From Candidatus Peregrinibacteria bacterium (GTDB lineage: Bacteria; Patescibacteriota; Gracilibacteria; UBA1369; LOWO2-01-FULL-3): a stretch of DNA of 64,000 nt. The stretch spans positions 47,521 to 111,520 of the forward strand of contig JAPLYN010000005.1 in assembly GCA_026395515.1 (NCBI GenBank), read 5' to 3'. The position numbers were made by a program, and so were the translations under genes. Positions 1 through 64,000 of the stretch are shown here, one piece after another. Every line of letters begins with the position of its first letter. Positions within the stretch are counted from its first letter, which is position 1. Under the pieces are notes generated by a model that saw nothing but the letters and a program-made list of their open reading frames with translations, had not been told where the DNA came from and made no database searches.

Positions 1-185
1 TCCTCCATTATGCGATCCATCAAATATGTCTTCCCAATGCCAGGAACACCATCAATACTCAAAAAATTATATTTACCTTGCAGCACTTGATCCACCATTC
101 CACTAATTATTTTTCTTCTTTGTACAACCAATTCCGGGGAATCGTGCCCCTCGAGGTCAATATCTAGAATTATTTCAGAATGCAT
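1..185 (-). CDS. P-loop NTPase or kinase, N-terminal part (runs off the left edge)
   Basis: An open frame reads leftwards from an ATG at 185 and is still open at base 1, giving about 61 residues starting MHSEIILDIDLEGHDSPE. Residues 44-56 contain a Walker A motif (GVPGIGKT after a hydrophobic strand FLSID), so this is a nucleotide-binding P-loop protein. An in-frame TGA lies upstream of the ATG, which supports the start. The family cannot be named from the fragment; nucleoside or nucleotide kinases and small AAA-type ATPases are possible. It lies on the same strand as the lipoprotein gene to its right, with a hairpin terminator between them, so it is probably a separate transcription unit. 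Confidence 0.65.
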   Translation of the reverse strand, partial: MHSEIILDIDLEGHDSPELVVQRRKIISGMVDQVLQGKYNFLSIDGVPGIGKTYLMDRIME

Positions 186-261
186 GGAATAGTTATACGA
201 AAAATAAACAACGGGTCAATACTAGAAATCTTGCATTTACACCTTTATTTCTGCCTAATAC

Positions 262-307
262 AAAAAAATCTCGCCAGAAGCTCAAGTAGAAGCGAAGCGA
301 GATTTTT
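262..307 (-). terminator. Rho-independent terminator of the lipoprotein gene
   Basis: The arms at 264-274 and 297-307 (AAAAATCTCGC / GCGAGATTTTT) form a stem. Read on the minus strand it is followed by a run of T. It lies 15 bp past the stop codon of the lipoprotein gene. Confidence 0.75.
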
Positions 308-321
308 GAAGCAATTTAACT

Positions 322-1149
322 TTATTTTATTTCCTTTTCAGTTAATCCATCATCTGACCAGCAAGTCTTAGTAATTTCTTTAGGAATTTTATACTGAGTT
401 ACCAATTTGCAACTAGGAGCTTCTTGTCCTGAAAATATTGATTGATATTTACCATTTACCTTTTTGAAAATAGAGTATAATCCAGTTCTTCTGGCACCCA
501 AATTAACTACTGCAAATTCTCCAATTTTTTTAATATCTGTTACTGCATATTCACCTGTGAATAAAGATTTATTTGTTTTGTAAAAAGCATTCAAAAATGG
601 AACCTGCTCATCGTAATATTTCTGGAATTGATCAGAACATGAAAACACCATATCTCTGCTAAAGTTAGGTTCATTTCCTCCCACATCTCCATTCAATGAT
701 AATGTACAAACAGTAGGGGACTTTTCATATGCAGCGACATAATCATAAAACTTTCCATCCCCTAAGCTATCTGAAGAATTCAAAGCATTTTTAGTGAAAC
801 CATTCTTAGTTAAAGATTGATCAACTACATACGCCATAGAATTAAATTTCTTCTCGAAATCAGCTTTCTGAGTCGCATTCATTTCTAGAGCTGTCACTGG
901 CACTGAAGAGCTAGTAGCAAAAGCATCCTTCACCAAAATATTTTTATTATCACTGGCAATCCACCACACGAAATCATCTGATTTAGTACCGGCAAATGTA
1001 ACGCCTAGTTTCTGATTATTAAGATTAGATTCCACAAAACTCACTATGCTTTTTGCATCTGTTTTATCTGCTTTCTGTGGAACAAAACTCGCGCTAGAAC
1101 AACCTGACAATACAACTGCCATTGAAACACCAACCAAAAACTTCTTCAT
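322..1149 (-). CDS. Predicted lipoprotein of unknown function
   Basis: A 275-residue protein. It begins MKKFLVGVSMAVVLSGCSSA: a basic n-region, a hydrophobic core and a lipobox LSGC with the modifiable Cys at residue 17. It should therefore be exported by Sec, lipidated and held on the outer face of the membrane. After the signal the protein is mostly polar, with no repeats or further membrane segments and no motif that I recognise. It is transcribed alone, with a terminator immediately downstream. Nothing in the neighbourhood points to a specific job. Confidence 0.8.
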   Translation of the reverse strand: MKKFLVGVSMAVVLSGCSSASFVPQKADKTDAKSIVSFVESNLNNQKLGVTFAGTKSDDFVWWIASDNKNILVKDAFATSSSVPVTALEMNATQKADFEKKFNSMAYVVDQSLTKNGFTKNALNSSDSLGDGKFYDYVAAYEKSPTVCTLSLNGDVGGNEPNFSRDMVFSCSDQFQKYYDEQVPFLNAFYKTNKSLFTGEYAVTDIKKIGEFAVVNLGARRTGLYSIFKKVNGKYQSIFSGQEAPSCKLVTQYKIPKEITKTCWSDDGLTEKEIK

Positions 1150-1265
1150 AATAATTTAAGTAAAAATATTTGCCCGCCCATTCTAGCATTTAAAAAGAAA
1201 AATATAAAAGCTTGAGTATTACGGATTGAATCGCGTACACTTATCTCACACTAAACTCTCAAGCT

Positions 1266-1751
1266 ATGGACCTAGTCTTAATATTCAACTCAATTCGAGA
1301 TATTCCATTTAGGATACCTTTGTCCTTAGAAGATAAATCAATTGATTGTCTCACGAAGCACAAAATACTTTTTGATCTAGTGACGAAGGAAAGCTACAAA
1401 GCTAGATTCCGAATTTGTTCTTTTTTGTGGAGTGATCAAAAAATTCCAAAAGAAATTCTGGCAATTCCACACGACGACAAGTGTGAGCATTTATATTTAG
1501 AAATTTTACTCAATGATGAGTGGGTCACTCTCGATGCAACTTGGGATCAGAAATTGAAAAAAGTCATGCCTACTAGTGAATGGGACGGAAAGACAAACAC
1601 CAAGCTAGCTGTCACACCCATAGAAATTTATCCTCCAGACGAGGGCAGGAAAGTCGTGCACAGCGCTAGCGAAGAAGCGTTTCTAGAAGACATTAGAAAG
1701 AGCGGGAAGTTCTATGAAGCGCTTAATAATTGGCTGGAAGAGAACAGATAG
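1266..1751 (+). CDS. Transglutaminase-like cysteine peptidase-fold protein (small, cytosolic)
   Basis: A 161-residue protein without signal peptide or membrane segment. The arrangement fits the core of the transglutaminase-like superfamily: a Cys (C28) at the start of a helix (CLTKHKILFDLV, like the family's C-x-x-K-A-x-L-L helix), a His in a strand (H75 in EHLYLEILL), and an Asp in the next strand after a Trp (EWVTLDATWD, D90). In that family these form a Cys-His-Asp triad used in peptide cleavage or acyl transfer. The match rests on motif order and spacing only, so the assignment is tentative and activity is not shown. It is a single gene between a lipoprotein gene and tRNA-Gln. Confidence 0.6.
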   Translation: MDLVLIFNSIRDIPFRIPLSLEDKSIDCLTKHKILFDLVTKESYKARFRICSFLWSDQKIPKEILAIPHDDKCEHLYLEILLNDEWVTLDATWDQKLKKVMPTSEWDGKTNTKLAVTPIEIYPPDEGRKVVHSASEEAFLEDIRKSGKFYEALNNWLEENR

Positions 1752-1802
1752 CCATCACAATTTTAAAAAGAATTGGCCACGCTTGGCACAAATCTGCTGA
1801 TT

Positions 1803-1877
1803 TGGCTGGGGTGGAGGGGTTCGAACCCCCGAATGGAAGCTTCAAAGGCTCCTGCCTTACCACTTGGCTACACCCCA
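1803..1877 (-). tRNA. tRNA-Gln (anticodon TTG)
   Basis: The minus strand folds into a standard cloverleaf: acceptor TGGGGTG / CACCCCA with discriminator G, D-stem GCC/GGC, anticodon stem GGAGC/GCTTC closing the loop CTTTGAA (anticodon TTG), and T-stem closing TTCGAAC. The 3' CCA is encoded (1803-1805). The acceptor resembles bacterial tRNA-Gln. Confidence 0.93.
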
Positions 1878-1976
1878 GAGAAGACTGGATAAATTTAGCA
1901 ATCTAGAAGTTTTAAGTCAATTTGTAATTTGCAGCGCAAATGGGTTAGAATAAGTCGTTGATAAATAACAACTCCT

Positions 1977-2621
1977 ATGGACCCAATTAATCCTCAACCT
2001 AATTCCGCTCCAACACCCGCAGTAACACCAGTCGTTCAAGCTGCCACACCTGCTCCAGTAAATCAGGCCGCTCAGGCCGCAGCTAATATGGCTAGTTCTG
2101 CCGCATCTTCCGCAGCCAATGCTGCCGGCAATATGGCAAAAAATCTTGCTTCTGCCATTCCAGTTCCTAAACTCTGCAAGTGTCCGACGATCAACGCCGC
2201 AGACTGGGACAAGAAAAAACAAATTATTAATAAAACTTTCTATAAAGCTTTTTCCCCTCGCATCTTTTCTTATCCATTCTCCTTCGTGATTGACGTCTTC
2301 CGCGCGCAGAAAGCTGCGATTGCGAAAGGCTACAAGCCGGTGGAGAATGGAATGGTGCTCGATGATGGAGCAATGTTCTTCGGTTCAGTGATGATAGAAG
2401 TAACAGGCGCAAACACCAACGACCCAGACGTATATTCTTTAGAAGGGAAAGAGGCATACACCAAAGTTTCTCGCAGCTCGATGATGCAAATAAAAAATGA
2501 CATCACTGATGTAGAAACAGAACTTGGCAAAAAACCTGCTCAGCTTTTCATTTGGTGGACTTCCTGTCCAATTTGTATGATTACAAAAGATGTGAAGGCA
2601 GTGCTTATTGCGCTTCCATAA
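1977..2621 (+). CDS. Unknown protein with Ala/Pro-rich N-terminus and paired cysteines
   Basis: A 214-residue protein. Residues 1-65 are Pro-, Ala- and Asn-rich low complexity and look disordered. Residues 66-214 form the likely folded domain. It opens with CKCP (C67, C69), has aromatic and hydrophobic segments, and ends with a W-W-T-S-C-P-I-C sequence near the C-terminus. The paired cysteines could bind a metal or form a redox pair; neither is shown. I recall similar folded domains annotated only as hypothetical or 'hydrolase' in archaea and candidate-phylum bacteria, but I cannot name the family. It has no signal peptide. A degenerate tRNA-like sequence follows on the opposite strand. Confidence 0.7.
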   Translation: MDPINPQPNSAPTPAVTPVVQAATPAPVNQAAQAAANMASSAASSAANAAGNMAKNLASAIPVPKLCKCPTINAADWDKKKQIINKTFYKAFSPRIFSYPFSFVIDVFRAQKAAIAKGYKPVENGMVLDDGAMFFGSVMIEVTGANTNDPDVYSLEGKEAYTKVSRSSMMQIKNDITDVETELGKKPAQLFIWWTSCPICMITKDVKAVLIALP

Positions 2622-2628
2622 TTATTGG

Positions 2629-2767
2629 GCTTGGTGGACGATGAGAAGCAGCGTGCACGGGCACCATCCGAAGGATGGTCGTGCTCTGACGGGGATCGAA
2701 CCCGCATCCCTTAGGTGTTAAGCATAAGTGCTTTGCCGTTAAGCTACAGCCCCATGTTCCACCAAGC
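2629..2767 (-). ncRNA. Structured RNA locus enclosing a tRNA-like sequence
   Basis: Outer arms GCTTGGTGGA (2629-2638) and TCCACCAAGC (2758-2767) are perfect inverted repeats. They enclose a tRNA-like sequence and, just beyond its T-arm, a strong hairpin (ACCATCC / GGATGGT at about 2662-2678, extended by GCAC/GTGC). The whole could fold as one RNA. It has no ORF and no known RNA family fits. Confidence 0.4.
2681..2753 (-). pseudogene. Degenerate or unusual tRNA (class I body, mismatched acceptor)
   Basis: The minus strand has a good D-arm (GCTT-AACGGCA-AAGC) and a perfect T-arm (GCGGG-TTCGATC-CCCGT), so it descends from a tRNA. However, the acceptor strands GGGGCTG and CAGAGCA pair only over the inner three positions, and the anticodon stem is six pairs with a mismatch around CTTAACA. 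The best anticodon reading is TAA, but there is no long variable arm as in tRNA-Leu. No CCA is encoded, and a hairpin occupies the place where the 3' end should be. Most likely this is a tRNA relic; a tRNA-like domain of a larger RNA is the alternative. Confidence 0.5.
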
Positions 2768-2780
2768 TATTTAATCATAC

Positions 2781-2853
2781 AAAAAGATCCCTCTTTGTCG
2801 AAGGATCTAATGTAACACCCTAGAGAACTGTAACTTACAGCACTTATGCTTTC
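2781..2853 (-). ncRNA. Candidate small RNA with its own promoter and terminator
   Basis: On the minus strand a promoter (TTGATT at 2884-2889, 18 bp spacer, TATAAT at 2860-2865) is followed by about 70 nt without an ORF. The stretch ends in a hairpin (AGATCC / GGATCT at 2785-2808) followed by TTTTT. The 5' part carries AAGCATAAGTGCT (complement of 2839-2851), which is perfectly complementary to the anticodon-arm region of the tRNA-like sequence on the same strand (2720-2732). Confidence 0.5.
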
Positions 2854-2859
2854 GTCTAT

Positions 2860-2889
2860 ATTATAACAAAAGAAGCGATTTGAAATCAA
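2860..2889 (-). promoter_or_regulatory. Promoter of the candidate small RNA
   Basis: TTGATT (-35, 2884-2889), an 18 bp spacer and a perfect TATAAT (2860-2865), read on the minus strand. It sits just downstream of the nth terminator, so it should fire independently. Confidence 0.6.
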
Positions 2890-2902
2890 TACTTATCACT
2901 GC

Positions 2903-2932
2903 AAAAAAGTGTTGAACAGGTCCGTTCAACAC
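2903..2932 (-). terminator. Rho-independent terminator of nth
   Basis: A perfect 9 bp stem (GTGTTGAAC / GTTCAACAC) with a 6-nt loop, followed on the minus strand by TTTTTT. It lies directly after the nth stop codon. Confidence 0.9.
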
Positions 2933-2941
2933 CACTCATTT

Positions 2942-3592
2942 TTACACAGTAGAGCTCGGACAAATCTTATTAAGCGGACAAATTTCACACTTTGGTCTTC
3001 TTGCGATACAAATCGCTCGGCCGTGATCTATCATGAGAAAAGAAAAAATTCCCCAGTCTTTTTTTTGTACTAATTTTACCAGTATCTTTTCAATCTTTAC
3101 TGCATTCTTCGCATCGCTCATTTTCTTGGGAACCAATCCTAGAAGTCCACAAATTCTAGCCACATGAGTATCCACCACAATACCTTCATTGCGCCCAAAT
3201 CCAGAGCTCAACACCACATTTGCAGTCTTTCTCGCCACACCAGGCAAACTCAATAATTTTTCCATTGTATCAGGAACTTTTCCGCCAAAATCTTTCATGG
3301 TTTTTTGCGCCGCTCCTTTAATATTCTTTGCTTTATTTTTATAAAAACCTGTCGAATAAATTAATTTTTCCAATTCGTGCACATCGCATTCAGCAAAATC
3401 ACTCACCTCAGGAAATCGCTTAAATAAAGCCGGTGTGACTTTATTCACTCGCACGTCCGTACACTGCGCCGAAAGAATCACCGCCACCACAAGTTGAAAA
3501 AGATTGCCATAATCCAGCGCGATCTTCGAATAAGGATATTGCTTTTTTAGTAGCTTAATAATTGACGCCGGATTTTTTTTCGCATCGCTCAT
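2942..3592 (-). CDS. nth: Endonuclease III (DNA glycosylase/AP lyase)
   Basis: A 216-residue protein, close to the usual 211. It removes oxidised pyrimidines from DNA and cleaves the abasic site, starting base-excision repair. The helix-hairpin-helix is LPGVARKTANVV with the catalytic Lys at 122; the catalytic Asp is D141 in VDTHVAR. The C-terminal [4Fe-4S] loop has the exact C-x6-C-x2-C-x5-C spacing (C195, C202, C205, C211). All key residues are present, so the enzyme should be active. It is a monocistronic gene with its own terminator. Confidence 0.97.
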   Translation of the reverse strand: MSDAKKNPASIIKLLKKQYPYSKIALDYGNLFQLVVAVILSAQCTDVRVNKVTPALFKRFPEVSDFAECDVHELEKLIYSTGFYKNKAKNIKGAAQKTMKDFGGKVPDTMEKLLSLPGVARKTANVVLSSGFGRNEGIVVDTHVARICGLLGLVPKKMSDAKNAVKIEKILVKLVQKKDWGIFSFLMIDHGRAICIARRPKCEICPLNKICPSSTV

Positions 3593-3633
3593 GCTAATAA
3601 TTTATAACAAAAAGTAGACGTTCACCAGAATTT

Positions 3634-3716
3634 ACTTCCCCAAAAAAAATGGACCAACTCTGTTTTTGGCTTCAGAAAGGCTTTAATTCAATTTATTGAA
3701 CTGAATTTGGGGAAGT
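3634..3716. repeat. Inverted-repeat element (ACTTCCCCAAA arms)
   Basis: Perfect 11 bp arms ACTTCCCCAAA (3634-3644) and TTTGGGGAAGT (3706-3716) flank 61 bp that contains a second inverted repeat TTCAAT/ATTGAA (about 3687-3700). It lies between nth and the LytM-protein gene. It may act as a terminator-like hairpin for the latter, or be a small relic mobile element; there is no T-run directly after the outer stem. Confidence 0.5.
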
Positions 3717-3733
3717 TAAGGACTGTCAAAATT

Positions 3734-5200
3734 TTATCTCGCGACTTCGCTAGCACTCGCATCACTCTTAATTTCCTGCATAATCTCTTTGCTCCACAAA
3801 TCTTGATATTCTTTTGGTAATCCGTTTACCTGATCCTTGCTCAAAATTGTCAGTGGCAAATACATCAAAGGATCTACATTCTTTCCATTAAAGTGAACTT
3901 CGAAATGTAAGTGAGGTCCCGTAGTCATATATCCGGCACCAGGAGTACCCGGCATACCTCCGGTCAAACCAATAATTGCTCCTTGGCTAACTTTCTGACC
4001 AGGAGTTACCAAGATACTGCTTACGTGTCCATATACAGTCATGAAACCTCCCGCATGTGAAAGAATGATATAACTGTAACCATATCCATTATCACGCGCC
4101 ACATACACCACAGCGTCTGCTGCAGCACGTATTGGAGTACTCTGATACTGTGGGATATCTACCGCATTATGTTGAACTCCGAAGACACCGACATATCTAG
4201 GATCATGGAAGTAAGCACTGATTCCTCGGCTAGGTTCTACCGGCCAAGCAAACTGTCCACCCTGCACATTCATATTACTCATCTGGAACGCATATAGCGC
4301 CTGAGTTCTAAAGTCTAGAATTGATTTATATTTAGAAATATCAAAATTATCTCCTTCTAGTGCAATCTTATCCTGTAAGAACTCAAGAGCATTGCCTAGA
4401 GACTTGATATCCTGCACCATCTGATCCTGTTGCTGAATAGTTTGCTCAAGTAATTTCTTGAAAACATCTTCTTGACCCATAGTGATCTTCAAGAGATCCT
4501 GTTTTGATTGTTTTTGTAGATCAAGATCCTTTTTCTGGCTAGCTAGATCAGCCTGTAGACTTGCAAGTTTTACTCTCTTTTTCTCGAGGTCATCCTTTTC
4601 AAGTTTTAAGGTTTTTCCTAAATCATCCAATTTCTCTACCATCTGTTTGCCTGCGGCATCTAGAACATTGAAATAGTCTAATTGGCGCATATTTTCACCT
4701 ACAGATCCATCTGTTAATAGTAGCTTGAATGCATCAATAGAACCATCCTCACCATGAGAAAGCATAGAATTTTCCTCGGTATAGATAGTTTTTACATAAT
4801 CTTTTAATTGTTCAGCCTGATAATTCATCGCTACTTGGTTGATATCAATCTGTTCGTAGAGTAGGGAAATCTCATTTTCCTTTTCAATTACATTCTTGGT
4901 TACACTTAAAAGCTGAGCGGCCATAGAATCCACTCTTGCATCAATATTCTTTAATTGCTGTTGAAGCGTGGTCTTTTCCTCTGAAACAAGGTCCAAACGC
5001 ATCTTCGTATCTGATACGTTATTGAGGAGCTGTTTATAATCTGTTTTATTTAGATCGATTTGCTGCTTTACCTTATCGAGAAACTGAGCGTTTTTATCAA
5101 TTTGAGGAGCTGCTTCGTCAGCATAACCCATAGCAGTATTAGCTACCAAAAGGCTTAAAATCGCAGTAATCGTGATGTATTTGTTGAATTTTTGGTTCAT
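3734..5200 (-). CDS. Secreted LytM/M23 murein hydrolase activator with coiled coil (EnvC-like)
   Basis: A 488-residue protein. Residues 1-28 are a Sec signal peptide (hydrophobic core ITAILSLLVANTAMG, likely cleavage after YA). Residues 35-280 are heptad-rich coiled coil. Residues 318-447 are an M23 (LytM) domain with HNAVD (H344, D348), GH (H392) and GPHLH (H430, H432), the full zinc-ligand set, so it may be an active endopeptidase rather than only an activator. EnvC and similar proteins work at the division septum to cut peptidoglycan or switch on amidases. The order signal, coiled coil, LytM fits that group. It is transcribed alone from a promoter at 5225-5253. Confidence 0.9.
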   Translation of the reverse strand: MNQKFNKYITITAILSLLVANTAMGYADEAAPQIDKNAQFLDKVKQQIDLNKTDYKQLLNNVSDTKMRLDLVSEEKTTLQQQLKNIDARVDSMAAQLLSVTKNVIEKENEISLLYEQIDINQVAMNYQAEQLKDYVKTIYTEENSMLSHGEDGSIDAFKLLLTDGSVGENMRQLDYFNVLDAAGKQMVEKLDDLGKTLKLEKDDLEKKRVKLASLQADLASQKKDLDLQKQSKQDLLKITMGQEDVFKKLLEQTIQQQDQMVQDIKSLGNALEFLQDKIALEGDNFDISKYKSILDFRTQALYAFQMSNMNVQGGQFAWPVEPSRGISAYFHDPRYVGVFGVQHNAVDIPQYQSTPIRAAADAVVYVARDNGYGYSYIILSHAGGFMTVYGHVSSILVTPGQKVSQGAIIGLTGGMPGTPGAGYMTTGPHLHFEVHFNGKNVDPLMYLPLTILSKDQVNGLPKEYQDLWSKEIMQEIKSDASASEVAR

Positions 5201-5224
5201 ATTTGGGTTCGACGATATCTAATT

Positions 5225-5253
5225 ATTATAGCACGAAACTGATCTGAAAACAA
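5225..5253 (-). promoter_or_regulatory. Promoter of the LytM-protein gene
   Basis: TTGTTT (5248-5253), a 17 bp spacer and TATAAT (5225-5230) on the minus strand, with a transcript leader of about 18 nt. In the rest of 5254-5515 I see no gene. Confidence 0.65.
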
Positions 5254-5515
5254 CAGGTGAGAGGCGGGCACGGAAGCGGACTCACAAATTGCCCTACCTA
5301 GACACACCTATTACTCTTATATCCTCTTCCCTTAATTTGTATGCCAAACGTGCATACAATTGCTAGATTTAGGCTTAATGATGAGCAAATCTCACGGTTG
5401 TGTGCACAATGTGCGTACAGATTTGGGGCAGGTAAGTAATAGGACAAAACACCTCGGTAAATCCTTATCAACCCCTCCACGCCCACCCACATCTGGCCCC
5501 AATCCGAAAAAAGAC

Positions 5516-5544
5516 TTGCATTTATCAACACATTCTCCTAAAAT
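5516..5544 (+). promoter_or_regulatory. Promoter of rpmA
   Basis: TTGCAT (5516-5521), a 17 bp spacer and TAAAAT (5539-5544). Expected start of transcription is near 5551, 17 nt before the rpmA start codon. Confidence 0.7.
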
Positions 5545-5567
5545 CACCAAGCAATAACTCAAACAAC

Positions 5568-5849
5568 ATGTCACATAAGAAAGCAGCCGGTTCCACGCAA
5601 AACGGCCGAGACTCGCAAGCGAAACGCCTTGGCGTAAAGGTATTCGGAGAACAAGCAGTAAGAGCTGGAGGTATCATTATTCGTCAGAGAGGTACTAAAT
5701 ATTTCCCTGGAAAGAATGCTGGTATGGGTAAAGACCACACAATCTTCTCTTTGATTGATGGAAAGGTTCACTTTACACAGAAAGCGATGAAGAAGTTCGA
5801 CGGACGCGTATTCAAAGATAAAGTAGTGAATATTCTCCCAGTAGCTTAA
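5568..5849 (+). CDS. rpmA: 50S ribosomal protein L27
   Basis: A 93-residue protein starting [15 protein letters not shown] after Met, the conserved N-terminal tail that reaches the peptidyl-transferase centre, followed by GVKVFGEQ and GGIIIRQRG. It lacks the N-terminal extension that Firmicutes cleave off with Prp. It is alone here, without the usual partner rplU in front: the 370 bp upstream hold only a promoter. A hairpin terminator follows. Confidence 0.97.
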
Positions 5850-5870
5850 TCTAGATTAAATCTACATTTG

Positions 5871-5898
5871 AAAAGTCCTCAGAAATGGGGACTTTTTT
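5871..5898 (+). terminator. Rho-independent terminator of rpmA
   Basis: The stem AAAAGTCC / GGACTTTT with a short loop runs into a T stretch, about 20 bp past the rpmA stop. Confidence 0.85.
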
Positions 5899-5912
5899 AG
5901 TAATTAATTCTC

Positions 5913-5921
5913 TGTTATAAT
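5913..5921 (+). promoter_or_regulatory. Extended -10 promoter giving a leaderless transcript
   Basis: TGTTATAAT is an extended -10 with a perfect TATAAT at 5916-5921, only 6 bp before the ATG at 5928. Transcription should start at or next to the A of the ATG, leaving no room for a ribosome-binding site. No clear -35 is present. Confidence 0.5.
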
Positions 5922-5927
5922 ATACCT

Positions 5928-6647
5928 ATGTCATTAGAACAATTTATCAGTCCGGATCAGGGAGAAGGAATGTCCGAAGCGGCGTTCGAGGCCCTGAGAG
6001 AAAGAATGGCAGCTGCGGCTGCTCAGATTGCCGCTATCAAAAAAGAGGAAGGAAAACAGAAGAAACAGGAAGACGAATTGCTAAAAATTCTTCTAAAATT
6101 CGTGAAGACCAGCAGCAAGACAGATTTAGTTCTACTTATTAGTCGCGTCTTAGAACAAAATATTCCCGCAAATTTTATTCTTTCTATCATTGTCTTAAGC
6201 AATCCTGAAATTCATGGGGAAGTAGGGCATTTCAAAGTGCTTGATCATGCTGGCGCCGACGAGTCCGCGCCACAGAAAAATGCTCTCATATTTTTTAGTT
6301 CCAACGACGACACTCTTCCTCTTAAAGTGAAAATTGCTCTCGATAACTGGATGAAAAATCTTCTTCTTCAAGCCGAAGAAAATCCACAGAAATTAATTAA
6401 GACCGCATACGAAATTGAAATGAGAGAGCTCCCAAAAGAATGGGATTTTGAAGATCCAAAATATGAAAGAATTGAACGCGTGCAGCCGGTTCTAGTTCAA
6501 ATTATTACTTCTGTTATGAGAGAATTCCTCGAACAAAATAATATTAACGAGCCATTTGAAAAACTCTACGATTTTGCGAAGTTTATTATTACGGGAATTT
6601 TGAACAAGACCAAAGAAAATCTTGATGGTCGCAAGCTTCTACACTAA
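5928..6647 (+). CDS. Unknown cytosolic protein, probably translated from a leaderless mRNA
   Basis: A 239-residue protein. Residues 15-55 are Ala/Glu/Lys-rich and likely helical or coiled coil. Residues 55-235 are a mixed helical domain with several short hydrophobic helices (for example LLKILLKFV and ANFILSIIVL), acidic overall and without signal peptide. No motif is recognised. The start is fixed by the extended -10 directly in front. It converges on the 71-residue gene on the other strand; the stop codons are 2 bp apart. Confidence 0.7.
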   Translation: MSLEQFISPDQGEGMSEAAFEALRERMAAAAAQIAAIKKEEGKQKKQEDELLKILLKFVKTSSKTDLVLLISRVLEQNIPANFILSIIVLSNPEIHGEVGHFKVLDHAGADESAPQKNALIFFSSNDDTLPLKVKIALDNWMKNLLLQAEENPQKLIKTAYEIEMRELPKEWDFEDPKYERIERVQPVLVQIITSVMREFLEQNNINEPFEKLYDFAKFIITGILNKTKENLDGRKLLH

Positions 6648-6649
6648 GA

Positions 6650-6865
6650 CTATTTTATCAGGCCTTTTCTCTTCAATTCTTCTATCAAGTCTTCTGCCGG
6701 CATGTCTATGAGCTTTGATTCACAGATGAAATTGGCTACTTTTTTGAATTCTGGTGAGTCCATATCGTCAATTCCTACCTGATACATCATACTTGCCAAC
6801 TTGGAAATATCTTCCGAGTTTAGGCCAAACTTCACGCTGAGATCTATGAGGTGTTTATTTTCCAT
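6650..6865 (-). CDS. Small unknown helical protein
   Basis: A 71-residue protein, acidic and Lys-rich, predicted all-helical with no Cys pair, signal or membrane segment. The pattern DISKLASMMYQVGI followed by DLIEELKRKGLIK suggests two helical hairpins. It converges tail to tail with the preceding unknown gene. Coding is supported by its own ATG and the tight convergent packing; function is unknown. Confidence 0.55.
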   Translation of the reverse strand: MENKHLIDLSVKFGLNSEDISKLASMMYQVGIDDMDSPEFKKVANFICESKLIDMPAEDLIEELKRKGLIK

Positions 6866-6942
6866 GGCAAAAATTTATCACAAATAATTTTTATAAACAA
6901 ATTGAAGCGAGTATACTCCGATGAGTTTAAGGAAAGTAGTTT

Positions 6943-7680
6943 ATGGAAATTTTTCTTTTAAGTATCTTTGGTTTTGGTTTGGGCCTTGTAAATTCTATTT
7001 CAGGTGGGGGAGGAGTCTTCGCTTTGCCAGTATTTTTAGCTGTTGGTTTATCACCCGCAAATGCTCTGGCACTTAACCTTATTTCAGATGTAGGTGTACT
7101 GCTCGGAGTAATTAACAATTATTATCGCAGCAAAGAAATTAATTGGAAATTTGCTTTTAAGATTTTTATTTTTTCTTTTGTCGGCTCGATAATCGGAGCT
7201 AAGCTAATTGTCTCCCTGCCTCCGGACTTAGTAAAAAATATTATTTTCATCGGAATCTTTATTGGCATGTTCTTTTTACTAAAGCCGGTGAAGCACAGAG
7301 ATGAACACGATAGGTTATCATGGTGGAAAATGGCACTAGGATATTTTGGTCTGTTTCTTGTAGGTGTGTGGGACGGTTCCATTGCTATTGCTGGTACTAC
7401 TTTCGCACTCCTTATCATCGCTCACATGTTCGGGAAAAGCTTTATACAGGGAAGAATTGCCTATGCTGCCGCCAGCACACCTGGCACATTCATAGCGGCT
7501 GCGATTCTTTATTCCGAATCTACTATTAGTTGGCAGTGGCCTTTAATTATTTTAGTTTCAAATTTCGTCGGCGCTTGGGTGGGGTCTCGCATGGCGATTA
7601 AACATGGGGATTCCTTGATCAAAAAGTGCATGGTAGGCATCTCGATTTTGATTGTAATAAAACTAATCTTCTTTCCTTAA
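6943..7680 (+). CDS. TauE/SafE-family membrane permease
   Basis: A 245-residue integral membrane protein with about eight hydrophobic segments. The first half carries the family's glycine-rich entry (VNSISGGGGVFALPVF) and the N-A-L-A-L-N helix end; the second half repeats the pattern with a GVWDGSIAIAGTTFALLII segment. This internal duplication is typical of the TauE/SafE family, implicated in export or uptake of sulfur-containing organic anions. Substrate here is unknown and no sulfur-metabolism gene is nearby. It is followed by tRNA-His on the other strand. Confidence 0.88.
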   Translation: MEIFLLSIFGFGLGLVNSISGGGGVFALPVFLAVGLSPANALALNLISDVGVLLGVINNYYRSKEINWKFAFKIFIFSFVGSIIGAKLIVSLPPDLVKNIIFIGIFIGMFFLLKPVKHRDEHDRLSWWKMALGYFGLFLVGVWDGSIAIAGTTFALLIIAHMFGKSFIQGRIAYAAASTPGTFIAAAILYSESTISWQWPLIILVSNFVGAWVGSRMAIKHGDSLIKKCMVGISILIVIKLIFFP

Positions 7681-7694
7681 AAAAGAAGATTTTC

Positions 7695-7772
7695 TGGGGT
7701 GAGCTATGGGATTCGAACCCACGACCCTCTGGACCACAACCAGATGCTCTAACCAACTGAGCTAAGCCCACC
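7695..7772 (-). tRNA. tRNA-His (anticodon GTG)
   Basis: Cloverleaf on the minus strand: acceptor GTGGGCT / AGCTCAC with the extra 5' G(-1) opposite discriminator C73, the hallmark of tRNA-His; anticodon stem TCTGG/CCAGA closing TTGTGGT (anticodon GTG); a canonical T-loop TTCGAAT. CCA is encoded (7695-7697). Confidence 0.95.
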
Positions 7773-7842
7773 ACGTTTGACGATCACTAAAATCGCTTCA
7801 GCATCTTAACAGGTATATAGGAAAATTCAACAGAAATAATGT

Positions 7843-7934
7843 AGCTTACACTTTGGGAGCGGGTGCGAGCGCAGTGAGCGCGGAGGATGAACGAGGATCT
7901 GGCTATGCCAGTCCGAGTGAAGACGGAGCTTACA
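7843..7934. repeat. GC-rich 76 bp block between AGCTTACA direct repeats
   Basis: AGCTTACA occurs at 7843-7850 and 7927-7934. The DNA between them is far richer in G+C than the surroundings and holds hairpins (CTGGC-TAT-GCCAG; GCGC...GCGC). It looks like a small inserted element with target duplication, or an extragenic hairpin repeat. No ORF. Confidence 0.4.
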
Positions 7935-7941
7935 AAAGAAA

Positions 7942-7975
7942 TAAAAAAGCCCTCCCCACTTGGAGGAGAGCCCTT
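7942..7975 (-). terminator. Terminator of the candidate non-coding RNA
   Basis: GCTCTCCTCC - AAGT - GGGGAGGGC followed by TTTTTT on the minus strand. Confidence 0.85.
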
Positions 7976-8112
7976 GTATAGACTTAGGAATACGAACGCC
8001 CTAGAAAAGCCTTTGTAACCTAATCCTTCAAGATTATTCGAAACGGCAAGCCGCTATCGATATACTCAGAGCCCTGTATTCTTAGCCCGTGGCCCGGCTT
8101 TTTTGATCAGCA
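7942..8112 (-). ncRNA. Candidate structured non-coding RNA (about 170 nt; about 270 nt if started at the upstream promoter)
   Basis: On the minus strand a promoter (TTGCAC at 8142-8147, 17 bp, TATATT at 8119-8124) precedes about 170 nt with no ORF, ending in a strong terminator hairpin plus TTTTTT (7942-7975). Internal pairings include AAAAGCC with GGCTTTT, GAATAC with GTATTC, and local hairpins GCGGC-TTG-CCG and AATC...GATT. A stronger promoter lies 100 bp upstream, so a longer form starting near 8213 is possible; it would begin with a long hairpin (TAGTTTCCT / AGGAAACTA, about 8169-8212). Length and long-range pairing recall 6S RNA, but I cannot confirm the family; SRP, RNase P and tmRNA signatures are absent. 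Confidence 0.6.
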
Positions 8113-8118
8113 TCACTT

Positions 8119-8147
8119 AATATACTTAATCCCGACTATTCGTGCAA
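8119..8147 (-). promoter_or_regulatory. Internal promoter of the candidate non-coding RNA
   Basis: TTGCAC, a 17 bp spacer and TATATT on the minus strand. Confidence 0.55.
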
Positions 8148-8219
8148 GTTATTTTGATTAACCACTTTAGTTTCCTGTTGCGAAGTTCCTGAATAGTTAC
8201 AGAAGGAAACTAGACTTTC

Positions 8220-8247
8220 ATTATAACACAACGAAGAGAAATGTCAA
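8220..8247 (-). promoter_or_regulatory. Consensus promoter upstream of the non-coding RNA region
   Basis: TTGACA (8242-8247), a 16 bp spacer and TATAAT (8220-8225), both hexamers perfect. It is one of the strongest-looking promoters in the window and no protein gene lies downstream before the terminator at 7942. Confidence 0.8.
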
Positions 8248-8277
8248 ACAGAAGGTGTGATATAAATATTAAGCTTC

Positions 8278-8787
8278 CTATCTCTGCATGAAATCACCCG
8301 CTTCTCTAGCTTGCTTCTCAATCATCTTTTTCACATCTTCTGGCATATCGTCATCTTCTGCTGGTTTTAGTGGTGGAGTGACGAAGGTTGGAGTTTCTAT
8401 TGGCATAGCCTTAGGACCATCTTCGTCCACGGTAGGAAGAATCGTAGTATTGAGTTCAATATCAGGAGGTAGCTCAATTTTTTCACGCTTAACCTCCGGA
8501 TGCATCAGTTTCCAGCCTTCCATAATTCCATCAAGTTTGCTCTTTTCTATTTTGCACGCTTGCAAGTCGTCAACCTTAGGCGCCTCATGCTTAACGCCCA
8601 CGCCTTCCAAAGCTCCCTGAATACCTGCGACCTCAAGCTGACATTTATCAAGTTCCTTGTCTCCACATGCCGACATGGCAAGAACTGAAGCAAGAACCGG
8701 CGCCAGTCTCAAAATTGATTTCACAAAATTAACTCTTGATCCAGAATCGCTCTCGTGATCAGTCTCGAAACTATTAGGTCTGTCCAT
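8278..8787 (-). CDS. Predicted lipoprotein at the edge of the giant-protein cluster
   Basis: The frame is open from 8865, but the ATG at 8787 is preferred because a promoter (TTGACG-17-TATTTT, 8813-8841) lies between the two. The 169-residue product has a polar N-tail, a hydrophobic stretch and a lipobox LAMSAC, so it should be a membrane-anchored lipoprotein. The mature part is acidic and Pro-rich with no known domain. A short segment (GWKLMHPEV) resembles one just after the C-terminal membrane helix of the 2093-residue protein in the same cluster (GWKITHPEV), which hints at a shared origin or contact. Confidence 0.75.
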   Translation of the reverse strand: MDRPNSFETDHESDSGSRVNFVKSILRLAPVLASVLAMSACGDKELDKCQLEVAGIQGALEGVGVKHEAPKVDDLQACKIEKSKLDGIMEGWKLMHPEVKREKIELPPDIELNTTILPTVDEDGPKAMPIETPTFVTPPLKPAEDDDMPEDVKKMIEKQAREAGDFMQR

Positions 8788-8812
8788 AAAATTGTTATAT
8801 TGAATAGTACGC

Positions 8813-8841
8813 AAAATACTACTTTCTGAATATAACGTCAA
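8813..8841 (-). promoter_or_regulatory. Promoter of the lipoprotein gene
   Basis: TTGACG (8836-8841), a 17 bp spacer and TATTTT (8813-8818) on the minus strand; start of transcription near 8806, ahead of the ATG at 8787. Confidence 0.6.
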
Positions 8842-8869
8842 TAAAGGACGGCAGGCCTTAGCCAAAAGA

Positions 8870-9109
8870 TTACTTTTTTAGCTTGTTCAATCCATCCACC
8901 ATCATCTTGTATTTGAGCTCAGCACGCTTTTGTTTTTCATTGAGCTTCTCCATTTTCTCGTGCTCAGTACTTAGAGTTTTGTATAAAGTAGAGAGCTCTT
9001 CCTCGTTCATTCCAGGAAGAATAATCTCTATCATACTTTTTTGATGAGTCGTGATAGTGGAAGTCGGAAGAAATCCCAAGATAGCTTTTTTTAATTCTTC
9101 TTTATTCAT
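8870..9109 (-). CDS. Small coiled-coil protein of the giant-protein cluster
   Basis: A 79-residue protein, second gene of a two-gene unit, starting 2 bp after the stop of the 330-residue gene and so probably translationally coupled. Residues 40-79 are Lys/Glu-rich with heptads and likely a coiled coil; residues 1-35 are a short helical domain with a possible amphipathic stretch (KAILGFLPTS). No membrane segment or known motif. Its position suggests a partner of the 330-residue protein. Confidence 0.7.
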   Translation of the reverse strand: MNKEELKKAILGFLPTSTITTHQKSMIEIILPGMNEEELSTLYKTLSTEHEKMEKLNEKQKRAELKYKMMVDGLNKLKK

Positions 9110-9111
9110 GA

Positions 9112-10104
9112 TTAAGCAGATTTCTTACCAGTAAGAATTTCAATTAAACGCTTAATATCGGAATCTTCAATATTGAAAACTAAATCAGTCAAAGTCTGTG
9201 TATCAATATGATCTGGTTTTTCCACCATTAACTTATTAGTAATTTTCATTACATTTTTTATTTTAGCTTCGTTCGTATTTGGGAAAATAGATTTTTTCAT
9301 CACAGCTGCAATTTCGGATTCATTTTTCATCGGCTGCTCTTTGATTCCTTTGAGAGTATCAACATCATCCGTAGTAAGATTAAAACTTTCTAAAAGCTTG
9401 AGTCCCTGTCCTTTTTCTATGCCTGACCCTGGAATAAAACTAAGTCCAGCCTGAATTCCTTCAACTGTAGAATTAATTTCTGTTTTGAAAATCTTCAACA
9501 CCGGCATGCTCAAAAGTTTTTCCAATTTGAACGCAGATTTATCGGAAATTTTATAAAGCCTGTCGAGAGCTTCTTTAAATTTAGTTGGGTCGTTGTATTT
9601 AGCTTTAAACTTTGCAATTGTCAGTAAACTTAATGAGCCCATTGCCTTCACTTCATCAAGTGTAGACATTTCCGGTGTCTTGTTGTTTACAGAATCAGTT
9701 AATTTACCCTTAGCTGACTTGAGGGCATCCTGCATTTCCACCGGAACCTCACCGCCTGCTGTTGCAACCATTGCCACTGCTTCGTTGAAAAATTCCTTAT
9801 CTGCTTCTGGTGTTTTTTCGTCTAATTTAGCTGCTGCTTTTGCATCATTTACTCTGGCATCAATACTTTTATTTGCCTCAGCCTTAGCTTCCGCAGAAAC
9901 CTCTTTTTTTTCATCTTCTATTCCGCGAATTTCATTCCAAAAAGTCTTAGCAAAAATGGCAATTTTTTCATACCAATGTTTATCTTTTGATTTTCCTACA
10001 TTCTCAAGAGCCTTAGAAAAAGCACCAGGTATATTCTCCAATTTAAATTTTCCTTCTTTTGGTTTTTCTTGCGGCGCTGTTTGTTTTTGTTCTTCTCTAG
10101 CCAT
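9112..10104 (-). CDS. Unknown cytosolic helical protein of the giant-protein cluster
   Basis: A 330-residue protein. Residues 1-20 are polar and Lys/Pro-rich; residues 22-65 carry an aromatic amphipathic stretch (HWYEKIAIFAKTFWNEIRG) that could sit on a membrane surface; residues 68-140 are Ala/Lys/Glu-rich and probably coiled coil; the rest is mixed helical. No signal peptide and no domain I recognise. It is the first gene of a two-gene operon driven by a strong promoter (10128-10156), divergent from the 519-residue gene. Confidence 0.75.
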   Translation of the reverse strand: MAREEQKQTAPQEKPKEGKFKLENIPGAFSKALENVGKSKDKHWYEKIAIFAKTFWNEIRGIEDEKKEVSAEAKAEANKSIDARVNDAKAAAKLDEKTPEADKEFFNEAVAMVATAGGEVPVEMQDALKSAKGKLTDSVNNKTPEMSTLDEVKAMGSLSLLTIAKFKAKYNDPTKFKEALDRLYKISDKSAFKLEKLLSMPVLKIFKTEINSTVEGIQAGLSFIPGSGIEKGQGLKLLESFNLTTDDVDTLKGIKEQPMKNESEIAAVMKKSIFPNTNEAKIKNVMKITNKLMVEKPDHIDTQTLTDLVFNIEDSDIKRLIEILTGKKSA

Positions 10105-10127
10105 ATTTTTTGTTTTTTATATCTATA

Positions 10128-10156
10128 ATTATACCATTTTTTAGTCTTTTTTGCAA
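10128..10156 (-). promoter_or_regulatory. Promoter of the 330/79-residue operon
   Basis: TTGCAA (10151-10156), a 17 bp spacer and TATAAT (10128-10133) on the minus strand. Opposite, a TTGACA at about 10190 may be the -35 for the divergent gene, although its -10 is poor. Confidence 0.7.
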
Positions 10157-10241
10157 AAGCTCTACAACATAAATCTTAAGGTAGTAGTCTTGACAAAACA
10201 CAGAAATAGGCAGAGGATGAAGAACTCATAATAAACACAAT

Positions 10242-11801
10242 ATGAATATTAGGAATTTAGGGCTTGCATTAGCGACAGTTGGTGCTTTAGGCAGCTCTCC
10301 AGATGGATCCAAATTAGATGGGCAAAGAGGCAATAATATTGATAATGATATTCCGGCAGTAACAGCCCCAGAAATCACAAAACCTAAAGGTGTTATTGGT
10401 GATAAAATTAAAGCTGCCACTTCTGAAGAATCTTCTTCACTTGAATCGAATGACTCTCCTCAAACTACAGCGGAACTTATTGCTAAAATTCAACTGGATT
10501 GTCCAGATCACGCTAGCATGTTGGCTCAAAATGAACCTGAGTTATATGACTTACTTCAGGCCGAACACCCCCAGATCTTACAGGCTAGTATTTTAACACC
10601 TATTCTTGAAACTGCTGGTGCTTTCTTGAAGCTACTTTATGGAGTACTTGGATCTGAAGGTACTATTGTCGTGGCAATCTTGATGTACATATTTGGAATT
10701 GGTCCAGTATTGAAGAAGGGTTGGCAATTTGGTAAATGGAGCCTCGACAAAGCGGGTAATAAAAAGAAACCTGAAGAGCTAGGAGAAGTAATTCCAAAAA
10801 AGGAATTGCCAGCGATGAATTCAGTACTTGGGGAATTAGTTGCTGATACATCAGTAGCATTGGCTGCACTTTCACCTATTAGCAGAGGTGATCTCGATAG
10901 TCACTACACCTACATAGTTTCTCAATTCGATAATCTAAGGTTTGAAGATAAATCTGAAGGTTTAGAGCTGTTCAAATTAGCAATTAAGGAACGCTATCTA
11001 GATTTAAGATTAACTGAATTGCAAGATATACTTAGTGGTCCAGGAGCAGCTGCATTAGCTCCTGCCGACGTTGCTTCAATGGAAGCAGAATTAGCCGATC
11101 TTACTACTAAAGAAGGGCATATTGCCCAAGAAATAGCCTCAAATGAACTCAGCATATCTTCCGTACGCAATGGCAAGGAAGAATCATTAACTAGAGGTCT
11201 TCAGGTTAGAGTAAGAGCTGCAATGAGAAATGTAGGTAGAACAACACCAGCAATAAATGAATCCAATAGGGGAGTTGAATCTCTAATTATGATCCCTCGT
11301 TTGCATAAGATGGAGAGCAATCTTAGAGAAATTCGTATCCTTGAAGGCAAACTAAAAATATGGAAGGCTCGTTACGAAGCAGATTTGCGTCTTGCTGGTC
11401 CCGGAGCTGCACCAATCGCAATAGCCACCTCAGCAGTAGAACAGCAACAATATCAGCAAGCTGCAGCTTTCATTTCAATTTATGAGAGTTTGCAGTTAGC
11501 CTTGAGAGATAAATTAGACGAGAGGCATTTACACGAAAGAGCTATTCAACGTATTGATCAGATTTTACCTACAAGCCCAGGACGTCGTACATTTATGAAG
11601 CTTGCGCTTACTGCAGGCGCAGCATACGGAGCAACATGGGCGGTGAGGGGACTTGGAGCCGCAAAGGATGCAGTATGGCCTAAAGAAAATCCTCCTGAGG
11701 GGAAAAAAGGTCCATCGGAATCAGAAATTCTTGAACGAAAAGATAGAGAAGATTCACTTAACAAGTCTCAAAAAGCAATTGAAGATCTTGATGATAAGTA
11801 A
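10242..11801 (+). CDS. Unknown membrane-anchored protein of the giant-protein cluster
   Basis: A 519-residue protein with a mildly hydrophobic N-terminus (LGLALATVGALG), a polar linker, a membrane segment at about 125-157 (LLYGVLGSEGTIVVAILMYI), a long helical region at 190-440, and a second hydrophobic segment at about 448-472 preceded by GRRTFMK. The tail is acidic and Pro/Ser-rich and ends ...EDLDDK. This tail (PP, SESE, D-S-L-x-x-S-x-K-A, DD) follows the same plan as the C-terminus of the 2093-residue protein encoded convergently 2 bp away, suggesting that the two are related or bind the same partner. It is the only member of the cluster on the plus strand. No enzyme motif is seen. Confidence 0.75.
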   Translation: MNIRNLGLALATVGALGSSPDGSKLDGQRGNNIDNDIPAVTAPEITKPKGVIGDKIKAATSEESSSLESNDSPQTTAELIAKIQLDCPDHASMLAQNEPELYDLLQAEHPQILQASILTPILETAGAFLKLLYGVLGSEGTIVVAILMYIFGIGPVLKKGWQFGKWSLDKAGNKKKPEELGEVIPKKELPAMNSVLGELVADTSVALAALSPISRGDLDSHYTYIVSQFDNLRFEDKSEGLELFKLAIKERYLDLRLTELQDILSGPGAAALAPADVASMEAELADLTTKEGHIAQEIASNELSISSVRNGKEESLTRGLQVRVRAAMRNVGRTTPAINESNRGVESLIMIPRLHKMESNLREIRILEGKLKIWKARYEADLRLAGPGAAPIAIATSAVEQQQYQQAAAFISIYESLQLALRDKLDERHLHERAIQRIDQILPTSPGRRTFMKLALTAGAAYGATWAVRGLGAAKDAVWPKENPPEGKKGPSESEILERKDREDSLNKSQKAIEDLDDK

Positions 11802-11803
11802 GA

Positions 11804-14800
11804 CTACAGCTTATCGTATTCAGATTTGAGATCTCTAGTTTTGGCTGGATTTACTTTAACATTCGTTTCCTTAGGAGTCTCCTCTTCTTCAGCCTTAGGA
11901 GCTGGTTCTCCATCCATAAGATCCTCATCTTTCACTTCTTCAACCTTAGGAGCTGGCTCATCATCCATAATACCTTCCAGCGCCTTCATTGATTCATCTA
12001 CAGAGGTTTTATCATCTTTTTCTTTCTGCTTTTCAGACTCAGAAGGAGGCTTAGGAGGTTTTGGTACCTCCGGATGAGTGATTTTCCATCCAAAATACAT
12101 ACTTGCGGCCAAAGTAGCAGCAATTGCACCTAGCACCAACTTTCTAGCCGTAGGACTTGAAGGTAATGCCTTAGCCAGAGATAATTTGAGTTTGTTTTTG
12201 ATGCCTTTCACGTCCCCGGTTTCTCTATCGTGAGTTTGTTTTAATCCTTCGAATAATTTGACTGTATTTTCTGCATCTTCAAAAGCTTTTACTGTAATCA
12301 GTGGCGAATTAGGTGCCAAAGGAGTTTCAGTAAGTTTTTTTGCTTTTTCATAAGAAGGCTTCAATGCCTGTAGTCTTTGATCCATCACTCTAACTCTTTC
12401 TATATCTGCCATTATATCAGGGTATCTATGCAACAAATTAACTATATTACCTATGGCAGATTTCACTGGTTTAATTTCTTTGCTGTCGAAACCTCTCGCT
12501 CTCATTTCTACATCAATATAACCCTGCGCCAAATTAGCCATATCCACTCTTCCTGCATCACTTACATAAGCGATCGATTCAGGAATAGCCGCAATTTTTG
12601 GTTTTAGTTCATTTCTCAAATTAGACAATGTCTCTAATTCATGCTCATATTTTGCTTTAAGTTTTGGATCTAGGGTGCTTATATCCAATATGTCAGTCAA
12701 TTCTTTAGTTCTTAAGTTTGCATATTCCCATTTTACTGAATCTGAAAGAATGTTTTGCCCTTCCTTTTCAGTCTTAAATCTAAGACGAGTGCTAAAAAGA
12801 TCTCTCAGTTTTTCATGAAGTTGAGCCAAGCTTTTCTGATTTTCTGTATTCTTTGTTTTTAAAGCTTCACGAGTTGAAACATCAATAGTTGTATCAGCAT
12901 AAATATCATCAACATTTGGGTAACCACCCTCAAGTATGTTTCCTTTTCCTATCAATCCAGGAAGTTTATCCTTATCAACCTCTACGCCAGGTTTATGTTC
13001 TATCTCTTTTGGTTTTTCACCACTTCCAGTTTTTCCAGGTTCAGAGTTTGGATCTTTTTTTAAACCTAATTTTTCAGTTAATCCATATTTATCAGAAAGT
13101 TCCCAAGCTTTTTTTGAACGCCAAACCATCAAAAGAGGCAAAAGCCAACTTATGCCCATGTTATGAGGAAATGGAATTGCGGCCCCAGCTATGGAATCTA
13201 CTACATCCCCAACCCAGCCAGGTATTGGAGTATGACCTAAAGCAGCGGCATACCAAACACCTAAGACAATGCCAGGAACATTATTGGTAGGTCTCTTCCA
13301 AACCTTAAACAATCCAGTCATCATACCCAGAGCAGCAAGCCATGGGAAACCAGCCTGCATCACTTTTCCAGGTGCAATCTGCGCCATTATAGTGTCGTGA
13401 TCGCTGGCTTTAACCAGACCCATATCCTTATAATCATTGAACATATTTTCCATTTCACTACGCACTACAGACATAAAACCCTCTTGATCAACTAAAACAT
13501 ATGGAGCCTTATTATTCACATCTGCATTCGCAAAAATTCTTACATATGGTTTTATTGCATCTGGGAGGTTGTCAAAAATATTTCTGATATTATCTACTAC
13601 ATCCTTAGGCGCATTTGATTTTTCAAGATCTTTAATGATAGCTGCTTCATCAGCATTCGCATCTTTAGTGAAAATATCTTTGGCCTTTTCCGGACTCCAT
13701 TCCTTTGTTTTTACGCCCTCAGTTACCACAAATTTAGAACCAGCTTTTGCTTCGGACATAGCTCCAAATTCTCCTGCTGAAATAGTACTTACTATTCCTG
13801 GACGTTCAGTCGGTTTATCTAAGAACTTTGGATTTCCATTTAATGCTGAAGCCAGAGCTAAGACTTGCAGAGGTCCCATCAGAGCTTCCTGCCATCTACT
13901 TACTCTCATTCTTTGCAAAGCAGTTGGATTATTTACTGTATCGATTTTTGGCTTAAAACTATCTGGTACATCCTTAATTTCCATAGCTTCCACTGTATCC
14001 ATGAAAAATCTAGTCTGCATCCTAGTCATTTTTGGAGCACAAGCTTCTAGAAATTCTGTGCGCTGAGCATCTGCCAATTTAGATGCTACAACTAAAACCT
14101 GATTAGTAGATAGGAGCAATCTCTTTGAAGATCTAATTAATTCCACACCGTTGCTAAAGCTTTGATCCTTAGACATTCCCAAAAGCACATCCCTGAGACC
14201 ATCTGATCCCAAGAAATTTCCTTGCTTATCAACGTAATGATTATAGAAATGCTGTCTCAACCAGCGTGGCATTAATCTTGCAATATTTGATGGTACAAGG
14301 AAATCACCAAGTTTACGTGGTCCACTTAATTCAGTTTCAATTTTTGCAATTGCAGCTTGAACTTCTGACAATCTTTCTTGAACTTTAGTTCTCACAGACG
14401 ATGTTTCGTCTAATAATTCCAAGTGTTTTAATAATTCTTTTTCACTAGTTCTAAGTGCTGGCAAAGTTTCTTCTGGAACCTCAGCTCCCAATTTTTTATG
14501 TACCCATTGCCCACCTACCTTTACCACAGTGAAAGCTCCTCTAAATGCAGCAGCCATAGTGTACATTTCCATCCATGTTTCTCCACTCATAAGATCCATT
14601 TTGCGCTTCATATCTTCTGGCACTATCATATTTCTAGCTGCACTACCCAACACCATAGATAACGCATCGAATTGCAAATCTTGGAGCAAGAATCCGCAAA
14701 CTTTTTTAATAGGTGAATCTGCTTTTCCAGGAAGTGATTGGATCAATTTTCCATACTGTTCACGCATCAAACTTAAGTCTTTAACTCCATCTTTTACTAA

Positions 14801-17800
14801 TTCAGAGACTTCCGCTGGGAGTTTCTGATAAGTTTTTCTTCCTGTTAATTTCACACCTCTAGTCATAATATTTTCCAAAGCAAGAACAGCTTCTTCAGAA
14901 TTTTTTGTGGCAGCAGCTGCCAAAGTTTTTTCAACCATCTCAGACATTTCCGGATTTGAAATTGCTAACTTCATCAATCCACGGCCTACTGCTCCTTGTT
15001 TTTTAAAACTATTTAGCCAGCTTATACCTTTGGCTACTCCAAAAAATGCTGTTTCACCGGCAAGGCCCAAAGCAAAATTTGCATAATCACCATTTTTCCA
15101 AAGAGATTCCAAACTTTTTTCTCCTTTTAATCCAGCAACAACATCATGGAACACTAGTGCTTCAGTTCCTAAACTTACTAATGAAATACCTCTTTCCAAA
15201 GTTCTACCAATTGTCGCAAATCTCTCTAAATTTAGAAGTAATTTTCCGTATCTCAAGACTCTCGCAATTGCACTACCAGCAATCATACCAGTTAGCATAG
15301 CCAAACCATTAATTGCCAATTCTTTAGTAACTGTTGCAAAAATTTTCATACCTTCATCACTCCAGTTCCAAGTTTCATTGTCTGGATCAACTGAATCGAT
15401 AAAATCTTCCTTCAAAACTTTATCTGCTCCATCGGCCTTACCAAAAAATTCAAAGTAATTACTTGAAAGAGCTGCATGATCTAGAAATGTTTTGTAAAGC
15501 ACGTCTGTTTGTTCCTCAATCATTGCATCATAAAATTCTGAATAAGTGGACCCCGCCAATGTATTTAAATCAGCATCCTTAATGTCAGGATTTTTTTGTT
15601 TGATAGACATCCTAATACTAGAAATAAGTTTGTCAGCATTATTTCCACTGCCAAGATAATTTCTAACATCACGCGATGCCTTTTGGTGAGCTTTTTCGTG
15701 TCCCATTCTTGTATAACCCTCCGCATGAGTTTCTAAATTATTTCTGGATTTTGCCATGTGAGGCTGAAGCAATTTAGCCATCAAAATTCTAGATGAAACG
15801 AAATCATTAAAATGTTCTCTTTCAAGTTTTACGACAATCACACCAGCATATTTAATCGTTTCCATGCTGACATTATCCCCGCCTTGAATAACCTGCATTA
15901 AAGAGTCATAGCATCCTTTGAATTTATTGCCATCACGAGCAATTTGAGATACGAATGTTCTTAAATCATGAACACTTCCTTTTTTATCAACAATTTTTTC
16001 GAGACTACTATAAGCATCAGCCGATTTAATAGAAGGACCAGTCTTTGCCCAAGCCGGAGTCATCAAGTTTTTTAATCCAAAAAGAAAATTTCTAAATGGT
16101 ACCCTAGCATTAAGTTTTTCGTCTAATTTAAAAGCTGTTACGCCGTCATATTCATCTCCGGTATAATAATTAAACATTTCTGCTTGCACGCTATCCATAT
16201 CTTTCATAACTGGATCTGCATATGCCTTAATCTCATCATCATCGTCCTCATTCCTAAGAAGCGAAGTTGCTAAACTTCTGATCACTTCAATTCTATTCAA
16301 CTGCTTATTCATTATCTCAGGAATTTCAAAGGCCTCCTTTGATTGGTCTGCTGAAGTAGACACATCAATCATCGGGGAATATTCATATTCATTATTTTCC
16401 TCTCTATAAAAATTGTCATCAGCCTTCGAAACGAAAGGGGACGGTGAGGTTGTCGCAGCCGGTGGTATATTCAGAGCTATTGCTCTGTCTAAATATAATT
16501 TTTTAGCCCTCTCTAAGAGAACCTTATACTTTGGTACGGTTTCTTTAGGTAAATATGAGCTAAATCTTAAAACGAGATATACATGTTTCAAGTCACTAAA
16601 ATTAGTCGCCCAATCCTTTTCACTCAAAGCAGCTGATTCATCTATAGTCTTTTCTGCAGTTGGCAGAAAATCAGCATTGTGCAACGCTACTGCAAAAGCT
16701 TCATAATAATTAAGAGATTCTTGTACTTTATTTTTAACATCAGGATTTAAAGCAACTATTTCCTCGAATCCATACATATCTTTTAGCTCTTTTCTTAATG
16801 CAGTCATGCTTTTTTCTAATTCATCTCCCATATTGCTCTGTCCCTTCCCATCAATTCCTTGAATAATTCCAACTTTCAAATTTTGAATTTGAGATTCTGT
16901 TTCAAACAAGGATCCAGTCAATTCTACAAGTTTAGAAGAAGGATTTTTACCAAGTTTAAAATCTGGTAAGTGACTGTCATTATCAGTCGCCATTTCTGCT
17001 GCAATTTTTTCAGCTTCGTTAGTAATTTTATTTCCACTTACAACAGATTCCGAAGTTTCTTCACTCATTCTTGATCTTTCTGCAATTTGGGCTACATCAA
17101 CCGGTTTAAGTTCTGGAAATTGATCATAAACACCATTGTGGGCCTCATGAACTAAATTAGCAGCAGGCAGAGCAATATCTTGGTTTGGATTATCTGTAAG
17201 CGATTTATAAAAAGCCCAAGATAATGCCAAGTAAATACTTTGTGGCGCATAATACATCGGATCATTTTTGTCCGACGCACCATTGATATTTAAATTTCCT
17301 GCAGCTAAAACTTCTTTAACAATAGGACTAGTTGATGCATCAGATCCAAGTTTTGAAAACATAGTATCAAACTCCGCTTTAGTTTTTAATTCTGCAGCTT
17401 GTGACTGCAAATCAATAATTGATTTTTGTAGCTTTTGCTTGGAAGCGTCAGGTAATACATTTACAAAATTATTAACTACCTCAATCTCATAATGGTCCTT
17501 ATTGTATGTTAACCATCTTTGAAATTGCTTATCAGTAATTTCTGCACCGCTAAGTTTAGAATACTTTAATGCATAAGCAGCTTTTAAATAATCCTGAGCA
17601 TATGCTTCAGATTTATTTACATTTTGAAAAGCGTAGAAGTCCGCAACTGTGACAATGTCATTAGCAAAAGATTTAACAGTCCCTTCATTCCAGCTAACAG
17701 TGCCATCATTTAAAATTTGATTAGCGTATACATCTGGATCAGCTAGAAGTCCTAACCTCTGAACAATAGTTTTATTATAATCACTAGATGCAGCAATCGC

Positions 17801-18085
17801 TTTTAAATCAAAAGCATCTCTTGTTTGCTGAAATAATTTCATGAAAAAATTTCCTCCATCAAAAGATCCAACAACTCCATTTTCAGTTTTACCAAGATCA
17901 GAATAGATCTTAATTATCTGCGCCATTGTCTGTTGAAGCTTAACAGGATCTTGCTTAGCTTTTACGTCTAAGTTCTTAATTGATGCGATTAGTCTTTCAT
18001 AGGCTTGTTTCCCATCACCAATCTGTTCCGGTTTCTCTGAATGAACTTCTGGCGGACTATTTTTATAAATTAATCTATTTTCCAT
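11804..18085 (-). CDS. Giant membrane-associated protein (2093 aa), function unknown
   Basis: Starts MENRLIYKNSPPEV. Residues 20-900 are soluble-looking and helical. A hydrophobic region lies at about 925-990 (NGLAMLTGMIAGSAIARVL), a second at about 1580-1655 (FPWLAALGMMTGLF; ISWLLPLLMVW), and a single membrane helix at about 1978-1998, followed by a roughly 95-residue acidic Pro/Glu-rich tail with two near-copies of a D-x-E-P-A-P-K repeat. It ends RDLKSEYDKL, nearly the same as the end of the 360-residue neighbour. There is no catalytic motif, no Sec signal and no LPXTG. It is third in the 1325-360-2093 operon, 2 bp after its neighbour. The whole frame is intact, so it is under selection. 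Confidence 0.85.
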   Translation of the reverse strand: MENRLIYKNSPPEVHSEKPEQIGDGKQAYERLIASIKNLDVKAKQDPVKLQQTMAQIIKIYSDLGKTENGVVGSFDGGNFFMKLFQQTRDAFDLKAIAASSDYNKTIVQRLGLLADPDVYANQILNDGTVSWNEGTVKSFANDIVTVADFYAFQNVNKSEAYAQDYLKAAYALKYSKLSGAEITDKQFQRWLTYNKDHYEIEVVNNFVNVLPDASKQKLQKSIIDLQSQAAELKTKAEFDTMFSKLGSDASTSPIVKEVLAAGNLNINGASDKNDPMYYAPQSIYLALSWAFYKSLTDNPNQDIALPAANLVHEAHNGVYDQFPELKPVDVAQIAERSRMSEETSESVVSGNKITNEAEKIAAEMATDNDSHLPDFKLGKNPSSKLVELTGSLFETESQIQNLKVGIIQGIDGKGQSNMGDELEKSMTALRKELKDMYGFEEIVALNPDVKNKVQESLNYYEAFAVALHNADFLPTAEKTIDESAALSEKDWATNFSDLKHVYLVLRFSSYLPKETVPKYKVLLERAKKLYLDRAIALNIPPAATTSPSPFVSKADDNFYREENNEYEYSPMIDVSTSADQSKEAFEIPEIMNKQLNRIEVIRSLATSLLRNEDDDDEIKAYADPVMKDMDSVQAEMFNYYTGDEYDGVTAFKLDEKLNARVPFRNFLFGLKNLMTPAWAKTGPSIKSADAYSSLEKIVDKKGSVHDLRTFVSQIARDGNKFKGCYDSLMQVIQGGDNVSMETIKYAGVIVVKLEREHFNDFVSSRILMAKLLQPHMAKSRNNLETHAEGYTRMGHEKAHQKASRDVRNYLGSGNNADKLISSIRMSIKQKNPDIKDADLNTLAGSTYSEFYDAMIEEQTDVLYKTFLDHAALSSNYFEFFGKADGADKVLKEDFIDSVDPDNETWNWSDEGMKIFATVTKELAINGLAMLTGMIAGSAIARVLRYGKLLLNLERFATIGRTLERGISLVSLGTEALVFHDVVAGLKGEKSLESLWKNGDYANFALGLAGETAFFGVAKGISWLNSFKKQGAVGRGLMKLAISNPEMSEMVEKTLAAAATKNSEEAVLALENIMTRGVKLTGRKTYQKLPAEVSELVKDGVKDLSLMREQYGKLIQSLPGKADSPIKKVCGFLLQDLQFDALSMVLGSAARNMIVPEDMKRKMDLMSGETWMEMYTMAAAFRGAFTVVKVGGQWVHKKLGAEVPEETLPALRTSEKELLKHLELLDETSSVRTKVQERLSEVQAAIAKIETELSGPRKLGDFLVPSNIARLMPRWLRQHFYNHYVDKQGNFLGSDGLRDVLLGMSKDQSFSNGVELIRSSKRLLLSTNQVLVVASKLADAQRTEFLEACAPKMTRMQTRFFMDTVEAMEIKDVPDSFKPKIDTVNNPTALQRMRVSRWQEALMGPLQVLALASALNGNPKFLDKPTERPGIVSTISAGEFGAMSEAKAGSKFVVTEGVKTKEWSPEKAKDIFTKDANADEAAIIKDLEKSNAPKDVVDNIRNIFDNLPDAIKPYVRIFANADVNNKAPYVLVDQEGFMSVVRSEMENMFNDYKDMGLVKASDHDTIMAQIAPGKVMQAGFPWLAALGMMTGLFKVWKRPTNNVPGIVLGVWYAAALGHTPIPGWVGDVVDSIAGAAIPFPHNMGISWLLPLLMVWRSKKAWELSDKYGLTEKLGLKKDPNSEPGKTGSGEKPKEIEHKPGVEVDKDKLPGLIGKGNILEGGYPNVDDIYADTTIDVSTREALKTKNTENQKSLAQLHEKLRDLFSTRLRFKTEKEGQNILSDSVKWEYANLRTKELTDILDISTLDPKLKAKYEHELETLSNLRNELKPKIAAIPESIAYVSDAGRVDMANLAQGYIDVEMRARGFDSKEIKPVKSAIGNIVNLLHRYPDIMADIERVRVMDQRLQALKPSYEKAKKLTETPLAPNSPLITVKAFEDAENTVKLFEGLKQTHDRETGDVKGIKNKLKLSLAKALPSSPTARKLVLGAIAATLAASMYFGWKITHPEVPKPPKPPSESEKQKEKDDKTSVDESMKALEGIMDDEPAPKVEEVKDEDLMDGEPAPKAEEEETPKETNVKVNPAKTRDLKSEYDKL

Positions 18086-18087
18086 AT

Positions 18088-19170
18088 TTATAGTTTATCA
18101 AATTCAGCTTTTAAATCTCTCCTTCCTTTTATGTTTTTTGATTGGTCTACAAAATCAAATCCAACTAAATCCTTTGGAGAGCCCATTGCCTTGAAGTTTT
18201 TAATCCCAATTCCATTTTTAATTTCTTTAGCCTTAGCATCAATTTGATTTTTAAGTCCTATTCCCTTCACTTGAAGTACTGGAGACAAACCATTGAACAA
18301 TTTTTGAGAATGATAATCTAGTTTTTCCATTTCCTTCTCATATTTTTTTATCAAAATAGCATATTTCTTTTCTCCATTATCCTTCATCCAATTATACAAA
18401 TCCCTGATACTCAATTTAACTTTTAAACTATTATTAGGAAGAAAACGATCACATGGAATACCAGATGCTCTAGGATATTCTGTTGGCTGAATCTGCGGTT
18501 TATCCCAATCAACAATATATGAAAGATAAGCTTTCATTTGATCTCTCGATTCTCTAAACTTTGCCAAATCGGAAACTAATTTGGCTCTACGAGGATCATT
18601 CGGCAAAAGAGTGTTTCCCTTCAATGCAGCTTCTGTTCTAGATACATCTCTATCTAACTGAACCAACCTATCTCCCAATTGTCTATTTCTATTATATATT
18701 TCCTTTCTCATTGATTCTACTCTTTGAAATTCGTTCAAGAATGGTTGATTGAAAGCAGTTAACTCCTTTATCTTAATTTCAAGAAAAGCCATTCTTCTAT
18801 ATCCCTCAACTGCCGTATTCAATTTTGCATCACCAGTATCATTAGCTCTTGGAATGTAATTTGGACTATTTGAATTAGATAATTCGAAATATTCCTCTAG
18901 CTTTTCTGGAGTGCCAGGGTTTTCTACCCATTCGGTTATTTTTCTTACGCCACTTTCGCCCATCGCAAATCCCTTCTCCACTAAGTGTACTGCTTTACCG
19001 ATAATATCTGTGGAAAGAGTGAGGAGTTTCGTAGCAGCATCCAATGCTTCAGCTAATCCAGCTTTTAGTTTATCTCCTAAATCCTCAGGTCCATCAAAAA
19101 TAAACCTATTCTCCTTCATCGAGAAATTTGATTTGTGTAAACATTGTAAAATTGATTTTTTAATTCGCAT
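18088..19170 (-). CDS. Unknown 360-aa protein sharing end motifs with its giant neighbours
   Basis: Begins MRIKKSILQCLHKSNFSMKENRFIFDGPED; an internal Met at residue 18 (base 19,119) is an alternative start. ENRFIF followed by GPED matches the E-x-R-[FL]-[IV]-[YF] motif seen in the 1325- and 2093-residue proteins. Residues 35-80 are an amphipathic or hydrophobic helix; residues 120-215 are a likely coiled coil; the protein ends RDLKAEFDKL, like the 2093-residue protein. It lies 10 bp after the 1325-residue gene and 2 bp before the 2093-residue gene, so all three are one operon and probably one assembly. Function unknown. Confidence 0.75.
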   Translation of the reverse strand: MRIKKSILQCLHKSNFSMKENRFIFDGPEDLGDKLKAGLAEALDAATKLLTLSTDIIGKAVHLVEKGFAMGESGVRKITEWVENPGTPEKLEEYFELSNSNSPNYIPRANDTGDAKLNTAVEGYRRMAFLEIKIKELTAFNQPFLNEFQRVESMRKEIYNRNRQLGDRLVQLDRDVSRTEAALKGNTLLPNDPRRAKLVSDLAKFRESRDQMKAYLSYIVDWDKPQIQPTEYPRASGIPCDRFLPNNSLKVKLSIRDLYNWMKDNGEKKYAILIKKYEKEMEKLDYHSQKLFNGLSPVLQVKGIGLKNQIDAKAKEIKNGIGIKNFKAMGSPKDLVGFDFVDQSKNIKGRRDLKAEFDKL

Positions 19171-19180
19171 TTTTTAATTA

Positions 19181-22100
19181 TTAACCAAATAACCACAACT
19201 TAAAGTCATCCCATTTTTCACTTACCCAACCAGGAACAGTAGTTCTCTTAAAGTAAGTGTCGAAATTATTTTTATCAGTTATCGATTGTTCAAGTATTCT
19301 GTAAATTCTAGCATTGATTAATTCTTCCTGATAGCCTCTAGTTACGGTTCTTGATCCGGAAAGTTTATTCTCAATGTCTTGAATTTCTACAGCAAGACTT
19401 GTTGGAGAGAAAGAAGTGCCACTTTCATCTGGAAGACCAAAGTCATAATGAATTAGATCATTATCGCTACTATCAACCGCATATGAATAGTGCAATTGAT
19501 ATTGCTGTCTAAGTTGACTAAATGCACCGTCTTTTAAATTATCTTTAAATTTTGCTTCTAAATTACTAAGAGCTTCTTCCATCCTATCCTGGAAAGCTTT
19601 CTCAAGCTTAGTTAACCTTTCCATTTTAACAGTAATAGCGCCAGGTTCCTTAGCTTTTACTAATTTTTTAAACAAAGCTCTCTGCGGAGATCCAGCAGGT
19701 AACTTTAAAGGACAGCTGTGTCTAGGCAATACGATCTTATCTTCTGGAACGTTATCATTGGATGGGTCAGAGTCAGCTAATCTATCCAAATATTTATCAA
19801 ACTCCACAAAGTCTTTTTTGCTTGTAAGAACCTCTCTTGTATCGACGAATTGCTCAGCTGACGGCTTAGGAATCCAATCTTTGAAATTTGTAATAGCCCA
19901 GAAAGATCCAGGAGCAGGAATTTTCTCAACATTTAATAAATCCTGATTACGTTTTAAATTAATCTGACCAACAACATAATCAACATATTGAGAATGCACT
20001 CTGTATTTTTCTGCTTTCTCATATTCTTTAAAAGTATTATTAACGAAGTCTTCAGTTATAGTAGTACTACCTGAAGCTGCAATGATTTCCGCACTTGTAG
20101 GATTCTTCTTGCCAGAATCTACCAAAGCCTTTTTTGCTCTGGTCAAAACATCTACATCTGCTTTTTCCGGTGCAGACAAACTCAAATTCAAATTTGCTCC
20201 GTCCATACTCGGATCATCTACGGCTGATGTGTAGTAAGAAAATACTTTTACTAAGTCGGCTGCTTTTACCGCATTTCCTTTTCTCAAATCATCCATGCCA
20301 TAGTGAGCATATGTCTGGTCAACAAATTGTCTGTACCATGATTTATAATCATTGCTCTGAATTCCAATTTCGCTAATTTTACCGAACACTCCAGATTTAA
20401 AATCATCACTTGTATAATGATCTCCTTCTGCACGTTTCTGAGTTATTTGAGCACTGAATCTATCCCTCTGTTGTTCTAGATCTTTTAGAGCAGGAGTATA
20501 AATAGTATTAATTCTATCTGCAACTTCTCCCAAATTAGATGTAGAGCCAATAGATCCTACAAGCTTTGAAATAACCAAAGACTTCTGAGTTTCGATTAAT
20601 CCTAATGTGTAATTTTTAGGAATAGAACCAGTAAATCCTTTCAATCCTAATCCACGAGTTGGATCGGCTAACGTAGCCTTAGTAAACCACTCAGGAATAT
20701 TTTGGAATAGGTTGAAGAAATATGATTCAGGCGCATTTTCTATTAATTTTTTCCATGAATCAGTGACGTTAGCCATCTCTTGGTTATCTTTCATAACATC
20801 TCCTAGCTCCTCTGCAAAACCACTTCCATCTTTTAAAAGTAATTGCTCTTGAGTAGAAGGCTCAAAACTAAATTGCTTAGAGGCATTATCATATTTAATA
20901 ACTGCCTCAAGACCCTTCTTACCAATTTTTATTTTAAATAATCCATCATCTGGAGTTCCTTCATCAATTTTCAATTTTCCAGCAGTAGCAAAATATCCAA
21001 GAGCCTTGAATTCTCTCTGCTCTGTTAATCTTCCAAGAACATCTCTCTCTACGTATTTTTCAGCAGAAGTCTCTCCATCCAAAATCAACATCTGACCTAA
21101 ATCATTAGGCTTAACAATTGTGGATGCATTTTCTTTTTCAGCAACACCCAAATCTGCTGCACCTTTAAACTTAGTAACGGCTTTCCATTCACCAGATGCA
21201 TAAGTTAATCCAGTTATATCTCTATTTTTTTCTTGAAGATTCTTAAGCAATTCTCCCATTCTCTCATCCACTCTCTTCACCGCTTCCTCAGCTCCTGCTT
21301 TTCCACCCTCAAGTGGAATAAATTTAAATTTAGTACCAGGTGTAGCATTGTATCCGAGCTTGTCATTGTAATCGCTCTGTAAATAAATCCTGTAACCTTC
21401 CTTCACGGCAACCACCACGATAGGGAAGCCTTTCAAATGTCCGGCAATATGGCCACTTCCAGGTTTTAACTCAGTAGTGTTATCTAGAGTAAATCCATTG
21501 TTTTCCAAAACTTTATCAGTTCCAGCCAACATTTTATCTTTAATCTCTTGTGGTTTTCTACCTGACAAGAATCCGGAACCAACACTTTCAGGAGCATACT
21601 GTCTAGCAGCCTCCAAAAGTTTCCAAACTCTCAAATCACTTCTTCCTGGATCTGTCAGCATCATCTCGTAAGTAAGTCCTGTATATTTTGGATGATCTTT
21701 AAACAAAGTCTTTTCATAAACCACTGGCAACGCCAATGCTAATTTATATAATTGTTTACCAATTTTCGCATATTCTCTTTCAGTGGCACCGTCAGGTTTA
21801 TTAATATCCTGACTCTTAAATGGCCAAGCATTTTTTACATCCGGGAATAAATCCGGAAATTCTCTAGGGTGAATAAATTTATCCACACCGCTAGTCTTCG
21901 CACTCTTCAAAAATCTATCAAGATCTACAAGTTTTGTTTCAGACATCTTGAGAACAATTCCGTAATCTAAATCCTTAGTCTCATCTGCAACCTTGCTCTG
22001 ACTCAAAATATTCTGCATAGACTCCATCGGAGTCCCCTTTACTTCAGAATTCATATCTTTAAATCCAGCCATCTTCAACACATCGTAACCGGCATTTTTC

Positions 22101-23158
22101 AAAAGTTTATCAGCACCATAAATTGCGGCACCCCACATTGCCCAAGTCTTAATATCAAAGCCACCACCATTAGCAGCATCATGTCCGCCACCATGTCCGT
22201 CGCCACCACCAAAAAGTTTGGCACCAACAGTTTTCCATAATGCATAAGCACCAACGGCATAAATACCAAGTGTCGCATAATCTCCCTTCTTAGCAGCTTC
22301 TTGAAGAACCGTAATGTTGCTCTTCACAAAATCAGTAGCAGTAGTTCCAATTGGATCTACTCCCTGTTTTGATTCAGCACCAAGAGTATTTCTTTTATTT
22401 GTATCTTGAACCATCAATCTCGCTCTTACCTGAGTCAAAGAATCGAAAGCTTTTAAATAAGCTTCACCTCCTAAGAAGTTTCCCTTTGCAGCCAAGCCAG
22501 AAATGTCTGCTTTGCTTTTGTCAGAAAGAGAATCCTTAAATGCCACAATATATTCGCCATTATTTTCTGCACGATATGGATTGCTCTTATCAGCAGCTCC
22601 ATTTAAGACAGCAAACATTGTGCCATAATATGCCGCATCTTTAGGGTCATTCATAATACCAAGATCCACAAAATCCTTTTTGATTTTATCCAATCCTTCT
22701 GGAGTAGAGTGGTCCCATGTTTGAGCATTTATTTTTGAACTATCAATTCTCAACCAATCAAGCTTATTAGTTTGCTCAGTCGCATCCTTTTTCAAGAAAT
22801 CATCAACTTTTAGTTTAGGCGTAACTTTTTCTTGAGCTTTTTTTTCTTCATCTTTGCGTTCTTTTTCCGTATCGACTTCTGTACCACGTCTAGGTTTTCT
22901 TTTTGGAAGTTTTTCTGCATCCCTCAAAGTATCACGTCTCTTTGTGCTTCTCTCTTTCAAGCTTTCTACTTTTGTATCTGCTTTTCCTTTTACAGTCTTT
23001 TTTCCAATTTCAATTTTTCCTGCTTCGTCAGAGCTTTCATCCACATCATCTACTTTCCCTTCTTTATCATCATCTCCTGGAGGTGTCATATAAACAAATC
23101 TCGCTTCATGAAAGAGCGAATTCAGAACCCTAAATGTGTGCAATATTTTCTTTTCCAT
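19181..23158 (-). CDS. Giant protein (1325 aa), first gene of the three-gene operon
   Basis: Begins MEKKILHTFRVLNSLFHEARFVYMTPPGDD: a short basic, hydrophobic leader and then the EARFVY motif shared with the next two genes. Residues 30-110 are highly charged and disordered. A possible membrane pair lies at about 296-349, interrupted by a Gly/His-rich loop (GGGDGHGGGHDAANGGG). The rest is globular with many helices and no motif known to me. It has its own promoter (23188-23216) that overlaps the terminator of the upstream operon. The end DDFKLWLFG lacks the DKL ending of its two neighbours. Confidence 0.82.
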   Translation of the reverse strand: MEKKILHTFRVLNSLFHEARFVYMTPPGDDDKEGKVDDVDESSDEAGKIEIGKKTVKGKADTKVESLKERSTKRRDTLRDAEKLPKRKPRRGTEVDTEKERKDEEKKAQEKVTPKLKVDDFLKKDATEQTNKLDWLRIDSSKINAQTWDHSTPEGLDKIKKDFVDLGIMNDPKDAAYYGTMFAVLNGAADKSNPYRAENNGEYIVAFKDSLSDKSKADISGLAAKGNFLGGEAYLKAFDSLTQVRARLMVQDTNKRNTLGAESKQGVDPIGTTATDFVKSNITVLQEAAKKGDYATLGIYAVGAYALWKTVGAKLFGGGDGHGGGHDAANGGGFDIKTWAMWGAAIYGADKLLKNAGYDVLKMAGFKDMNSEVKGTPMESMQNILSQSKVADETKDLDYGIVLKMSETKLVDLDRFLKSAKTSGVDKFIHPREFPDLFPDVKNAWPFKSQDINKPDGATEREYAKIGKQLYKLALALPVVYEKTLFKDHPKYTGLTYEMMLTDPGRSDLRVWKLLEAARQYAPESVGSGFLSGRKPQEIKDKMLAGTDKVLENNGFTLDNTTELKPGSGHIAGHLKGFPIVVVAVKEGYRIYLQSDYNDKLGYNATPGTKFKFIPLEGGKAGAEEAVKRVDERMGELLKNLQEKNRDITGLTYASGEWKAVTKFKGAADLGVAEKENASTIVKPNDLGQMLILDGETSAEKYVERDVLGRLTEQREFKALGYFATAGKLKIDEGTPDDGLFKIKIGKKGLEAVIKYDNASKQFSFEPSTQEQLLLKDGSGFAEELGDVMKDNQEMANVTDSWKKLIENAPESYFFNLFQNIPEWFTKATLADPTRGLGLKGFTGSIPKNYTLGLIETQKSLVISKLVGSIGSTSNLGEVADRINTIYTPALKDLEQQRDRFSAQITQKRAEGDHYTSDDFKSGVFGKISEIGIQSNDYKSWYRQFVDQTYAHYGMDDLRKGNAVKAADLVKVFSYYTSAVDDPSMDGANLNLSLSAPEKADVDVLTRAKKALVDSGKKNPTSAEIIAASGSTTITEDFVNNTFKEYEKAEKYRVHSQYVDYVVGQINLKRNQDLLNVEKIPAPGSFWAITNFKDWIPKPSAEQFVDTREVLTSKKDFVEFDKYLDRLADSDPSNDNVPEDKIVLPRHSCPLKLPAGSPQRALFKKLVKAKEPGAITVKMERLTKLEKAFQDRMEEALSNLEAKFKDNLKDGAFSQLRQQYQLHYSYAVDSSDNDLIHYDFGLPDESGTSFSPTSLAVEIQDIENKLSGSRTVTRGYQEELINARIYRILEQSITDKNNFDTYFKRTTVPGWVSEKWDDFKLWLFG

Positions 23159-23187
23159 TTGTACAATATTTATTTTTGTATCAAGTC

Positions 23188-23216
23188 ATTATACCAAAAA
23201 ACACCCCCTTTTACAA
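23188..23216 (-). promoter_or_regulatory. Promoter of the 1325-360-2093 operon
   Basis: TTGTAA (23211-23216), a 17 bp spacer and TATAAT (23188-23193) on the minus strand. The -35 and spacer overlap the terminator hairpin of the operon upstream, so read-through and initiation may interfere. Confidence 0.65.
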
Positions 23217-23227
23217 TCCTGGGGGGT
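23196..23227 (-). terminator. Rho-independent terminator of the 1461/124-residue operon
   Basis: ACCCCC / GGGGGT arms (23203-23208, 23222-23227) with a T-run on the minus strand. Confidence 0.7.
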
Positions 23228-23264
23228 CATATACTTGCACACATTCAGTTGACAGAAATTCAGT

Positions 23265-23639
23265 CTATGATGCTTGAATTTCGTTGAATTTCTTAATGAA
23301 ATTTTGGAAAAACACCGTCATTCCGGCATAAATTTTTTCCATTAAATTTGGATACATCATCGCGAATTCAATCAAAGTATCTTCATGCTTCATCCATGGC
23401 ATTGTGATAGCCGTTTGGTTAATGAATTCACGCATGTGTTTAGCCATTTCATCATCAATATTATTCCAAATACTGAAGATAAGGTGATCCTTAGTTTGAC
23501 GCTTCAGCATGCCCATTACCAAGGCTTTATAGACCTCATCACGAGGGTCAATATTTAGCTGCGCAACAATAGCTTCGTACATGCTATCTGCATCCTTGAA
23601 TATTTTTGCTGCGTCTTGTTGTGATTGATTATTATTCAT
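23265..23639 (-). CDS. Small unknown helical protein of the giant-protein cluster
   Basis: A 124-residue protein starting 8 bp after the 1461-residue gene, so co-transcribed with it. Rich in Met and aromatic residues (MPWMKHEDTLIEFAMMYP), with a hydrophobic amphipathic C-terminal helix (AGMTVFFQNFIKKFNEIQ) that could touch a membrane or pack against a larger partner. No Cys pair, signal or known motif. Like the 79-residue protein, it pairs a small helical product with a larger one in the same unit. Confidence 0.7.
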   Translation of the reverse strand: MNNNQSQQDAAKIFKDADSMYEAIVAQLNIDPRDEVYKALVMGMLKRQTKDHLIFSIWNNIDDEMAKHMREFINQTAITMPWMKHEDTLIEFAMMYPNLMEKIYAGMTVFFQNFIKKFNEIQAS

Positions 23640-23647
23640 TTTAATTA

Positions 23648-26600
23648 TTAGGCAGCTTTCTTATGATCATCAGGTTTAGCATGAGCATCTACTTTTTCGG
23701 CATGCGCATCATGTGCGCCATGAGCAGCATCGTGAGGCTTAGCGTGTTCGTCTTTCTTTTCTTCATGACCTACTTTTACTTCAGCTCCATGTGGAGCATC
23801 GATCTTAATTCCAAGTGCCGTAGCGACCATATCAATTTGCTTCTTGTATTTAGCCAAATCAACAAATGGAGAATCCGGAACTTCAATCGCTTCCAAATCA
23901 GATTTAGGTTCATGAATTTTCATTAATTCTGCACGTTCTCCTGATTTCTTCTTATTTCTATCTTCATATTTAGTGTCTGCATATTTTACTTTGCCCCATT
24001 CGCCACTCACAGTACTTGTCACCGTTTCCGCAGTGCCTTTCATTACGCCACTAGCCTTTCCTTTGGCATAACCCATGATTCTCGCAGTGTCATTTTTCAC
24101 TGAATCTCTAATGCCTGGCAACGGAGTCCATTTATTAGCTCTGAATAAATTAATGAAACCAACTAATGGTTTTGCAGCTAAAAGTAGGGGATACTTTGCC
24201 GCTCTCACAGGTAGTAGGGCAGTTTGGAAACCTAGAGCCGTTCCGAGCTTAGTCGCGCCCCAGACGCCTTTACCAGCGATCTTGAGCGGTGCGAACACAC
24301 CGGCCGCAAGAGCCTTCTTTCCTACAAATGAACCAGCATCATGCGCTTTATCTTTCAACCATTGAGCATATGGTGAATTCCAATATTTAGCACCAACGCT
24401 ATCCGCGGAGAATTCCACATCTACTTCAGACTCTTTAGCTTCCTTTACTAGAGCTTCTAATTTGTGATCGTAAACTGCACCAGTAATTTTTCCAGATTTA
24501 AATTGATCATTCAAATCATCATATTTCATATTGAGAACATTCTTTTTATTTTCTCTCGCCTTTTTACCTTTTTCACCAACAGCCATTTCGGCATGAGCTT
24601 TCATAATAGGTCTTACTTTTTCCATCTGAGCCTTGAACGCATCATCTACAACTTTAGCAATTCCAGCATTATCCATATGAGTATCTACACCCAACTTTTT
24701 TGCCAAAAGAGCTCTCAATTTCTTTTCTAATTTAACTGACTGAATTGATTTCGTGCCATTATCAAAATCTTCAAAGGCCGCAAGTACAAAGGTACCTTTC
24801 TCATAATTTAATTTTCCAAAAGTAAATAATTTATCCATCTTTTCCCAACTTTCGAAATCCTCAGGTTTCAAGCCCTTAAATGGCTGATTAACTTTGTCTC
24901 CTTCCTTATATTTGAAATTCAGAAGTTTAGTTCTAAATCCAGCAAAGCTTGCCGCCTCTGACTTCTCAGCGGTTGCTCTCTGCGCCAAGCCTTCGTAACC
25001 TTCATCTGTCAGCAAAGTTGCCACGTCATCAGCAAGGATCATTGTCACAAGCTTATTGTGATCCATAGGTGAAAGATCTGGGAATTGCTCTGCAACTAGG
25101 GCGCCTATAATTTTACGTGCTGCCTGAGCGTCGCTAAGATCCTTTGATTTTTCGTTACCTTCCTTGGCAGCCTTCAAATCTTTCTCACTTTTCTTAACTT
25201 TTTCTTCCGCCACAGTAATGGCAGAATTAACATTAGTATTTAAGACTTTACGACTCTCCTCATCGCCAATTATTGGAAGTAAATACTCATTGTAAAATAC
25301 CGCTACATCTTTAACCTTAAAATCTTTGTGGTCTGGTTTTGTGAGTGCAGCAAATTTCTTTTCTATGTCATGAGCTAATCTTTCTTCAGCCTCTTTTTCA
25401 GTTTCCATTACAACTTTTCCTTCAGCATCTTTATTCTTCTTCTCTTGTGGCTTAGCACCAAGTTTAACTCCATGATGAGCAGACTTAACAAGTCTAGCTA
25501 CTAAGGGGCCCAAAGACTCGTATAGAGCCTTAGCCTTTTCTATTTTTCCACTTTCATCATTTAGTGCCTGCTGTTCATCTATTCCATAACCAGCTCCCTT
25601 CAAAGTTTTTTCAGCAGCACTAGAAATGCTTGAAAAGCCTCCGCTTAGAGTTTGATAATTTGATTTTAGTTTTCCAAGATCTTCAATTGAATTCACATTC
25701 AATCCATTGAAATAGTTTTTTAAAGATACAATTTCTTTCAATTTTGACACTTTTGTTGCTCCACCAAGGTCGAAGACTCCAAGACCTATAGCTTTTTCGC
25801 AGCCTCTAGCCAAGTCTAAAATATCAGTTCTAAAGGCCTTCAATGTATCTTTGAATTTTTCAAGTTGAGAAATAGCTACTGTAAGTTTTTTTAATTCTGA
25901 ACGACTATCAGTGAATTCACCCTCTTTTTTTTCTAATTCTCTCTCCAAATCCCTAATAGTTTCACGAACAGCCTCCTTCTGATACTCTTCTACCTTTGGA
26001 TCCGCACTTAATCTATTCAAATTAGCTTTTTCTTGCTGAATATTGCTAACAAGCAATGGTTTACCAGTCTTTTCGTAGTTATCAACTGTTCCTTTTAACA
26101 AATCAGCTTCAGATTTTTTATCAGCAAGTTTACTTTCAAAATCACCATCACCTGACAAAAGGTAACCAGTCAACAATCCATCAAGCTCCAAAAATTTATC
26201 CTGCACTTCTCCAAGTTTCTTCTCACCAAATAGTGTTTTTACCTCTTCCAGCTTACCTTTCTCTTCATTCTTAGCGTCCATTGCTGCCTTCTTTTCGCGC
26301 GCACTGGCAGCATCGACGCCAATCTTACTGGGATCATCGCTTCCAAGAAGTTCTTTGTATTTTTTATGGATGTTTTTAACATCATCTCCGCCAAAATATT
26401 TTTTATCCTCAACAAGATCAGCTTTTGTATGTTCAACGTGATGATGATGATCTTCTAGCTTTTTCATTTCATCAGAAGTTTTCTGAACACCAAATGCACG
26501 CTCCAAAATCTCTTTTAATTTAAGAGAAGGAGACTTAAAGTCCTTCAAACGTTTTGCTTCATCAGCATAGCTATTCAGAAATTTCTGAGCTTCTGCCAAT

Positions 26601-28033
26601 TCAGCGGTATTTGCGGATAATGATTTGGCAATATCAGCATAAATTTCAGCAATAAAAGGTTTATAAACAGTATTAATAAATGCTCTAATAAGAGCTGGAC
26701 GATCTTCCGCTGAATTGGCTTTCAAAGCAGCAAGCTGTGACAAGTATTTATCGCATTTGCCACCAATACCACTCACTAAACTTTCCAATTCTGGATTTTT
26801 TAATTTTTCAATTTCGAGCGCAGATTCATCAAGCTGACCAATCACTTTCTCAGTAATTTCCTGCTTTTTAGCTTCATTTTCTTGTTTACCAGCCTCAAAT
26901 TCAGATCCCTGTAAAGTATTATCCGCTAGTTCTCTATGTGTATCATAGTAGCTCGATAATAATGGTAAGGTTGATCTCAAAATACCCTCGGAGAAATTAA
27001 GACCCTCAACTTGTCTTCTTAGAATTTCATCTCCATACGCCTTTTTTGAATCAGGGTAAGATTTCTCAGCCTTAAGATAAGACCTAGAATTTATTTTCTT
27101 AAACAGAGGTTTTAATGTGTTTTCTAAAGTTAACAACCAAGTTTCATAATTAAAATCACCAGCAGTTAAAATAAGTTCAAGGGCATTGAGAGCGTTATCA
27201 ATTTCACTTATTTTTGAAGCATCAAAATTGTAAGCAGCAATAGTATCCCTGAATTCAGATAGCCCATTTCTTAAATTAGCAATTTTAGAAACATAGATAC
27301 CTTTATCAATTTGTTTATTAGACAGTTCATTTTGTAGCTCACCTTCATCGTCCTTAATAAATTTAATTCTGTCATCTACTTGATCATTATGCTCATCAAT
27401 TTCATCCAACTCATCCAAGTTTATATCAGTTCTACTTAAACCATTAGTAATATCATTGGCTTTAACCAAAGCAGCATTTTCAGGCTCTAGCTCAGCCTTT
27501 TTAGCTTCGTGTTTAGCTTTGTCTTCGGCCAATTTTACTATGTCAGCATTGTACTTTTCTCTCACTCCCTGACCAGCTGTAACGTCTTTTAATCTTCTTA
27601 CTACAGCCTGTAATTCGGATCTTCCTTTTAGACCAAGCTTTGGATCAACTTTGAATTTTAAAACTTTATCTAAAACCTTCATTAAATCGCCATTTTCATG
27701 TTCCAATTCTCCCTCAGCAATTACATCTTTTCCTTCATCATTTTTTACAATTTTTGGACCACGCTCCATCAAGAATCTTCCATATACGCTACGGAAAGCT
27801 TTCTTGAAAGCGCCTGGGCCTGTGCCGGATTTTTCTAAAGCCTTTTTGAAAATTTCCGCATGGCCTTTCATTGATGTGTCTATGGCCTCCTTAGTCTCCA
27901 CATCAATCAAATTTATCTCAACAGCCTTCGCTAAAACTTCTTCCGGTTTTGTATCCGCAATATCTTCCAAACTACTCAATTGTTTGGATTCAAAGTCTTC
28001 TTGGTCTTTGTCGAGTTTTCTGGCTACTCCCAT
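23648..28033 (-). CDS. Giant coiled-coil protein (1461 aa) with His-rich tail
   Basis: Mostly Lys/Glu/Ala/Leu-rich, with long coiled-coil stretches between about 160 and 1190. A Gly/Ala-rich hydrophobic region lies at about 1234-1294 (GKKALAAGVFAPLKIAGKGV...); it looks more like a membrane-associating region than a clean helix. The last 45 residues are rich in His, Asp, Ala and Lys (AHGAHDAHAEKVDAHAKP), plausibly a metal-binding tail. No signal peptide or enzymatic motif. It is the first gene of an operon with the 124-residue protein; its promoter overlaps that of trigger factor on the other strand. SMC and Rad50 are excluded because no Walker A or ABC signature is present. Confidence 0.82.
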   Translation of the reverse strand: MGVARKLDKDQEDFESKQLSSLEDIADTKPEEVLAKAVEINLIDVETKEAIDTSMKGHAEIFKKALEKSGTGPGAFKKAFRSVYGRFLMERGPKIVKNDEGKDVIAEGELEHENGDLMKVLDKVLKFKVDPKLGLKGRSELQAVVRRLKDVTAGQGVREKYNADIVKLAEDKAKHEAKKAELEPENAALVKANDITNGLSRTDINLDELDEIDEHNDQVDDRIKFIKDDEGELQNELSNKQIDKGIYVSKIANLRNGLSEFRDTIAAYNFDASKISEIDNALNALELILTAGDFNYETWLLTLENTLKPLFKKINSRSYLKAEKSYPDSKKAYGDEILRRQVEGLNFSEGILRSTLPLLSSYYDTHRELADNTLQGSEFEAGKQENEAKKQEITEKVIGQLDESALEIEKLKNPELESLVSGIGGKCDKYLSQLAALKANSAEDRPALIRAFINTVYKPFIAEIYADIAKSLSANTAELAEAQKFLNSYADEAKRLKDFKSPSLKLKEILERAFGVQKTSDEMKKLEDHHHHVEHTKADLVEDKKYFGGDDVKNIHKKYKELLGSDDPSKIGVDAASAREKKAAMDAKNEEKGKLEEVKTLFGEKKLGEVQDKFLELDGLLTGYLLSGDGDFESKLADKKSEADLLKGTVDNYEKTGKPLLVSNIQQEKANLNRLSADPKVEEYQKEAVRETIRDLERELEKKEGEFTDSRSELKKLTVAISQLEKFKDTLKAFRTDILDLARGCEKAIGLGVFDLGGATKVSKLKEIVSLKNYFNGLNVNSIEDLGKLKSNYQTLSGGFSSISSAAEKTLKGAGYGIDEQQALNDESGKIEKAKALYESLGPLVARLVKSAHHGVKLGAKPQEKKNKDAEGKVVMETEKEAEERLAHDIEKKFAALTKPDHKDFKVKDVAVFYNEYLLPIIGDEESRKVLNTNVNSAITVAEEKVKKSEKDLKAAKEGNEKSKDLSDAQAARKIIGALVAEQFPDLSPMDHNKLVTMILADDVATLLTDEGYEGLAQRATAEKSEAASFAGFRTKLLNFKYKEGDKVNQPFKGLKPEDFESWEKMDKLFTFGKLNYEKGTFVLAAFEDFDNGTKSIQSVKLEKKLRALLAKKLGVDTHMDNAGIAKVVDDAFKAQMEKVRPIMKAHAEMAVGEKGKKARENKKNVLNMKYDDLNDQFKSGKITGAVYDHKLEALVKEAKESEVDVEFSADSVGAKYWNSPYAQWLKDKAHDAGSFVGKKALAAGVFAPLKIAGKGVWGATKLGTALGFQTALLPVRAAKYPLLLAAKPLVGFINLFRANKWTPLPGIRDSVKNDTARIMGYAKGKASGVMKGTAETVTSTVSGEWGKVKYADTKYEDRNKKKSGERAELMKIHEPKSDLEAIEVPDSPFVDLAKYKKQIDMVATALGIKIDAPHGAEVKVGHEEKKDEHAKPHDAAHGAHDAHAEKVDAHAKPDDHKKAA

Positions 28034-28055
28034 AAATATATTATTTTATCTGGAT

Positions 28056-28084
28056 ATTCTATCACAAATAGGGCTTAAAAACAA
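28056..28084 (-). promoter_or_regulatory. Promoter of the 1461/124-residue operon
   Basis: TTGTTT (28079-28084), a 17 bp spacer and TAGAAT (28056-28061) on the minus strand. Confidence 0.6.
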
Positions 28085-28113
28085 TTGCCAAAAGGGTTTC
28101 TGGCCTGTAAAAT
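28085..28113 (+). promoter_or_regulatory. Promoter of the trigger factor gene
   Basis: TTGCCA (28085-28090), a 17 bp spacer and TAAAAT (28108-28113). Its -35 directly abuts that of the divergent giant-protein operon. The mRNA leader would be about 85 nt. Confidence 0.6.
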
Positions 28114-28204
28114 CCTCGCAGTTCGAGTGTTACAAGATACTACAAAACTCAAAATAAGCAAGACACAAACCATCAATAAACCTCTACACATAACCACAAC
28201 CCCC

Positions 28205-29482
28205 ATGGACTACAAGATCAAGAAATTGCCAAAATCTTTGGTAGAAATCACTGTTACAATCACTGCCGAGGAAATGCCGAAATATGTGAAGAAGGCGACA
28301 GAAGAAATTGCTAAAGACATTGAGATCAAAGGTTTCCGTAAGGGTCATGTGCCTCCACACGTTCTCGACCAGCACATTGATAAAAAATTTATCACAGCTC
28401 ACGCTGAAGAATTAGCTGTTCGCGAAACATATTCTGAAGTTGCTACAAAAGAAGGTCTTTTCGTTGTAACTCGCCCAGAAGTGAAAATTGAAAAGGAAGA
28501 ACCACTTACTTACGTAGCTACTGTAGCCGTAATGCCGGAAGTAGCAATTAAAGATCACAAATCTATCAAAGTTAAAAAAGAGAAAGTAGAAGTAACTCCA
28601 AAAGAAGTAGAAGAGGTGATTGACGATCTCAAAAAGCACAACACTATTTTCCGTGATGCAGAAAAAGAAATTAAAAACGGCGATAGAGCAGAAATCGACT
28701 TCGAAGGTTTCGACGAAGAAGGTAAATCCGTAGAAAACACTAAGAGCACAAATCATCCATTAATCGTAGGTGAGGGGACTCTTATTCCTGGTTTTGAAGA
28801 AAATCTTATCGGTCTAAAGAAAGAGGACAAAAAAGAATTCGACATCATTTTCCCTGAAGATTATCACAAAAAAGATTTCCAGAAGAAAAAGATGAAATTT
28901 AAGATCGAAGTGAAAAGAGTGGAAGAACCAATCGCTCCTGAATTGGACGAAGCTCTTATCGAAAAAGCTACAGGCAAGAAACACTCAGTAGATGAATTCA
29001 AAAAAGAACTCGAATTAAACATTCGCAATAAAAAAGAAGACGAAGCAAAAGTAAAACAAGAAAACGAATACATCGAAAAAGTAGTCAAAGCTATGGAAGC
29101 AGAAATTCCAGAGGCAATGATTGAGGAAGAAGCTCACTTCATGTTAGATGAAATTAAAGAGGAAGTTCAATCTAAGGGAATTGAATTCCATAAATTTCTC
29201 GAACAGGCGAAAACTTCTGAAGAAGATATTCTCAAGAAATACACTCCAGAGGCAGAGAAACGCGTAAAGATCCGTCTCGCTCTTCAATTCCTTCTCAAAG
29301 CAGAAGAAATCAAAGTAGGCGACGATGACTTACAAGCTGAATTAGACAAAATCAAATCAATGTATCCAGAAGATGAACACAAGAAAATCGAAAGCGACTT
29401 TGCGAGCGGTAGACTATCTACTCAAATCGCAAACAGAATGGCTATCAGAAAGCTATTCGACAAAGTTTTGAAAGAAGAATAA
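28205..29482 (+). CDS. tig: Trigger factor (ribosome-associated chaperone, peptidyl-prolyl isomerase)
   Basis: The ATG at 28205 is chosen because the product then starts MDYKIKKLPKSLVEIT, as is usual for trigger factor; the frame is open further upstream, but that part is not conserved-looking. The product is 425 residues. The N-domain has the ribosome-docking signature GFRKGHVP; residues about 155-245 are the FKBP-type domain (NGDRAEIDFEGF ... GEGTLIPGFEENL); the remainder is the helical chaperone arms. It binds nascent chains at the exit tunnel. It is a single gene, divergent from the giant-protein operon. Confidence 0.95.
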   Translation: MDYKIKKLPKSLVEITVTITAEEMPKYVKKATEEIAKDIEIKGFRKGHVPPHVLDQHIDKKFITAHAEELAVRETYSEVATKEGLFVVTRPEVKIEKEEPLTYVATVAVMPEVAIKDHKSIKVKKEKVEVTPKEVEEVIDDLKKHNTIFRDAEKEIKNGDRAEIDFEGFDEEGKSVENTKSTNHPLIVGEGTLIPGFEENLIGLKKEDKKEFDIIFPEDYHKKDFQKKKMKFKIEVKRVEEPIAPELDEALIEKATGKKHSVDEFKKELELNIRNKKEDEAKVKQENEYIEKVVKAMEAEIPEAMIEEEAHFMLDEIKEEVQSKGIEFHKFLEQAKTSEEDILKKYTPEAEKRVKIRLALQFLLKAEEIKVGDDDLQAELDKIKSMYPEDEHKKIESDFASGRLSTQIANRMAIRKLFDKVLKEE

Positions 29483-29490
29483 GGACGAAA

Positions 29491-29724
29491 TCAAAATCCA
29501 TCATCAGTTCTACTGCCCATGAACGCTAACAGCGACATGGCATAGAAGAATCCAGTAATCGCTCCAAGAAGGGCGATTATTAGGATTATAAAGAAAGGTT
29601 TTAAAGCGTCAGCACTAGTAAATAGTAGTAAAAAGTAACGAGTGCTAGCTCCGATATTCTCAAAAGCTAAAATTAAAATTGCGAAAGTGGCTAGTATAGA
29701 TATCGCTAAATAAAAATTTTTCAT
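29491..29724 (-). CDS. Small two-helix membrane protein, LapA-like (copy 2)
   Basis: A 77-residue protein. Two hydrophobic helices (about 3-22 and 42-66) are separated by a short loop. The pattern F-E-N after the first helix and a Gly-containing second helix (ALLGAITGFFYAMSL) fit LapA/DUF1049-type membrane proteins. It is a paralogue of the gene 25 bp upstream (same length, FYxxxS start, AFENI), so the pair arose by tandem duplication. Role unknown; in proteobacteria LapA helps in LPS assembly, but no LPS is expected here. Confidence 0.7.
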   Translation of the reverse strand: MKNFYLAISILATFAILILAFENIGASTRYFLLLFTSADALKPFFIILIIALLGAITGFFYAMSLLAFMGSRTDDGF

Positions 29725-29749
29725 AGGAATTATTTAAACATTCTGAGGC

Positions 29750-29986
29750 TTACATTGTGTCTTCAGGAATTTCTTTTTTACCTGGCTTCAAGACATAGAG
29801 AGTAGCGAAAAAACCAGCTATAAAGCCAATAAGTGCGATTCCAATTACGATAAAAAATATATTTGTTCCGTCCATGGAAGCAAAAAAGAAAGCAGACTTA
29901 GTTATAGTAGAATTAATATTCTCAAACGCGATAATGAGAATTATTATGGTAAAAAAGAATGATGCTCCAAAATAAAAACCTTTCAT
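29750..29986 (-). CDS. Small two-helix membrane protein, LapA-like (copy 1)
   Basis: A 78-residue protein: MKGFYFGASFFFTIIILIIA and then FENIN, a short polar loop, and a second helix IVIGIALIGFIAGFFATLYVL followed by a charged tail. It has the same layout as the next gene on this strand. The promoter TTGATA-17-TATGAT lies at 30014-30042. The two small proteins are probably made together and may hetero-oligomerise (inference). Confidence 0.7.
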   Translation of the reverse strand: MKGFYFGASFFFTIIILIIAFENINSTITKSAFFFASMDGTNIFFIVIGIALIGFIAGFFATLYVLKPGKKEIPEDTM

Positions 29987-30013
29987 GAAATGATGGTAAA
30001 CACTACTGACGAC

Positions 30014-30042
30014 ATCATAGAATGTTCCTCAATATTTATCAA
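30014..30042 (-). promoter_or_regulatory. Promoter of the LapA-like pair
   Basis: TTGATA (30037-30042), a 17 bp spacer and TATGAT (30014-30019), minus strand. Confidence 0.6.
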
Positions 30043-30078
30043 GAATTATTTCACTGAACAACAATTTGTAACAAAAAC

Positions 30079-30107
30079 TTGCCAAGCGTATACAATTTGT
30101 ATACATT
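30079..30107 (+). promoter_or_regulatory. Promoter with palindromic operator for the winged-helix regulator
   Basis: TTGCCA (30079-30084), a 17 bp spacer and TACATT (30102-30107). The palindrome GTATAC-AATTT-GTATAC (30088-30104) fills the spacer and enters the -10, so a bound protein would block RNA polymerase. The next gene encodes a DNA-binding protein, so autoregulation is the simplest reading. Confidence 0.65.
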
Positions 30108-30135
30108 ACCTCTGGGCACGAACTAAAACTAGGGC

Positions 30136-30714
30136 ATGTTAAAAAGACTTTTTACGTCCAATACGCGTATCAAGCTAATGACAGTTTTCTTAATGAATCC
30201 TGCAGAGGAATATTTTATTAGAGAATTGACTCGTAAACTTGATGAACAAATTAATTCAATTCGTCGTGAGTTGGATAATCTGAAACGTGTGGGACTACTC
30301 AAAACCCGTACAAAAAACCGAAAAAAGTATTACTACGTTAATACTAGTTTCATTATATATGAGGAATTAAAGAGTATTATCATTAAAGCAGTCTCTTCTA
30401 ACGAGAACCTTATTAAAGATATCCAGAAGATGGGTGAGGTGATTGTTTTGGCTTTATCTGGTCAATTCGTTGAAAGACCTACTACTAGTGTAGATATGCT
30501 TATCGTAGGTAATGTGGATAGAGAAAGACTGACTCAATACATCAATAATGAGCTTAGAACTAAGAGACCAATCAAGTTTACAGTGATGAATGAGGAAGAT
30601 TATCGCTATAGAGTAAGCTGCAAAGACAAATTCGTATCTGATCTGATGAACGATGAAGATAATCAGATTGCGATCAACAAAATGACATTGGCAGATATAG
30701 ATGTCCGTTTGTAA
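30136..30714 (+). CDS. Winged-helix transcriptional regulator with a nucleotidyltransferase-like C-domain
   Basis: A 192-residue protein. Residues 1-75 are an ArsR/MarR-like winged helix (YFIRELTRKLDEQINSIRRELDNLKRVGLLKTR, then a basic wing TKNRKKYYYVN). Residues 90-190 resemble a minimal nucleotidyltransferase fold of the kind fused to wHTH domains in many small genomes (a strand and then a segment TTSVDMLIVG), but the classic GS...D-x-D catalytic pair is not intact, so it is probably a sensor rather than an enzyme. It is preceded by a palindrome in its own promoter, suggesting self-repression. It lies alone between lapA-like genes and rplS. Confidence 0.75.
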   Translation: MLKRLFTSNTRIKLMTVFLMNPAEEYFIRELTRKLDEQINSIRRELDNLKRVGLLKTRTKNRKKYYYVNTSFIIYEELKSIIIKAVSSNENLIKDIQKMGEVIVLALSGQFVERPTTSVDMLIVGNVDRERLTQYINNELRTKRPIKFTVMNEEDYRYRVSCKDKFVSDLMNDEDNQIAINKMTLADIDVRL

Positions 30715-30737
30715 TCTATAAGAAGCCGAAAATTCAC

Positions 30738-30766
30738 TTGCCAAATAACCTGAGCTTATATATATT
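30738..30766 (+). promoter_or_regulatory. Promoter of rplS
   Basis: TTGCCA (30738-30743), a 17 bp spacer and TATATT (30761-30766); start near 30773, leaving an 80-nt leader. Confidence 0.7.
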
Positions 30767-30772
30767 GCTCGA

Positions 30773-30855
30773 GCTAGCAGACACAAGCGAAGCGCAGTGT
30801 CAGATAAGCAAAAAGTTTTGACCAAGGTCAAAACACCATATCCCAAATACATCAT
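30773..30855 (+). promoter_or_regulatory. Structured leader of rplS mRNA
   Basis: The leader has two hairpins: GACAC ... GTGTC (30780-30801) and GTTTTGACC-AA-GGTCAAAAC (30815-30834), the latter perfect over 9 bp and ending 21 nt before the start codon. Many bacteria control rplS through a leader bound by L19. This could be such a site, or a transcription attenuator; the sequence does not tell which. Confidence 0.45.
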
Positions 30856-31302
30856 ATGACATTATTACAAGACGTACAAAGATTAGCGATGAAGAAGAAG
30901 GTTCCAGAAATTAAACCTGGATATACTGTTGCAGTTCACCAGAAGATTAAAGAAGGTGAGAAGGAACGTGTTCAGATTTTCGAAGGACTTGTTATCGCTG
31001 TAGGAAGCGGACATGGTGCTGATAAAACTTTTACAGTTCGTAAAGTAGTTGAAGGTATTGGTGTTGAAAGAATTTTCCCTCTTTATTCTCCAAGAATCGA
31101 AAAGATTCAGGTGAAGAAAGAAGGTAAAGTACGTCGCGCTAGACTTTACTACATGACTAATAGATTCGGTAAGTCTGCAAGACTTAAAGAGACTTTTGTT
31201 AGCGAAAACGAAATGGAGAAAGAAGTTATCGCTCTAGCTGAAAAAGTTGCAAAAGAAGAAGCTAAGAAAGCTGCAGAAGAAGGCACAACAGCAGAGGCTT
31301 AG
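30856..31302 (+). CDS. rplS: 50S ribosomal protein L19
   Basis: A 148-residue protein. The core (about residues 12-115) carries the conserved [28 protein letters not shown] and the [17 protein letters not shown] segment. The last 30 residues are an Ala/Glu/Lys-rich extension not found in the typical 115-residue protein. L19 sits at the 30S-50S interface. It is not linked to trmD or rpsP here. A structured leader precedes and a terminator follows. Confidence 0.97.
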
Positions 31303-31325
31303 TAAGAGAAATTACAATAAAATCT

Positions 31326-31356
31326 GAAACCGATCTCACAAGGGTCGGTTTTTTGT
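31326..31356 (+). terminator. Rho-independent terminator of rplS
   Basis: AACCGATC ... GGTCGGTT stem followed by TTTTTT. Confidence 0.85.
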
Positions 31357-31390
31357 TTATTAACCGAACTACAAATCCATGTAAAAAATC

Positions 31391-31420
31391 ATAGCACCAC
31401 GCTATCAATTTCTATATAAG
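31391..31420 (+). repeat. Copy 1 of a dispersed 30 bp motif with a TAGC...GCTA palindrome
   Basis: ATAGCAC...GCTA and then CAATTTCTA; 24 of 30 positions match the copy at 56,737-56,766. It lies in the short gap before rnhB, so it may be an operator or part of a promoter. Confidence 0.4.
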
Positions 31421-31456
31421 TTTGTGCAAATTGAAGTTTAATGGCAAGCTTCATTT

Positions 31457-32086
31457 ATGCCCTCTAAACCTCACAAATTTTTCCCTCTAGAATCTCGGCT
31501 TAAAAAGCAGGGTTTTAATCTGATTGCAGGTATGGATGAAGTGGGTCGTGGGCCTCTCGCCGGACCGGTAGTTTCGGCTGCAGTAATTCTGAAAGATAAG
31601 GCCAAACTTCCTGGATTAAACGACAGCAAGAAACTTTCCGCCAAAGAACGCGTCAGGCTTTTCAATCTAATTCTAGATAACTGCCTCGATTACTCTATTG
31701 CCGCTGTTTCTCATGAATTAGTAGATAAGTGCAATGTTCTTCACGCCACACGTCTTGCCAACGACCTCTGCATCTCAGAATTAAGACATAAGCCTGACAT
31801 TGCCGTGATCGACGGTCACGACAGCCAAATCCTCGATATTCCCTTTATTACGGTAGTTAAAGGCGATTTCCATATACGTTCCATCGCCGCAGCGTCCATT
31901 CTCGCCAAGGTCGTGAGAGATGCCATTATGTATCGTTACGCCGAGGAATTTCCAGAGTATGGCTTCGAGAAACATGTGGGCTATGGCACACGATTGCACC
32001 GATCCTGCTTAGCAAAACACGGAATTTGTGCTATTCATAGAAAGTCATTTCAATTATTGAAACATGAAGATAGTAATATGTGGTAA
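31457..32086 (+). CDS. rnhB: Ribonuclease HII
   Basis: A 209-residue protein. It removes RNA primers and single ribonucleotides from DNA. The active-site motif GMDEVGRGPLAGPVV holds the first Asp-Glu pair, VIDGHD gives the third acidic residue, and SIAAASILAKVVRD is the usual substrate-binding segment. Length is typical. Its last 23 bp overlap the start of the pyruvyl transferase gene, so the two are translationally coupled. Confidence 0.96.
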   Translation: MPSKPHKFFPLESRLKKQGFNLIAGMDEVGRGPLAGPVVSAAVILKDKAKLPGLNDSKKLSAKERVRLFNLILDNCLDYSIAAVSHELVDKCNVLHATRLANDLCISELRHKPDIAVIDGHDSQILDIPFITVVKGDFHIRSIAAASILAKVVRDAIMYRYAEEFPEYGFEKHVGYGTRLHRSCLAKHGICAIHRKSFQLLKHEDSNMW

Positions 32087-33182
32087 TTATGGCGCGGAGA
32101 ATCTAGGTGATGAACTCATTCTTGAGGGATTGCTAGAGACTTTGAAGGTCGCTGCTCCAGAAGCGGAAATTACTGTCATGAGCGGAAATCCGAAAGAGAC
32201 AAAGTGGCTATACAGACAAAAATACGGCATTGAAGTAGTAGAAAAATTTCCATCTGGTTTTAGAAGTATTTTAAAATCAGTTTTTTCAAAGTCCAAGGTC
32301 AAAGAAGCCATAGAAAATTGCGACTATTTTATTCTCGGAGGTGGTGGCCTATTCAACGATTTACACTGGAGAGCAAGCCTTATCTGGGCTAATCAGGTAC
32401 GTCAGGCAATCAAGGAAAACAAGAAGGTTATTATGTACGGTCAAAGTATTGGACCACTAAATGATTTCGGCAAAAATCTCGTAAAAAATATTTTTAATAA
32501 AGCCTCATTTATTGGTGTAAGAGACGAAGACTCCGCGACAGAATTAAAAACTCTCGGGATTACCAAAGAAATTATTATCACACCAGATTTAGCTTTTCGC
32601 ATACCAGTGCCAGCACCGAAACCTGCTCCTGTGCTCACAACACCAACTGTAATAATTTCACTTCGTAGATTAGGAAATATGGATGATAATTTTGTTAAGG
32701 AATTTGCGACCTTCTGCAATTGGCTTATAGAAGAGAAAAAGTGCCGCTTGAAATTTATGCAATTTCAGCAGGGAATTGATAGCGATAGAGATTTGCACCA
32801 GGAAGTAATCGATCAAATTAATCAAAGAGATAGAGTAATTAATATTAATCCTGCGATCAACGCTGATAGTCTTTTGGCAACTTTTCAAAAAGCAGATTTT
32901 GTTTTTGCCATGAGAATGCACGCTATTATTTGCGCCATGAAAACTTGTAAACCATTTCTAGCTATCAGTTATTCAAAGAAAATAGATTCATTGATTAAGG
33001 ATTCTGATCTGGGAGAATACATAATTGGGCATGATCATATCTATTTTGAACAGCTCAAGAATTTCTTTATTTTATTGAATGAGAAAAAGGATAAAGTAAA
33101 AACAAAACTTCAAGTTTTGAATGTTGTAAATTTGGACAAACTCAAAAAAGCAGAGATTAAGCTTAAAGATTTTCTAAAGTAA
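32064..33182 (+). CDS. csaB: Polysaccharide pyruvyl transferase (CsaB-like)
   Basis: A 372-residue protein. It starts MKIVICGNYGAENLGDE, the family's N-terminal Rossmann loop, followed by FILGGGGLFND, MYGQSIGPL and a C-terminal ADFVFAMRMHAIICAM segment, all typical. CsaB transfers pyruvate from PEP to a cell-wall glycopolymer, the ligand to which SLH-domain S-layer proteins bind. This fits a single-membrane cell with an S-layer; no SLH protein is seen in this window. It overlaps rnhB and its 3' end overlaps the convergent sugar-kinase gene by 20 bp. Confidence 0.9.
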   Translation: MKIVICGNYGAENLGDELILEGLLETLKVAAPEAEITVMSGNPKETKWLYRQKYGIEVVEKFPSGFRSILKSVFSKSKVKEAIENCDYFILGGGGLFNDLHWRASLIWANQVRQAIKENKKVIMYGQSIGPLNDFGKNLVKNIFNKASFIGVRDEDSATELKTLGITKEIIITPDLAFRIPVPAPKPAPVLTTPTVIISLRRLGNMDDNFVKEFATFCNWLIEEKKCRLKFMQFQQGIDSDRDLHQEVIDQINQRDRVININPAINADSLLATFQKADFVFAMRMHAIICAMKTCKPFLAISYSKKIDSLIKDSDLGEYIIGHDHIYFEQLKNFFILLNEKKDKVKTKLQVLNVVNLDKLKKAEIKLKDFLK

Positions 33183-34071
33183 ATTTATGCTTTTGCGTAC
33201 CTCTTTCCGCTATCACTAAAGCTGCGACTTTATTGGCCTTTTTGCATGACATCTCTATATTCATGCCATTCACATATCCGCTCAAAAATCCTGCACGGAA
33301 AGCATCACCACAACCTGTAGTGTCCACAACCTTCACTCCTGCGACCGCAGGCACATTTAGCACATTTCCATTCTCGAAAATATCGCAACCATTTTCCCCA
33401 GTAGTCTTAATCAGAAAACCGCATAAGGAAGCTAATTTGTCTTCGCTTACATCTAATTTTTTCATCAACATTTCTACCTCGTAATCATTAGCAATCATTC
33501 CCACGGACTTCTCAATTAATTCCAAAATTTCTTCTTTGCTCAAAGCTGGAATTGCCTGGCCAGGATCAAAAATAAATTTAATGCCAACATTATTAAAATA
33601 TCTACCAAAATGCATCATCCTTTTAGGTGGTTCCGGCGCAATAATCGCGCAATCAATAGTGCTAGGATCCACGCCCTTTAATTCCAATCCTTCTTCTAAA
33701 TTATCCATCGCCCCAGGAGAAAAAATAGAAATTTGATTTTGCTTATTATCACTCAAAATATAGGCTGAAGCAGTGAGTTTCCCACTATCTACTGCAATCT
33801 GGTTCGTAGAAATACCATTCTGGTCCATCCATTTTTTATATCTGTCGAAATCCATTCCCGCTACACCGAGAATGACAGGTTCACATTCCAAAAGCTTCAA
33901 GCTATAGGCGATATTTCCTGCACAGCCACCAAATTCATAGTCATGAGTTTTTGCCAAAAAAGACACACTCAAATTTTTCAATTGATCCGCAATAAGAGAA
34001 TCAGCAAATTCTCCATCAAAGGTCATCAGGTGGTCGTAGGCAATTGATCCCGTTACTAGAATTTTTTTCAT
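33163..34071 (-). CDS. PfkB-family sugar or nucleoside kinase
   Basis: A 302-residue protein with the ribokinase fold. The N-terminal GGCAGNIAYSLKLL is the substrate-lid region and DTTGCGDAFRAGFLSG is the PfkB signature 2 with the catalytic Asp (GCGD). PfkB kinases phosphorylate ribose, adenosine, fructose phosphates or deoxysugars; the sequence does not fix the substrate. It overlaps the nucleotidyltransferase gene by 4 bp (ATGA type), so both belong to one operon and may act on consecutive intermediates of sugar activation. Confidence 0.9.
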   Translation of the reverse strand: MKKILVTGSIAYDHLMTFDGEFADSLIADQLKNLSVSFLAKTHDYEFGGCAGNIAYSLKLLECEPVILGVAGMDFDRYKKWMDQNGISTNQIAVDSGKLTASAYILSDNKQNQISIFSPGAMDNLEEGLELKGVDPSTIDCAIIAPEPPKRMMHFGRYFNNVGIKFIFDPGQAIPALSKEEILELIEKSVGMIANDYEVEMLMKKLDVSEDKLASLCGFLIKTTGENGCDIFENGNVLNVPAVAGVKVVDTTGCGDAFRAGFLSGYVNGMNIEMSCKKANKVAALVIAERGTQKHKFTLENL

Positions 34072-34910
34072 TTTTGCTTAGTGAAAACATCCACTTCTTC
34101 GCGACCTAGTAGATTCTTGTGCGGACGATCAGCAGATTCGACAACTGCAGTATCTTTCTCTGCAGTAATGCTCAATTTCTCATCTATATGTGCCAAACGG
34201 CTCTTCTGAATGAGTTTGCCGCTCTCCATTAAACTATCAAAGGACTCACCGCAATCGCCCCAGAAGCCCTTCAAAACTTCATGCTTTAGGGTTCCTTGCT
34301 CGAGATAGAAGTTATTTACATCAGTAATTTCCAATTCATTACGACCAGATGGTTTTAGTCCTTTAATCACATCAAAAACTTGAGGGTCGTACATATAGCA
34401 ACCAACCACCGCTAGATCAGATTGAGGATCTTTAGGTTTTTCCACGATCTTTGTGATTTTCCCATCTTCAAGTTCAGCCACACCATATGATTTAGGATTG
34501 TGCACGGATTTTAATAAAACCTTCGCTCCACGAGGCAAAGCCTTGAAGTCTTTTACAGCTTCAACAAGATTGTCCTCAAAGATATTGTCTCCAAGAATAA
34601 CCACAATTTTCTCATTATTTGAAAAGTCTTCAGCCAAACTCAAAGCCTGAGCAATACCACCGGCTTTTTCTTGAACTTCATAAGAGATCTTTAAACCGAA
34701 CTGAGCACCTGAACCAAGTAGTTCCAGGAAGCTTCCAGCGTGGCCAATACCAGATACAATCATGATATTTGTGATACCAGCTTCCTTCATCGCAAAAAGC
34801 GGATAATAAATCATCGGTTTATTGTAAACCGGAAGTAAATGCTTATTTGTGACCTTTGTCAGAGGAAACAGTCTGCTACCCGTACCTCCAGCTAATATTA
34901 TTCCTTTCAT
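34068..34910 (-). CDS. rmlA: Sugar-1-phosphate nucleotidyltransferase (RmlA-like, glucose-1-phosphate thymidylyltransferase)
   Basis: A 280-residue protein. The N-terminal nucleotide loop GGTGSRLFPLTKVTNKHLLPV carries the catalytic Arg and Lys; GDNIFED holds the metal-binding Asp; EKPKDPQSD and GRNELEITDVNNFYL follow as in RmlA. It would make dTDP-glucose for the RmlB, RmlD and FdtA-like enzymes encoded 1-5 kb away. The C-terminal about 40 residues (from LAHIDEK) differ from those of proteobacterial RmlA. First gene of a two-gene operon with the PfkB kinase. Confidence 0.9.
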   Translation of the reverse strand: MKGIILAGGTGSRLFPLTKVTNKHLLPVYNKPMIYYPLFAMKEAGITNIMIVSGIGHAGSFLELLGSGAQFGLKISYEVQEKAGGIAQALSLAEDFSNNEKIVVILGDNIFEDNLVEAVKDFKALPRGAKVLLKSVHNPKSYGVAELEDGKITKIVEKPKDPQSDLAVVGCYMYDPQVFDVIKGLKPSGRNELEITDVNNFYLEQGTLKHEVLKGFWGDCGESFDSLMESGKLIQKSRLAHIDEKLSITAEKDTAVVESADRPHKNLLGREEVDVFTKQK

Positions 34911-35078
34911 AGGTGAGATTAAACACTAAATTGATCTAAAAAGCAAATCAAAAGGTTTAGGAATTTAAGAAAATTTTATGTTTGGAGAATATAGATTTGG
35001 CAGAAATAGATTTTTTGTCTAGGCGCATGAATAGAAAAAAGATTTTTAAAATAATAATATAACAACCCAAACAAACTT

Positions 35079-35480
35079 ATGGCTAAGAAAAAAATACAAC
35101 TAGAAGCAAAAGTGGATCAGATTCTAAAGAAGATGGATCAAAAATTTGATTCCATCGATCAAAAATTAGAGTCCATGGATAAAAGATTCGATGATCTAGC
35201 ATCAGTATTAGCCGATTTCAATTACAAAACTAACAACAGAATCGACTACTTAGCTCTTCACATGAAGGAAGAATTTGATACGGTACATCAAAGATTTGAT
35301 AGCATGCTCAGCAAAAAAGAGTTTTACGAGTGGACCTATAAATACGACGACCTTTTGCAAGAAATGCGTGATGCACGCCAAAACCGTCTACTATTTGAAA
35401 AACAATTTGTGGATCTCGATGACACAGTAGCCCAGCACGAAAATAGAATTAAGAAACTAGAGCACAAAGCCAGAGCTTAA
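35079..35480 (+). CDS. Small coiled-coil protein
   Basis: A 133-residue protein, highly charged. Residues 8-45 show an imperfect 7-residue repeat (K-x-D-Q-K-F-D-S-I / D-Q-K-L-E-S-M / D-K-R-F-D-D-L), and residues 85-130 are another heptad stretch, so it should form a long helical hairpin or oligomer. No signal or membrane segment. Similar D-x-R-F-D repeats occur in phage and candidate-phylum proteins of unknown role. It converges with rmlD (overlap of 4 bp). Confidence 0.75.
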   Translation: MAKKKIQLEAKVDQILKKMDQKFDSIDQKLESMDKRFDDLASVLADFNYKTNNRIDYLALHMKEEFDTVHQRFDSMLSKKEFYEWTYKYDDLLQEMRDARQNRLLFEKQFVDLDDTVAQHENRIKKLEHKARA

Positions 35481-36349
35481 ATATTTAAATAAGTCTCCAC
35501 CGCCTCTCTCCACGGTCTCATGGCAGGCATTTTTGAGTTCAAAAGAATTGAATAATTAGGTCTCTTCGCCGGTCTAGGGAATTCAGCAGTCGTCACTGGC
35601 AAAACCTTAACTGCCATCTTTTTTATCTCAAAAATTTTCTTCGCAAAATCATACCAGCTGCACACGCCAGAATTTGTCAGATGATAAATTCCAAATGGCA
35701 AAGGTTTGCCGTCCTCCAAAGTACCTATAAAATTTTCAATCACCGCATTAACCAAATCATGAGTGTAAGTAGGGGAACCAATCTGATCATTTACCACTTT
35801 CATTTCCGTACCATTTTGAATGGCCGCTGCTCCAAACTTCAGCATTGTGTCTACAAAATTCTTCCCATTTTTTCCAAATAGCCAAGAAGTGCGCACGATA
35901 TAATATTTTTCCACGTTCGTTGCGATCAATTTCTCGCCGGCCAATTTCGATTCACCATAGACATTTATCGGAGAGACAGCATCACTCTCCGCATATCCGA
36001 CAGCCTTCATTCCATCAAAAATGTAATCCGTGCTGAAGTGAATCAGCGCCGCATCAATTTCCTTACAAAACTTTGCAACATTTCCCACCGCTTCTGCATT
36101 AAGTTTAAAAGCTGCATCTCTGTTTTTTTCCGCATCATCCACCGCTGTATAAGCCGTGCAATTTATTACCAAATCTGGCTTTATCTCCAGAAGCTTCTCT
36201 CTCAATTTCACCGCATCAGTAATATCCAAATCCGCATGACCATAAGCATGTAAATTCAAACCCACCATCCCCACGAAAAAATCCATAAAGCATGAGCCAA
36301 GCATGCCAGACTTACCCAAAAGCATAATTTTAATACGTGGATTTTCCAT
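35477..36349 (-). CDS. rmlD: dTDP-4-dehydrorhamnose reductase
   Basis: A 290-residue short-chain (extended SDR) reductase. GKSGMLGSCF is the NADPH-binding Gly motif, STDYIFDG precedes the catalytic YGESKLAGE (Y-x-x-x-K), and WLFGKNGKNFVDTM follows. It performs the last step to dTDP-L-rhamnose or a related deoxysugar. It is the last gene of the infB-fdtA-rmlB-proS-rmlD run on the minus strand, 8 bp after proS. Confidence 0.94.
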   Translation of the reverse strand: MENPRIKIMLLGKSGMLGSCFMDFFVGMVGLNLHAYGHADLDITDAVKLREKLLEIKPDLVINCTAYTAVDDAEKNRDAAFKLNAEAVGNVAKFCKEIDAALIHFSTDYIFDGMKAVGYAESDAVSPINVYGESKLAGEKLIATNVEKYYIVRTSWLFGKNGKNFVDTMLKFGAAAIQNGTEMKVVNDQIGSPTYTHDLVNAVIENFIGTLEDGKPLPFGIYHLTNSGVCSWYDFAKKIFEIKKMAVKVLPVTTAEFPRPAKRPNYSILLNSKMPAMRPWREAVETYLNI

Positions 36350-36357
36350 CGAAAGGA

Positions 36358-38061
36358 TTAGGCAGCTAAAAACTTCGCGATTTCTTTTTTCAAATCTTTG
36401 AGCTCAATAATTTGCGCATCCTTTTCGCTTCTTGCTTTCCATTCCACGCCTTCTTTCTCAAGAGTACGTGAACTGATTACAATCCTCAAAGGAATACCAA
36501 TCAAATCAGCATCGTTTAGTTTCACACCGGCGCTATCATCTCTATCATCATAAAGAACTTCCACACCGTCAGCCAATAATTCTTCGTAGAGTGCATCAGC
36601 TCTCTTTACAACGCTTTCATCCTTGCCGAGTACAACTAACTCAACTGTGAAAGGAGCCACTGTCTTAGGCCAAATAATACCTTTCTCGTCATGAGAAGAT
36701 TCTACGATACCAGCAATAAGACGAGTAATACCAATTCCATAACAACCCATTACGAGTGGTTTGCTCTTACCATCATTGTCTACGTAGTTTGCTTTCATCC
36801 ATTCCGAATAACAAGTTCCGAGTTTAAATACATGACCCATCTCAATAGAATTCTTCACTGCGAGCTTTCCTTTGCCACAAGCGGCACAAGTATCGCCTTC
36901 ATTTGCTTCACGAATGTCTGCGAATTCAGGAGTAGGGAAGTCGCGGTCAAAATTTACATTCACATTATGGCTATGCAATTCATTCGCACCAGCTTCAAAA
37001 TTCACACGATCTTTACAGCTCAAATCTGCTACCACTCTCAAATTTGCAGGCAAATTCACCGGACCTACATAACCAGCCTCCGTACCAGTGATTTTCTTCA
37101 CCATATCAGGAGAAACTAAGTTCAAATTTTTGCAGCCTAGATAATTGCGAAGTTTTGTCTCGCTCACATGGTAATCACCACGCATCATCACTGCCACCAC
37201 ATCTTTATCAGCTTGGAAAAGTAGAGTCATTGTAGTGCTATGAACCGGCACGCCAAGATGCGCCGCCAAAGCCTCCACGCCAATGATTCCTTCACCAACA
37301 ACTTTAGACATCGGCTTCATTTCTTTATCTTGTTTTTGTGCTTCAAATTTAGATTCAGCCTTTTCAATATTCGCTTTGTAATCACAGCTATCACAAATCA
37401 TAATTCTATCTTCACCAACATCAGCAATTACACCAAACTCTTGAGAATCAGATCCACCCATAGTTCCGCTATCAGCCTTCACCACCACTACATCAATTCC
37501 AATACGTTTGAAAATTGCATGGTAAGCAGCCACCATTTTATCGAAACTTAGATCAAGACCAGCCTTGTCTTTATCGAAACTATAAGCATCTTGCATTAAG
37601 AATTCACGAGTACGAAGAAGTCCACCAGTTGCTCTAATTTCATCACGATATTTCCATTGATTCTGGTTCAAAGTCACCGGCAAATCTTTGTAAGTACGAA
37701 TATATTTACGAGCAAGGTCAGTCACTGTTTCCTCATGTGTAGGCGCGAGAACGCAATCTGTTCCACGAGCAGAAGTGAATTTAAGAAGCACATCCACTTT
37801 GTCATAACGACCAGTCTCTTTCCAAAGAGAAGCCGGATGAACAAGCGGCATCAATAAATGCTGAACTCCTTTTTTTGCGAGCTCTTCTTTAATAATTTTA
37901 TCAATCTTTGTAAGCACATTAAAACCTAGCGGCAAAAATTCATAAAGACCTGCAGCCAACTGATGAACAAAGCCACCACGCTGAAGATATTTGTGACTTA
38001 CGGCCACAGCTTCTTTTGGAGTTTCTTTTTGAGTCTTACCGAAAAATTTTGAGTAACGCAT
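36358..38061 (-). CDS. proS: Prolyl-tRNA synthetase (bacterial type)
   Basis: A 567-residue class II synthetase with all three motifs: the TNR-like start (LLMPLVHPASLWKETGR), motif 2 (FKFTSARGTDCVLAPTHEE / KYRDEIRATGGLLRTREFLMQDAYSFD) and motif 3 (VMGCYGIGITRLI). The editing insertion between motifs 2 and 3 is present (GVEALAAHLGVPV ... GPVNLP), as in bacterial-type ProS, so it can clear Ala-tRNA-Pro. A C-terminal anticodon-binding domain follows. Unusually, it sits between rmlB (1 bp away) and rmlD in a deoxysugar operon. Confidence 0.97.
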   Translation of the reverse strand: MRYSKFFGKTQKETPKEAVAVSHKYLQRGGFVHQLAAGLYEFLPLGFNVLTKIDKIIKEELAKKGVQHLLMPLVHPASLWKETGRYDKVDVLLKFTSARGTDCVLAPTHEETVTDLARKYIRTYKDLPVTLNQNQWKYRDEIRATGGLLRTREFLMQDAYSFDKDKAGLDLSFDKMVAAYHAIFKRIGIDVVVVKADSGTMGGSDSQEFGVIADVGEDRIMICDSCDYKANIEKAESKFEAQKQDKEMKPMSKVVGEGIIGVEALAAHLGVPVHSTTMTLLFQADKDVVAVMMRGDYHVSETKLRNYLGCKNLNLVSPDMVKKITGTEAGYVGPVNLPANLRVVADLSCKDRVNFEAGANELHSHNVNVNFDRDFPTPEFADIREANEGDTCAACGKGKLAVKNSIEMGHVFKLGTCYSEWMKANYVDNDGKSKPLVMGCYGIGITRLIAGIVESSHDEKGIIWPKTVAPFTVELVVLGKDESVVKRADALYEELLADGVEVLYDDRDDSAGVKLNDADLIGIPLRIVISSRTLEKEGVEWKARSEKDAQIIELKDLKKEIAKFLAA

Positions 38062-38062
38062 A

Positions 38063-39094
38063 TTATCTGCTTGTTGTTAATGGGGTCTTGCTGACCACTT
38101 TATGTTTTCTCTCCTCAATTTTTGACATTAGTTTTTCCGCCCATTCTTTATGAGCTTGGTACCAGTCAAAAGTTTTTTGAATACCTTCTGTAAAATTCAC
38201 AGATGGTTTCCAACCTAATTCATTTTGTATTTTAGTTGAATCAATTGCATAGCGTCTATCATGCGCACGTCTATCATCCACATAAGTAATTAGGCTCTCA
38301 TCCTTGCCCAAAAACTCTAGTAAGAATTTAGTGATTTGCAGATTAGTTCTCTCATTATTTCCACCAATATTATAAGCATCTCCGATCTTTCCTTTTTCAA
38401 GAATCATATCAATCGCACGGCAATGATCAATTACATACAACCAATCACGTACATTTTTTCCATCACCATATACTGGCACTGGTTTATTCTCAGAAATTAG
38501 ACGGAAGAAATAGGGAACTAGCTTCTCTGGAAATTGATAAGGTCCATAATTATTACTGCAGCGACTAATAGTCACCGGCATTTCGTAAGTCTCGAAATAG
38601 CTGCGAACCAAGAGATCAGCAGATGCTTTCGAAGCAGCGTAAGGACAGTTCGGAGCGATAGGTGTGTGTTCGGTAAATAAATCCGTCGTATCTGTACCGA
38701 GGTCGCCATAAACTTCATCCGTAGAAACTTGGTGATATCTCTTCACGCCATTGAGACGCGCAGCCTCCAATAAATTGTGAGTACCTACGATATTTGTTTG
38801 TACGAAAATTGAAGGACCAGTAATGCTACGATCTACATGAGTCTCAGCGGCAAAATTCACCACCGTATCAAATTTTTCTTTCGCAAAAAGATCTTCCACA
38901 AAAGCTTTATCAGCAATATCTCCTTGAACGAAATGAAAACGTCCCTCTTTCAAAAGCTCAGAAATGTTATCGAGATTTCCTGCATAAGTTAATTTATCCA
39001 AAACATAAATCTCATCTTGAGGATGATTTTCAAAACGATAATGGGCGTAATTGCTGCCGATAAATCCGGCACCGCCTGTAATTAATATTTTCAT
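38063..39094 (-). CDS. rmlB: dTDP-glucose 4,6-dehydratase
   Basis: A 343-residue extended SDR enzyme. GGAGFIGSNYAHY binds NAD; STDEVYGDLGTD carries the catalytic Asp-Glu; YAASKASADLL is the Y-x-x-x-K motif. It converts dTDP-glucose to dTDP-4-keto-6-deoxyglucose. It overlaps the FdtA-like gene by 4 bp, so both products are probably made in equal amounts and act in sequence. Confidence 0.96.
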   Translation of the reverse strand: MKILITGGAGFIGSNYAHYRFENHPQDEIYVLDKLTYAGNLDNISELLKEGRFHFVQGDIADKAFVEDLFAKEKFDTVVNFAAETHVDRSITGPSIFVQTNIVGTHNLLEAARLNGVKRYHQVSTDEVYGDLGTDTTDLFTEHTPIAPNCPYAASKASADLLVRSYFETYEMPVTISRCSNNYGPYQFPEKLVPYFFRLISENKPVPVYGDGKNVRDWLYVIDHCRAIDMILEKGKIGDAYNIGGNNERTNLQITKFLLEFLGKDESLITYVDDRRAHDRRYAIDSTKIQNELGWKPSVNFTEGIQKTFDWYQAHKEWAEKLMSKIEERKHKVVSKTPLTTSR

Positions 39095-39495
39095 TTTGCT
39101 TCTTTAATAAATTGATCTAAATCGTAAATGTAATCTGTCGGAACATAGTTTACTGAAGAAATTGCCATCAGTACAGCATCAGGAGAAAAATCATAAAAAT
39201 CACGGAAACACATGTCGTTCATTAGAATCGCATCGTCAGGTCCGGACAAAGAAAACTCATTCCATTTCTCACCATCGTGAAGACGAGCTTTGATAGTACC
39301 TTTCTGGCATATATACATTTTTTTCTCATGACGTACGGCATGCCCACCGCGCGGCTTCGTCACATCAGTAAGATAATATACGCGCTCCACTTTCCAATCC
39401 ACATAGTCCTTAATCTCAATCGCCGTCAAAACGCCGCGCTCATCAGTAAAGCTCTTTAACTTTATTTGCTGAACCTTTGCGTTTATTTCTGTCAT
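39091..39495 (-). CDS. dTDP-4-keto-6-deoxyglucose 3,4-ketoisomerase (FdtA/WxcM-like cupin)
   Basis: A 134-residue cupin protein. The strands around RGGHAVRHEKKMYICQKGTIKARL and GPDDAILMNDMCFRDF fit the FdtA/QdtA/WxcM family, which moves the keto group from C4 to C3 of dTDP-4-keto-6-deoxyglucose. Coupling to rmlB by a 4 bp overlap supports this substrate. It is not RmlC: the length is too short and the RmlC His-Asp motif is absent. The usual next enzyme, an aminotransferase, is not in the window. Confidence 0.82.
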   Translation of the reverse strand: MTEINAKVQQIKLKSFTDERGVLTAIEIKDYVDWKVERVYYLTDVTKPRGGHAVRHEKKMYICQKGTIKARLHDGEKWNEFSLSGPDDAILMNDMCFRDFYDFSPDAVLMAISSVNYVPTDYIYDLDQFIKEAK

Positions 39496-39505
39496 TTAGC
39501 GAAAA

Positions 39506-41680
39506 TTATAATTTTCTTTCACGTTTCTCTTCTCTATAAGCCTCAAAAATATCTCCTTCACGCACATCTAGGTCACCAGTAAATCTAATACCGCACTCAT
39601 TTCCTTCTTTTACTTCATGAATTTGTTCATCCACTTTACGTAGAGAATCAATCACACCTTTACCCACGATATTATCCTCATCAGCGGCAGTAACACCTCT
39701 GATAATTCTGATTCTCGCTTTTACCACCAATTTTCCAGAAAGCACACGTGCTCCAAGAATTACTTCTTTTTTCTTTGTTAAGAAAATCTGTTTAATCTGC
39801 GCTCTTCCTAGAGTTACAGACACCACCTCAGGTTCAAGCAATCCAGTCAAAATCTTGCTGATGTTCTCAAGCAAGTCATAAATAATTGTATATTTTTTCA
39901 CTTCCACTCTTTCTCTTTCCGCAGTTCTAATTACATTTGCAGAATCATAATCAGTATGGAAAGCCACGATCATACCTTTGCTCGCTGCCGCCATCATCAC
40001 ATCAGAATCAGAAATCAAACCAACTCCGCTGTGGATAATCTTCACCGCAACTTCGTCATTCTTAATCTTCGCGATAGATTGCTTAATAGCTTCAAGTGAT
40101 CCTTTAGTATCAGCCTTGATAATAATTTTGAGAACTTTTTCTGCCTTCACTTGAGAAATCAACTGATTAGAAGCAGACATTTGTTCTTCAGTCTGAGTCT
40201 TATTCAATAATTTAATTTGTTCAGCTCTAGCACGTCCCACTCTTTCATCTTTTACTACCTGCAAAATATCTCCACTCTTTGGTGTCTCGCTAAGACCAGC
40301 GATACGCACCGGAGTAGATGGACCAGCAACTGTAATGTGTTTACCAGTATGGTCACGCATCAATTTGATACGACCATAAGTACTTCCCACAATCACGTTG
40401 TCAGACAATTTAAGAGTACCTGTATTTACGAGTACCGTAGCAATAGGACCCAAATTATGATCAAGATTAGATTCGATTACTGTACCAATAGCTTCACGAT
40501 CTGGATTCGCTTTCAAATTCAACATTTCCGCTGTCAAAAGAATCATATCGAGCAATGTATCAATACCTGTTTTTGTCACAGCAGAAACTGGCACAACAAC
40601 AGTTTGACCACCCCATTCTTCAGGCTGTAAACCGTGTTCGCTTAATTCTCCTTTCACGCGTTCTGGATTAGCATCAGGCTTATCCATTTTATTCAAAGCC
40701 ACGATAATTGGCACACCAGCATCTTTAGCATGATTCAAAGCCTCAATAGTTTGAGGTTTCATACCTTCATCCGCTGCCACCACCAAGATCGCAATATCAG
40801 TAACTTTAGCACCACGAGCTCTCATAGCCGTAAACGCTTCATGACCAGGAGTATCTAAGAAAGTAATCAATTTTCCTTTCTTAATAACCTGATAAGCACC
40901 GATGTGCTGAGTAATACCACCGGATTCTCCGGCAACTACATTTGTTTCACGAATCGCATCAAGCAATTTTGTCTTACCATGATCTACGTGTCCCATTACA
41001 CAAACAACCGGAGGACGTTCCTTCAAAGTTGCAGAATCATCTTCTTTTACTAAGTTTGAAATATCTCCACTCATCAACTCTTGAGCATCAGCAATTTCCC
41101 TGATTCTCTTGAGCTTTACGCCCATATCGTCAGCAATAATCTGAGCTGTATCAAAATCAATTAACTGATTAATATTCGCCAAAATTCCATTTTTCATCAA
41201 CTCACCAATAATCTTCGCTACTTTAATGCCGGTTTTCTCCGCAAACTCTTTTACAGAAATAGTCTCTGGAATTCCAATAGGACCACTAGGAGCAACAACC
41301 GGAGTATAAGTTCTATGTTCAGGCTTTTTATCTTTTCCAGTATCTTTGCCGGCAGTTTTTTTACGCTGACTTTTTACAATTTCTCTTTCACGTTCTTCGG
41401 AAATCATTTCATCATAAATTCCAGCAATATCATCAGGACCTTTTTCCGCATCAATCAATGGTTCATCCACAATTTCTTCTTTTGCTACAGGCTTTGCCGC
41501 CACTTTCACTTCTTTTACTTCTGGCTTAGCTTTCAATTCATCTTCCACCAAAGTCGCGATATCATCTTCAATCACGCGCGCTCTCGGAGCCACTTCTACT
41601 CCAAGCTTCGCGAGCTTCTCTTTAAGTTCTTTTGTACTAATTCCTAACTTTTCAGCCAAATCGGCAATTTTTGTGGACAT
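39506..41680 (-). CDS. infB: Translation initiation factor IF-2
   Basis: A 724-residue protein. It has two short N-terminal IF2_N helical modules (about residues 1-50 and 145-195) separated by a charged linker. The G domain begins near residue 228 with GHVDHGKT (G1), then GITQH (G2), DTPGHEAF (G3), NKMD (G4) and SAVT (G5). Domains II to IV follow, with the fMet-tRNA-binding C-terminal part. It is the first gene of the run into the deoxysugar genes, 10 bp before the FdtA-like gene. nusA and rbfA are not adjacent here. Confidence 0.97.
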
Positions 41681-41789
41681 TGATGAATATAAGTAAACAC
41701 AATAAAAAACGTTTGAAGTCTACGCAAAAACAGTTTCAAAGTAAAGGAGAGTTAGTGTATTTTCATTAATACATAATCCCTACAATTCC

Positions 41790-42896
41790 ATGGAAAATTT
41801 AATTATCGTCATAGGTATAGGCATTCTCGCTGCCCTTATCTATATGATCTACAAACAACAAGGTGGGAAAATCGCCCCAGACGAGCAAGAGAACAAGATG
41901 CTTTTTGAATACATTGAGTCACTTCGCAAGGAAATTCGCGAAGGACAGCACATCAATCGCCGTGAAACCGATGATAAACTCGATAAAATCCACGAAAGAT
42001 TAGCCAAAGGACTAGAACATTCTTCTACAACTTCCCAGAAACAATACGAGCAGAGTGTGAAACTAATCACCGACGTTACCGAAAGACTTACAAAATTGGA
42101 CGAGACCAATAAGCAGGTACTGAGCTTTTCCGAACAAATGCAAAACCTCGAAGACATTCTCAAAAATCCTAAGCAAAGAGGTATTCTTGGGGAATATTAT
42201 CTAGAGACTCTTTTGAAGAACGTTCTGCCAACCGGATCTTTCCAGATGCAATATCCGTTTAAGGATGGCACCATCGTTGATGCTGTAGTTTTCGTGAAAG
42301 AAAAGGTGATTCCAATTGATTCCAAATTTTCTCTCGAGAATTATAATCGCTTAGTGGCTGAAAAAGATCCTGTAGAACACGCAAAACTCGAAAAACTTTT
42401 CAAAGCCGATCTCAAAAATCGTATAGACGAGACTGCAAAATACGTAAAACAATCAGAGGGGACTATGGATTTCGCGTTTATGTTCATCCCACATGAAGCG
42501 ATTTATTATGATCTATTGGTATCTCAAGTCGGCGCGCTCAAGGTAAATACTCGCGACCTTATCGAATACGCCTTCAAAGAAAGACATGTAATTATTGTGT
42601 CTCCTACTTCTTTCTTGGCTTATTTGCAGACGGTGCTCCAGGGTCTTAAGGCTCTCCAAATCGAAGAGTCCGCTAAGGAAATTCGCAAGAACGTAGAACA
42701 GCTCGGCAAACACGTCTTGAGCTACGAAGAATATTTGCAAAAACTTGGCGGCCATCTCGGCACTACGGTAAATATGTACAACTCCGCTTACAAAGAATTC
42801 CGCAAAATTGATAAAGACATTTTCCGTATCACTGATGGCGACGTCGGCGGCAAGGCTGAGGCATTACTTATAGACAAACCATCCCTCGAAGGATAA
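41790..42896 (+). CDS. rmuC: RmuC-family DNA recombination protein
   Basis: A 368-residue protein. Residues 1-22 are a membrane anchor (LIIVIGIGILAALIYMIY), residues 35-125 a coiled coil, and residues 130-340 the RmuC nuclease-like domain (LKNPKQRGILGEYYLETLLKNVLP, DAVVFVKEKVIPIDSKFSLENY) with the D-x-K element of the PD-(D/E)XK fold. RmuC limits inversion at short inverted repeats. It is divergent from infB. A palindrome AGAGCG-CTTG-CGCTCT follows the stop codon (about 42,898-42,913). Confidence 0.92.
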   Translation: MENLIIVIGIGILAALIYMIYKQQGGKIAPDEQENKMLFEYIESLRKEIREGQHINRRETDDKLDKIHERLAKGLEHSSTTSQKQYEQSVKLITDVTERLTKLDETNKQVLSFSEQMQNLEDILKNPKQRGILGEYYLETLLKNVLPTGSFQMQYPFKDGTIVDAVVFVKEKVIPIDSKFSLENYNRLVAEKDPVEHAKLEKLFKADLKNRIDETAKYVKQSEGTMDFAFMFIPHEAIYYDLLVSQVGALKVNTRDLIEYAFKERHVIIVSPTSFLAYLQTVLQGLKALQIEESAKEIRKNVEQLGKHVLSYEEYLQKLGGHLGTTVNMYNSAYKEFRKIDKDIFRITDGDVGGKAEALLIDKPSLEG

Positions 42897-42940
42897 CAGA
42901 GCGCTTGCGCTCTAATATCAATAAAGAAAAACCAATTTTC

Positions 42941-42969
42941 TTGCTCAAGTCATACTGGTGGAATAATAT
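42941..42969 (+). promoter_or_regulatory. Promoter of the CARDB-protein gene
   Basis: TTGCTC (42941-42946), a 17 bp spacer and TAATAT (42964-42969), 29 bp before the start codon. Confidence 0.65.
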
Positions 42970-42997
42970 ATAAAAGTTAAATTTTTAATTCAATCCC

Positions 42998-43492
42998 ATG
43001 GAAGTCCGCACAAAAGCTTTAGTTACTGTTCTATTAGTTGGCGCATTTGTTGGCGTTTACAGCTTACAAGCTTCAAATCCAAATCTTTTCAAAGGTGAAT
43101 TAATTAAGAGGGATGCTACTCCAGCGGCTAGCTCTACAGCCGTACAATTACCAGATCTTACTGCTGATTTAGTAATAGTCGCTCCTGCTGAAAAAGGCGG
43201 AGACATCAGCGCAAAGGTAACAATTTCAAACAAAGGCCCAGGCAATATCGACGGCAAAAAACCATTCAAATACAGCGTCTACATCAACAAAACTGAAGTT
43301 TTCTCAAACACAGATTCATACAGCACAATGACAGCAGGTGATTCATTCAGCTTCACTTACCCAATCTCAAAAGCTGTATACCAATACGCAGACTCTGGCA
43401 CTGCAAAAGTCGTAGTAGACACAGACAATGCCATCGCCGAAGGTGACGAGAACAACAACTCAAAAGAGGTGAGCTACAATCTTACAAAATAG
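42998..43492 (+). CDS. Secreted or membrane-anchored CARDB-domain protein
   Basis: A 164-residue protein. Residues 5-25 are a hydrophobic signal or anchor (ALVTVLLVGAFVGVYSLQA). After a short linker, residues 50-162 form an immunoglobulin-like CARDB domain: LPDLTADLVI at the start, internal SNKGPG, and the ending VDTDNAIAEGDENNNSKEV, whose acidic-Asn turn is typical. Such domains are cell-surface adhesion modules. No sorting motif follows, so the N-terminal segment probably keeps it at the membrane. It is transcribed alone and followed by a structured RNA and terminator. Confidence 0.85.
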   Translation: MEVRTKALVTVLLVGAFVGVYSLQASNPNLFKGELIKRDATPAASSTAVQLPDLTADLVIVAPAEKGGDISAKVTISNKGPGNIDGKKPFKYSVYINKTEVFSNTDSYSTMTAGDSFSFTYPISKAVYQYADSGTAKVVVDTDNAIAEGDENNNSKEVSYNLTK

Positions 43493-43503
43493 AGAACAAT
43501 TAA

Positions 43504-43564
43504 TGGTGTCGTGGTCTTCCAAGACGGACGTATAGCCCCTAGGCCTTGGCCAAGGGACGCACCA
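43504..43564 (+). ncRNA. Structured RNA element after the CARDB gene
   Basis: The closing stem TGGTG-CGT / ACG-CACCA (43504-43512 with 43557-43564, one bulge) encloses two hairpins, GTCTT/AAGAC and CCTT-GGCC-AAGG. This makes a three-way junction just ahead of a terminator. It may be part of the CARDB mRNA 3' region or a processed small RNA. Confidence 0.45.
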
Positions 43565-43569
43565 ACTAA

Positions 43570-43600
43570 AAATCCGCTTCAATACGAGGCGGATTTTTTT
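43570..43600 (+). terminator. Rho-independent terminator of the CARDB unit
   Basis: AAATCCGC (43570-43577) / GCGGATTT (43589-43596) and then a T-run. Confidence 0.88.
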
Positions 43601-43628
43601 GTTTCAACAATGACTGAATAAAAAGCGT

Positions 43629-43684
43629 CTCCTAGCTCTATCCCGTTAGGGAAAGCGGCGTAAACGCCACCTTTCGAGCTAAGA
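43629..43684. ncRNA. Compact three-way-junction RNA element upstream of the DUF3800 gene
   Basis: The outer stem TAGCTC / GAGCTA (43633-43638, 43676-43681, extendable by CTC/GAG) encloses CCC-GTTA-GGG and AAAG-c-GGCG-TAAA-CGCC-ac-CTTT. It lies about 125 bp before the next start codon. No riboswitch or ribozyme class that I know fits. Apart from this element I see nothing else in 43,601-43,807. Confidence 0.45.
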
Positions 43685-43807
43685 GCAATTCCATAAATAT
43701 AATATCGCGAAACCGACTTAAGACAAGGTGAAATATTTGCATATTGTTTGCAAGTTAATCTTGTACGAATTTAGAAAAAATTAAGATTTGGTTGGTATGA
43801 ATTTATC

Positions 43808-44434
43808 ATGCTTGTTTTTATCGATGATTCTGGCGACCCAGGATTCAAACTAGACAAAGGCTCCACTAAATTTTTCATCATATCCTTGGTGATATTTGAT
43901 GATGACTTAGAAGCAGAAAAGACAGCCGTTGCAATTAAGGACTTGAAAAGAGAACTGAAATTTCACGATAAGTCAGAATTCAAATTCTACAAATCCAGTA
44001 AGGACGTCAGGCAAAAATTTCTAAACAAAGTTTGTGGCTTTCAATTCAGAGTCCGTTCTTTAGTAGTGGATAAGTCAATAATCCGTAGCAAAGAGCTGAG
44101 GAGTAATAAGAATTCTTTCTACGGCTATGTTATCAAAACAGCCCTGAAGTACAGCGATGGGAAAATAAAAAATGCAAAAATCAAAATTGATGGTAGCGGA
44201 GATCGCGTCTTCAGAAAAAGCTTCTTAAGTTACCTGAGACGCCAACTAAATTCTGTAGATTTAAAAATAATGGATAACTGCAAACTGGTTGATTCTCAAC
44301 AGAATGTGCTAATTCAATTGGCCGATATGATTGCCGGAAGCGTACACAGATCATACAACACGGAAAAGGACGATCATAAAATATACAAAGCCATAATTAA
44401 GAAAAGAATAGAAAATGAATGGCGCTTCAGATAA
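43808..44434 (+). CDS. DUF3800-family protein (RNase H-like fold)
   Basis: A 208-residue protein. It starts MLVFIDDSGDPGF, the acidic first strand of DUF3800, has the middle segment KIDGSGDR and ends with QLADMIAGSVHRSYN, the conserved last helix. The fold resembles RNase H with Asp residues at the positions of the catalytic ones. These proteins are common near restriction systems, prophages and transposons, and their activity is uncertain. Its place at the left border of the accessory island agrees with that habit. Confidence 0.85.
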   Translation: MLVFIDDSGDPGFKLDKGSTKFFIISLVIFDDDLEAEKTAVAIKDLKRELKFHDKSEFKFYKSSKDVRQKFLNKVCGFQFRVRSLVVDKSIIRSKELRSNKNSFYGYVIKTALKYSDGKIKNAKIKIDGSGDRVFRKSFLSYLRRQLNSVDLKIMDNCKLVDSQQNVLIQLADMIAGSVHRSYNTEKDDHKIYKAIIKKRIENEWRFR

Positions 44435-44440
44435 CAAAAA

Positions 44441-44460
44441 ATAGTCCGACTAGCGGACTA
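44441..44460 (-). terminator. Hairpin terminator for the RecB-like nuclease gene
   Basis: The TAGTCCG / CGGACTA stem (44441-44460 region) is followed by TTTTTT on the minus strand. It lies 200 bp past the nuclease stop; on the plus strand it directly follows the DUF3800 stop but lacks a T-run. Confidence 0.6.
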
Positions 44461-44577
44461 CTCCCGACCACGTTCCTAGGCTGGTTGTCCCAGTCACGCC
44501 ACCATCCGGTGACAGTTCAGAATACAGGTCTTTGTACTCACTATTCTACATAATTCATTATTCGAAATCAAACTTAG

Positions 44578-44652
44578 TTTGTATCTATTTAAAATAAGAT
44601 GGATACAAAGTATGCATGTTTGTATCCATTGAGCTGATAGATGCATACAAAC
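44578..44652. repeat. Two adjacent inverted repeats with TTTGTATC half-sites
   Basis: TTTGTATC (44578-44585) / GATACAAA (44602-44609), and GTTTGTATCCA (44618-44628) / TGCATACAAAC (44642-44652). Four related half-sites in 75 bp look like a repressor-binding cluster or two RNA hairpins just past the nuclease stop codon. Confidence 0.45.
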
Positions 44653-44653
44653 T

Positions 44654-45424
44654 TTAAAACAACCTCCCTTGCATCCCTTTCCCATTCACCGCCGCCACGT
44701 ATTCACAATATGAGCACCCCTCACCAGCACCCGGAATCTCCTCACCCCTCAGGCACTCATATATCTCGCCAATCTTTCCAGCCACCCACGAGTCGTCTCC
44801 CTTATACGGAATCAGCTTCACTGTAAAATCCAACCTTCCATCAAACCCCGCCTTATCCGTCACGCCATTGCAATACACAAAATACCCAACCGCGGACACC
44901 GCAAATCCATTTTTCCGAAAGAGCCACTGATACACTTCCATCTGTCGCTTGTAACCATCCTGCCACTCGGCATCAAGACTCACTTCACCATCCTTAGAAG
45001 TCGCTTTATAATCCACAATTATGAGCTCGCCTCCCGTAGCCACCCACACATCATCCACGCCACCGGTCACTAGGAGATTTGTTTCCGGCACTTGATAGGT
45101 GATACCTCTGCGCATGGAATCTCGCCACTCATCCATTTGAGCATGTTTGAAAGGCACGGCATTTACTCCAGCCGCTTTCATTAGGGGATGCGCCTCACCT
45201 TTGGCCCTATAGCCATCAAACTCTTTTTTGAGCAACGTATCCACAGCCGAATTCAACGAAAACGGAAAACTCGGCGGCTGCCCCACACCCAATCTGCGAT
45301 CTAGATAAAAACACCTCGGACACTTGATGAACAGATCAATCTTCGACCGACTCAGACGAAAAGGTGAGATTGCCGTCGGATTATAAAGATTGCGTGTGCG
45401 CTGAGGTTTGTAGTATTGGGACAT
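44654..45424 (-). CDS. RecB/Cas4-like PD-(D/E)XK nuclease
   Basis: The start at 45424 (MSQYYKPQRT) is chosen over the upstream in-frame ATG because the duplicated copy at 47,271-47,523 keeps exactly this start region and diverges in front of it. The product is 256 residues. Near the N-terminus it has SKIDLFIKCPRCFYLD, in the middle GGVDDVWV ... IIVDYKATS (Asp, then D-Y-K) and RQMEVYQWLF, and near the C-terminus C-x-x-C (GCSYCEYV). This is the pattern of RecB-family exonucleases, with a possible [4Fe-4S] cluster from the cysteine pairs. Part of its 5' region was duplicated about 2.1 kb away. Confidence 0.82.
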   Translation of the reverse strand: MSQYYKPQRTRNLYNPTAISPFRLSRSKIDLFIKCPRCFYLDRRLGVGQPPSFPFSLNSAVDTLLKKEFDGYRAKGEAHPLMKAAGVNAVPFKHAQMDEWRDSMRRGITYQVPETNLLVTGGVDDVWVATGGELIIVDYKATSKDGEVSLDAEWQDGYKRQMEVYQWLFRKNGFAVSAVGYFVYCNGVTDKAGFDGRLDFTVKLIPYKGDDSWVAGKIGEIYECLRGEEIPGAGEGCSYCEYVAAVNGKGMQGRLF

Positions 45425-45426
45425 GG
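45182..45426. repeat. Direct repeat, copy A (5' part of the nuclease gene)
   Basis: About 245 bp nearly identical to 47,279-47,523, in the same orientation. Differences are scattered single bases (roughly 5-7 %). This copy lies in the intact gene. Confidence 0.9.
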
Positions 45427-45489
45427 GACTATTTTTTATCGAGCAGCTGCAGTGGTACAATTTGTACCACCCCTTCAATAATTTTAAAA

Positions 45490-46377
45490 TCAAGAAAGGA
45501 GTTTTTGTATATCCTCTTGGCTGAATTCCTTTTTGTAATCAATAAGCTTTGGATGTTTTACATTTCTTAATTCTTCATCGTAAGTAGCCATGATATTCCT
45601 AGCCCGTTTTTGATACACCAACCAATTTTTTTGAGCAGAAAATTCTTTAAAAACTTTTATAAATTCATCCTTAGTTAACATCCTGCTGATTTTTTTAAAC
45701 TCTTTTTCAACTTCTCCAGCTAGACCAGTTTCAAAAGCACCTATAATCAAGAGAATTTCTTCATACATCGTATTTCTGGTAAAATCTTTTTTTACAAGAC
45801 TTAACAGTTTTCTGTATTCCTTAGCTTTCTCCATGAATAAAAAATCGTACAACATATCGGTATAGGTTCCGTAACTTTTGGCTTCGATAAAATTTTTTAC
45901 GCTATCAGTAAAATCTCTTCTGTATTCTTTAGTTTCTTCTCTTGTCTCGGCGAATTGCGTTGCTAATTGATTTATAAACTTGGGATCTTGAACAGCAATT
46001 TGCATCACTTTTTTGAAATCATCTTCAACTCTTATAAAGTATTTTCTCACTTTTTTTCCTATTTCGCTATTCTCAACCATAGCCAGTTCTTTGGCCATAT
46101 CCAAGGAAATAATATACTCTTTTGCCAAAACTTTACCTGTTTTGGCATCTACTATTTTTCCCTTAGACTGGACATTAAATCCATCGCCAAATTTGGCGAT
46201 GGCAACAAAATAGTCCAAATTTTCCATGAAATCATATTTTGCAATTCTGTCTTTAATCCAATTAGAAAAATCCCTGCCAACTCCCAGCCATTGATGCAAT
46301 TCCCTTGCATTAACAAATCTTTTTTTACCTCCATCGATTTCCTTTTGAATTACCTTAATATTTATGAGTTCGGTCAT
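45490..46377 (-). CDS. Phage antirepressor, AntA/AntB family
   Basis: A 295-residue protein. The N-terminal AntA domain is clear: RFVNARELHQWLGVGRDFSNWIKDRI, then YFVAIAKFGDG and the ISLDMAKELAMVENSEIGKKVRKYFIRVE segment. Residues 110-295 are helical and unrelated to known phage C-domains; they may serve as an effector or DNA-binding part. Antirepressors disable a phage repressor to start lytic growth. Here it is a solitary phage-derived gene, driven by a promoter with a palindrome in its spacer (46422-46450). No other phage structural gene is nearby. Confidence 0.88.
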   Translation of the reverse strand: MTELINIKVIQKEIDGGKKRFVNARELHQWLGVGRDFSNWIKDRIAKYDFMENLDYFVAIAKFGDGFNVQSKGKIVDAKTGKVLAKEYIISLDMAKELAMVENSEIGKKVRKYFIRVEDDFKKVMQIAVQDPKFINQLATQFAETREETKEYRRDFTDSVKNFIEAKSYGTYTDMLYDFLFMEKAKEYRKLLSLVKKDFTRNTMYEEILLIIGAFETGLAGEVEKEFKKISRMLTKDEFIKVFKEFSAQKNWLVYQKRARNIMATYDEELRNVKHPKLIDYKKEFSQEDIQKLLS

Positions 46378-46421
46378 ATTTTTATGATGCTAAATACTAT
46401 CTTTCATCTACTCACGCCATA

Positions 46422-46450
46422 ATTCTAGGTGAGCATACACTCACCGTCAA
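46422..46450 (-). promoter_or_regulatory. Promoter with palindromic operator for the antirepressor gene
   Basis: TTGACG (46445-46450), a 17 bp spacer and TAGAAT (46422-46427) on the minus strand. The spacer is the palindrome GGTGAG-N6-CTCACC (46428-46445), a typical phage-repressor-like site that should block polymerase when bound. Confidence 0.7.
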
Positions 46451-46509
46451 TAATATTTCAGATAATCTTGTTGCGAACCACATGAAATTATTGCACACAA
46501 TTCGAAGTT

Positions 46510-46794
46510 TTTGAGCTATTAGGAATTCCCGAACAGCTGCTCTTTTTGAACTGCTAATAAACCCATCTCCAGCAGTTGGTTCCAAAATGGAAATAACTGA
46601 ATTAGATTGAGTTATCCGAAAATTCCGGATAACTGACCTTTTTTGAACTATAAAGAAATTCTTTACAGTTGCAGTTTCCGAGAGATCCTCGGTAACTGAA
46701 CTCGTGCATTTTTTGCACAGGTTGCCATGTAAAGTATTTACTCTACAATATTTGATTTACTACAGCCGCTTTCAACCCGTGACAATTTGTCACG
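46510..46794. repeat. Array of about seven hairpins in non-coding DNA
   Basis: Successive inverted repeats: AACTGCT/AGCAGTT (46549-46576), TTCC-AAAAT-GGAA (about 46580), GTTATCCG/CGGATAAC (about 46610-46633), AACT-A-TAAAG/CTTTA-C-AGTT (about 46646-46670), CAGTT-T-CCGAG/CTCGG-T-AACTG (about 46672-46699), GTGCA/TGCAC (about 46704-46718) and GTGAC/GTCAC (46780-46794). Several share the flanks CAGTT...AACTG and A/T-rich loops. No ORF, and no CRISPR-like spacing. It may encode a multi-hairpin RNA or be a protein-binding array. Confidence 0.6.
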
Positions 46795-46828
46795 ACATGA
46801 CCCCTATTGCTAAACACCTAAAATTATT

Positions 46829-47262
46829 TCAATTCACCACCCAAATCACATAATTCAGATACCCTGCAAAACTGACCCAAAGGATGTATGGCAATAGCAG
46901 CCACGCCCCCGCCTTGGAAATTTTGGCAAAGGTGACGATCGTAGCCAGAATGGCCAGCCGCCCGCACTATGCAGCCCGAAAAAGATTATTGACCAAAGCC
47001 CCCGCGAGCAATTTTCACATCTCGTCGCCCCCACCCCTTTTTCCAAACCAAAAACGCCGCGATCCCCATCAGCGCATACAGCGTCGTCCACACCGGCCCA
47101 AACACCCCCGCCGGCGGATTGAGCTCCGGCTTGACCAGACTCGCATACCACCCCGCAATACTCGGCACAGTAAACCCCGCCCCAACTATCCCGGCAAGCT
47201 CAGCGATAAAGATAGAGATAATGAGTTTAAATGTGTTGGAGAGTTTAATGAGAAAAATGGTA
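46829..47262 (-). pseudogene. Decayed tspO (TspO/MBR membrane protein)
   Basis: The N-terminal two-thirds is recognisable in one frame (SIAGWYASLVKPELNPPAG, VFGPVWTTLYALMG, AFLVWKKG), then LWSIIFFG appears in a second frame, and LAILATIVTF ... LLLPYILWVSFAGYLNYVIW in a third, ending at a TGA (46829-46831). At least two frameshifts or deletions break it, and no good start codon remains next to the duplication junction at its 5' end. TspO is a five-helix membrane protein that binds porphyrins. Higher G+C than its surroundings suggests foreign origin. Confidence 0.85.
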
Positions 47263-47270
47263 ATTATTAT

Positions 47271-47523
47271 TTACTCCCGCAGGGGATGCGCCTCACCTTT
47301 GGCCCTATAACTATCAAACTCTTTTTTGAGCAACGTATCCATAGCCGAATTCAACGAAAACGGAAAACTCGGCGGCTGCCCCACACCCAATCTGCGATCT
47401 AGATAAAAACACCTCGGACACTTGATGAACAAATCAATCTTCGACCTACTCAGCCGAAAAGGCGAGGTGGCCGTCGGATTATAAAGATTCCTTGTGCGCT
47501 GAGGTTTGTAGTATTGAGACATG
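47271..47523 (-). pseudogene. Truncated copy of the RecB-like nuclease gene
   Basis: It encodes about 83 residues from MSQYYKPQRT to GEAHPLRE, nearly the same as the first 80 of the intact nuclease, then stops at the junction with the tspO relic. The catalytic Asp-Lys region is missing, so it cannot be a nuclease. The frame is still open and the few substitutions are partly silent, so the duplication is fairly recent. Upstream sequence differs from that of the intact copy. Confidence 0.88.
47279..47523. repeat. Direct repeat, copy B
   Basis: Partner of 45,182-45,426. The repeats bracket the antirepressor, hairpin array and tspO relic. From 47,524 to 47,719 I see no convincing gene; a short plus-strand frame ending at 47,701 with one hydrophobic stretch may be a gene remnant. 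Confidence 0.9.
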
Positions 47524-47719
47524 GGGGATTTATTTTGTATCTCCAAATCCTGAATTTGGCACTCTTTCTACAGTGGTTGTGCTTGGGCGTCTCTTTGCCT
47601 CTGATACTGGTATGAAATGGCCATTTTTTGAATCTCGACCTACTTTATGTGTTTTATTCTTATTAGGCATATTGTGTAAGTTAGGTTATGGACTAGTTTA
47701 AAAATGATGGTTAAACATC

Positions 47720-48688
47720 CTAATCAATGTTTTTTATTGATTGAAGATCAAGCTCTTTATCTCCTACGCGAAGGTTTTTTTTTGTGACCCACGTAAAACC
47801 TTTTTCTGATGTTATTATTGCTACATCGGCTGGACCGCCTACGCCAGGTATATCCCCGGGGTCGCCCGCAATTCCATCAGAGAACCTCTGAATTGCGTTC
47901 GTAGTCTCAATTGCCAATACGCTAAAATCTATACCGTCTTGGAATGTCATAGTGCCCCATTGAATATTATACTCAAGACTTCTGAGTTGCTGTTGAACAA
48001 CTTGCGGTGTGAATTTAGTAACTGCCTCCTGTAATATAGGCAAATTACCAATCCTGCCATCAAATCCTAGTACAATACGTGAGATTACATCGGTCTGGCC
48101 AATCCAGCTGGCACCGTATTCCATCCCTTTAGATTTGCTGTCACGCATTTTTTCAACTTCTCCTGGGACACAAACTTTAACAACTTGATGAGAGTCATCA
48201 CTGTTAAATCCCGCAATTATAAATTGAAGTTGATCAACACCTGCTACGCCCTCTTTCTCTAACTTATTGGGGTCTTTAAATTTAAACCGAACATGTCCTA
48301 TTTCTTCTTTGATTTCAACGACCTCACACCCTTGTCTCTCTAAGTCGGCTTTGATCTGATTTGGTAATTTTTTTAGCTCATCTTTGTATTTATATTTATT
48401 TTCAAAGAATTTTTGCAGGGTTTCACCAATTTTTTCGATAGAAAATTTTTCAATATCCGGCTGTTTTTTAAACTCGTCTATAAAGCGGCTGATATTCTTT
48501 TGGATACCATTTTCAGGCAAAAAAGCTAATCCGGCAACTACTATCCCAACTCTCTTCCCGAGTTGAAAAATTTTTGAAGCTGAATCTGACCCAATTCTGC
48601 TCATACCCTTCATGTTACGATAGGATTGACGGCTATCAGCTGCTAAAACCATTCCTTCTGGTGTTGTGGTATTGATACATAGACTCAT
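47720..48688 (-). CDS. Proteasome-family Ntn hydrolase (Anbu/HslV-like) with N-terminal Ser
   Basis: A 322-residue protein. After Met it reads SLCINTTTPEGMVLAADSRQS. Counting Ser as residue 1, Gly11 and Asp17 fall exactly where they lie in proteasome beta and Anbu subunits, and SKIFQLGKRVGIVVAGLA supplies the catalytic Lys (K38, against K33 in the archaeal beta subunit) and the A-G substrate-cleft turn. The family uses the free alpha-amino group of residue 1, usually Thr; here it would be Ser. The C-terminal 120 residues are longer than in HslV. It is 1 bp downstream of the membrane winged-helix gene, so the two work together, and follows a type III restriction-modification pair. Protease activity is inferred. 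Confidence 0.82.
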   Translation of the reverse strand: MSLCINTTTPEGMVLAADSRQSYRNMKGMSRIGSDSASKIFQLGKRVGIVVAGLAFLPENGIQKNISRFIDEFKKQPDIEKFSIEKIGETLQKFFENKYKYKDELKKLPNQIKADLERQGCEVVEIKEEIGHVRFKFKDPNKLEKEGVAGVDQLQFIIAGFNSDDSHQVVKVCVPGEVEKMRDSKSKGMEYGASWIGQTDVISRIVLGFDGRIGNLPILQEAVTKFTPQVVQQQLRSLEYNIQWGTMTFQDGIDFSVLAIETTNAIQRFSDGIAGDPGDIPGVGGPADVAIITSEKGFTWVTKKNLRVGDKELDLQSIKNID

Positions 48689-48689
48689 G

Positions 48690-49322
48690 TTATTTTGAAA
48701 TGTTAGTGATAATAAAAACTGTAGACAATATTGCGCATGCAGCGACTATTGCAAGCATGTCTTTGCCAAAAAACAGGACAGCAAAGCCTAATAAAACAAT
48801 CGCCAAAAGGCACCATTTAGATTCTTTATAAAGAGGAAAGCTCTTGATTACGTCACCGAGCATATTCTGCTTGTAATTGCCACTTGATAGAGCGAAATTC
48901 ACTGCTGAGTGAATAATTGTTTTTAATTCGTTGCTGTCAAGTCTCGTGCAGTCATTTTTAATATCTGAACCCAATGGTCCAACGAAAGATGCGGTTGAAA
49001 GAGTAACGTCATTTCTGGAAATATCATCTGGCATCTTTAGCTGACTTGTTCCGTCCACAGATAGGTAAGGCTTCGCCGCATCCTGTCGTAGGACGTAGAG
49101 ATCCAGCTCTTTTAGTGCTTTATCGGTTGGGACTACGGAGCTTATCTTCTTTCCAATCTGCGCAAGATAATCACTTTTAGTTAACGACTCAATAGCCCTC
49201 AGAACTGATTTATTATCGGAGACATTTATGCCCTTAACCATCTCTATTAATGAAGGGATTGACCCGTTTTCTGAGCGGTATCTGTAGATAAAGATTATTA
49301 GATTTTTTTGGTTGTCAGTCAT
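48690..49322 (-). CDS. Winged-helix DNA-binding protein with two C-terminal membrane helices
   Basis: The start at 49322 (MTDNQKNLIIFIY) is chosen because the open frame further upstream runs into the promoter. 210 residues: 1-75 are a LexA/MarR-like winged helix (GSIPSLIEMVKGINVSDNKSVLRAIESLTKSDYL); 76-165 a polar linker; 170-186 and 188-206 two membrane helices (WCLLAIVLLGFAVLFF, LAIVAACAILSTVFIITN). It would hold its DNA-binding domain at the membrane until released. It is followed at 1 bp by a proteasome-like hydrolase, a plausible protease for that release (inference). A perfect palindrome sits in its promoter. Confidence 0.75.
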   Translation of the reverse strand: MTDNQKNLIIFIYRYRSENGSIPSLIEMVKGINVSDNKSVLRAIESLTKSDYLAQIGKKISSVVPTDKALKELDLYVLRQDAAKPYLSVDGTSQLKMPDDISRNDVTLSTASFVGPLGSDIKNDCTRLDSNELKTIIHSAVNFALSSGNYKQNMLGDVIKSFPLYKESKWCLLAIVLLGFAVLFFGKDMLAIVAACAILSTVFIITNISK

Positions 49323-49354
49323 AGTGCAAGATCGCTTAATATTGGTACTCAAAG

Positions 49355-49383
49355 AAGATACCGCCACTTTTAGTGGCGGTCAA
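49355..49383 (-). promoter_or_regulatory. Promoter with perfect palindrome for the winged-helix/Ntn pair
   Basis: TTGACC (49378-49383), a 17 bp spacer and TATCTT (49355-49360) on the minus strand. The palindrome ACCGCCACT-TTT-AGTGGCGGT (49360-49380) covers the spacer. It may be the operator of the winged-helix protein. It could also act as a terminator of the restriction gene that ends at 49413, although the T-run is weak. Confidence 0.6.
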
Positions 49384-49412
49384 GTGTTTCCCTTTATATC
49401 TTAAAAAATTAG

Positions 49413-51686
49413 TTATAAAGCCGTCAAATCCCTTAAAACCTCTTCTACGTTCCCGTTGTGAACCAAAAAGAAGTGGAGTTTAGCCTTGCCAAGTTTTACC
49501 CATTCTTCAGCTATCTCAACTTTGTACCCCGTATCTTCGTTGCTGATTCTGTCTTCGCCTTTCCATTCAAGGGCAACGATATTTTCATTTTTTGTGAGAG
49601 CAACAAAGTCAGGATAAAATTTACTCTTCTTCCAGCCTTGGATAAAGAAAGGGTCTTGTTTCTCACGGTTGCGAACCCAAAACTCAACATTTGGCAGACT
49701 ATCAAGGTCTAAGCGTTCAACAAAGGCCAATTCCTCTTTATTAAGCTTGTCGATTTTTTCGTAGTAATTTTTGTTGAATTTTTGAGGTATTTGTTCTTTT
49801 AGAGTGATCGTTTCTGGAAAGTTATAAAAAGCCTTAGTCGCAATTTTCTTTTTGTCTATAAAATCAACAAAACGCTTTTTGGCGTATGATTCAAGCACAT
49901 TAGTTATAGCTTCATTCAGACGATTAAGGAACAGATAACGATTGACTGAAAGCTCGGCCAAAGATTTGTGATTGAGCTGATAATCAACGGCTTTATCAAC
50001 GAATTTTACCTTGTTGGGTTTATCAAGCAATGTAAAACGAAGTTTTTTATCAAGCCACTGCACTAGTTCCTGTTTCGAAAAGTTTTTGTCACGGTAGGTG
50101 AGATTGAGAATTTGCTGTTTGCCCTTGTGCCACTTATTGTCGCCCTCAATATCAATAATGGCGCGACCGTCATTGTCATAATGAATTTCGAAATCAAATT
50201 CGGCGTTTTGTTTGGCAAGTTCAAAATCTTCACCGATCAGTTCCTCAAAAGTAAGTTTTTCATCTTCTAAACTCATCAAAGGAACAGCAAAATCTTTGTT
50301 CACCGCTCTATTCACTTCTTTTGGATCTTGTGACATATCCCCATTTGATGAAACAGCAATTAAATCAAGCTTGCTGTAACCATTTCTTTCAAGTCCAGAA
50401 ATTATGTTACTGGCCGCTTCATTGAAGTTTTTAGCGGAGGCAAAAATGTATGAGCGATTTAACGCCTCGTTCTTCTTCCGTTTTGCATAGGGCATACGGA
50501 TAATGCGTCCGATAATCTGTTCAACAGCGATTTTTGAACCGACATTGGCTACGGAAATCAAAACATAAGCAAATGAACAATCCCAACCCTCTGCAAGAGC
50601 ATTAACAGTTATAATATAGCGGATTTTACATTTTTTGCTGAACAAATCCACACCATCTAAATCGTTTCGGTCGGATGTTTTGATCGCAATTTCTTCTTCG
50701 GAAATTTTAGTGGAAAGCAAATACTCCTTGATTTGCTCAACCGTTACATTGTTTTGTGTTTTACTCTTTGGTTGAGCTTGAATTAAAGCAATAGGGCGGA
50801 TATATTCGCCTGTATTTTTCTTGCCTTCTTTTTCAAGTTCGGCACGTTTTTCAAGTCCTCGAGCAACGGCGTTTTGCCATTGGGCCGAGCTTTCAAGTAC
50901 AAGTGGGATCTTTACCATTTGCTCATCCTTGAGTTCGGCAGGGGAAATATTCACCAAAATATTACTAGCTGAGCGTGGCGTAGCGGTGTATTCAATTACA
51001 AAACTTGGATTTAGATTATTTAAAAAATCAAACGATAATTCGGTTTGAGTTTTATGCCCTTCATCAATTACTACAAGAGGATGGCTCATGCGGACAACGT
51101 TTGCTAGCGAGTTAATGATTGTGCCTTCTTCATCCTTTTCAAGATCATCTCGGTCATCAAGATTTTCAAAGTGGCTCAATAGAGAGCCATTTTCCTGATA
51201 GACTTTGTACTTTTTTTGAAGTGTTTTTTCTTTGCGGAAAGCTTCCAAACTCGAAATGATAATACAAAGATTATCCTGAACATCTTCTTTTCTGATTCGC
51301 AACGCCTCTTCATTTGAAAAAATACGCACACCGTTTTGAAATGACTCATCTAAAACTCGTCTATGCAGATCATTACGATTTTTAAACTTCCTAAGAGTTT
51401 GAGTCTTGATGGCTTCCGATGGTACAAACCACATTACAATCCCTTTATCCATCTTATTTTTCAGAAAAGAGCCCATGATTTCGCTGACTGAATAACAGGC
51501 TACAAGAGTTTTTCCTCCACCAGTAGGAATTTTGACGCAAACAAATGGTATATTTTGAAAATAATCTGAGTTGTAAGACTGTTTTTTTATATAAATAAAA
51601 GCATGAGCAGGTCCGTAACCTTGTAACTCCAAAAGATATGCTCTGATAGTGTCTAACGCTGATTGTTGATATTTCTTAAGCTCCAT
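49413..51686 (-). CDS. res: Type III restriction enzyme, helicase-nuclease subunit
   Basis: A 757-residue SF2 ATPase. KIPTGGGKT (56-60, Walker A), VIDEGHKT (DEGH box, about 208), EYTATPRS (about 234), AEGWDC (about 365) and EQIIGRIIRMP (about 394) are the helicase motifs. The C-terminus has PDFVAL ... ALEWKGED (about 689-703), the PD-(D/E)XK nuclease motif. It needs the Mod subunit for site recognition and cuts after translocation or sliding. It lies 2 bp after the methyltransferase gene. Somewhat shorter than the typical 900 or more residues, but all motifs are intact. Confidence 0.93.
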   Translation of the reverse strand: MELKKYQQSALDTIRAYLLELQGYGPAHAFIYIKKQSYNSDYFQNIPFVCVKIPTGGGKTLVACYSVSEIMGSFLKNKMDKGIVMWFVPSEAIKTQTLRKFKNRNDLHRRVLDESFQNGVRIFSNEEALRIRKEDVQDNLCIIISSLEAFRKEKTLQKKYKVYQENGSLLSHFENLDDRDDLEKDEEGTIINSLANVVRMSHPLVVIDEGHKTQTELSFDFLNNLNPSFVIEYTATPRSASNILVNISPAELKDEQMVKIPLVLESSAQWQNAVARGLEKRAELEKEGKKNTGEYIRPIALIQAQPKSKTQNNVTVEQIKEYLLSTKISEEEIAIKTSDRNDLDGVDLFSKKCKIRYIITVNALAEGWDCSFAYVLISVANVGSKIAVEQIIGRIIRMPYAKRKKNEALNRSYIFASAKNFNEAASNIISGLERNGYSKLDLIAVSSNGDMSQDPKEVNRAVNKDFAVPLMSLEDEKLTFEELIGEDFELAKQNAEFDFEIHYDNDGRAIIDIEGDNKWHKGKQQILNLTYRDKNFSKQELVQWLDKKLRFTLLDKPNKVKFVDKAVDYQLNHKSLAELSVNRYLFLNRLNEAITNVLESYAKKRFVDFIDKKKIATKAFYNFPETITLKEQIPQKFNKNYYEKIDKLNKEELAFVERLDLDSLPNVEFWVRNREKQDPFFIQGWKKSKFYPDFVALTKNENIVALEWKGEDRISNEDTGYKVEIAEEWVKLGKAKLHFFLVHNGNVEEVLRDLTAL

Positions 51687-51688
51687 AT

Positions 51689-53233
51689 TTAGTAAATTTT
51701 AACTTCGTAAGGAATTTGCTTGAATATAATATTATGCTTTTCAAGAGTGTCATCATCGAGTAAACATTTGTCGGCGTAAATTACTTTCACGCCGTCTGTT
51801 TTTCGTAGCATTTTCAGAAACAATTTACTTAACACATTCTCACTCTTTTCTTTATAGATAAGATAATACTCGGTTTCGGCATATTCACCGATATAATTTC
51901 CAGATACCTTTGCAGGATCAATGTTAGTTTGAGTTTCAGTAAAATAAATATAAGTTGCGAATTGATCGAAGCTACAAGTGTTCTCAATTTGACCTTTTTC
52001 GTCAAAAAGTGGTTTGCTGAGTTCGCAATATTCAAAACCGTCTTTATAATCGTATTGCTTGATTGCGCGCTTAATTCGTTGAGCTGTAACATCTTTTGCG
52101 ACAGAATCCTCCATTTCAACAAGAATAAATTTTCTGTCACCACTATCTTCTTTGTTTAGATCTAAAACAGCATGGCCAGTTGTTCCAGAGCCCGCAAACG
52201 AATCTAGTACTAGATCGTTTTTATCAGTGGCTATTTGTAAAATATGTTTAATTAAGCTGACGGGCTTCGGGGAATCAAAAACGTTCATGCCAACCAACTT
52301 ATTTAGTTCATTTTTTCCAGTTTGATTATGCCCAACTTCCTCATACCTCCAAATTGTCTGTGGAACAACGCCTTGTTTTACTTCTGATAAATAGCGCTTT
52401 AGCTGAGGTTTGCCCATTCCATCTTTACCAAAATAAAACTTATTTTCTACTAAAAGTTGCTTTGCTCTTTCTGCGCTAAATCGATAGCAACTACCCCTTG
52501 GAGGATAGAGCGTCTCTCCAGTATTAGGATTTTTAATTCCAAACACACCAGACTCAGAAAAAGTTTTAACCAAAACATTATCTGGTCGCCATAGACCCCT
52601 GCCGTCATTATCGTCAAATTTATAGTATTTATTCTGTTTTTCAGTCCTTAATAGCAAATTACGATTCCATTTTGATTTAGATTTCGCGTAAATAAGAATG
52701 AAATCGTGCGATGCTGAAAAATACTTCGCATCATTCCTAGGGGAGTAGTTCTTTTCCCAAATTACATTTGTAATAAAATTATCTTCCCCAAAAATATCAT
52801 CAAGCAACGCACGCAAATTTGATTGCTCAACATCATCAATTGACACAAATATAGCGCCATCATCACTTAATAAATCTTTTAAAAGTTTTACTCGCGGATA
52901 CATCATACAAAGCCACTTGTCGTGACGACAAAGATCTTCCAAATCTCTTCCGACTACTTTTCCAAGCCATTTTCTGATTTTTGGTGAATTAACCTTGTCG
53001 TTATAAACCCAACCTTCGTTACCAGTATTGTAAGGAGGATCAATATAGATGCACTTTACTTTACCAGCGTAAAAAGGCATGAGGGCTTTAAGTGCCTCAA
53101 GATTGTCACCATGTATCACTAGATTTTGAGAATTACCTACGGAAGAGAATTTCTCTTTTTTGAGTAATCTAAAAGGTACCTCTTTATCGTGATTTACTAC
53201 TGCATCTTTCCCAATCCAATTAAGTGTAGGCAT
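51689..53233 (-). CDS. mod: Type III DNA adenine methyltransferase (Mod subunit)
   Basis: A 514-residue protein. MPTLNWIGKDAVVNHDKEVPFRLL is the usual start. IYIDPPYNTGNEGWVYNDK (DPPY at 65-68, motif IV) comes before DSFAGSGTTGHA (about 345-352, motif I), the order of beta-class N6-adenine methyltransferases. The region between, about 150-330, carries the target-recognition domain. It methylates one strand of an asymmetric site and guides Res. It is the first gene of the defence block, with a perfect 6+6 palindrome upstream of its -10. Confidence 0.95.
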   Translation of the reverse strand: MPTLNWIGKDAVVNHDKEVPFRLLKKEKFSSVGNSQNLVIHGDNLEALKALMPFYAGKVKCIYIDPPYNTGNEGWVYNDKVNSPKIRKWLGKVVGRDLEDLCRHDKWLCMMYPRVKLLKDLLSDDGAIFVSIDDVEQSNLRALLDDIFGEDNFITNVIWEKNYSPRNDAKYFSASHDFILIYAKSKSKWNRNLLLRTEKQNKYYKFDDNDGRGLWRPDNVLVKTFSESGVFGIKNPNTGETLYPPRGSCYRFSAERAKQLLVENKFYFGKDGMGKPQLKRYLSEVKQGVVPQTIWRYEEVGHNQTGKNELNKLVGMNVFDSPKPVSLIKHILQIATDKNDLVLDSFAGSGTTGHAVLDLNKEDSGDRKFILVEMEDSVAKDVTAQRIKRAIKQYDYKDGFEYCELSKPLFDEKGQIENTCSFDQFATYIYFTETQTNIDPAKVSGNYIGEYAETEYYLIYKEKSENVLSKLFLKMLRKTDGVKVIYADKCLLDDDTLEKHNIIFKQIPYEVKIY

Positions 53234-53259
53234 AATTCATTTTTGATTTTAATTCTGCT

Positions 53260-53291
53260 GCATTATAACTATTTCAGTAGATTACATCTAC
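53260..53291 (-). promoter_or_regulatory. Promoter region of mod with palindrome
   Basis: TATAAT (about 53263-53268) on the minus strand, with the inverted repeat GTAGAT-GTA-ATCTAC (53277-53291) just upstream where the -35 would be. The -35 is poor, so the palindrome may bind an activator or repressor. Confidence 0.45.
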
Positions 53292-53310
53292 AAATAAAAA
53301 TACCAACCCC

Positions 53311-56300
53311 TCACCCCACCAATTCCCCCACAAACCCCTCTACGCCTTCCATTGTCTTTGGGTACATGCTTACATCTGGGAAATCGAGGGATGTGATCTT
53401 GCCATATACCACCACGATCAGCTTTTTCATTCGCTCAGTTTCTTCCTCCGTAATGTCTAATGGCAAAATTTTAATTTTGTCGTCGACAGGGGTCAGGAAT
53501 TCGAGGAAGCCCTGGCGCACTTTGTATTTCCCCTTAAAGTCGCGGGCGTTCTCGACCAAGATTTTGTAGAAAATTAGTTGGTTGCGGTATCTCCAAGCTT
53601 TCAATTTCTCATAGTCGGCGCCGCCGTCCCAGCCCTTCAAGGGTTTGCCGGTTTTGTAGTCGTAGACAGTTATTTCCTTCTTCTCCTCGTCATAGCTCAT
53701 CTTATCAATTATTCCCGTAATCTCGGCATTGCCAATCACTACGCCCTGATTCACAAACTTGAATTCTGATCTGTCTTCCGGTCGGAAATAGCCCTTTCTC
53801 TCATTGTAATAAGCCGTCAGATTGTCGCGGCCCTGTTCCAAGCAGTGCGCATAATCCTTCGCGCTCAAGCGCTTGTCGCCGAGGTTGAATTCAAATTGTT
53901 TGAGCAAGAAATCCAGAGTTGGCAGAGTCTTCGTATTCTTGAATTCAATCGCAAATTTATCCAAAGCATAATGGATCACATTGCCGTAAGTTCCGGACAA
54001 AGACATCTTTTGAGGAAAGCGCAGCAAGTTTTGTTCCAAAAATACCTGTGGGCCCTTCTCGGCAATATCCAGAAAATTATTCAAATGCGTCGCGCTGAGT
54101 TTGTAATCTTTTAATAGTCCGCGGAGAATTTCCGTTTCTTCAATATTTTTCACATCATGTTTGTCGATTTTTTGTTGCAAGAGGAGAAGCTTTTCAATGC
54201 CTTTGCTCTGCGCGAAAGCTTGTTCCATGCCTTCGATTTTTTCTAATAGGAGGTTTTCCTTTGGTTTCTTTTCAGTCTCACCGTCCTCAAGGAAGCGGAG
54301 TCTAGTCTGCTCATCTCCCTTCTCGTCATATTGATTGCGGCAAATGTAAATATTCCTTTTCGCACGTGTGAGCGCCACATAAAAAAGTCGGAGTTTATCA
54401 TCGTCATTTTCCGCATCAGTAGCCAGCGGAATATTCGACGGAAAGGGGAGCTTGTCTCCGGTAAATCCGCGAGTCCATTCTCTATCCTGACAATGCAACA
54501 AAAACACATTCTCAAACTCCAAGCCCTTCGCCCCATGAGCGGTGAGCAAATTCACGGCCTTCTGATCGCTATTAAAAGCGTTTTCGTAATAGATAGAGAG
54601 TTTGTGCTTCTCATAAAGCTCGACGAGCTCTACGACGTCGGAAACGGTCTTGGCACCGGTGCCCTTGTAGCCTCTGACTTTTTCAACCAGAGCCTGTAGT
54701 GCCTGAAGTAGATCGAGATATTCCAATTTTTCGGTTTCGAATTTTTCGGCGCTGAAATAATATTCTTTATAAGGGCTAGTGTAATCTTTGCTCTCCACAC
54801 CAGTGATCATATCGATAATTTCTTCGGCGGTTTTTTCTTTCGCATCAATGCCTAGATTGATCAGAAATTGCGCGATATTTTTCAATTTTTCATCCGGACT
54901 TTCCAGCATCACTTCCAGCCAAAGCTTCTTTTCTCTATAAGCTGTGACAGAAATTTTCCAAATTGTAATTTTATCAATATTCCAGAAAGGGAAACTCAAA
55001 ATTTCCGGCAAAAAGTCGTCCGCCTCAGCTTGGTTTTTTACCGCTACAGTATTCACAAATTTGAGTACGGTGAGTAATTCAGCGATGTGCTTTTGGTCCA
55101 GCAACTTTTTCTTTCTCTCATAAGCCACAGAAATGCCCATGTAGTCGAGCACCTTCGCCGCCATTTCGAGAGAATGATGCTTACGTCCAATCACGGCAAT
55201 TTCTGCGGCGGGCACACCTTCCTTTAGTTTCTTTTGAATGCTCTCCGCCACCCACACCAATTCTTCCAAGATAGTAGGGAATTCATGCTCGGCGATTTCC
55301 CCAGTAGTCAAATTTTCTTTTGCGGCGAAAAGTTCTTTTTTAATCTGCTCCGGATTTTGCGTCTCCAGTCTTTCCTGTCCTTTCAAAATAATTTTCCTCA
55401 CGAAATCCAAAATTGCCTGAGTAGAACGATAATTCTTCTGCAAGACTATCATTTTCGGTTCCCTATATCTTTGTTGAAACCCTAAAAGATTGGCAATGTT
55501 CGCGCCCTGAAACTTATAAATCGCCTGATCATCATCTCCCACTGCCAAAATATTCGGACGGCCTTCATTCACCTCCGCATCCAACAGTTGATCGAGAAAT
55601 CTCATCTGAATTCCATTCGTATCCTGGAACTCGTCGACGAGCACATACAAATATTGTTCCTGCAAATTGTAGCGCAACTCCGGATGCCTCTCGAAAGCGT
55701 CCACAGTATCGAGCAACATATCATCGTAATCAAAAAATCCTTCCTTATGCAGTTGCTGCTGATATTTTTCGTAAACCTCACAGAGCTCCAGCTGCTTCTG
55801 AATCTTCTCCAAATCCTTGAAGACGTCCTTTTTGTCATTATTCTTTTTGGTATATTCGCCTTTCCAAGCGGTGATTGGCTTGGTGTCTATCTTTGTCTCC
55901 GCAGTCGCAAGCGCATAAGCTTCTTCCAAATCCTTAATCAGCACATCTTTCACATTCTCATATGGCAGATTTTTCGTCCTCGCTACAAAATTCACAGATT
56001 TTAGATTTTCAATCAGCGCGGGGATTATTTCCACCGTCTTCTTTGATAATCTTTCCTGAAAAATCGTTTCCAAGAAAACATTCGCCTTCACCAAGAAATC
56101 TTTATTTTCCTCCAGTAAAACCCTGAAATTCTCAGGCGAAAGTCCGCCCTTTTTCAGTTCACTAATTTTCCTCAAAATATCCGGCAAGAAAGTAAATCCC
56201 TGATCCGGATGATAAGAACGCAAAGAGTAATTATGTTTCAAGCCCTCTAAAATTCCCTCAAGTATCGAATACTGCGTCAGCTGATCCGCCGGATTATATC

Positions 56301-56637
56301 TACCACCATGATAAAAATATTCCGGGTTCTTATTAATAATTTCCGTGCCGAGACCATGAAAGGTATGGATAGCCACTTTATAAGCATCCATTCCAATCAG
56401 CCCAGCGAGCCTTTTCCTCATATTAGTCGCCGCCGCCTCAGTATAAGTCAGACACAAAATCGAAGAGGGAAGCGTATCAGTCTGCTGCAAAATATTCGCG
56501 ACCCTCAAGCTCAAAAGCTCGGTCTTTCCCGATCCCGGCCCCGCAATCACCATCACCGGACCATCAATCGTATCCACCGCATCCTTCTGCTCGGCATTGA
56601 GATTCTCGTAGCGCTTTTGAAAAAGAGGTTGTTCCAT
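53311..56637 (-). CDS. UvrD/PcrA-like helicase with C-terminal RecB-type nuclease
   Basis: The start at 56637 (MEQPLFQKRYENLNAEQKDAV) is chosen because the N-terminal Q-motif follows at once; the open frame runs 18 codons further. 1108 residues. SF1 motifs: GPGSGKTE (33-40), VDEFQDTNG (about 337), GDDDQAIYKFQGA, NYRST, LLTAHGAKGLEFENVFLL and YVALTRAKRN. The C-terminus has a nuclease core GIIDKMSY ... ITVYDYKTGK (about 975-995). This is an AddA/AdnA-like layout, for end resection or repair of double-strand breaks. No AddB partner is adjacent, so it may act alone. It borders the restriction island. Confidence 0.92.
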   Translation of the reverse strand: MEQPLFQKRYENLNAEQKDAVDTIDGPVMVIAGPGSGKTELLSLRVANILQQTDTLPSSILCLTYTEAAATNMRKRLAGLIGMDAYKVAIHTFHGLGTEIINKNPEYFYHGGRYNPADQLTQYSILEGILEGLKHNYSLRSYHPDQGFTFLPDILRKISELKKGGLSPENFRVLLEENKDFLVKANVFLETIFQERLSKKTVEIIPALIENLKSVNFVARTKNLPYENVKDVLIKDLEEAYALATAETKIDTKPITAWKGEYTKKNNDKKDVFKDLEKIQKQLELCEVYEKYQQQLHKEGFFDYDDMLLDTVDAFERHPELRYNLQEQYLYVLVDEFQDTNGIQMRFLDQLLDAEVNEGRPNILAVGDDDQAIYKFQGANIANLLGFQQRYREPKMIVLQKNYRSTQAILDFVRKIILKGQERLETQNPEQIKKELFAAKENLTTGEIAEHEFPTILEELVWVAESIQKKLKEGVPAAEIAVIGRKHHSLEMAAKVLDYMGISVAYERKKKLLDQKHIAELLTVLKFVNTVAVKNQAEADDFLPEILSFPFWNIDKITIWKISVTAYREKKLWLEVMLESPDEKLKNIAQFLINLGIDAKEKTAEEIIDMITGVESKDYTSPYKEYYFSAEKFETEKLEYLDLLQALQALVEKVRGYKGTGAKTVSDVVELVELYEKHKLSIYYENAFNSDQKAVNLLTAHGAKGLEFENVFLLHCQDREWTRGFTGDKLPFPSNIPLATDAENDDDKLRLFYVALTRAKRNIYICRNQYDEKGDEQTRLRFLEDGETEKKPKENLLLEKIEGMEQAFAQSKGIEKLLLLQQKIDKHDVKNIEETEILRGLLKDYKLSATHLNNFLDIAEKGPQVFLEQNLLRFPQKMSLSGTYGNVIHYALDKFAIEFKNTKTLPTLDFLLKQFEFNLGDKRLSAKDYAHCLEQGRDNLTAYYNERKGYFRPEDRSEFKFVNQGVVIGNAEITGIIDKMSYDEEKKEITVYDYKTGKPLKGWDGGADYEKLKAWRYRNQLIFYKILVENARDFKGKYKVRQGFLEFLTPVDDKIKILPLDITEEETERMKKLIVVVYGKITSLDFPDVSMYPKTMEGVEGFVGELVG

Positions 56638-56736
56638 ATGCCCGCATCTTACAATAATCAATTTGAAAATAACACCAAGAAAGGCCCTCAAGAATTAACC
56701 CTCACTACCTGCATTCACCATTCCTTATAAATTTTG

Positions 56737-56766
56737 ATAGCACTGTGCTACCAATTTCTACATGAG
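56737..56766 (+). repeat. Copy 2 of the dispersed 30 bp motif
   Basis: ATAGCAC-TGT-GCTA and then CAATTTCTA; 24 of 30 positions equal to 31,391-31,420. It lies upstream of the helicase gene. The rest of 56,638-56,825 holds no gene; AGCCCT[CA]GACCAC occurs twice in tandem at about 56,791-56,822. Confidence 0.4.
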
Positions 56767-56824
56767 ATGCAGGGCAAGATCTTAAGTACCAAAGCCCTCG
56801 ACCACACGCAAGCCCTAGACCACA

Positions 56825-56866
56825 AAAAAGACCATGTCCTTTTTACAGAAACATGGTCTTTCGAAA
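56825..56866 (-). terminator. Rho-independent terminator of rpsA
   Basis: An 11 bp stem AAAGACCATGT / ACATGGTCTTT with a T-run on the minus strand, 23 bp past the rpsA stop. Confidence 0.9.
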
Positions 56867-56888
56867 ATCGTATTTTAGGCGGGCCGCT

Positions 56889-58037
56889 TTACGCCGCTAC
56901 CTCTTCTTCCTTTTCTTCTTTCTTCGCCTTCTTCTTAGCACCACCATCTTCCTTCATAGCATTGATTGAAAGTCCTACTCTATGCTCATCTGGATCGATA
57001 GCGATAATCTTAGCGCTTACTTTATCTCCTACCTTCAATGTTGAAGCACCTGCCTCAGCACCAGCTTCAGAAATTTCACTAACATGGATAAGACCATTGA
57101 TCTCATTGTCCAATTTTACGAAAGCTCCGAATGGAGTAATTCTGTTAACTTCTCCTTCAATCACAGTTCCAACTTTATATTTCTTTGTAGCTTCAATCCA
57201 AGGATCTGGCACAAGTCTCTTCATAGAAAGGCTGATCTTATCAGATTCTTTACCGATAACAAGAATTTCTACTTCATCACCAAGTTTACCGAAGTCATTA
57301 GGATCCTTCACATGTCCCCAAGCAATCTCAGAGATATGAACAAGTCCTTCCAAGCCTCCGAAAGTAACGAAGATACCGAAATTAACGATACCGCTGATGC
57401 TTCCTTTAACTTTCTGACCAACTTCAAGTTTACCCATAGCTTTCTTGCGCTCTTCTTCCTCAGCAGCTCTCTCTGAAAGAATCAATTTACCTCCATCCTT
57501 ATCAAGATTAATAATCTTCACAAGCAAAGGAATACCAATAAGTTTTTGTAATCTAGCCAAAATTCTTGCGCTATCAGCACCGTTTACACGTGGATAGTGA
57601 AGAGGAGCCAATTGTGATACTGGGATGAAACCCTTGATACCATCAATATTGAGCAACAAACCTCCTTTATTCGCTTCATGAGCCATAACCGTAATAGCCT
57701 CAGCAGTTTCGTAAGCTTTTTCAAATTTGCCCCAAGTCTTCTGTTGGCTGGCTTTTCTAAGAGAAAGTACTACTAAACCGTCTTCATTCTCAGCCTCAAG
57801 TACGTAAGCTGAAATTCCGTCACCCATCTGAATAGAATCGATAGTGTTTGTGCTGTCTTGAGTTTCTTGGCCGGCAATAATACCTGTAGCCACACCACCC
57901 AAATCAACCAAAATCTTGTTCTTCCAAATAGCAGTAACAACTCCTTCTACGAGTACGCCAGGAGCTGGCAAAATAAAGTCACTCGCACCTTGTAGAAGCT
58001 CTTCCATAATGGCGCTTCCAACATTTTTCTTAATCAT
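56889..58037 (-). CDS. rpsA: 30S ribosomal protein S1 (four S1 domains)
   Basis: A 382-residue protein with four S1 RNA-binding domains beginning at about residues 24, 105, 200 and 288 (clearest: GSISGIVNFGIFVTFGGLEGLVHISEIAW and GEVNRITPFGAFVKLDNEINGLIHVSEIS). Four domains is the short form, as in Firmicutes, against six in proteobacteria. The C-terminal 20 residues are Lys/Glu-rich. It recruits mRNA to the ribosome. Monocistronic, with a strong terminator. Confidence 0.94.
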   Translation of the reverse strand: MIKKNVGSAIMEELLQGASDFILPAPGVLVEGVVTAIWKNKILVDLGGVATGIIAGQETQDSTNTIDSIQMGDGISAYVLEAENEDGLVVLSLRKASQQKTWGKFEKAYETAEAITVMAHEANKGGLLLNIDGIKGFIPVSQLAPLHYPRVNGADSARILARLQKLIGIPLLVKIINLDKDGGKLILSERAAEEEERKKAMGKLEVGQKVKGSISGIVNFGIFVTFGGLEGLVHISEIAWGHVKDPNDFGKLGDEVEILVIGKESDKISLSMKRLVPDPWIEATKKYKVGTVIEGEVNRITPFGAFVKLDNEINGLIHVSEISEAGAEAGASTLKVGDKVSAKIIAIDPDEHRVGLSINAMKEDGGAKKKAKKEEKEEEVAA

Positions 58038-58103
58038 AACTGTATCTTAGCAAGACTTTTTAATTTATAATGGCCCAATCAATCGGATGGCTGTCTTGCT
58101 AAT

Positions 58104-58134
58104 AAAAACGCCCTAACTCAGATTGAGCAGGGCG
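58104..58134 (-). terminator. Rho-independent terminator of clpC
   Basis: CGCCCT / AGGGCG arms (58109-58114, 58129-58134) with inner CTCA/TGAG pairing and a TTTTT run on the minus strand. Confidence 0.85.
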
Positions 58135-58179
58135 ATTATATTGAGCTTATCAGCAAATGTCAACTCTCAAAGGCGCGAT

Positions 58180-60855
58180 CTATGCCTTCTGTTTTTCAGC
58201 AGTTTTCACCGCTGCTTTTTTATTAATTTTTTCAGCTACTCTCGCTTCACCTTTTAGCAATTCGATTCCGTCACCCTTTGCCACGATTCTAATCACATCT
58301 CCATCCTTGAAATATCCTTCAAGGTATTTAGCTGTAAGTGGGTCTTCTACGAATTCCTGCACAGCTCTTCTTACTGGTCTAGCTCCATATTTTGGATCAT
58401 AACCAAGCTTAGCTAATGCCTCCATCGCAGTAGGAGTAGTTTCGATAGTAAGGTTTTTATCTTTCAATCTGTTCTGCAAGTATCCGATATGCAATTTAAC
58501 GATTTCTTGGATATTAGCGTGTGTCAAAGCATGGAACACTACAGTCTTATCAATTCTGTTCAAGAATTCTGGACGGAAGTGATCTTTCAAATCTTTCAAA
58601 ATTTCAACTTTTACAGCTTCGAAATCTTCTGCAGCCTTTTCTAATTCAGTAGACTGAGTAGAGAATCCGATTGGAGCTGCCTTTTCAGTCAATTTCTTCG
58701 CACCAATATTTGAAGTCAAAACGATAATAGTATTTCTGAAATCAACTTTGCGACCCTTCGCGTCAGTCAATTCACCATCTTCAAGAATTTGAAGTAATAA
58801 GTTGAATACATCTGGATGAGCTTTCTCAATCTCATCAAACAAGATTACAGCGTAAGGTTTTCTTCTTACAGCTTCAGTCAATTGACCACCTTCCTCATAA
58901 CCTACGTAACCGGCAGTGGCACCAACCAATCTAGAAGTATTATGACGTTCCATAAATTCACTCATATCGATCTTGATCAAAGCATTTTTGTCGTGGAAAA
59001 CTTCCTCGGCAAGCGCCTTCACAAGCTCAGTCTTACCAACTCCGGTAGGACCCATGAAAATGAATGATCCAATAGGACGTCTTTCATCAGCGAAACCAGC
59101 ACGTGAACGACGAATAGCTTTTGCTACAGACGTTACAGCTTCTTCCTGACCGATAATTCTCTTTGTCAAAGTCTCTTCCAAAGCTTGAAGCTTAGTAATA
59201 TCGTTGCTTACAAGTTTTGTCACTGGCACACCAGTCATCATAGAAACTACAGCAGCAATATCATCTTCCATCAATTTTTCTCTCTGAGAACGTGGAATTT
59301 TTACCACTTTTTGTTCATCAATTTTCTTTACAATTTCTAGCTCTTCATTGCGAAGTTCAGCCGCTTTCTCATAATCTTGCTGAGATACAGCTTCTTCTTT
59401 TCTCTTAATTGCAGCAGTTAATTTTCTCTGCATCTTCTTCATTTTGTCATTATTCACTCTTGTACCAATACGCTTTTTAGCAGCAGCTTCATCGATAAGA
59501 TCGATAGCTTTATCTGGTAAGAAACGGTCATTGATATATCTCTTTGAAAGAGTCACTGCAGCTTGTAGAGCTTCAGGAGTGATCAATAAGTTATGATGAT
59601 CTTCAAATGATTCTCTAATACCTTCCAAAATCTGGAGAGTTTCCTCGGCAGAAGTCTCATTTACCGTTACTGGTTGGAATCTACGATCCAAGGCAGCATC
59701 TTTTTCAATATGCTTTCTGTATTCAGCAGTAGTAGTAGCACCCATTACTTGTACCTTTCCACGAGATAGAGCAGGCTTCAAGATGTTTGCAGCGTCCAAG
59801 CTACCTTCAGCGCTACCAGCGCCTACAACAGTATGGAATTCATCGATAAACAAAATTACATTATCCTGAGAAGCAGCTTCCTCAAGAATTTGTTTAATTC
59901 TTTCTTCAAATTCACCACGGTATTTAGTACCAGCAACTACAGAAGCCATAGAAATAGATAGCAATTTCTTGTCTAACATATTCTCTGGAACTTCTTCTTT
60001 AGCAATTGCCCAAGCCAAACCTTCAGCTACAGCAGTTTTACCAACTCCTGATTCACCGATAAGAATAGGGTTATTCTTTGTCTTTCTTGAAAGAATACTA
60101 ACTACACGTTCAATCTCAGTCTTACGACCGATAATAGGATCAATTTTACCTTTTCTAGCTTCTTCTACTAAATCAGTAGAGAAATAATCTAGAGCTGGAG
60201 TTTCAGTTTTCTTTTCATCTTTTTTCTTATCATTTTTCTTACCAAAACCAGTTTCCTTAAAGTTTTCCTTCTGGTTTTGACCAGTAAGTACACCTTGTAA
60301 ACCAGTAAGGAAGAATTCAATTGGATTCATCATTTGCTGATTCTTTGGAATTGCAGCAGATCCTGCCAATCCCTCTTCTCCTTCTTTTGGAGTAATAGTT
60401 TTAGCTCTCTCAAAAATTTCCAAAACTTGTTCTTTAATATCAGCAGGGGACACTTTCATATTCTCAAGAATCACAGTAGCTGCAGTATTATTCTGAGATA
60501 CTAATGAATAAAGAAGATGTTCTGTACCCACGAAAGAGTGACCAAATTCATGGGCAATCTTTGCAGCGTCTTCAATAATCTCCTTTGCAAAGCCACTCAA
60601 ACCACCTGGTTCGCTAGCTTTTGCTGGCGCACTGCTGCGTCCAACAGTTTTCAAAACTAAATAAACATTCTCTAATGAAACACCAAAATTAAGAAGAATT
60701 GATGCTCCAAGTGAGCTTTCCTGAGACAATATTCCAATAAGAATATGCTCAGTACCTACATAAGTAAGCTTAGCTTCACGAGCCTTTTCTTGCGCTACAA
60801 TCAGAGCTCTCTTAGCCTCTTTAGTGAATCGGTTGAATTGGTTGAAATCGTTCAT
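58180..60855 (-). CDS. clpC: ClpC-type AAA+ unfoldase
   Basis: An 891-residue protein. Residues 1-150 are two Clp_N repeats; residues about 165-230 are an unusual Gln/Asn/Lys-rich insertion; NBD1 follows with [15 protein letters not shown]; a UVR (MecA-interacting) helix pair occurs in the middle ([20 protein letters not shown]); NBD2 has [21 protein letters not shown] in NBD2 is the IGF loop that docks on ClpP, so it should feed a ClpP protease rather than act as ClpB. The promoter overlaps a perfect CIRCE site (60966-60992), so HrcA should control it in heat stress. Confidence 0.95.
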
Positions 60856-60965
60856 GTTTTTTGTTTAATTTTTTTATCATCCCATTCTAGCATAAATTGG
60901 TCTGAATAAGAATGCCTTGGGAGCATTTATCCTTTACGCGATATAAGATGATGGTTTAATCTAAA

Positions 60966-60992
60966 TTAGCACTCTTCATTATAGAGTGCTAA
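60966..60992 (-). promoter_or_regulatory. CIRCE element (HrcA operator) of clpC
   Basis: TTAGCACTC-N9-GAGTGCTAA, an exact match to the consensus. It covers the -10 of the clpC promoter. HrcA binds it and represses at normal temperature. Confidence 0.97.
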
Positions 60993-61006
60993 GAAAACGC
61001 TGTCAA
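60978..61006 (-). promoter_or_regulatory. Consensus promoter of clpC
   Basis: TTGACA (61001-61006), a 17 bp spacer and TATAAT (60978-60983), both perfect; the -10 is inside CIRCE. The leader is about 115 nt. Confidence 0.9.
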
Positions 61007-61014
61007 ATAAAATA

Positions 61015-62241
61015 TTACAAAGGCTTATCTTTCTCTACGCTTTGCAGGCTAGCGGCCATGAACAATATCAAATCTTTATAGGCAGAAGGCCCCATTAGTC
61101 TGAAATTTCTTGTCTTTAGAGTAGCATAAACGACATATTTATCGCTCTTTTCAAAAACATCAAAACTCTTACCACTAAAGGAGATTTTAGCCCCTCCGGA
61201 AGGAATACCATCTGATAAAACATCCAAACTGATTAACTCCTTAGTACCAGAAGCGTCATCGCTAAAGCCGTAGTGGTGAAGTATTTCAGCATCAGTAGCG
61301 CTTTTTACTCCAGTGTAGTACCACTTAGCAGGGTACTGACCACTAAACTGGTAAGGTAAGCTTTCAAAAGTAGTCATATCCATATCTAGCTTTGGCAAAG
61401 CGGCAGGAGCATCAACTACAGCGTCAGTAGCAGCACCTTCATCTGTCGCAGATACCGTAGCATCCATAGCTACAAATTGAAAATCTGCCAACATCTTAGC
61501 AAAAGTGTTTTCATCATCGGGTGAAGATGGAGTAGCAGGAGTGAACATCAACTTATAAATATATCCTGATCTATATAGAGTGTAGGTAGTTTTGTCATTT
61601 TCAACAGCTTTGAAAGCGTCCATTTTATCTGTACCAATCTTCAATATTTGGCTTTGTTCCAAGATTTTACCCTTATTCTCAACACCATAATATGATTCCA
61701 AAGGTGGAATCAAGGTTCCATCAGGTCTAGGAGTTGGTTCGTAAGCAAAAGGGAATTGAGTGATTTTTATCACAGCAGCCTTGGTAGCGGCAGTCGCTAG
61801 TGGAGCAGTAAAAGTAACAGTCTTATCCGCAGAAGTCTCAGCTTTCCAATCGTCAAAATAGCTCAATCTAAAGCCAGCATCCGTATCTTTATATTCTATT
61901 TGCTTATTCTGCTTAGTGTTTTTTGAAAGAATTTCCTCTACAGACAATCCAGTAATTTCGAATACATCATCCGTTGTATTCATTAATCCAATTGCCTTCA
62001 CTTTATTGTTTAAATACTGATCTCCGGATAAATTGATGGTTAAGCTACGAGCTGCGGTCTTTTTTCCAGATTCATCAGTCAAGAAATGAGTACCACTTTC
62101 CTTATCTAAGGAAGTTTGCTCAGAAAGAACTCCACTCACAGAAGTAGTGGAAGGACCATCTTGGAATTGACCATTTATGCTACAAGCCGAAAATATAGTA
62201 ACTGTAAAAACAAAACCAAGTAATGTAAGTAATTTTTTCAT
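61015..62241 (-). CDS. Predicted lipoprotein of unknown function
   Basis: A 408-residue protein. MKKLLTLLGFVFTVTIFSACS is a lipoprotein signal with lipobox IFSAC (Cys at 20). Residues 30-110 have a small beta-rich module; residues 120-270 and 285-405 appear to be two related beta-sheet segments, each starting with a Y-x-[DG]-x-W-like hydrophobic edge (LSYFDDWKAET; FSGQYPAKWYYTG), suggesting an internal duplication. No catalytic motif. Its stop lies 9 bp before the clpC promoter. Confidence 0.8.
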   Translation of the reverse strand: MKKLLTLLGFVFTVTIFSACSINGQFQDGPSTTSVSGVLSEQTSLDKESGTHFLTDESGKKTAARSLTINLSGDQYLNNKVKAIGLMNTTDDVFEITGLSVEEILSKNTKQNKQIEYKDTDAGFRLSYFDDWKAETSADKTVTFTAPLATAATKAAVIKITQFPFAYEPTPRPDGTLIPPLESYYGVENKGKILEQSQILKIGTDKMDAFKAVENDKTTYTLYRSGYIYKLMFTPATPSSPDDENTFAKMLADFQFVAMDATVSATDEGAATDAVVDAPAALPKLDMDMTTFESLPYQFSGQYPAKWYYTGVKSATDAEILHHYGFSDDASGTKELISLDVLSDGIPSGGAKISFSGKSFDVFEKSDKYVVYATLKTRNFRLMGPSAYKDLILFMAASLQSVEKDKPL

Positions 62242-62311
62242 GTATTTAATTTAAGCCGGGGAGATTATACGGCCATCAGCTAAAAAACTCAACGTCAAGA
62301 TAAGACACAGA

Positions 62312-63325
62312 CTAAGACGCTCTTTTAGCAAGGTGATCATATGCTCGTTTCGTAACCATCCTTCCTCTAGGTGTACGTTCCAAAAAGCCTAATTGAATAA
62401 GGAAAGGTTCGTAAATATCTTCAATTGTACTTTCTTCTTCAGATACAGCAGCAGACAAAGTATTTAATCCAACTGGTCCACCTTTAAATTTATCAATAAT
62501 CGCCGCCAAAATTTCTCTATCTGTATGATCTAGACCAAGCTTATCAACCCCCAATGCTTTCAAAGTTTGCTCCAATGTTTTTAGATCAATTCTTGAATTA
62601 TTATTAATGTCTGCGAAATCACGAACTCTCTTTAAAAGTCTGTTTGCGATACGAGGAGTTTGACGACAAGACTTAGCCAACAAATTAGCTACATCTTCAT
62701 CAATAGAACAACCCAAAATCGCTGCCGATCTGGAAATAATTTGTTTTATTTCTGAGTCATTATAGAACTGCAATTTGAAAACATTTCCAAAACGAGCTCG
62801 TAGGGGAGAAGAAATTAGGCTGAGCTTAGTAGTCGCTCCAATAAGAGTAAATTTTGGTAAATTGATTCTCATATTTCTCGCAGAAGGACCTTTTCCAATC
62901 ACGATATCAATTCCGAAATCCTCCATTGCTGTATACAAAACTTCTTCCACCACAGGTTTCAAGCGATGAATTTCATCAATAAAAAGAACATCGTTTTCTT
63001 GAAGATTAGAAATAATTGAAGCTACATCACCCTGCTTTTCCAAGGCAGGACCGGAGGTGACTTTTAGGCTTGCTCCAGCCTCATTTGCGATGATATGCGC
63101 TAGTGTGGTCTTTCCCAAACCAGGAGAACCATGCAACAAAACATGATCCAAAGGTTCGTTTCTTTTTCTCGCAGCTTTAATTGAAATTTGGAGATTATCC
63201 TTAATTAATTCCTGACCAATATAAGAATTAAAAGCTAAAGGTCTCAATTTATTTTCAAATTGAACAACCTCTGCGCTAGGAGCACTAACCAACTGTTCCA
63301 AATTTTCAGCTTCACTCTCAATCAT
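62312..63325 (-). CDS. ruvB: Holliday junction branch-migration helicase RuvB
   Basis: The start at 63325 (MIESEAENLEQL) is chosen: it overlaps the stop of the upstream gene by 8 bp, while the longer frame would have an atypical extension. 337 residues. RPLAFNSYIGQE opens the family; GSPGLGKTTLAH is Walker A; LFIDEIHRL is Walker B; GATTKLSLISSPLRARFG carries sensor 1 and the Arg finger; a C-terminal winged helix ends RTPRGRMVTKRAYDHL. ruvA and ruvC are not in the window. Confidence 0.96.
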   Translation of the reverse strand: MIESEAENLEQLVSAPSAEVVQFENKLRPLAFNSYIGQELIKDNLQISIKAARKRNEPLDHVLLHGSPGLGKTTLAHIIANEAGASLKVTSGPALEKQGDVASIISNLQENDVLFIDEIHRLKPVVEEVLYTAMEDFGIDIVIGKGPSARNMRINLPKFTLIGATTKLSLISSPLRARFGNVFKLQFYNDSEIKQIISRSAAILGCSIDEDVANLLAKSCRQTPRIANRLLKRVRDFADINNNSRIDLKTLEQTLKALGVDKLGLDHTDREILAAIIDKFKGGPVGLNTLSAAVSEEESTIEDIYEPFLIQLGFLERTPRGRMVTKRAYDHLAKRAS

Positions 63326-63806
63326 GCATACTTGTTCTAATGTGATAAATATAGCGTCTAATTCCCTCTGGATCAGGAGCATTTGGAAACTCAATAACCA
63401 CATGAGCTGAAGCAGTTTCTATAGCAATACTGCCATAATCAAAAGCCTTAAAGTAGGCAAGAACGCCTTTTTCCCTAGTCGTGATTTCCTGAATTTCATG
63501 AAAAAAAGTCTCAGCCTCATCTCGTTCGCTCAAAAGTCTCCAGTCTACAAAAACAATTCTTTGATTTGTAATTATGAATTTATCTAGCCAATAAACCAAA
63601 GAGATATAAGCCACCACAATCCCAAACACTAACAATATAACTAGATTTATAATGAAAAAAGTCCCAGAAGAAAAACTCTCCTGCAATAAAAAAAGCACTA
63701 GATAAAAAGGAAGAGTTCCAACTATCGCTACAAAAATCTGCCAAATAAAAGGCGTAGGATGGTGCCTATAGATCTTCAAAACTTGTTCGCCTTCACGTAG
63801 ATGCAT
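63318..63806 (-). CDS. Membrane protein with PH-like (YdbS-type) domain
   Basis: The frame is open to 63926, but the promoter TTGAAA-16-TAGAAT at about 63,843-63,870 on this strand favours the ATG at 63806 (MHLREGEQVLKIYRHHP). 162 residues. Two membrane helices at about 18-38 and 50-75 (FIWQIFVAIVGTLPFYLVLF; IINLVILLVFGIVVAYISLVYW) are followed by a bacterial PH-like domain (DKFIITNQRIVFVDWRLLSERD ... FDYGSIAIETASA). Function unknown. It overlaps ruvB, so the two are co-transcribed. Confidence 0.78.
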   Translation of the reverse strand: MHLREGEQVLKIYRHHPTPFIWQIFVAIVGTLPFYLVLFLLQESFSSGTFFIINLVILLVFGIVVAYISLVYWLDKFIITNQRIVFVDWRLLSERDEAETFFHEIQEITTREKGVLAYFKAFDYGSIAIETASAHVVIEFPNAPDPEGIRRYIYHIRTSMHD

Positions 63807-63847
63807 AAACAATGTAAAATAAACCCGATCTAACCCCATTCTACAGA

Positions 63848-64000
63848 ATGAAAAAGTATTTTCAAGCTCCTTGGCACTGGAAGTATTTAGGAATAGCCGC
63901 ATTAGCCTCTTTGTTTTGCCTCGCAATTAATTTTATTATTTGCATGGTAATCATCTACGGAAATTGGAAAATACCTGGATATAGGTTTGAGGAAGGCATC
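63848..64000 (+). CDS. Membrane protein, N-terminal part (runs off the right edge)
   Basis: An ATG at 63848 opens a frame that continues to the last base, 51 residues. It starts MKKYFQAPWHWKYLGIAALA; residues 14-41 are one long hydrophobic helix, after which NWKIPGYRFEEGI begins a soluble part. It is divergent from the PH-domain gene. The family cannot be named from the fragment. Confidence 0.6.
   Translation, partial: MKKYFQAPWHWKYLGIAALASLFCLAINFIICMVIIYGNWKIPGYRFEEGI

Follow-up and report, generated by a model that had tools for sequence, protein, structure and literature searches.

Layout and products of the gene cluster

The window, meaning the whole 64-kb stretch of DNA that was analysed, lies on contig C6 of a 1.30-Mb genome (G000), and 19.8 of its 64 kb are occupied by a cluster of nine open reading frames that an earlier note had called and that were all found in place. 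Gaps within runs of genes measure 2-10 bp and those between runs 106 and 137 bp; the earlier note spoke of four transcription units, while its own list contains five. Genes and products are referred to below by product length in amino acids.

28085..29482 (+), trigger factor (tig), constant neighbour; not claimed as a cluster member
23648..28033 (-), untagged giant of 1461 aa, oriented divergently to trigger factor
23265..23639 (-), small 124-aa protein between 1461 (8 bp upstream) and 1325 (106 bp downstream)
19181..23158 (-), 1325-aa core giant, tagged; best conserved member
23078..23122 (-), N-terminal tag of 1325 (NSLFHEARFVYMTPP), matrix score 29.3 bits
18088..19170 (-), 360-aa protein, tagged
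19084..19125 (-), N-terminal tag of 360 (FSMKENRFIFDGPE), matrix score 25.9 bits
11804..18085 (-), 2093-aa giant with an acidic tail at the C-terminus and a single hydrophobic segment (residues 923-941)
18050..18085 (-), shortened tag of 2093 (MENRLIYKN...), weak (E 0.08); kept only in G000 and its sister species G002
10242..11801 (+), 519-aa protein with a single hydrophobic helix (135-153); paralogous to roughly residues 1766-2041 of 2093
9112..10104 (-), 330-aa protein, conserved member
8870..9109 (-), small 79-aa protein starting 2 bp downstream of 330; conserved member
8278..8865 (-), predicted lipoprotein, lipobox read by eye; apparent local addition

The lipoprotein reading frame encodes 195 aa from a TTG start, and a length of 169 aa corresponds to an internal ATG. 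The 519-aa protein and the C-terminus of 2093 are paralogues (E 2.9e-13). The tails of the 2093 and 360 products are near-identical (RDLKSEYDKL at window 11804-11840 and RDLKAEFDKL at 18088-18120), and the tails in G002 differ. Elsewhere in the window, ResIII helicase, N6/N4 DNA methylase and UvrD/PD-(D/E)XK genes stand in a row at 49413-56691 (-), which may be a restriction or defence locus.

A near-consensus promoter ahead of each unit, as had been proposed, was not found, good candidates being present only for the 330 gene (10156-10128, 10/12, the -10 preceded by TG) and the 1325 gene (23216-23188, 10/12, TG). The site of the lipoprotein gene (8841-8813) scores 9/12, that of 1461 also scores 9/12 and ends seven bases from the ATG, and no promoter site is listed upstream of 519. 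Counts of promoter sites were within or little above those of shuffled sequence (9 vs 6.0, sd 2.3; 14 vs 14.4, sd 3.8). A perfect 12/12 promoter with TG before the -10 is located at 8247-8220 (-), downstream of the lipoprotein gene, and is directed away from the cluster, towards tRNA-His at 7695-7771.

The absence of recognisable domains from the cluster, on the other hand, was confirmed, as none of the nine products reaches a Pfam or NCBIfam cut-off. Neither collection gave a match of any of the nine to type IV secretion system (T4SS) families, and a Pfam scan up to E 1 returned no WD40, PKD, DUF11 or fibronectin domain. Profiles of 1325, 2093, 124 and 330 found no solved relative at E 0.001. 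Long coiled coils, which had also been proposed, were not borne out, since heptad coverage is 0.00-0.10 in every product longer than 79 aa (0.38 in the 79-aa product, by our own simple heptad scan) and the model of 1325 is a mixture of helix and strand. This AlphaFold2 model of residues 286-1325 (pLDDT 75.5, pTM 0.52) is mostly helical with strand-rich parts near model residues 285-410 and 440-480, and a Foldseek search with it returned nothing at E 0.001 in the PDB or in viral models. The 2093 core was modelled as all-helical but poorly (pLDDT 58.7). Hydrophobic helices are present in 519 and 2093, and 1325 contains no strong membrane segment.

Conservation of the cluster beside tig

Of the 353 genomes of the class, 24 gave a match to a profile of 1325, and 21 of these belong to its own GTDB family, which numbers 30 genomes. 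The three further matches are marginal (spanning about 100 positions at E 1.5e-4 to 5.5e-4, with an internal stop in two) and we count them as chance; the 1325 family thus appears convincingly restricted to one GTDB family among the 353 class genomes. The genomes in which this profile found relatives are MAGs from the candidate phyla radiation that go under the names Ca. Peribacteria, Peregrinibacteria or Gracilibacteria. Among 79 genomes, 2093 was matched in 7 and 1461 in 12, with the genome of origin counted in both cases.

A cluster gene was present in the stretches taken from 22 genomes, and the cluster abuts tig in 18 of these, a count made up of 16 genomes in which a recognised member lies directly beside tig and two (G006, G010) in which one unrecognised giant intervenes. 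As for the other four, the sequence ends short of tig in G001, G016 and G022, and G008 differs, with a reduced version of the cluster and no trigger factor within its 20-kb stretch. The conserved order is tig, (1461-124), 1325, a medium protein (360 here), a giant (2093 here), 330 and 79. The 1461 gene adjoins tig in G002, G003, G009, G012, G013, G015, G024 and G025; 1325 does so in G023, G027, G029, G005, G019 and G021, which have no 1461-124 pair there, and G004 is rearranged, with 1461-124 on a separate contig. The positions of 360 and 2093 are filled in G019, G021, G010 and G015 by genes of 207-299 aa and 906-1791 aa that were not recognised by sequence. The architecture is thus kept where similarity of sequence is lost, which speaks for a single assembly that evolves fast. 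Between 2093 and 330, G027 encodes a different protein of 177 aa with a TM anchor.

Co-occurrence in relatives had been set beforehand as the test by which the idea of a common assembly could be refuted. Seven of the nine members recur in fixed order across the GTDB family, which supports one functional assembly. Of the other two, 519 was found only in G000 and G002 among the genomes compared, and the lipoprotein, with no relative among the contigs compared, is not a conserved member; both read as local additions. Intact frames under selection, as the earlier note had put it, hold for eight of the nine genes, which are 68-94% identical in G002 with their frames intact and are thus under selection, but not for the lipoprotein, which has no relative there. 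Similarly, of the large envelope-linked assembly that was proposed, the assembly itself is supported by the fixed order, while the link to the envelope is indirect and comes from the predicted lipoprotein, the TM-anchored 177-aa protein of G027, the hydrophobic helices of 519 and 2093 and an N-terminal tag held in common with wall-active enzymes.

An N-terminal tag on giant and other proteins

This tag, with the consensus FKENRLVF, is found on 1325 and 360 and on their relatives, with a remnant on 2093, and it also opens two other giant reading frames of G000 (2207 and 1894 aa) that came up when the genome was sampled. Three to four new places in G000 were then found with a profile built from 17 tags. 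A second profile, in which the new places were included, placed eight G000 reading frames below E 0.001 (1325, 360, 2207, 849, 547, 1894, 242 and 662 aa), giving six strong tagged loci besides 1325 and 360, with 2093 at E 0.08; these E-values are partly circular, as the second profile contains G000 tags. The tag was matched at E 0.1 in 52 of the 79 genomes, where about 8 matches are expected by chance. In all 30 loci returned, it lies at the start of the reading frame, at most 18 residues past the earliest start codon, and an upstream stop is present within 35 codons in 29 of them, with none in the sequence covered for G012. One of the 30 frames (G036) is only 35 aa long.

To limit circularity, a matrix was built from 26 tags of genomes other than G000, among them tags of 1325 and 360 relatives, and applied to the window and to stretches of G000 taken before the tag search. 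At a threshold of at least 12 bits, it selected four N-termini out of 369 and no internal window out of 2372. The four N-termini, those of 2207, 1325, 360 and 1894, score 22-35 bits, with the next best at 6.4, and two of them (1325, 360) are the window's own. Within the cluster, 15 of 20 members of the 1325 family reach at least 12 bits; the 360 proteins reach 10 in 6 of 16, and the 2093 remnant is present in 2 of 13 (G000, G002), indicating that within the cluster the tag may be called solid on 1325 only. When all loci were pooled, many of them picked for their tags, 62 distinct reading frames out of 1151 were tagged at 12 bits or more, with the 15-mer beginning at residue 2-23.

At the level of the class, 58 of 353 genomes match the tag at E 0.02, compared to about 7 by chance. 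In families that contributed no tags to the profile, the matches examined (G274, G344, G346 and G349) place the tag N-terminally in reading frames of 220-1410 aa. An even sample of 379 genomes of the phylum, searched at E 0.005, yielded four matches beyond the class; three fall in frames of 20-30 aa, and the fourth lies 44 codons inside a frame of 111 aa. The tag, which recurs on many otherwise unrelated proteins of one bacterial class, is the new result, and no mention of it or of the cluster was found in the literature searched.

The tag resembles a Sec signal peptide in being N-terminal and in having wall-active enzymes among its members, but it has a conserved Glu and Arg in the middle of the motif and is missing the hydrophobic core; by simple hydropathy, 1 of the 62 tagged frames has an N-terminal 12-mer with a mean of at least 2.2. 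Arg is written in six codons within the motif, Leu in six and Val in four, indicating that the peptide, and not the DNA, is conserved. This result bears on a reading in which the tag has no role in sorting and tunes the translation or stability of large proteins, the cluster being an unrelated fast-evolving locus. The place of the tag at the start of the frame, mostly on large proteins, would suit such a role, but a DNA or mRNA element would not show conservation of the peptide with synonymous codons left free, and the tag is also carried by proteins of 220-550 aa. We consider this reading unlikely.

Tagged proteins and their possible destination

Pfam scans of two sets of 22 and 18 tagged proteins, some of them scanned singly, showed that most have no convincing domain, that weak coiled-coil matches are common and that one protein in each set matches WG repeats. 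The tagged 849-aa protein contains a phage tail lysozyme domain (PF18013, 28.7 bits against a cut-off of 28.2) and a GDSL hydrolase match just under the cut-off (PF13472, 32.7 bits against 32.9). The tagged 547-aa protein is DD-peptidase-like, with a Beta-lactamase2 domain (PF13354, 101 bits), SxxK present, and a Pro/Thr/Ala-rich linker of wall type. No Sec signal was seen in either by eye and hydropathy, and the activities predicted for both belong outside the membrane.

The phage tail lysozyme domain also fits an origin in a phage-like particle, with the tag as a capsid- or tail-loading signal and the giants as internal or tape-measure-like proteins, as phages load internal proteins by way of short N-terminal tags. 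Signals of this general kind include the capsid targeting sequences of T4 internal proteins, the cargo peptides of encapsulins and microcompartments and the effector signals of extracellular contractile systems. The tag is like these in joining a short N-terminal peptide and a linker to otherwise unrelated proteins but differs in being spread over a bacterial class, the comparison of sequence being by pattern scan of viral contigs only. That scan, for exact FKENRLVF, returned three stretches, none of which starts a reading frame longer than 41 aa, and the viral contig collection contains no relative of 1325. Together with the absence of a viral fold match to the 1325 model at E 0.001 and the scattering of tagged genes among genes read by eye as housekeeping, this makes a phage-like origin very unlikely.

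Several further tagged proteins are encoded in G000. The 2207-aa giant (L099:637-7260 (+), G000:C6:340637-347260) lies beside a gene read by eye as tpiA, and a tagged giant is found in the same place in G003, G007, G012, G013, G015, G018 and G019; next after it comes a 1649-aa protein whose N-terminus looks Sec-like and, two genes further, an SLH-domain protein. The 1894-aa protein (L103:9388-15072 (-), G000:C6:509388-515072) comes after a 104-aa small protein, with a similar pair in G002, and contains a glycine-rich hydrophobic middle and an HELQH motif that we take to be zincin-like. A 242-aa WG-repeat protein (L133:12094-12822 (+), G000:C4) has for neighbours genes that look by eye like ftsZ and ftsA; a tagged 281-aa relative is present in G003.

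A gene of 104-133 aa on the same strand directly precedes 10 of 14 tagged genes, just as 124 precedes 1325, the 14 having been chosen partly for a visible small neighbour. By eye, these small proteins often end in leucine-rich stretches such as NNLLTSI, DDLLASLDK and NLLTKLDEL (L103, L133, L212, L234, L236, L238, L247). Comparisons of small-partner profiles failed in three of four cases and were weak in one. The tagged proteins are poor in cysteine, with a median of 2.2 per 1000 residues vs 9.7 in cytosolic-like proteins. This is no mark of export, however, because Sec-like proteins of G000 are not clearly cysteine-poor (median 5.9; mean 11.9 vs 12.0 in cytosolic-like proteins).

The tag is also present on the glutamate synthase large subunits of G000 (L135:3692-8392 (-)) and G003 (L250), where it precedes the predicted catalytic Cys, the nucleophile in known enzymes, and on a divergent glutamate synthase in G023. 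Glutamate synthase is normally cytosolic, and the tagged ones argue against simple export. They are consistent with the chief rival of envelope sorting, in which the tag is a docking motif for an intracellular hub (a filament, the inner face of the membrane or a compartment) that gathers giants and enzymes and exports nothing. The tagged WG-repeat protein beside the putative ftsZ and ftsA would also fit a hub, as would the lack of a strong membrane segment in 1325 and the finding that a DD-peptidase-like relative in G009 (57% identical) lacks the tag as well as a Sec signal. Lysozyme, GDSL and DD-peptidase-like domains, one of them behind a wall-type linker, would have no obvious cytoplasmic substrate, and we regard a hub as possible but doubtful. 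The G009 relative is a 924-aa protein (L269:761-3535 (-), G009:C22) that joins the DD-peptidase-like domain to an HCxxGxxR motif, which we take to be phosphatase-like.

We favour envelope sorting, with confidence somewhat short of even, as the account of a conserved, family-specific locus of giant helical proteins: the FKENRLVF tag of 1325 may be a sorting signal that docks products at, or delivers them to, one envelope site, where they would build a scaffold of several subunits. Tagged subunits would be brought to one place, most likely at the envelope or the exterior, by a receptor that recognises FKENRLVF, and the small proteins encoded beside giants could act as dedicated chaperones or adaptors. 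As in relatives that live as epibionts, the assembly may serve to make contact with a host cell. A related small-genome epibiont, Vampirococcus lugosii, likewise encodes giant proteins, for which its authors infer a membrane location and host attachment; the V. lugosii giants mostly have recognisable interaction or adhesion domains, whereas the cluster proteins have none and 1325 and 360 have an N-terminal tag (PMC8080830). In Vampirococcus, 48.9% of genes lack both a COG and a conserved domain (PMC8080830), and proteins above 5000 aa are described as enriched in Peregrinibacteria (PMC11573180). The tag may bear on how such bacteria bring large proteins to their surface or into a host. Because it can be searched for, it gathers orphan giants into a single class open to testing, which has predicted clients, small partners and a receptor that is postulated, and it offers a 15-residue handle for pull-downs and reporter fusions.

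A wider form of the envelope reading is tentative. Here, a class-wide non-Sec N-terminal signal not described before, together with dedicated small partners, would bring giants and wall-degrading enzymes together in a single apparatus at the envelope or for host contact, with the cluster as its largest conserved module. Envelope sorting in general builds on the observed order beside tig, the restriction to one family, the N-terminal tag conserved as peptide and its spread over unrelated proteins that include wall-active enzymes.

One candidate outlet would be a VirB4-type ATPase (PF19044, 93.7 bits), encoded outside the window at G000:C6:294522-295442 and present in 71 of 79 relatives, although nothing links a T4SS to the tag and no T4SS part is encoded in the cluster by Pfam. 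Known type IV secretion signals are mostly C-terminal, which counts against this route. So does the scarcity or absence of VirB6 homologues in Gracilibacteria (PMC12102498), while a T4SS is described as essential for growth of an epibiotic Saccharibacterium (PMC12857230). Two untagged giants of 1409 and 1440 aa are encoded near the VirB4-type ATPase gene (L229:3265-7494 (+) and 8248-12570 (+), G000:C6).
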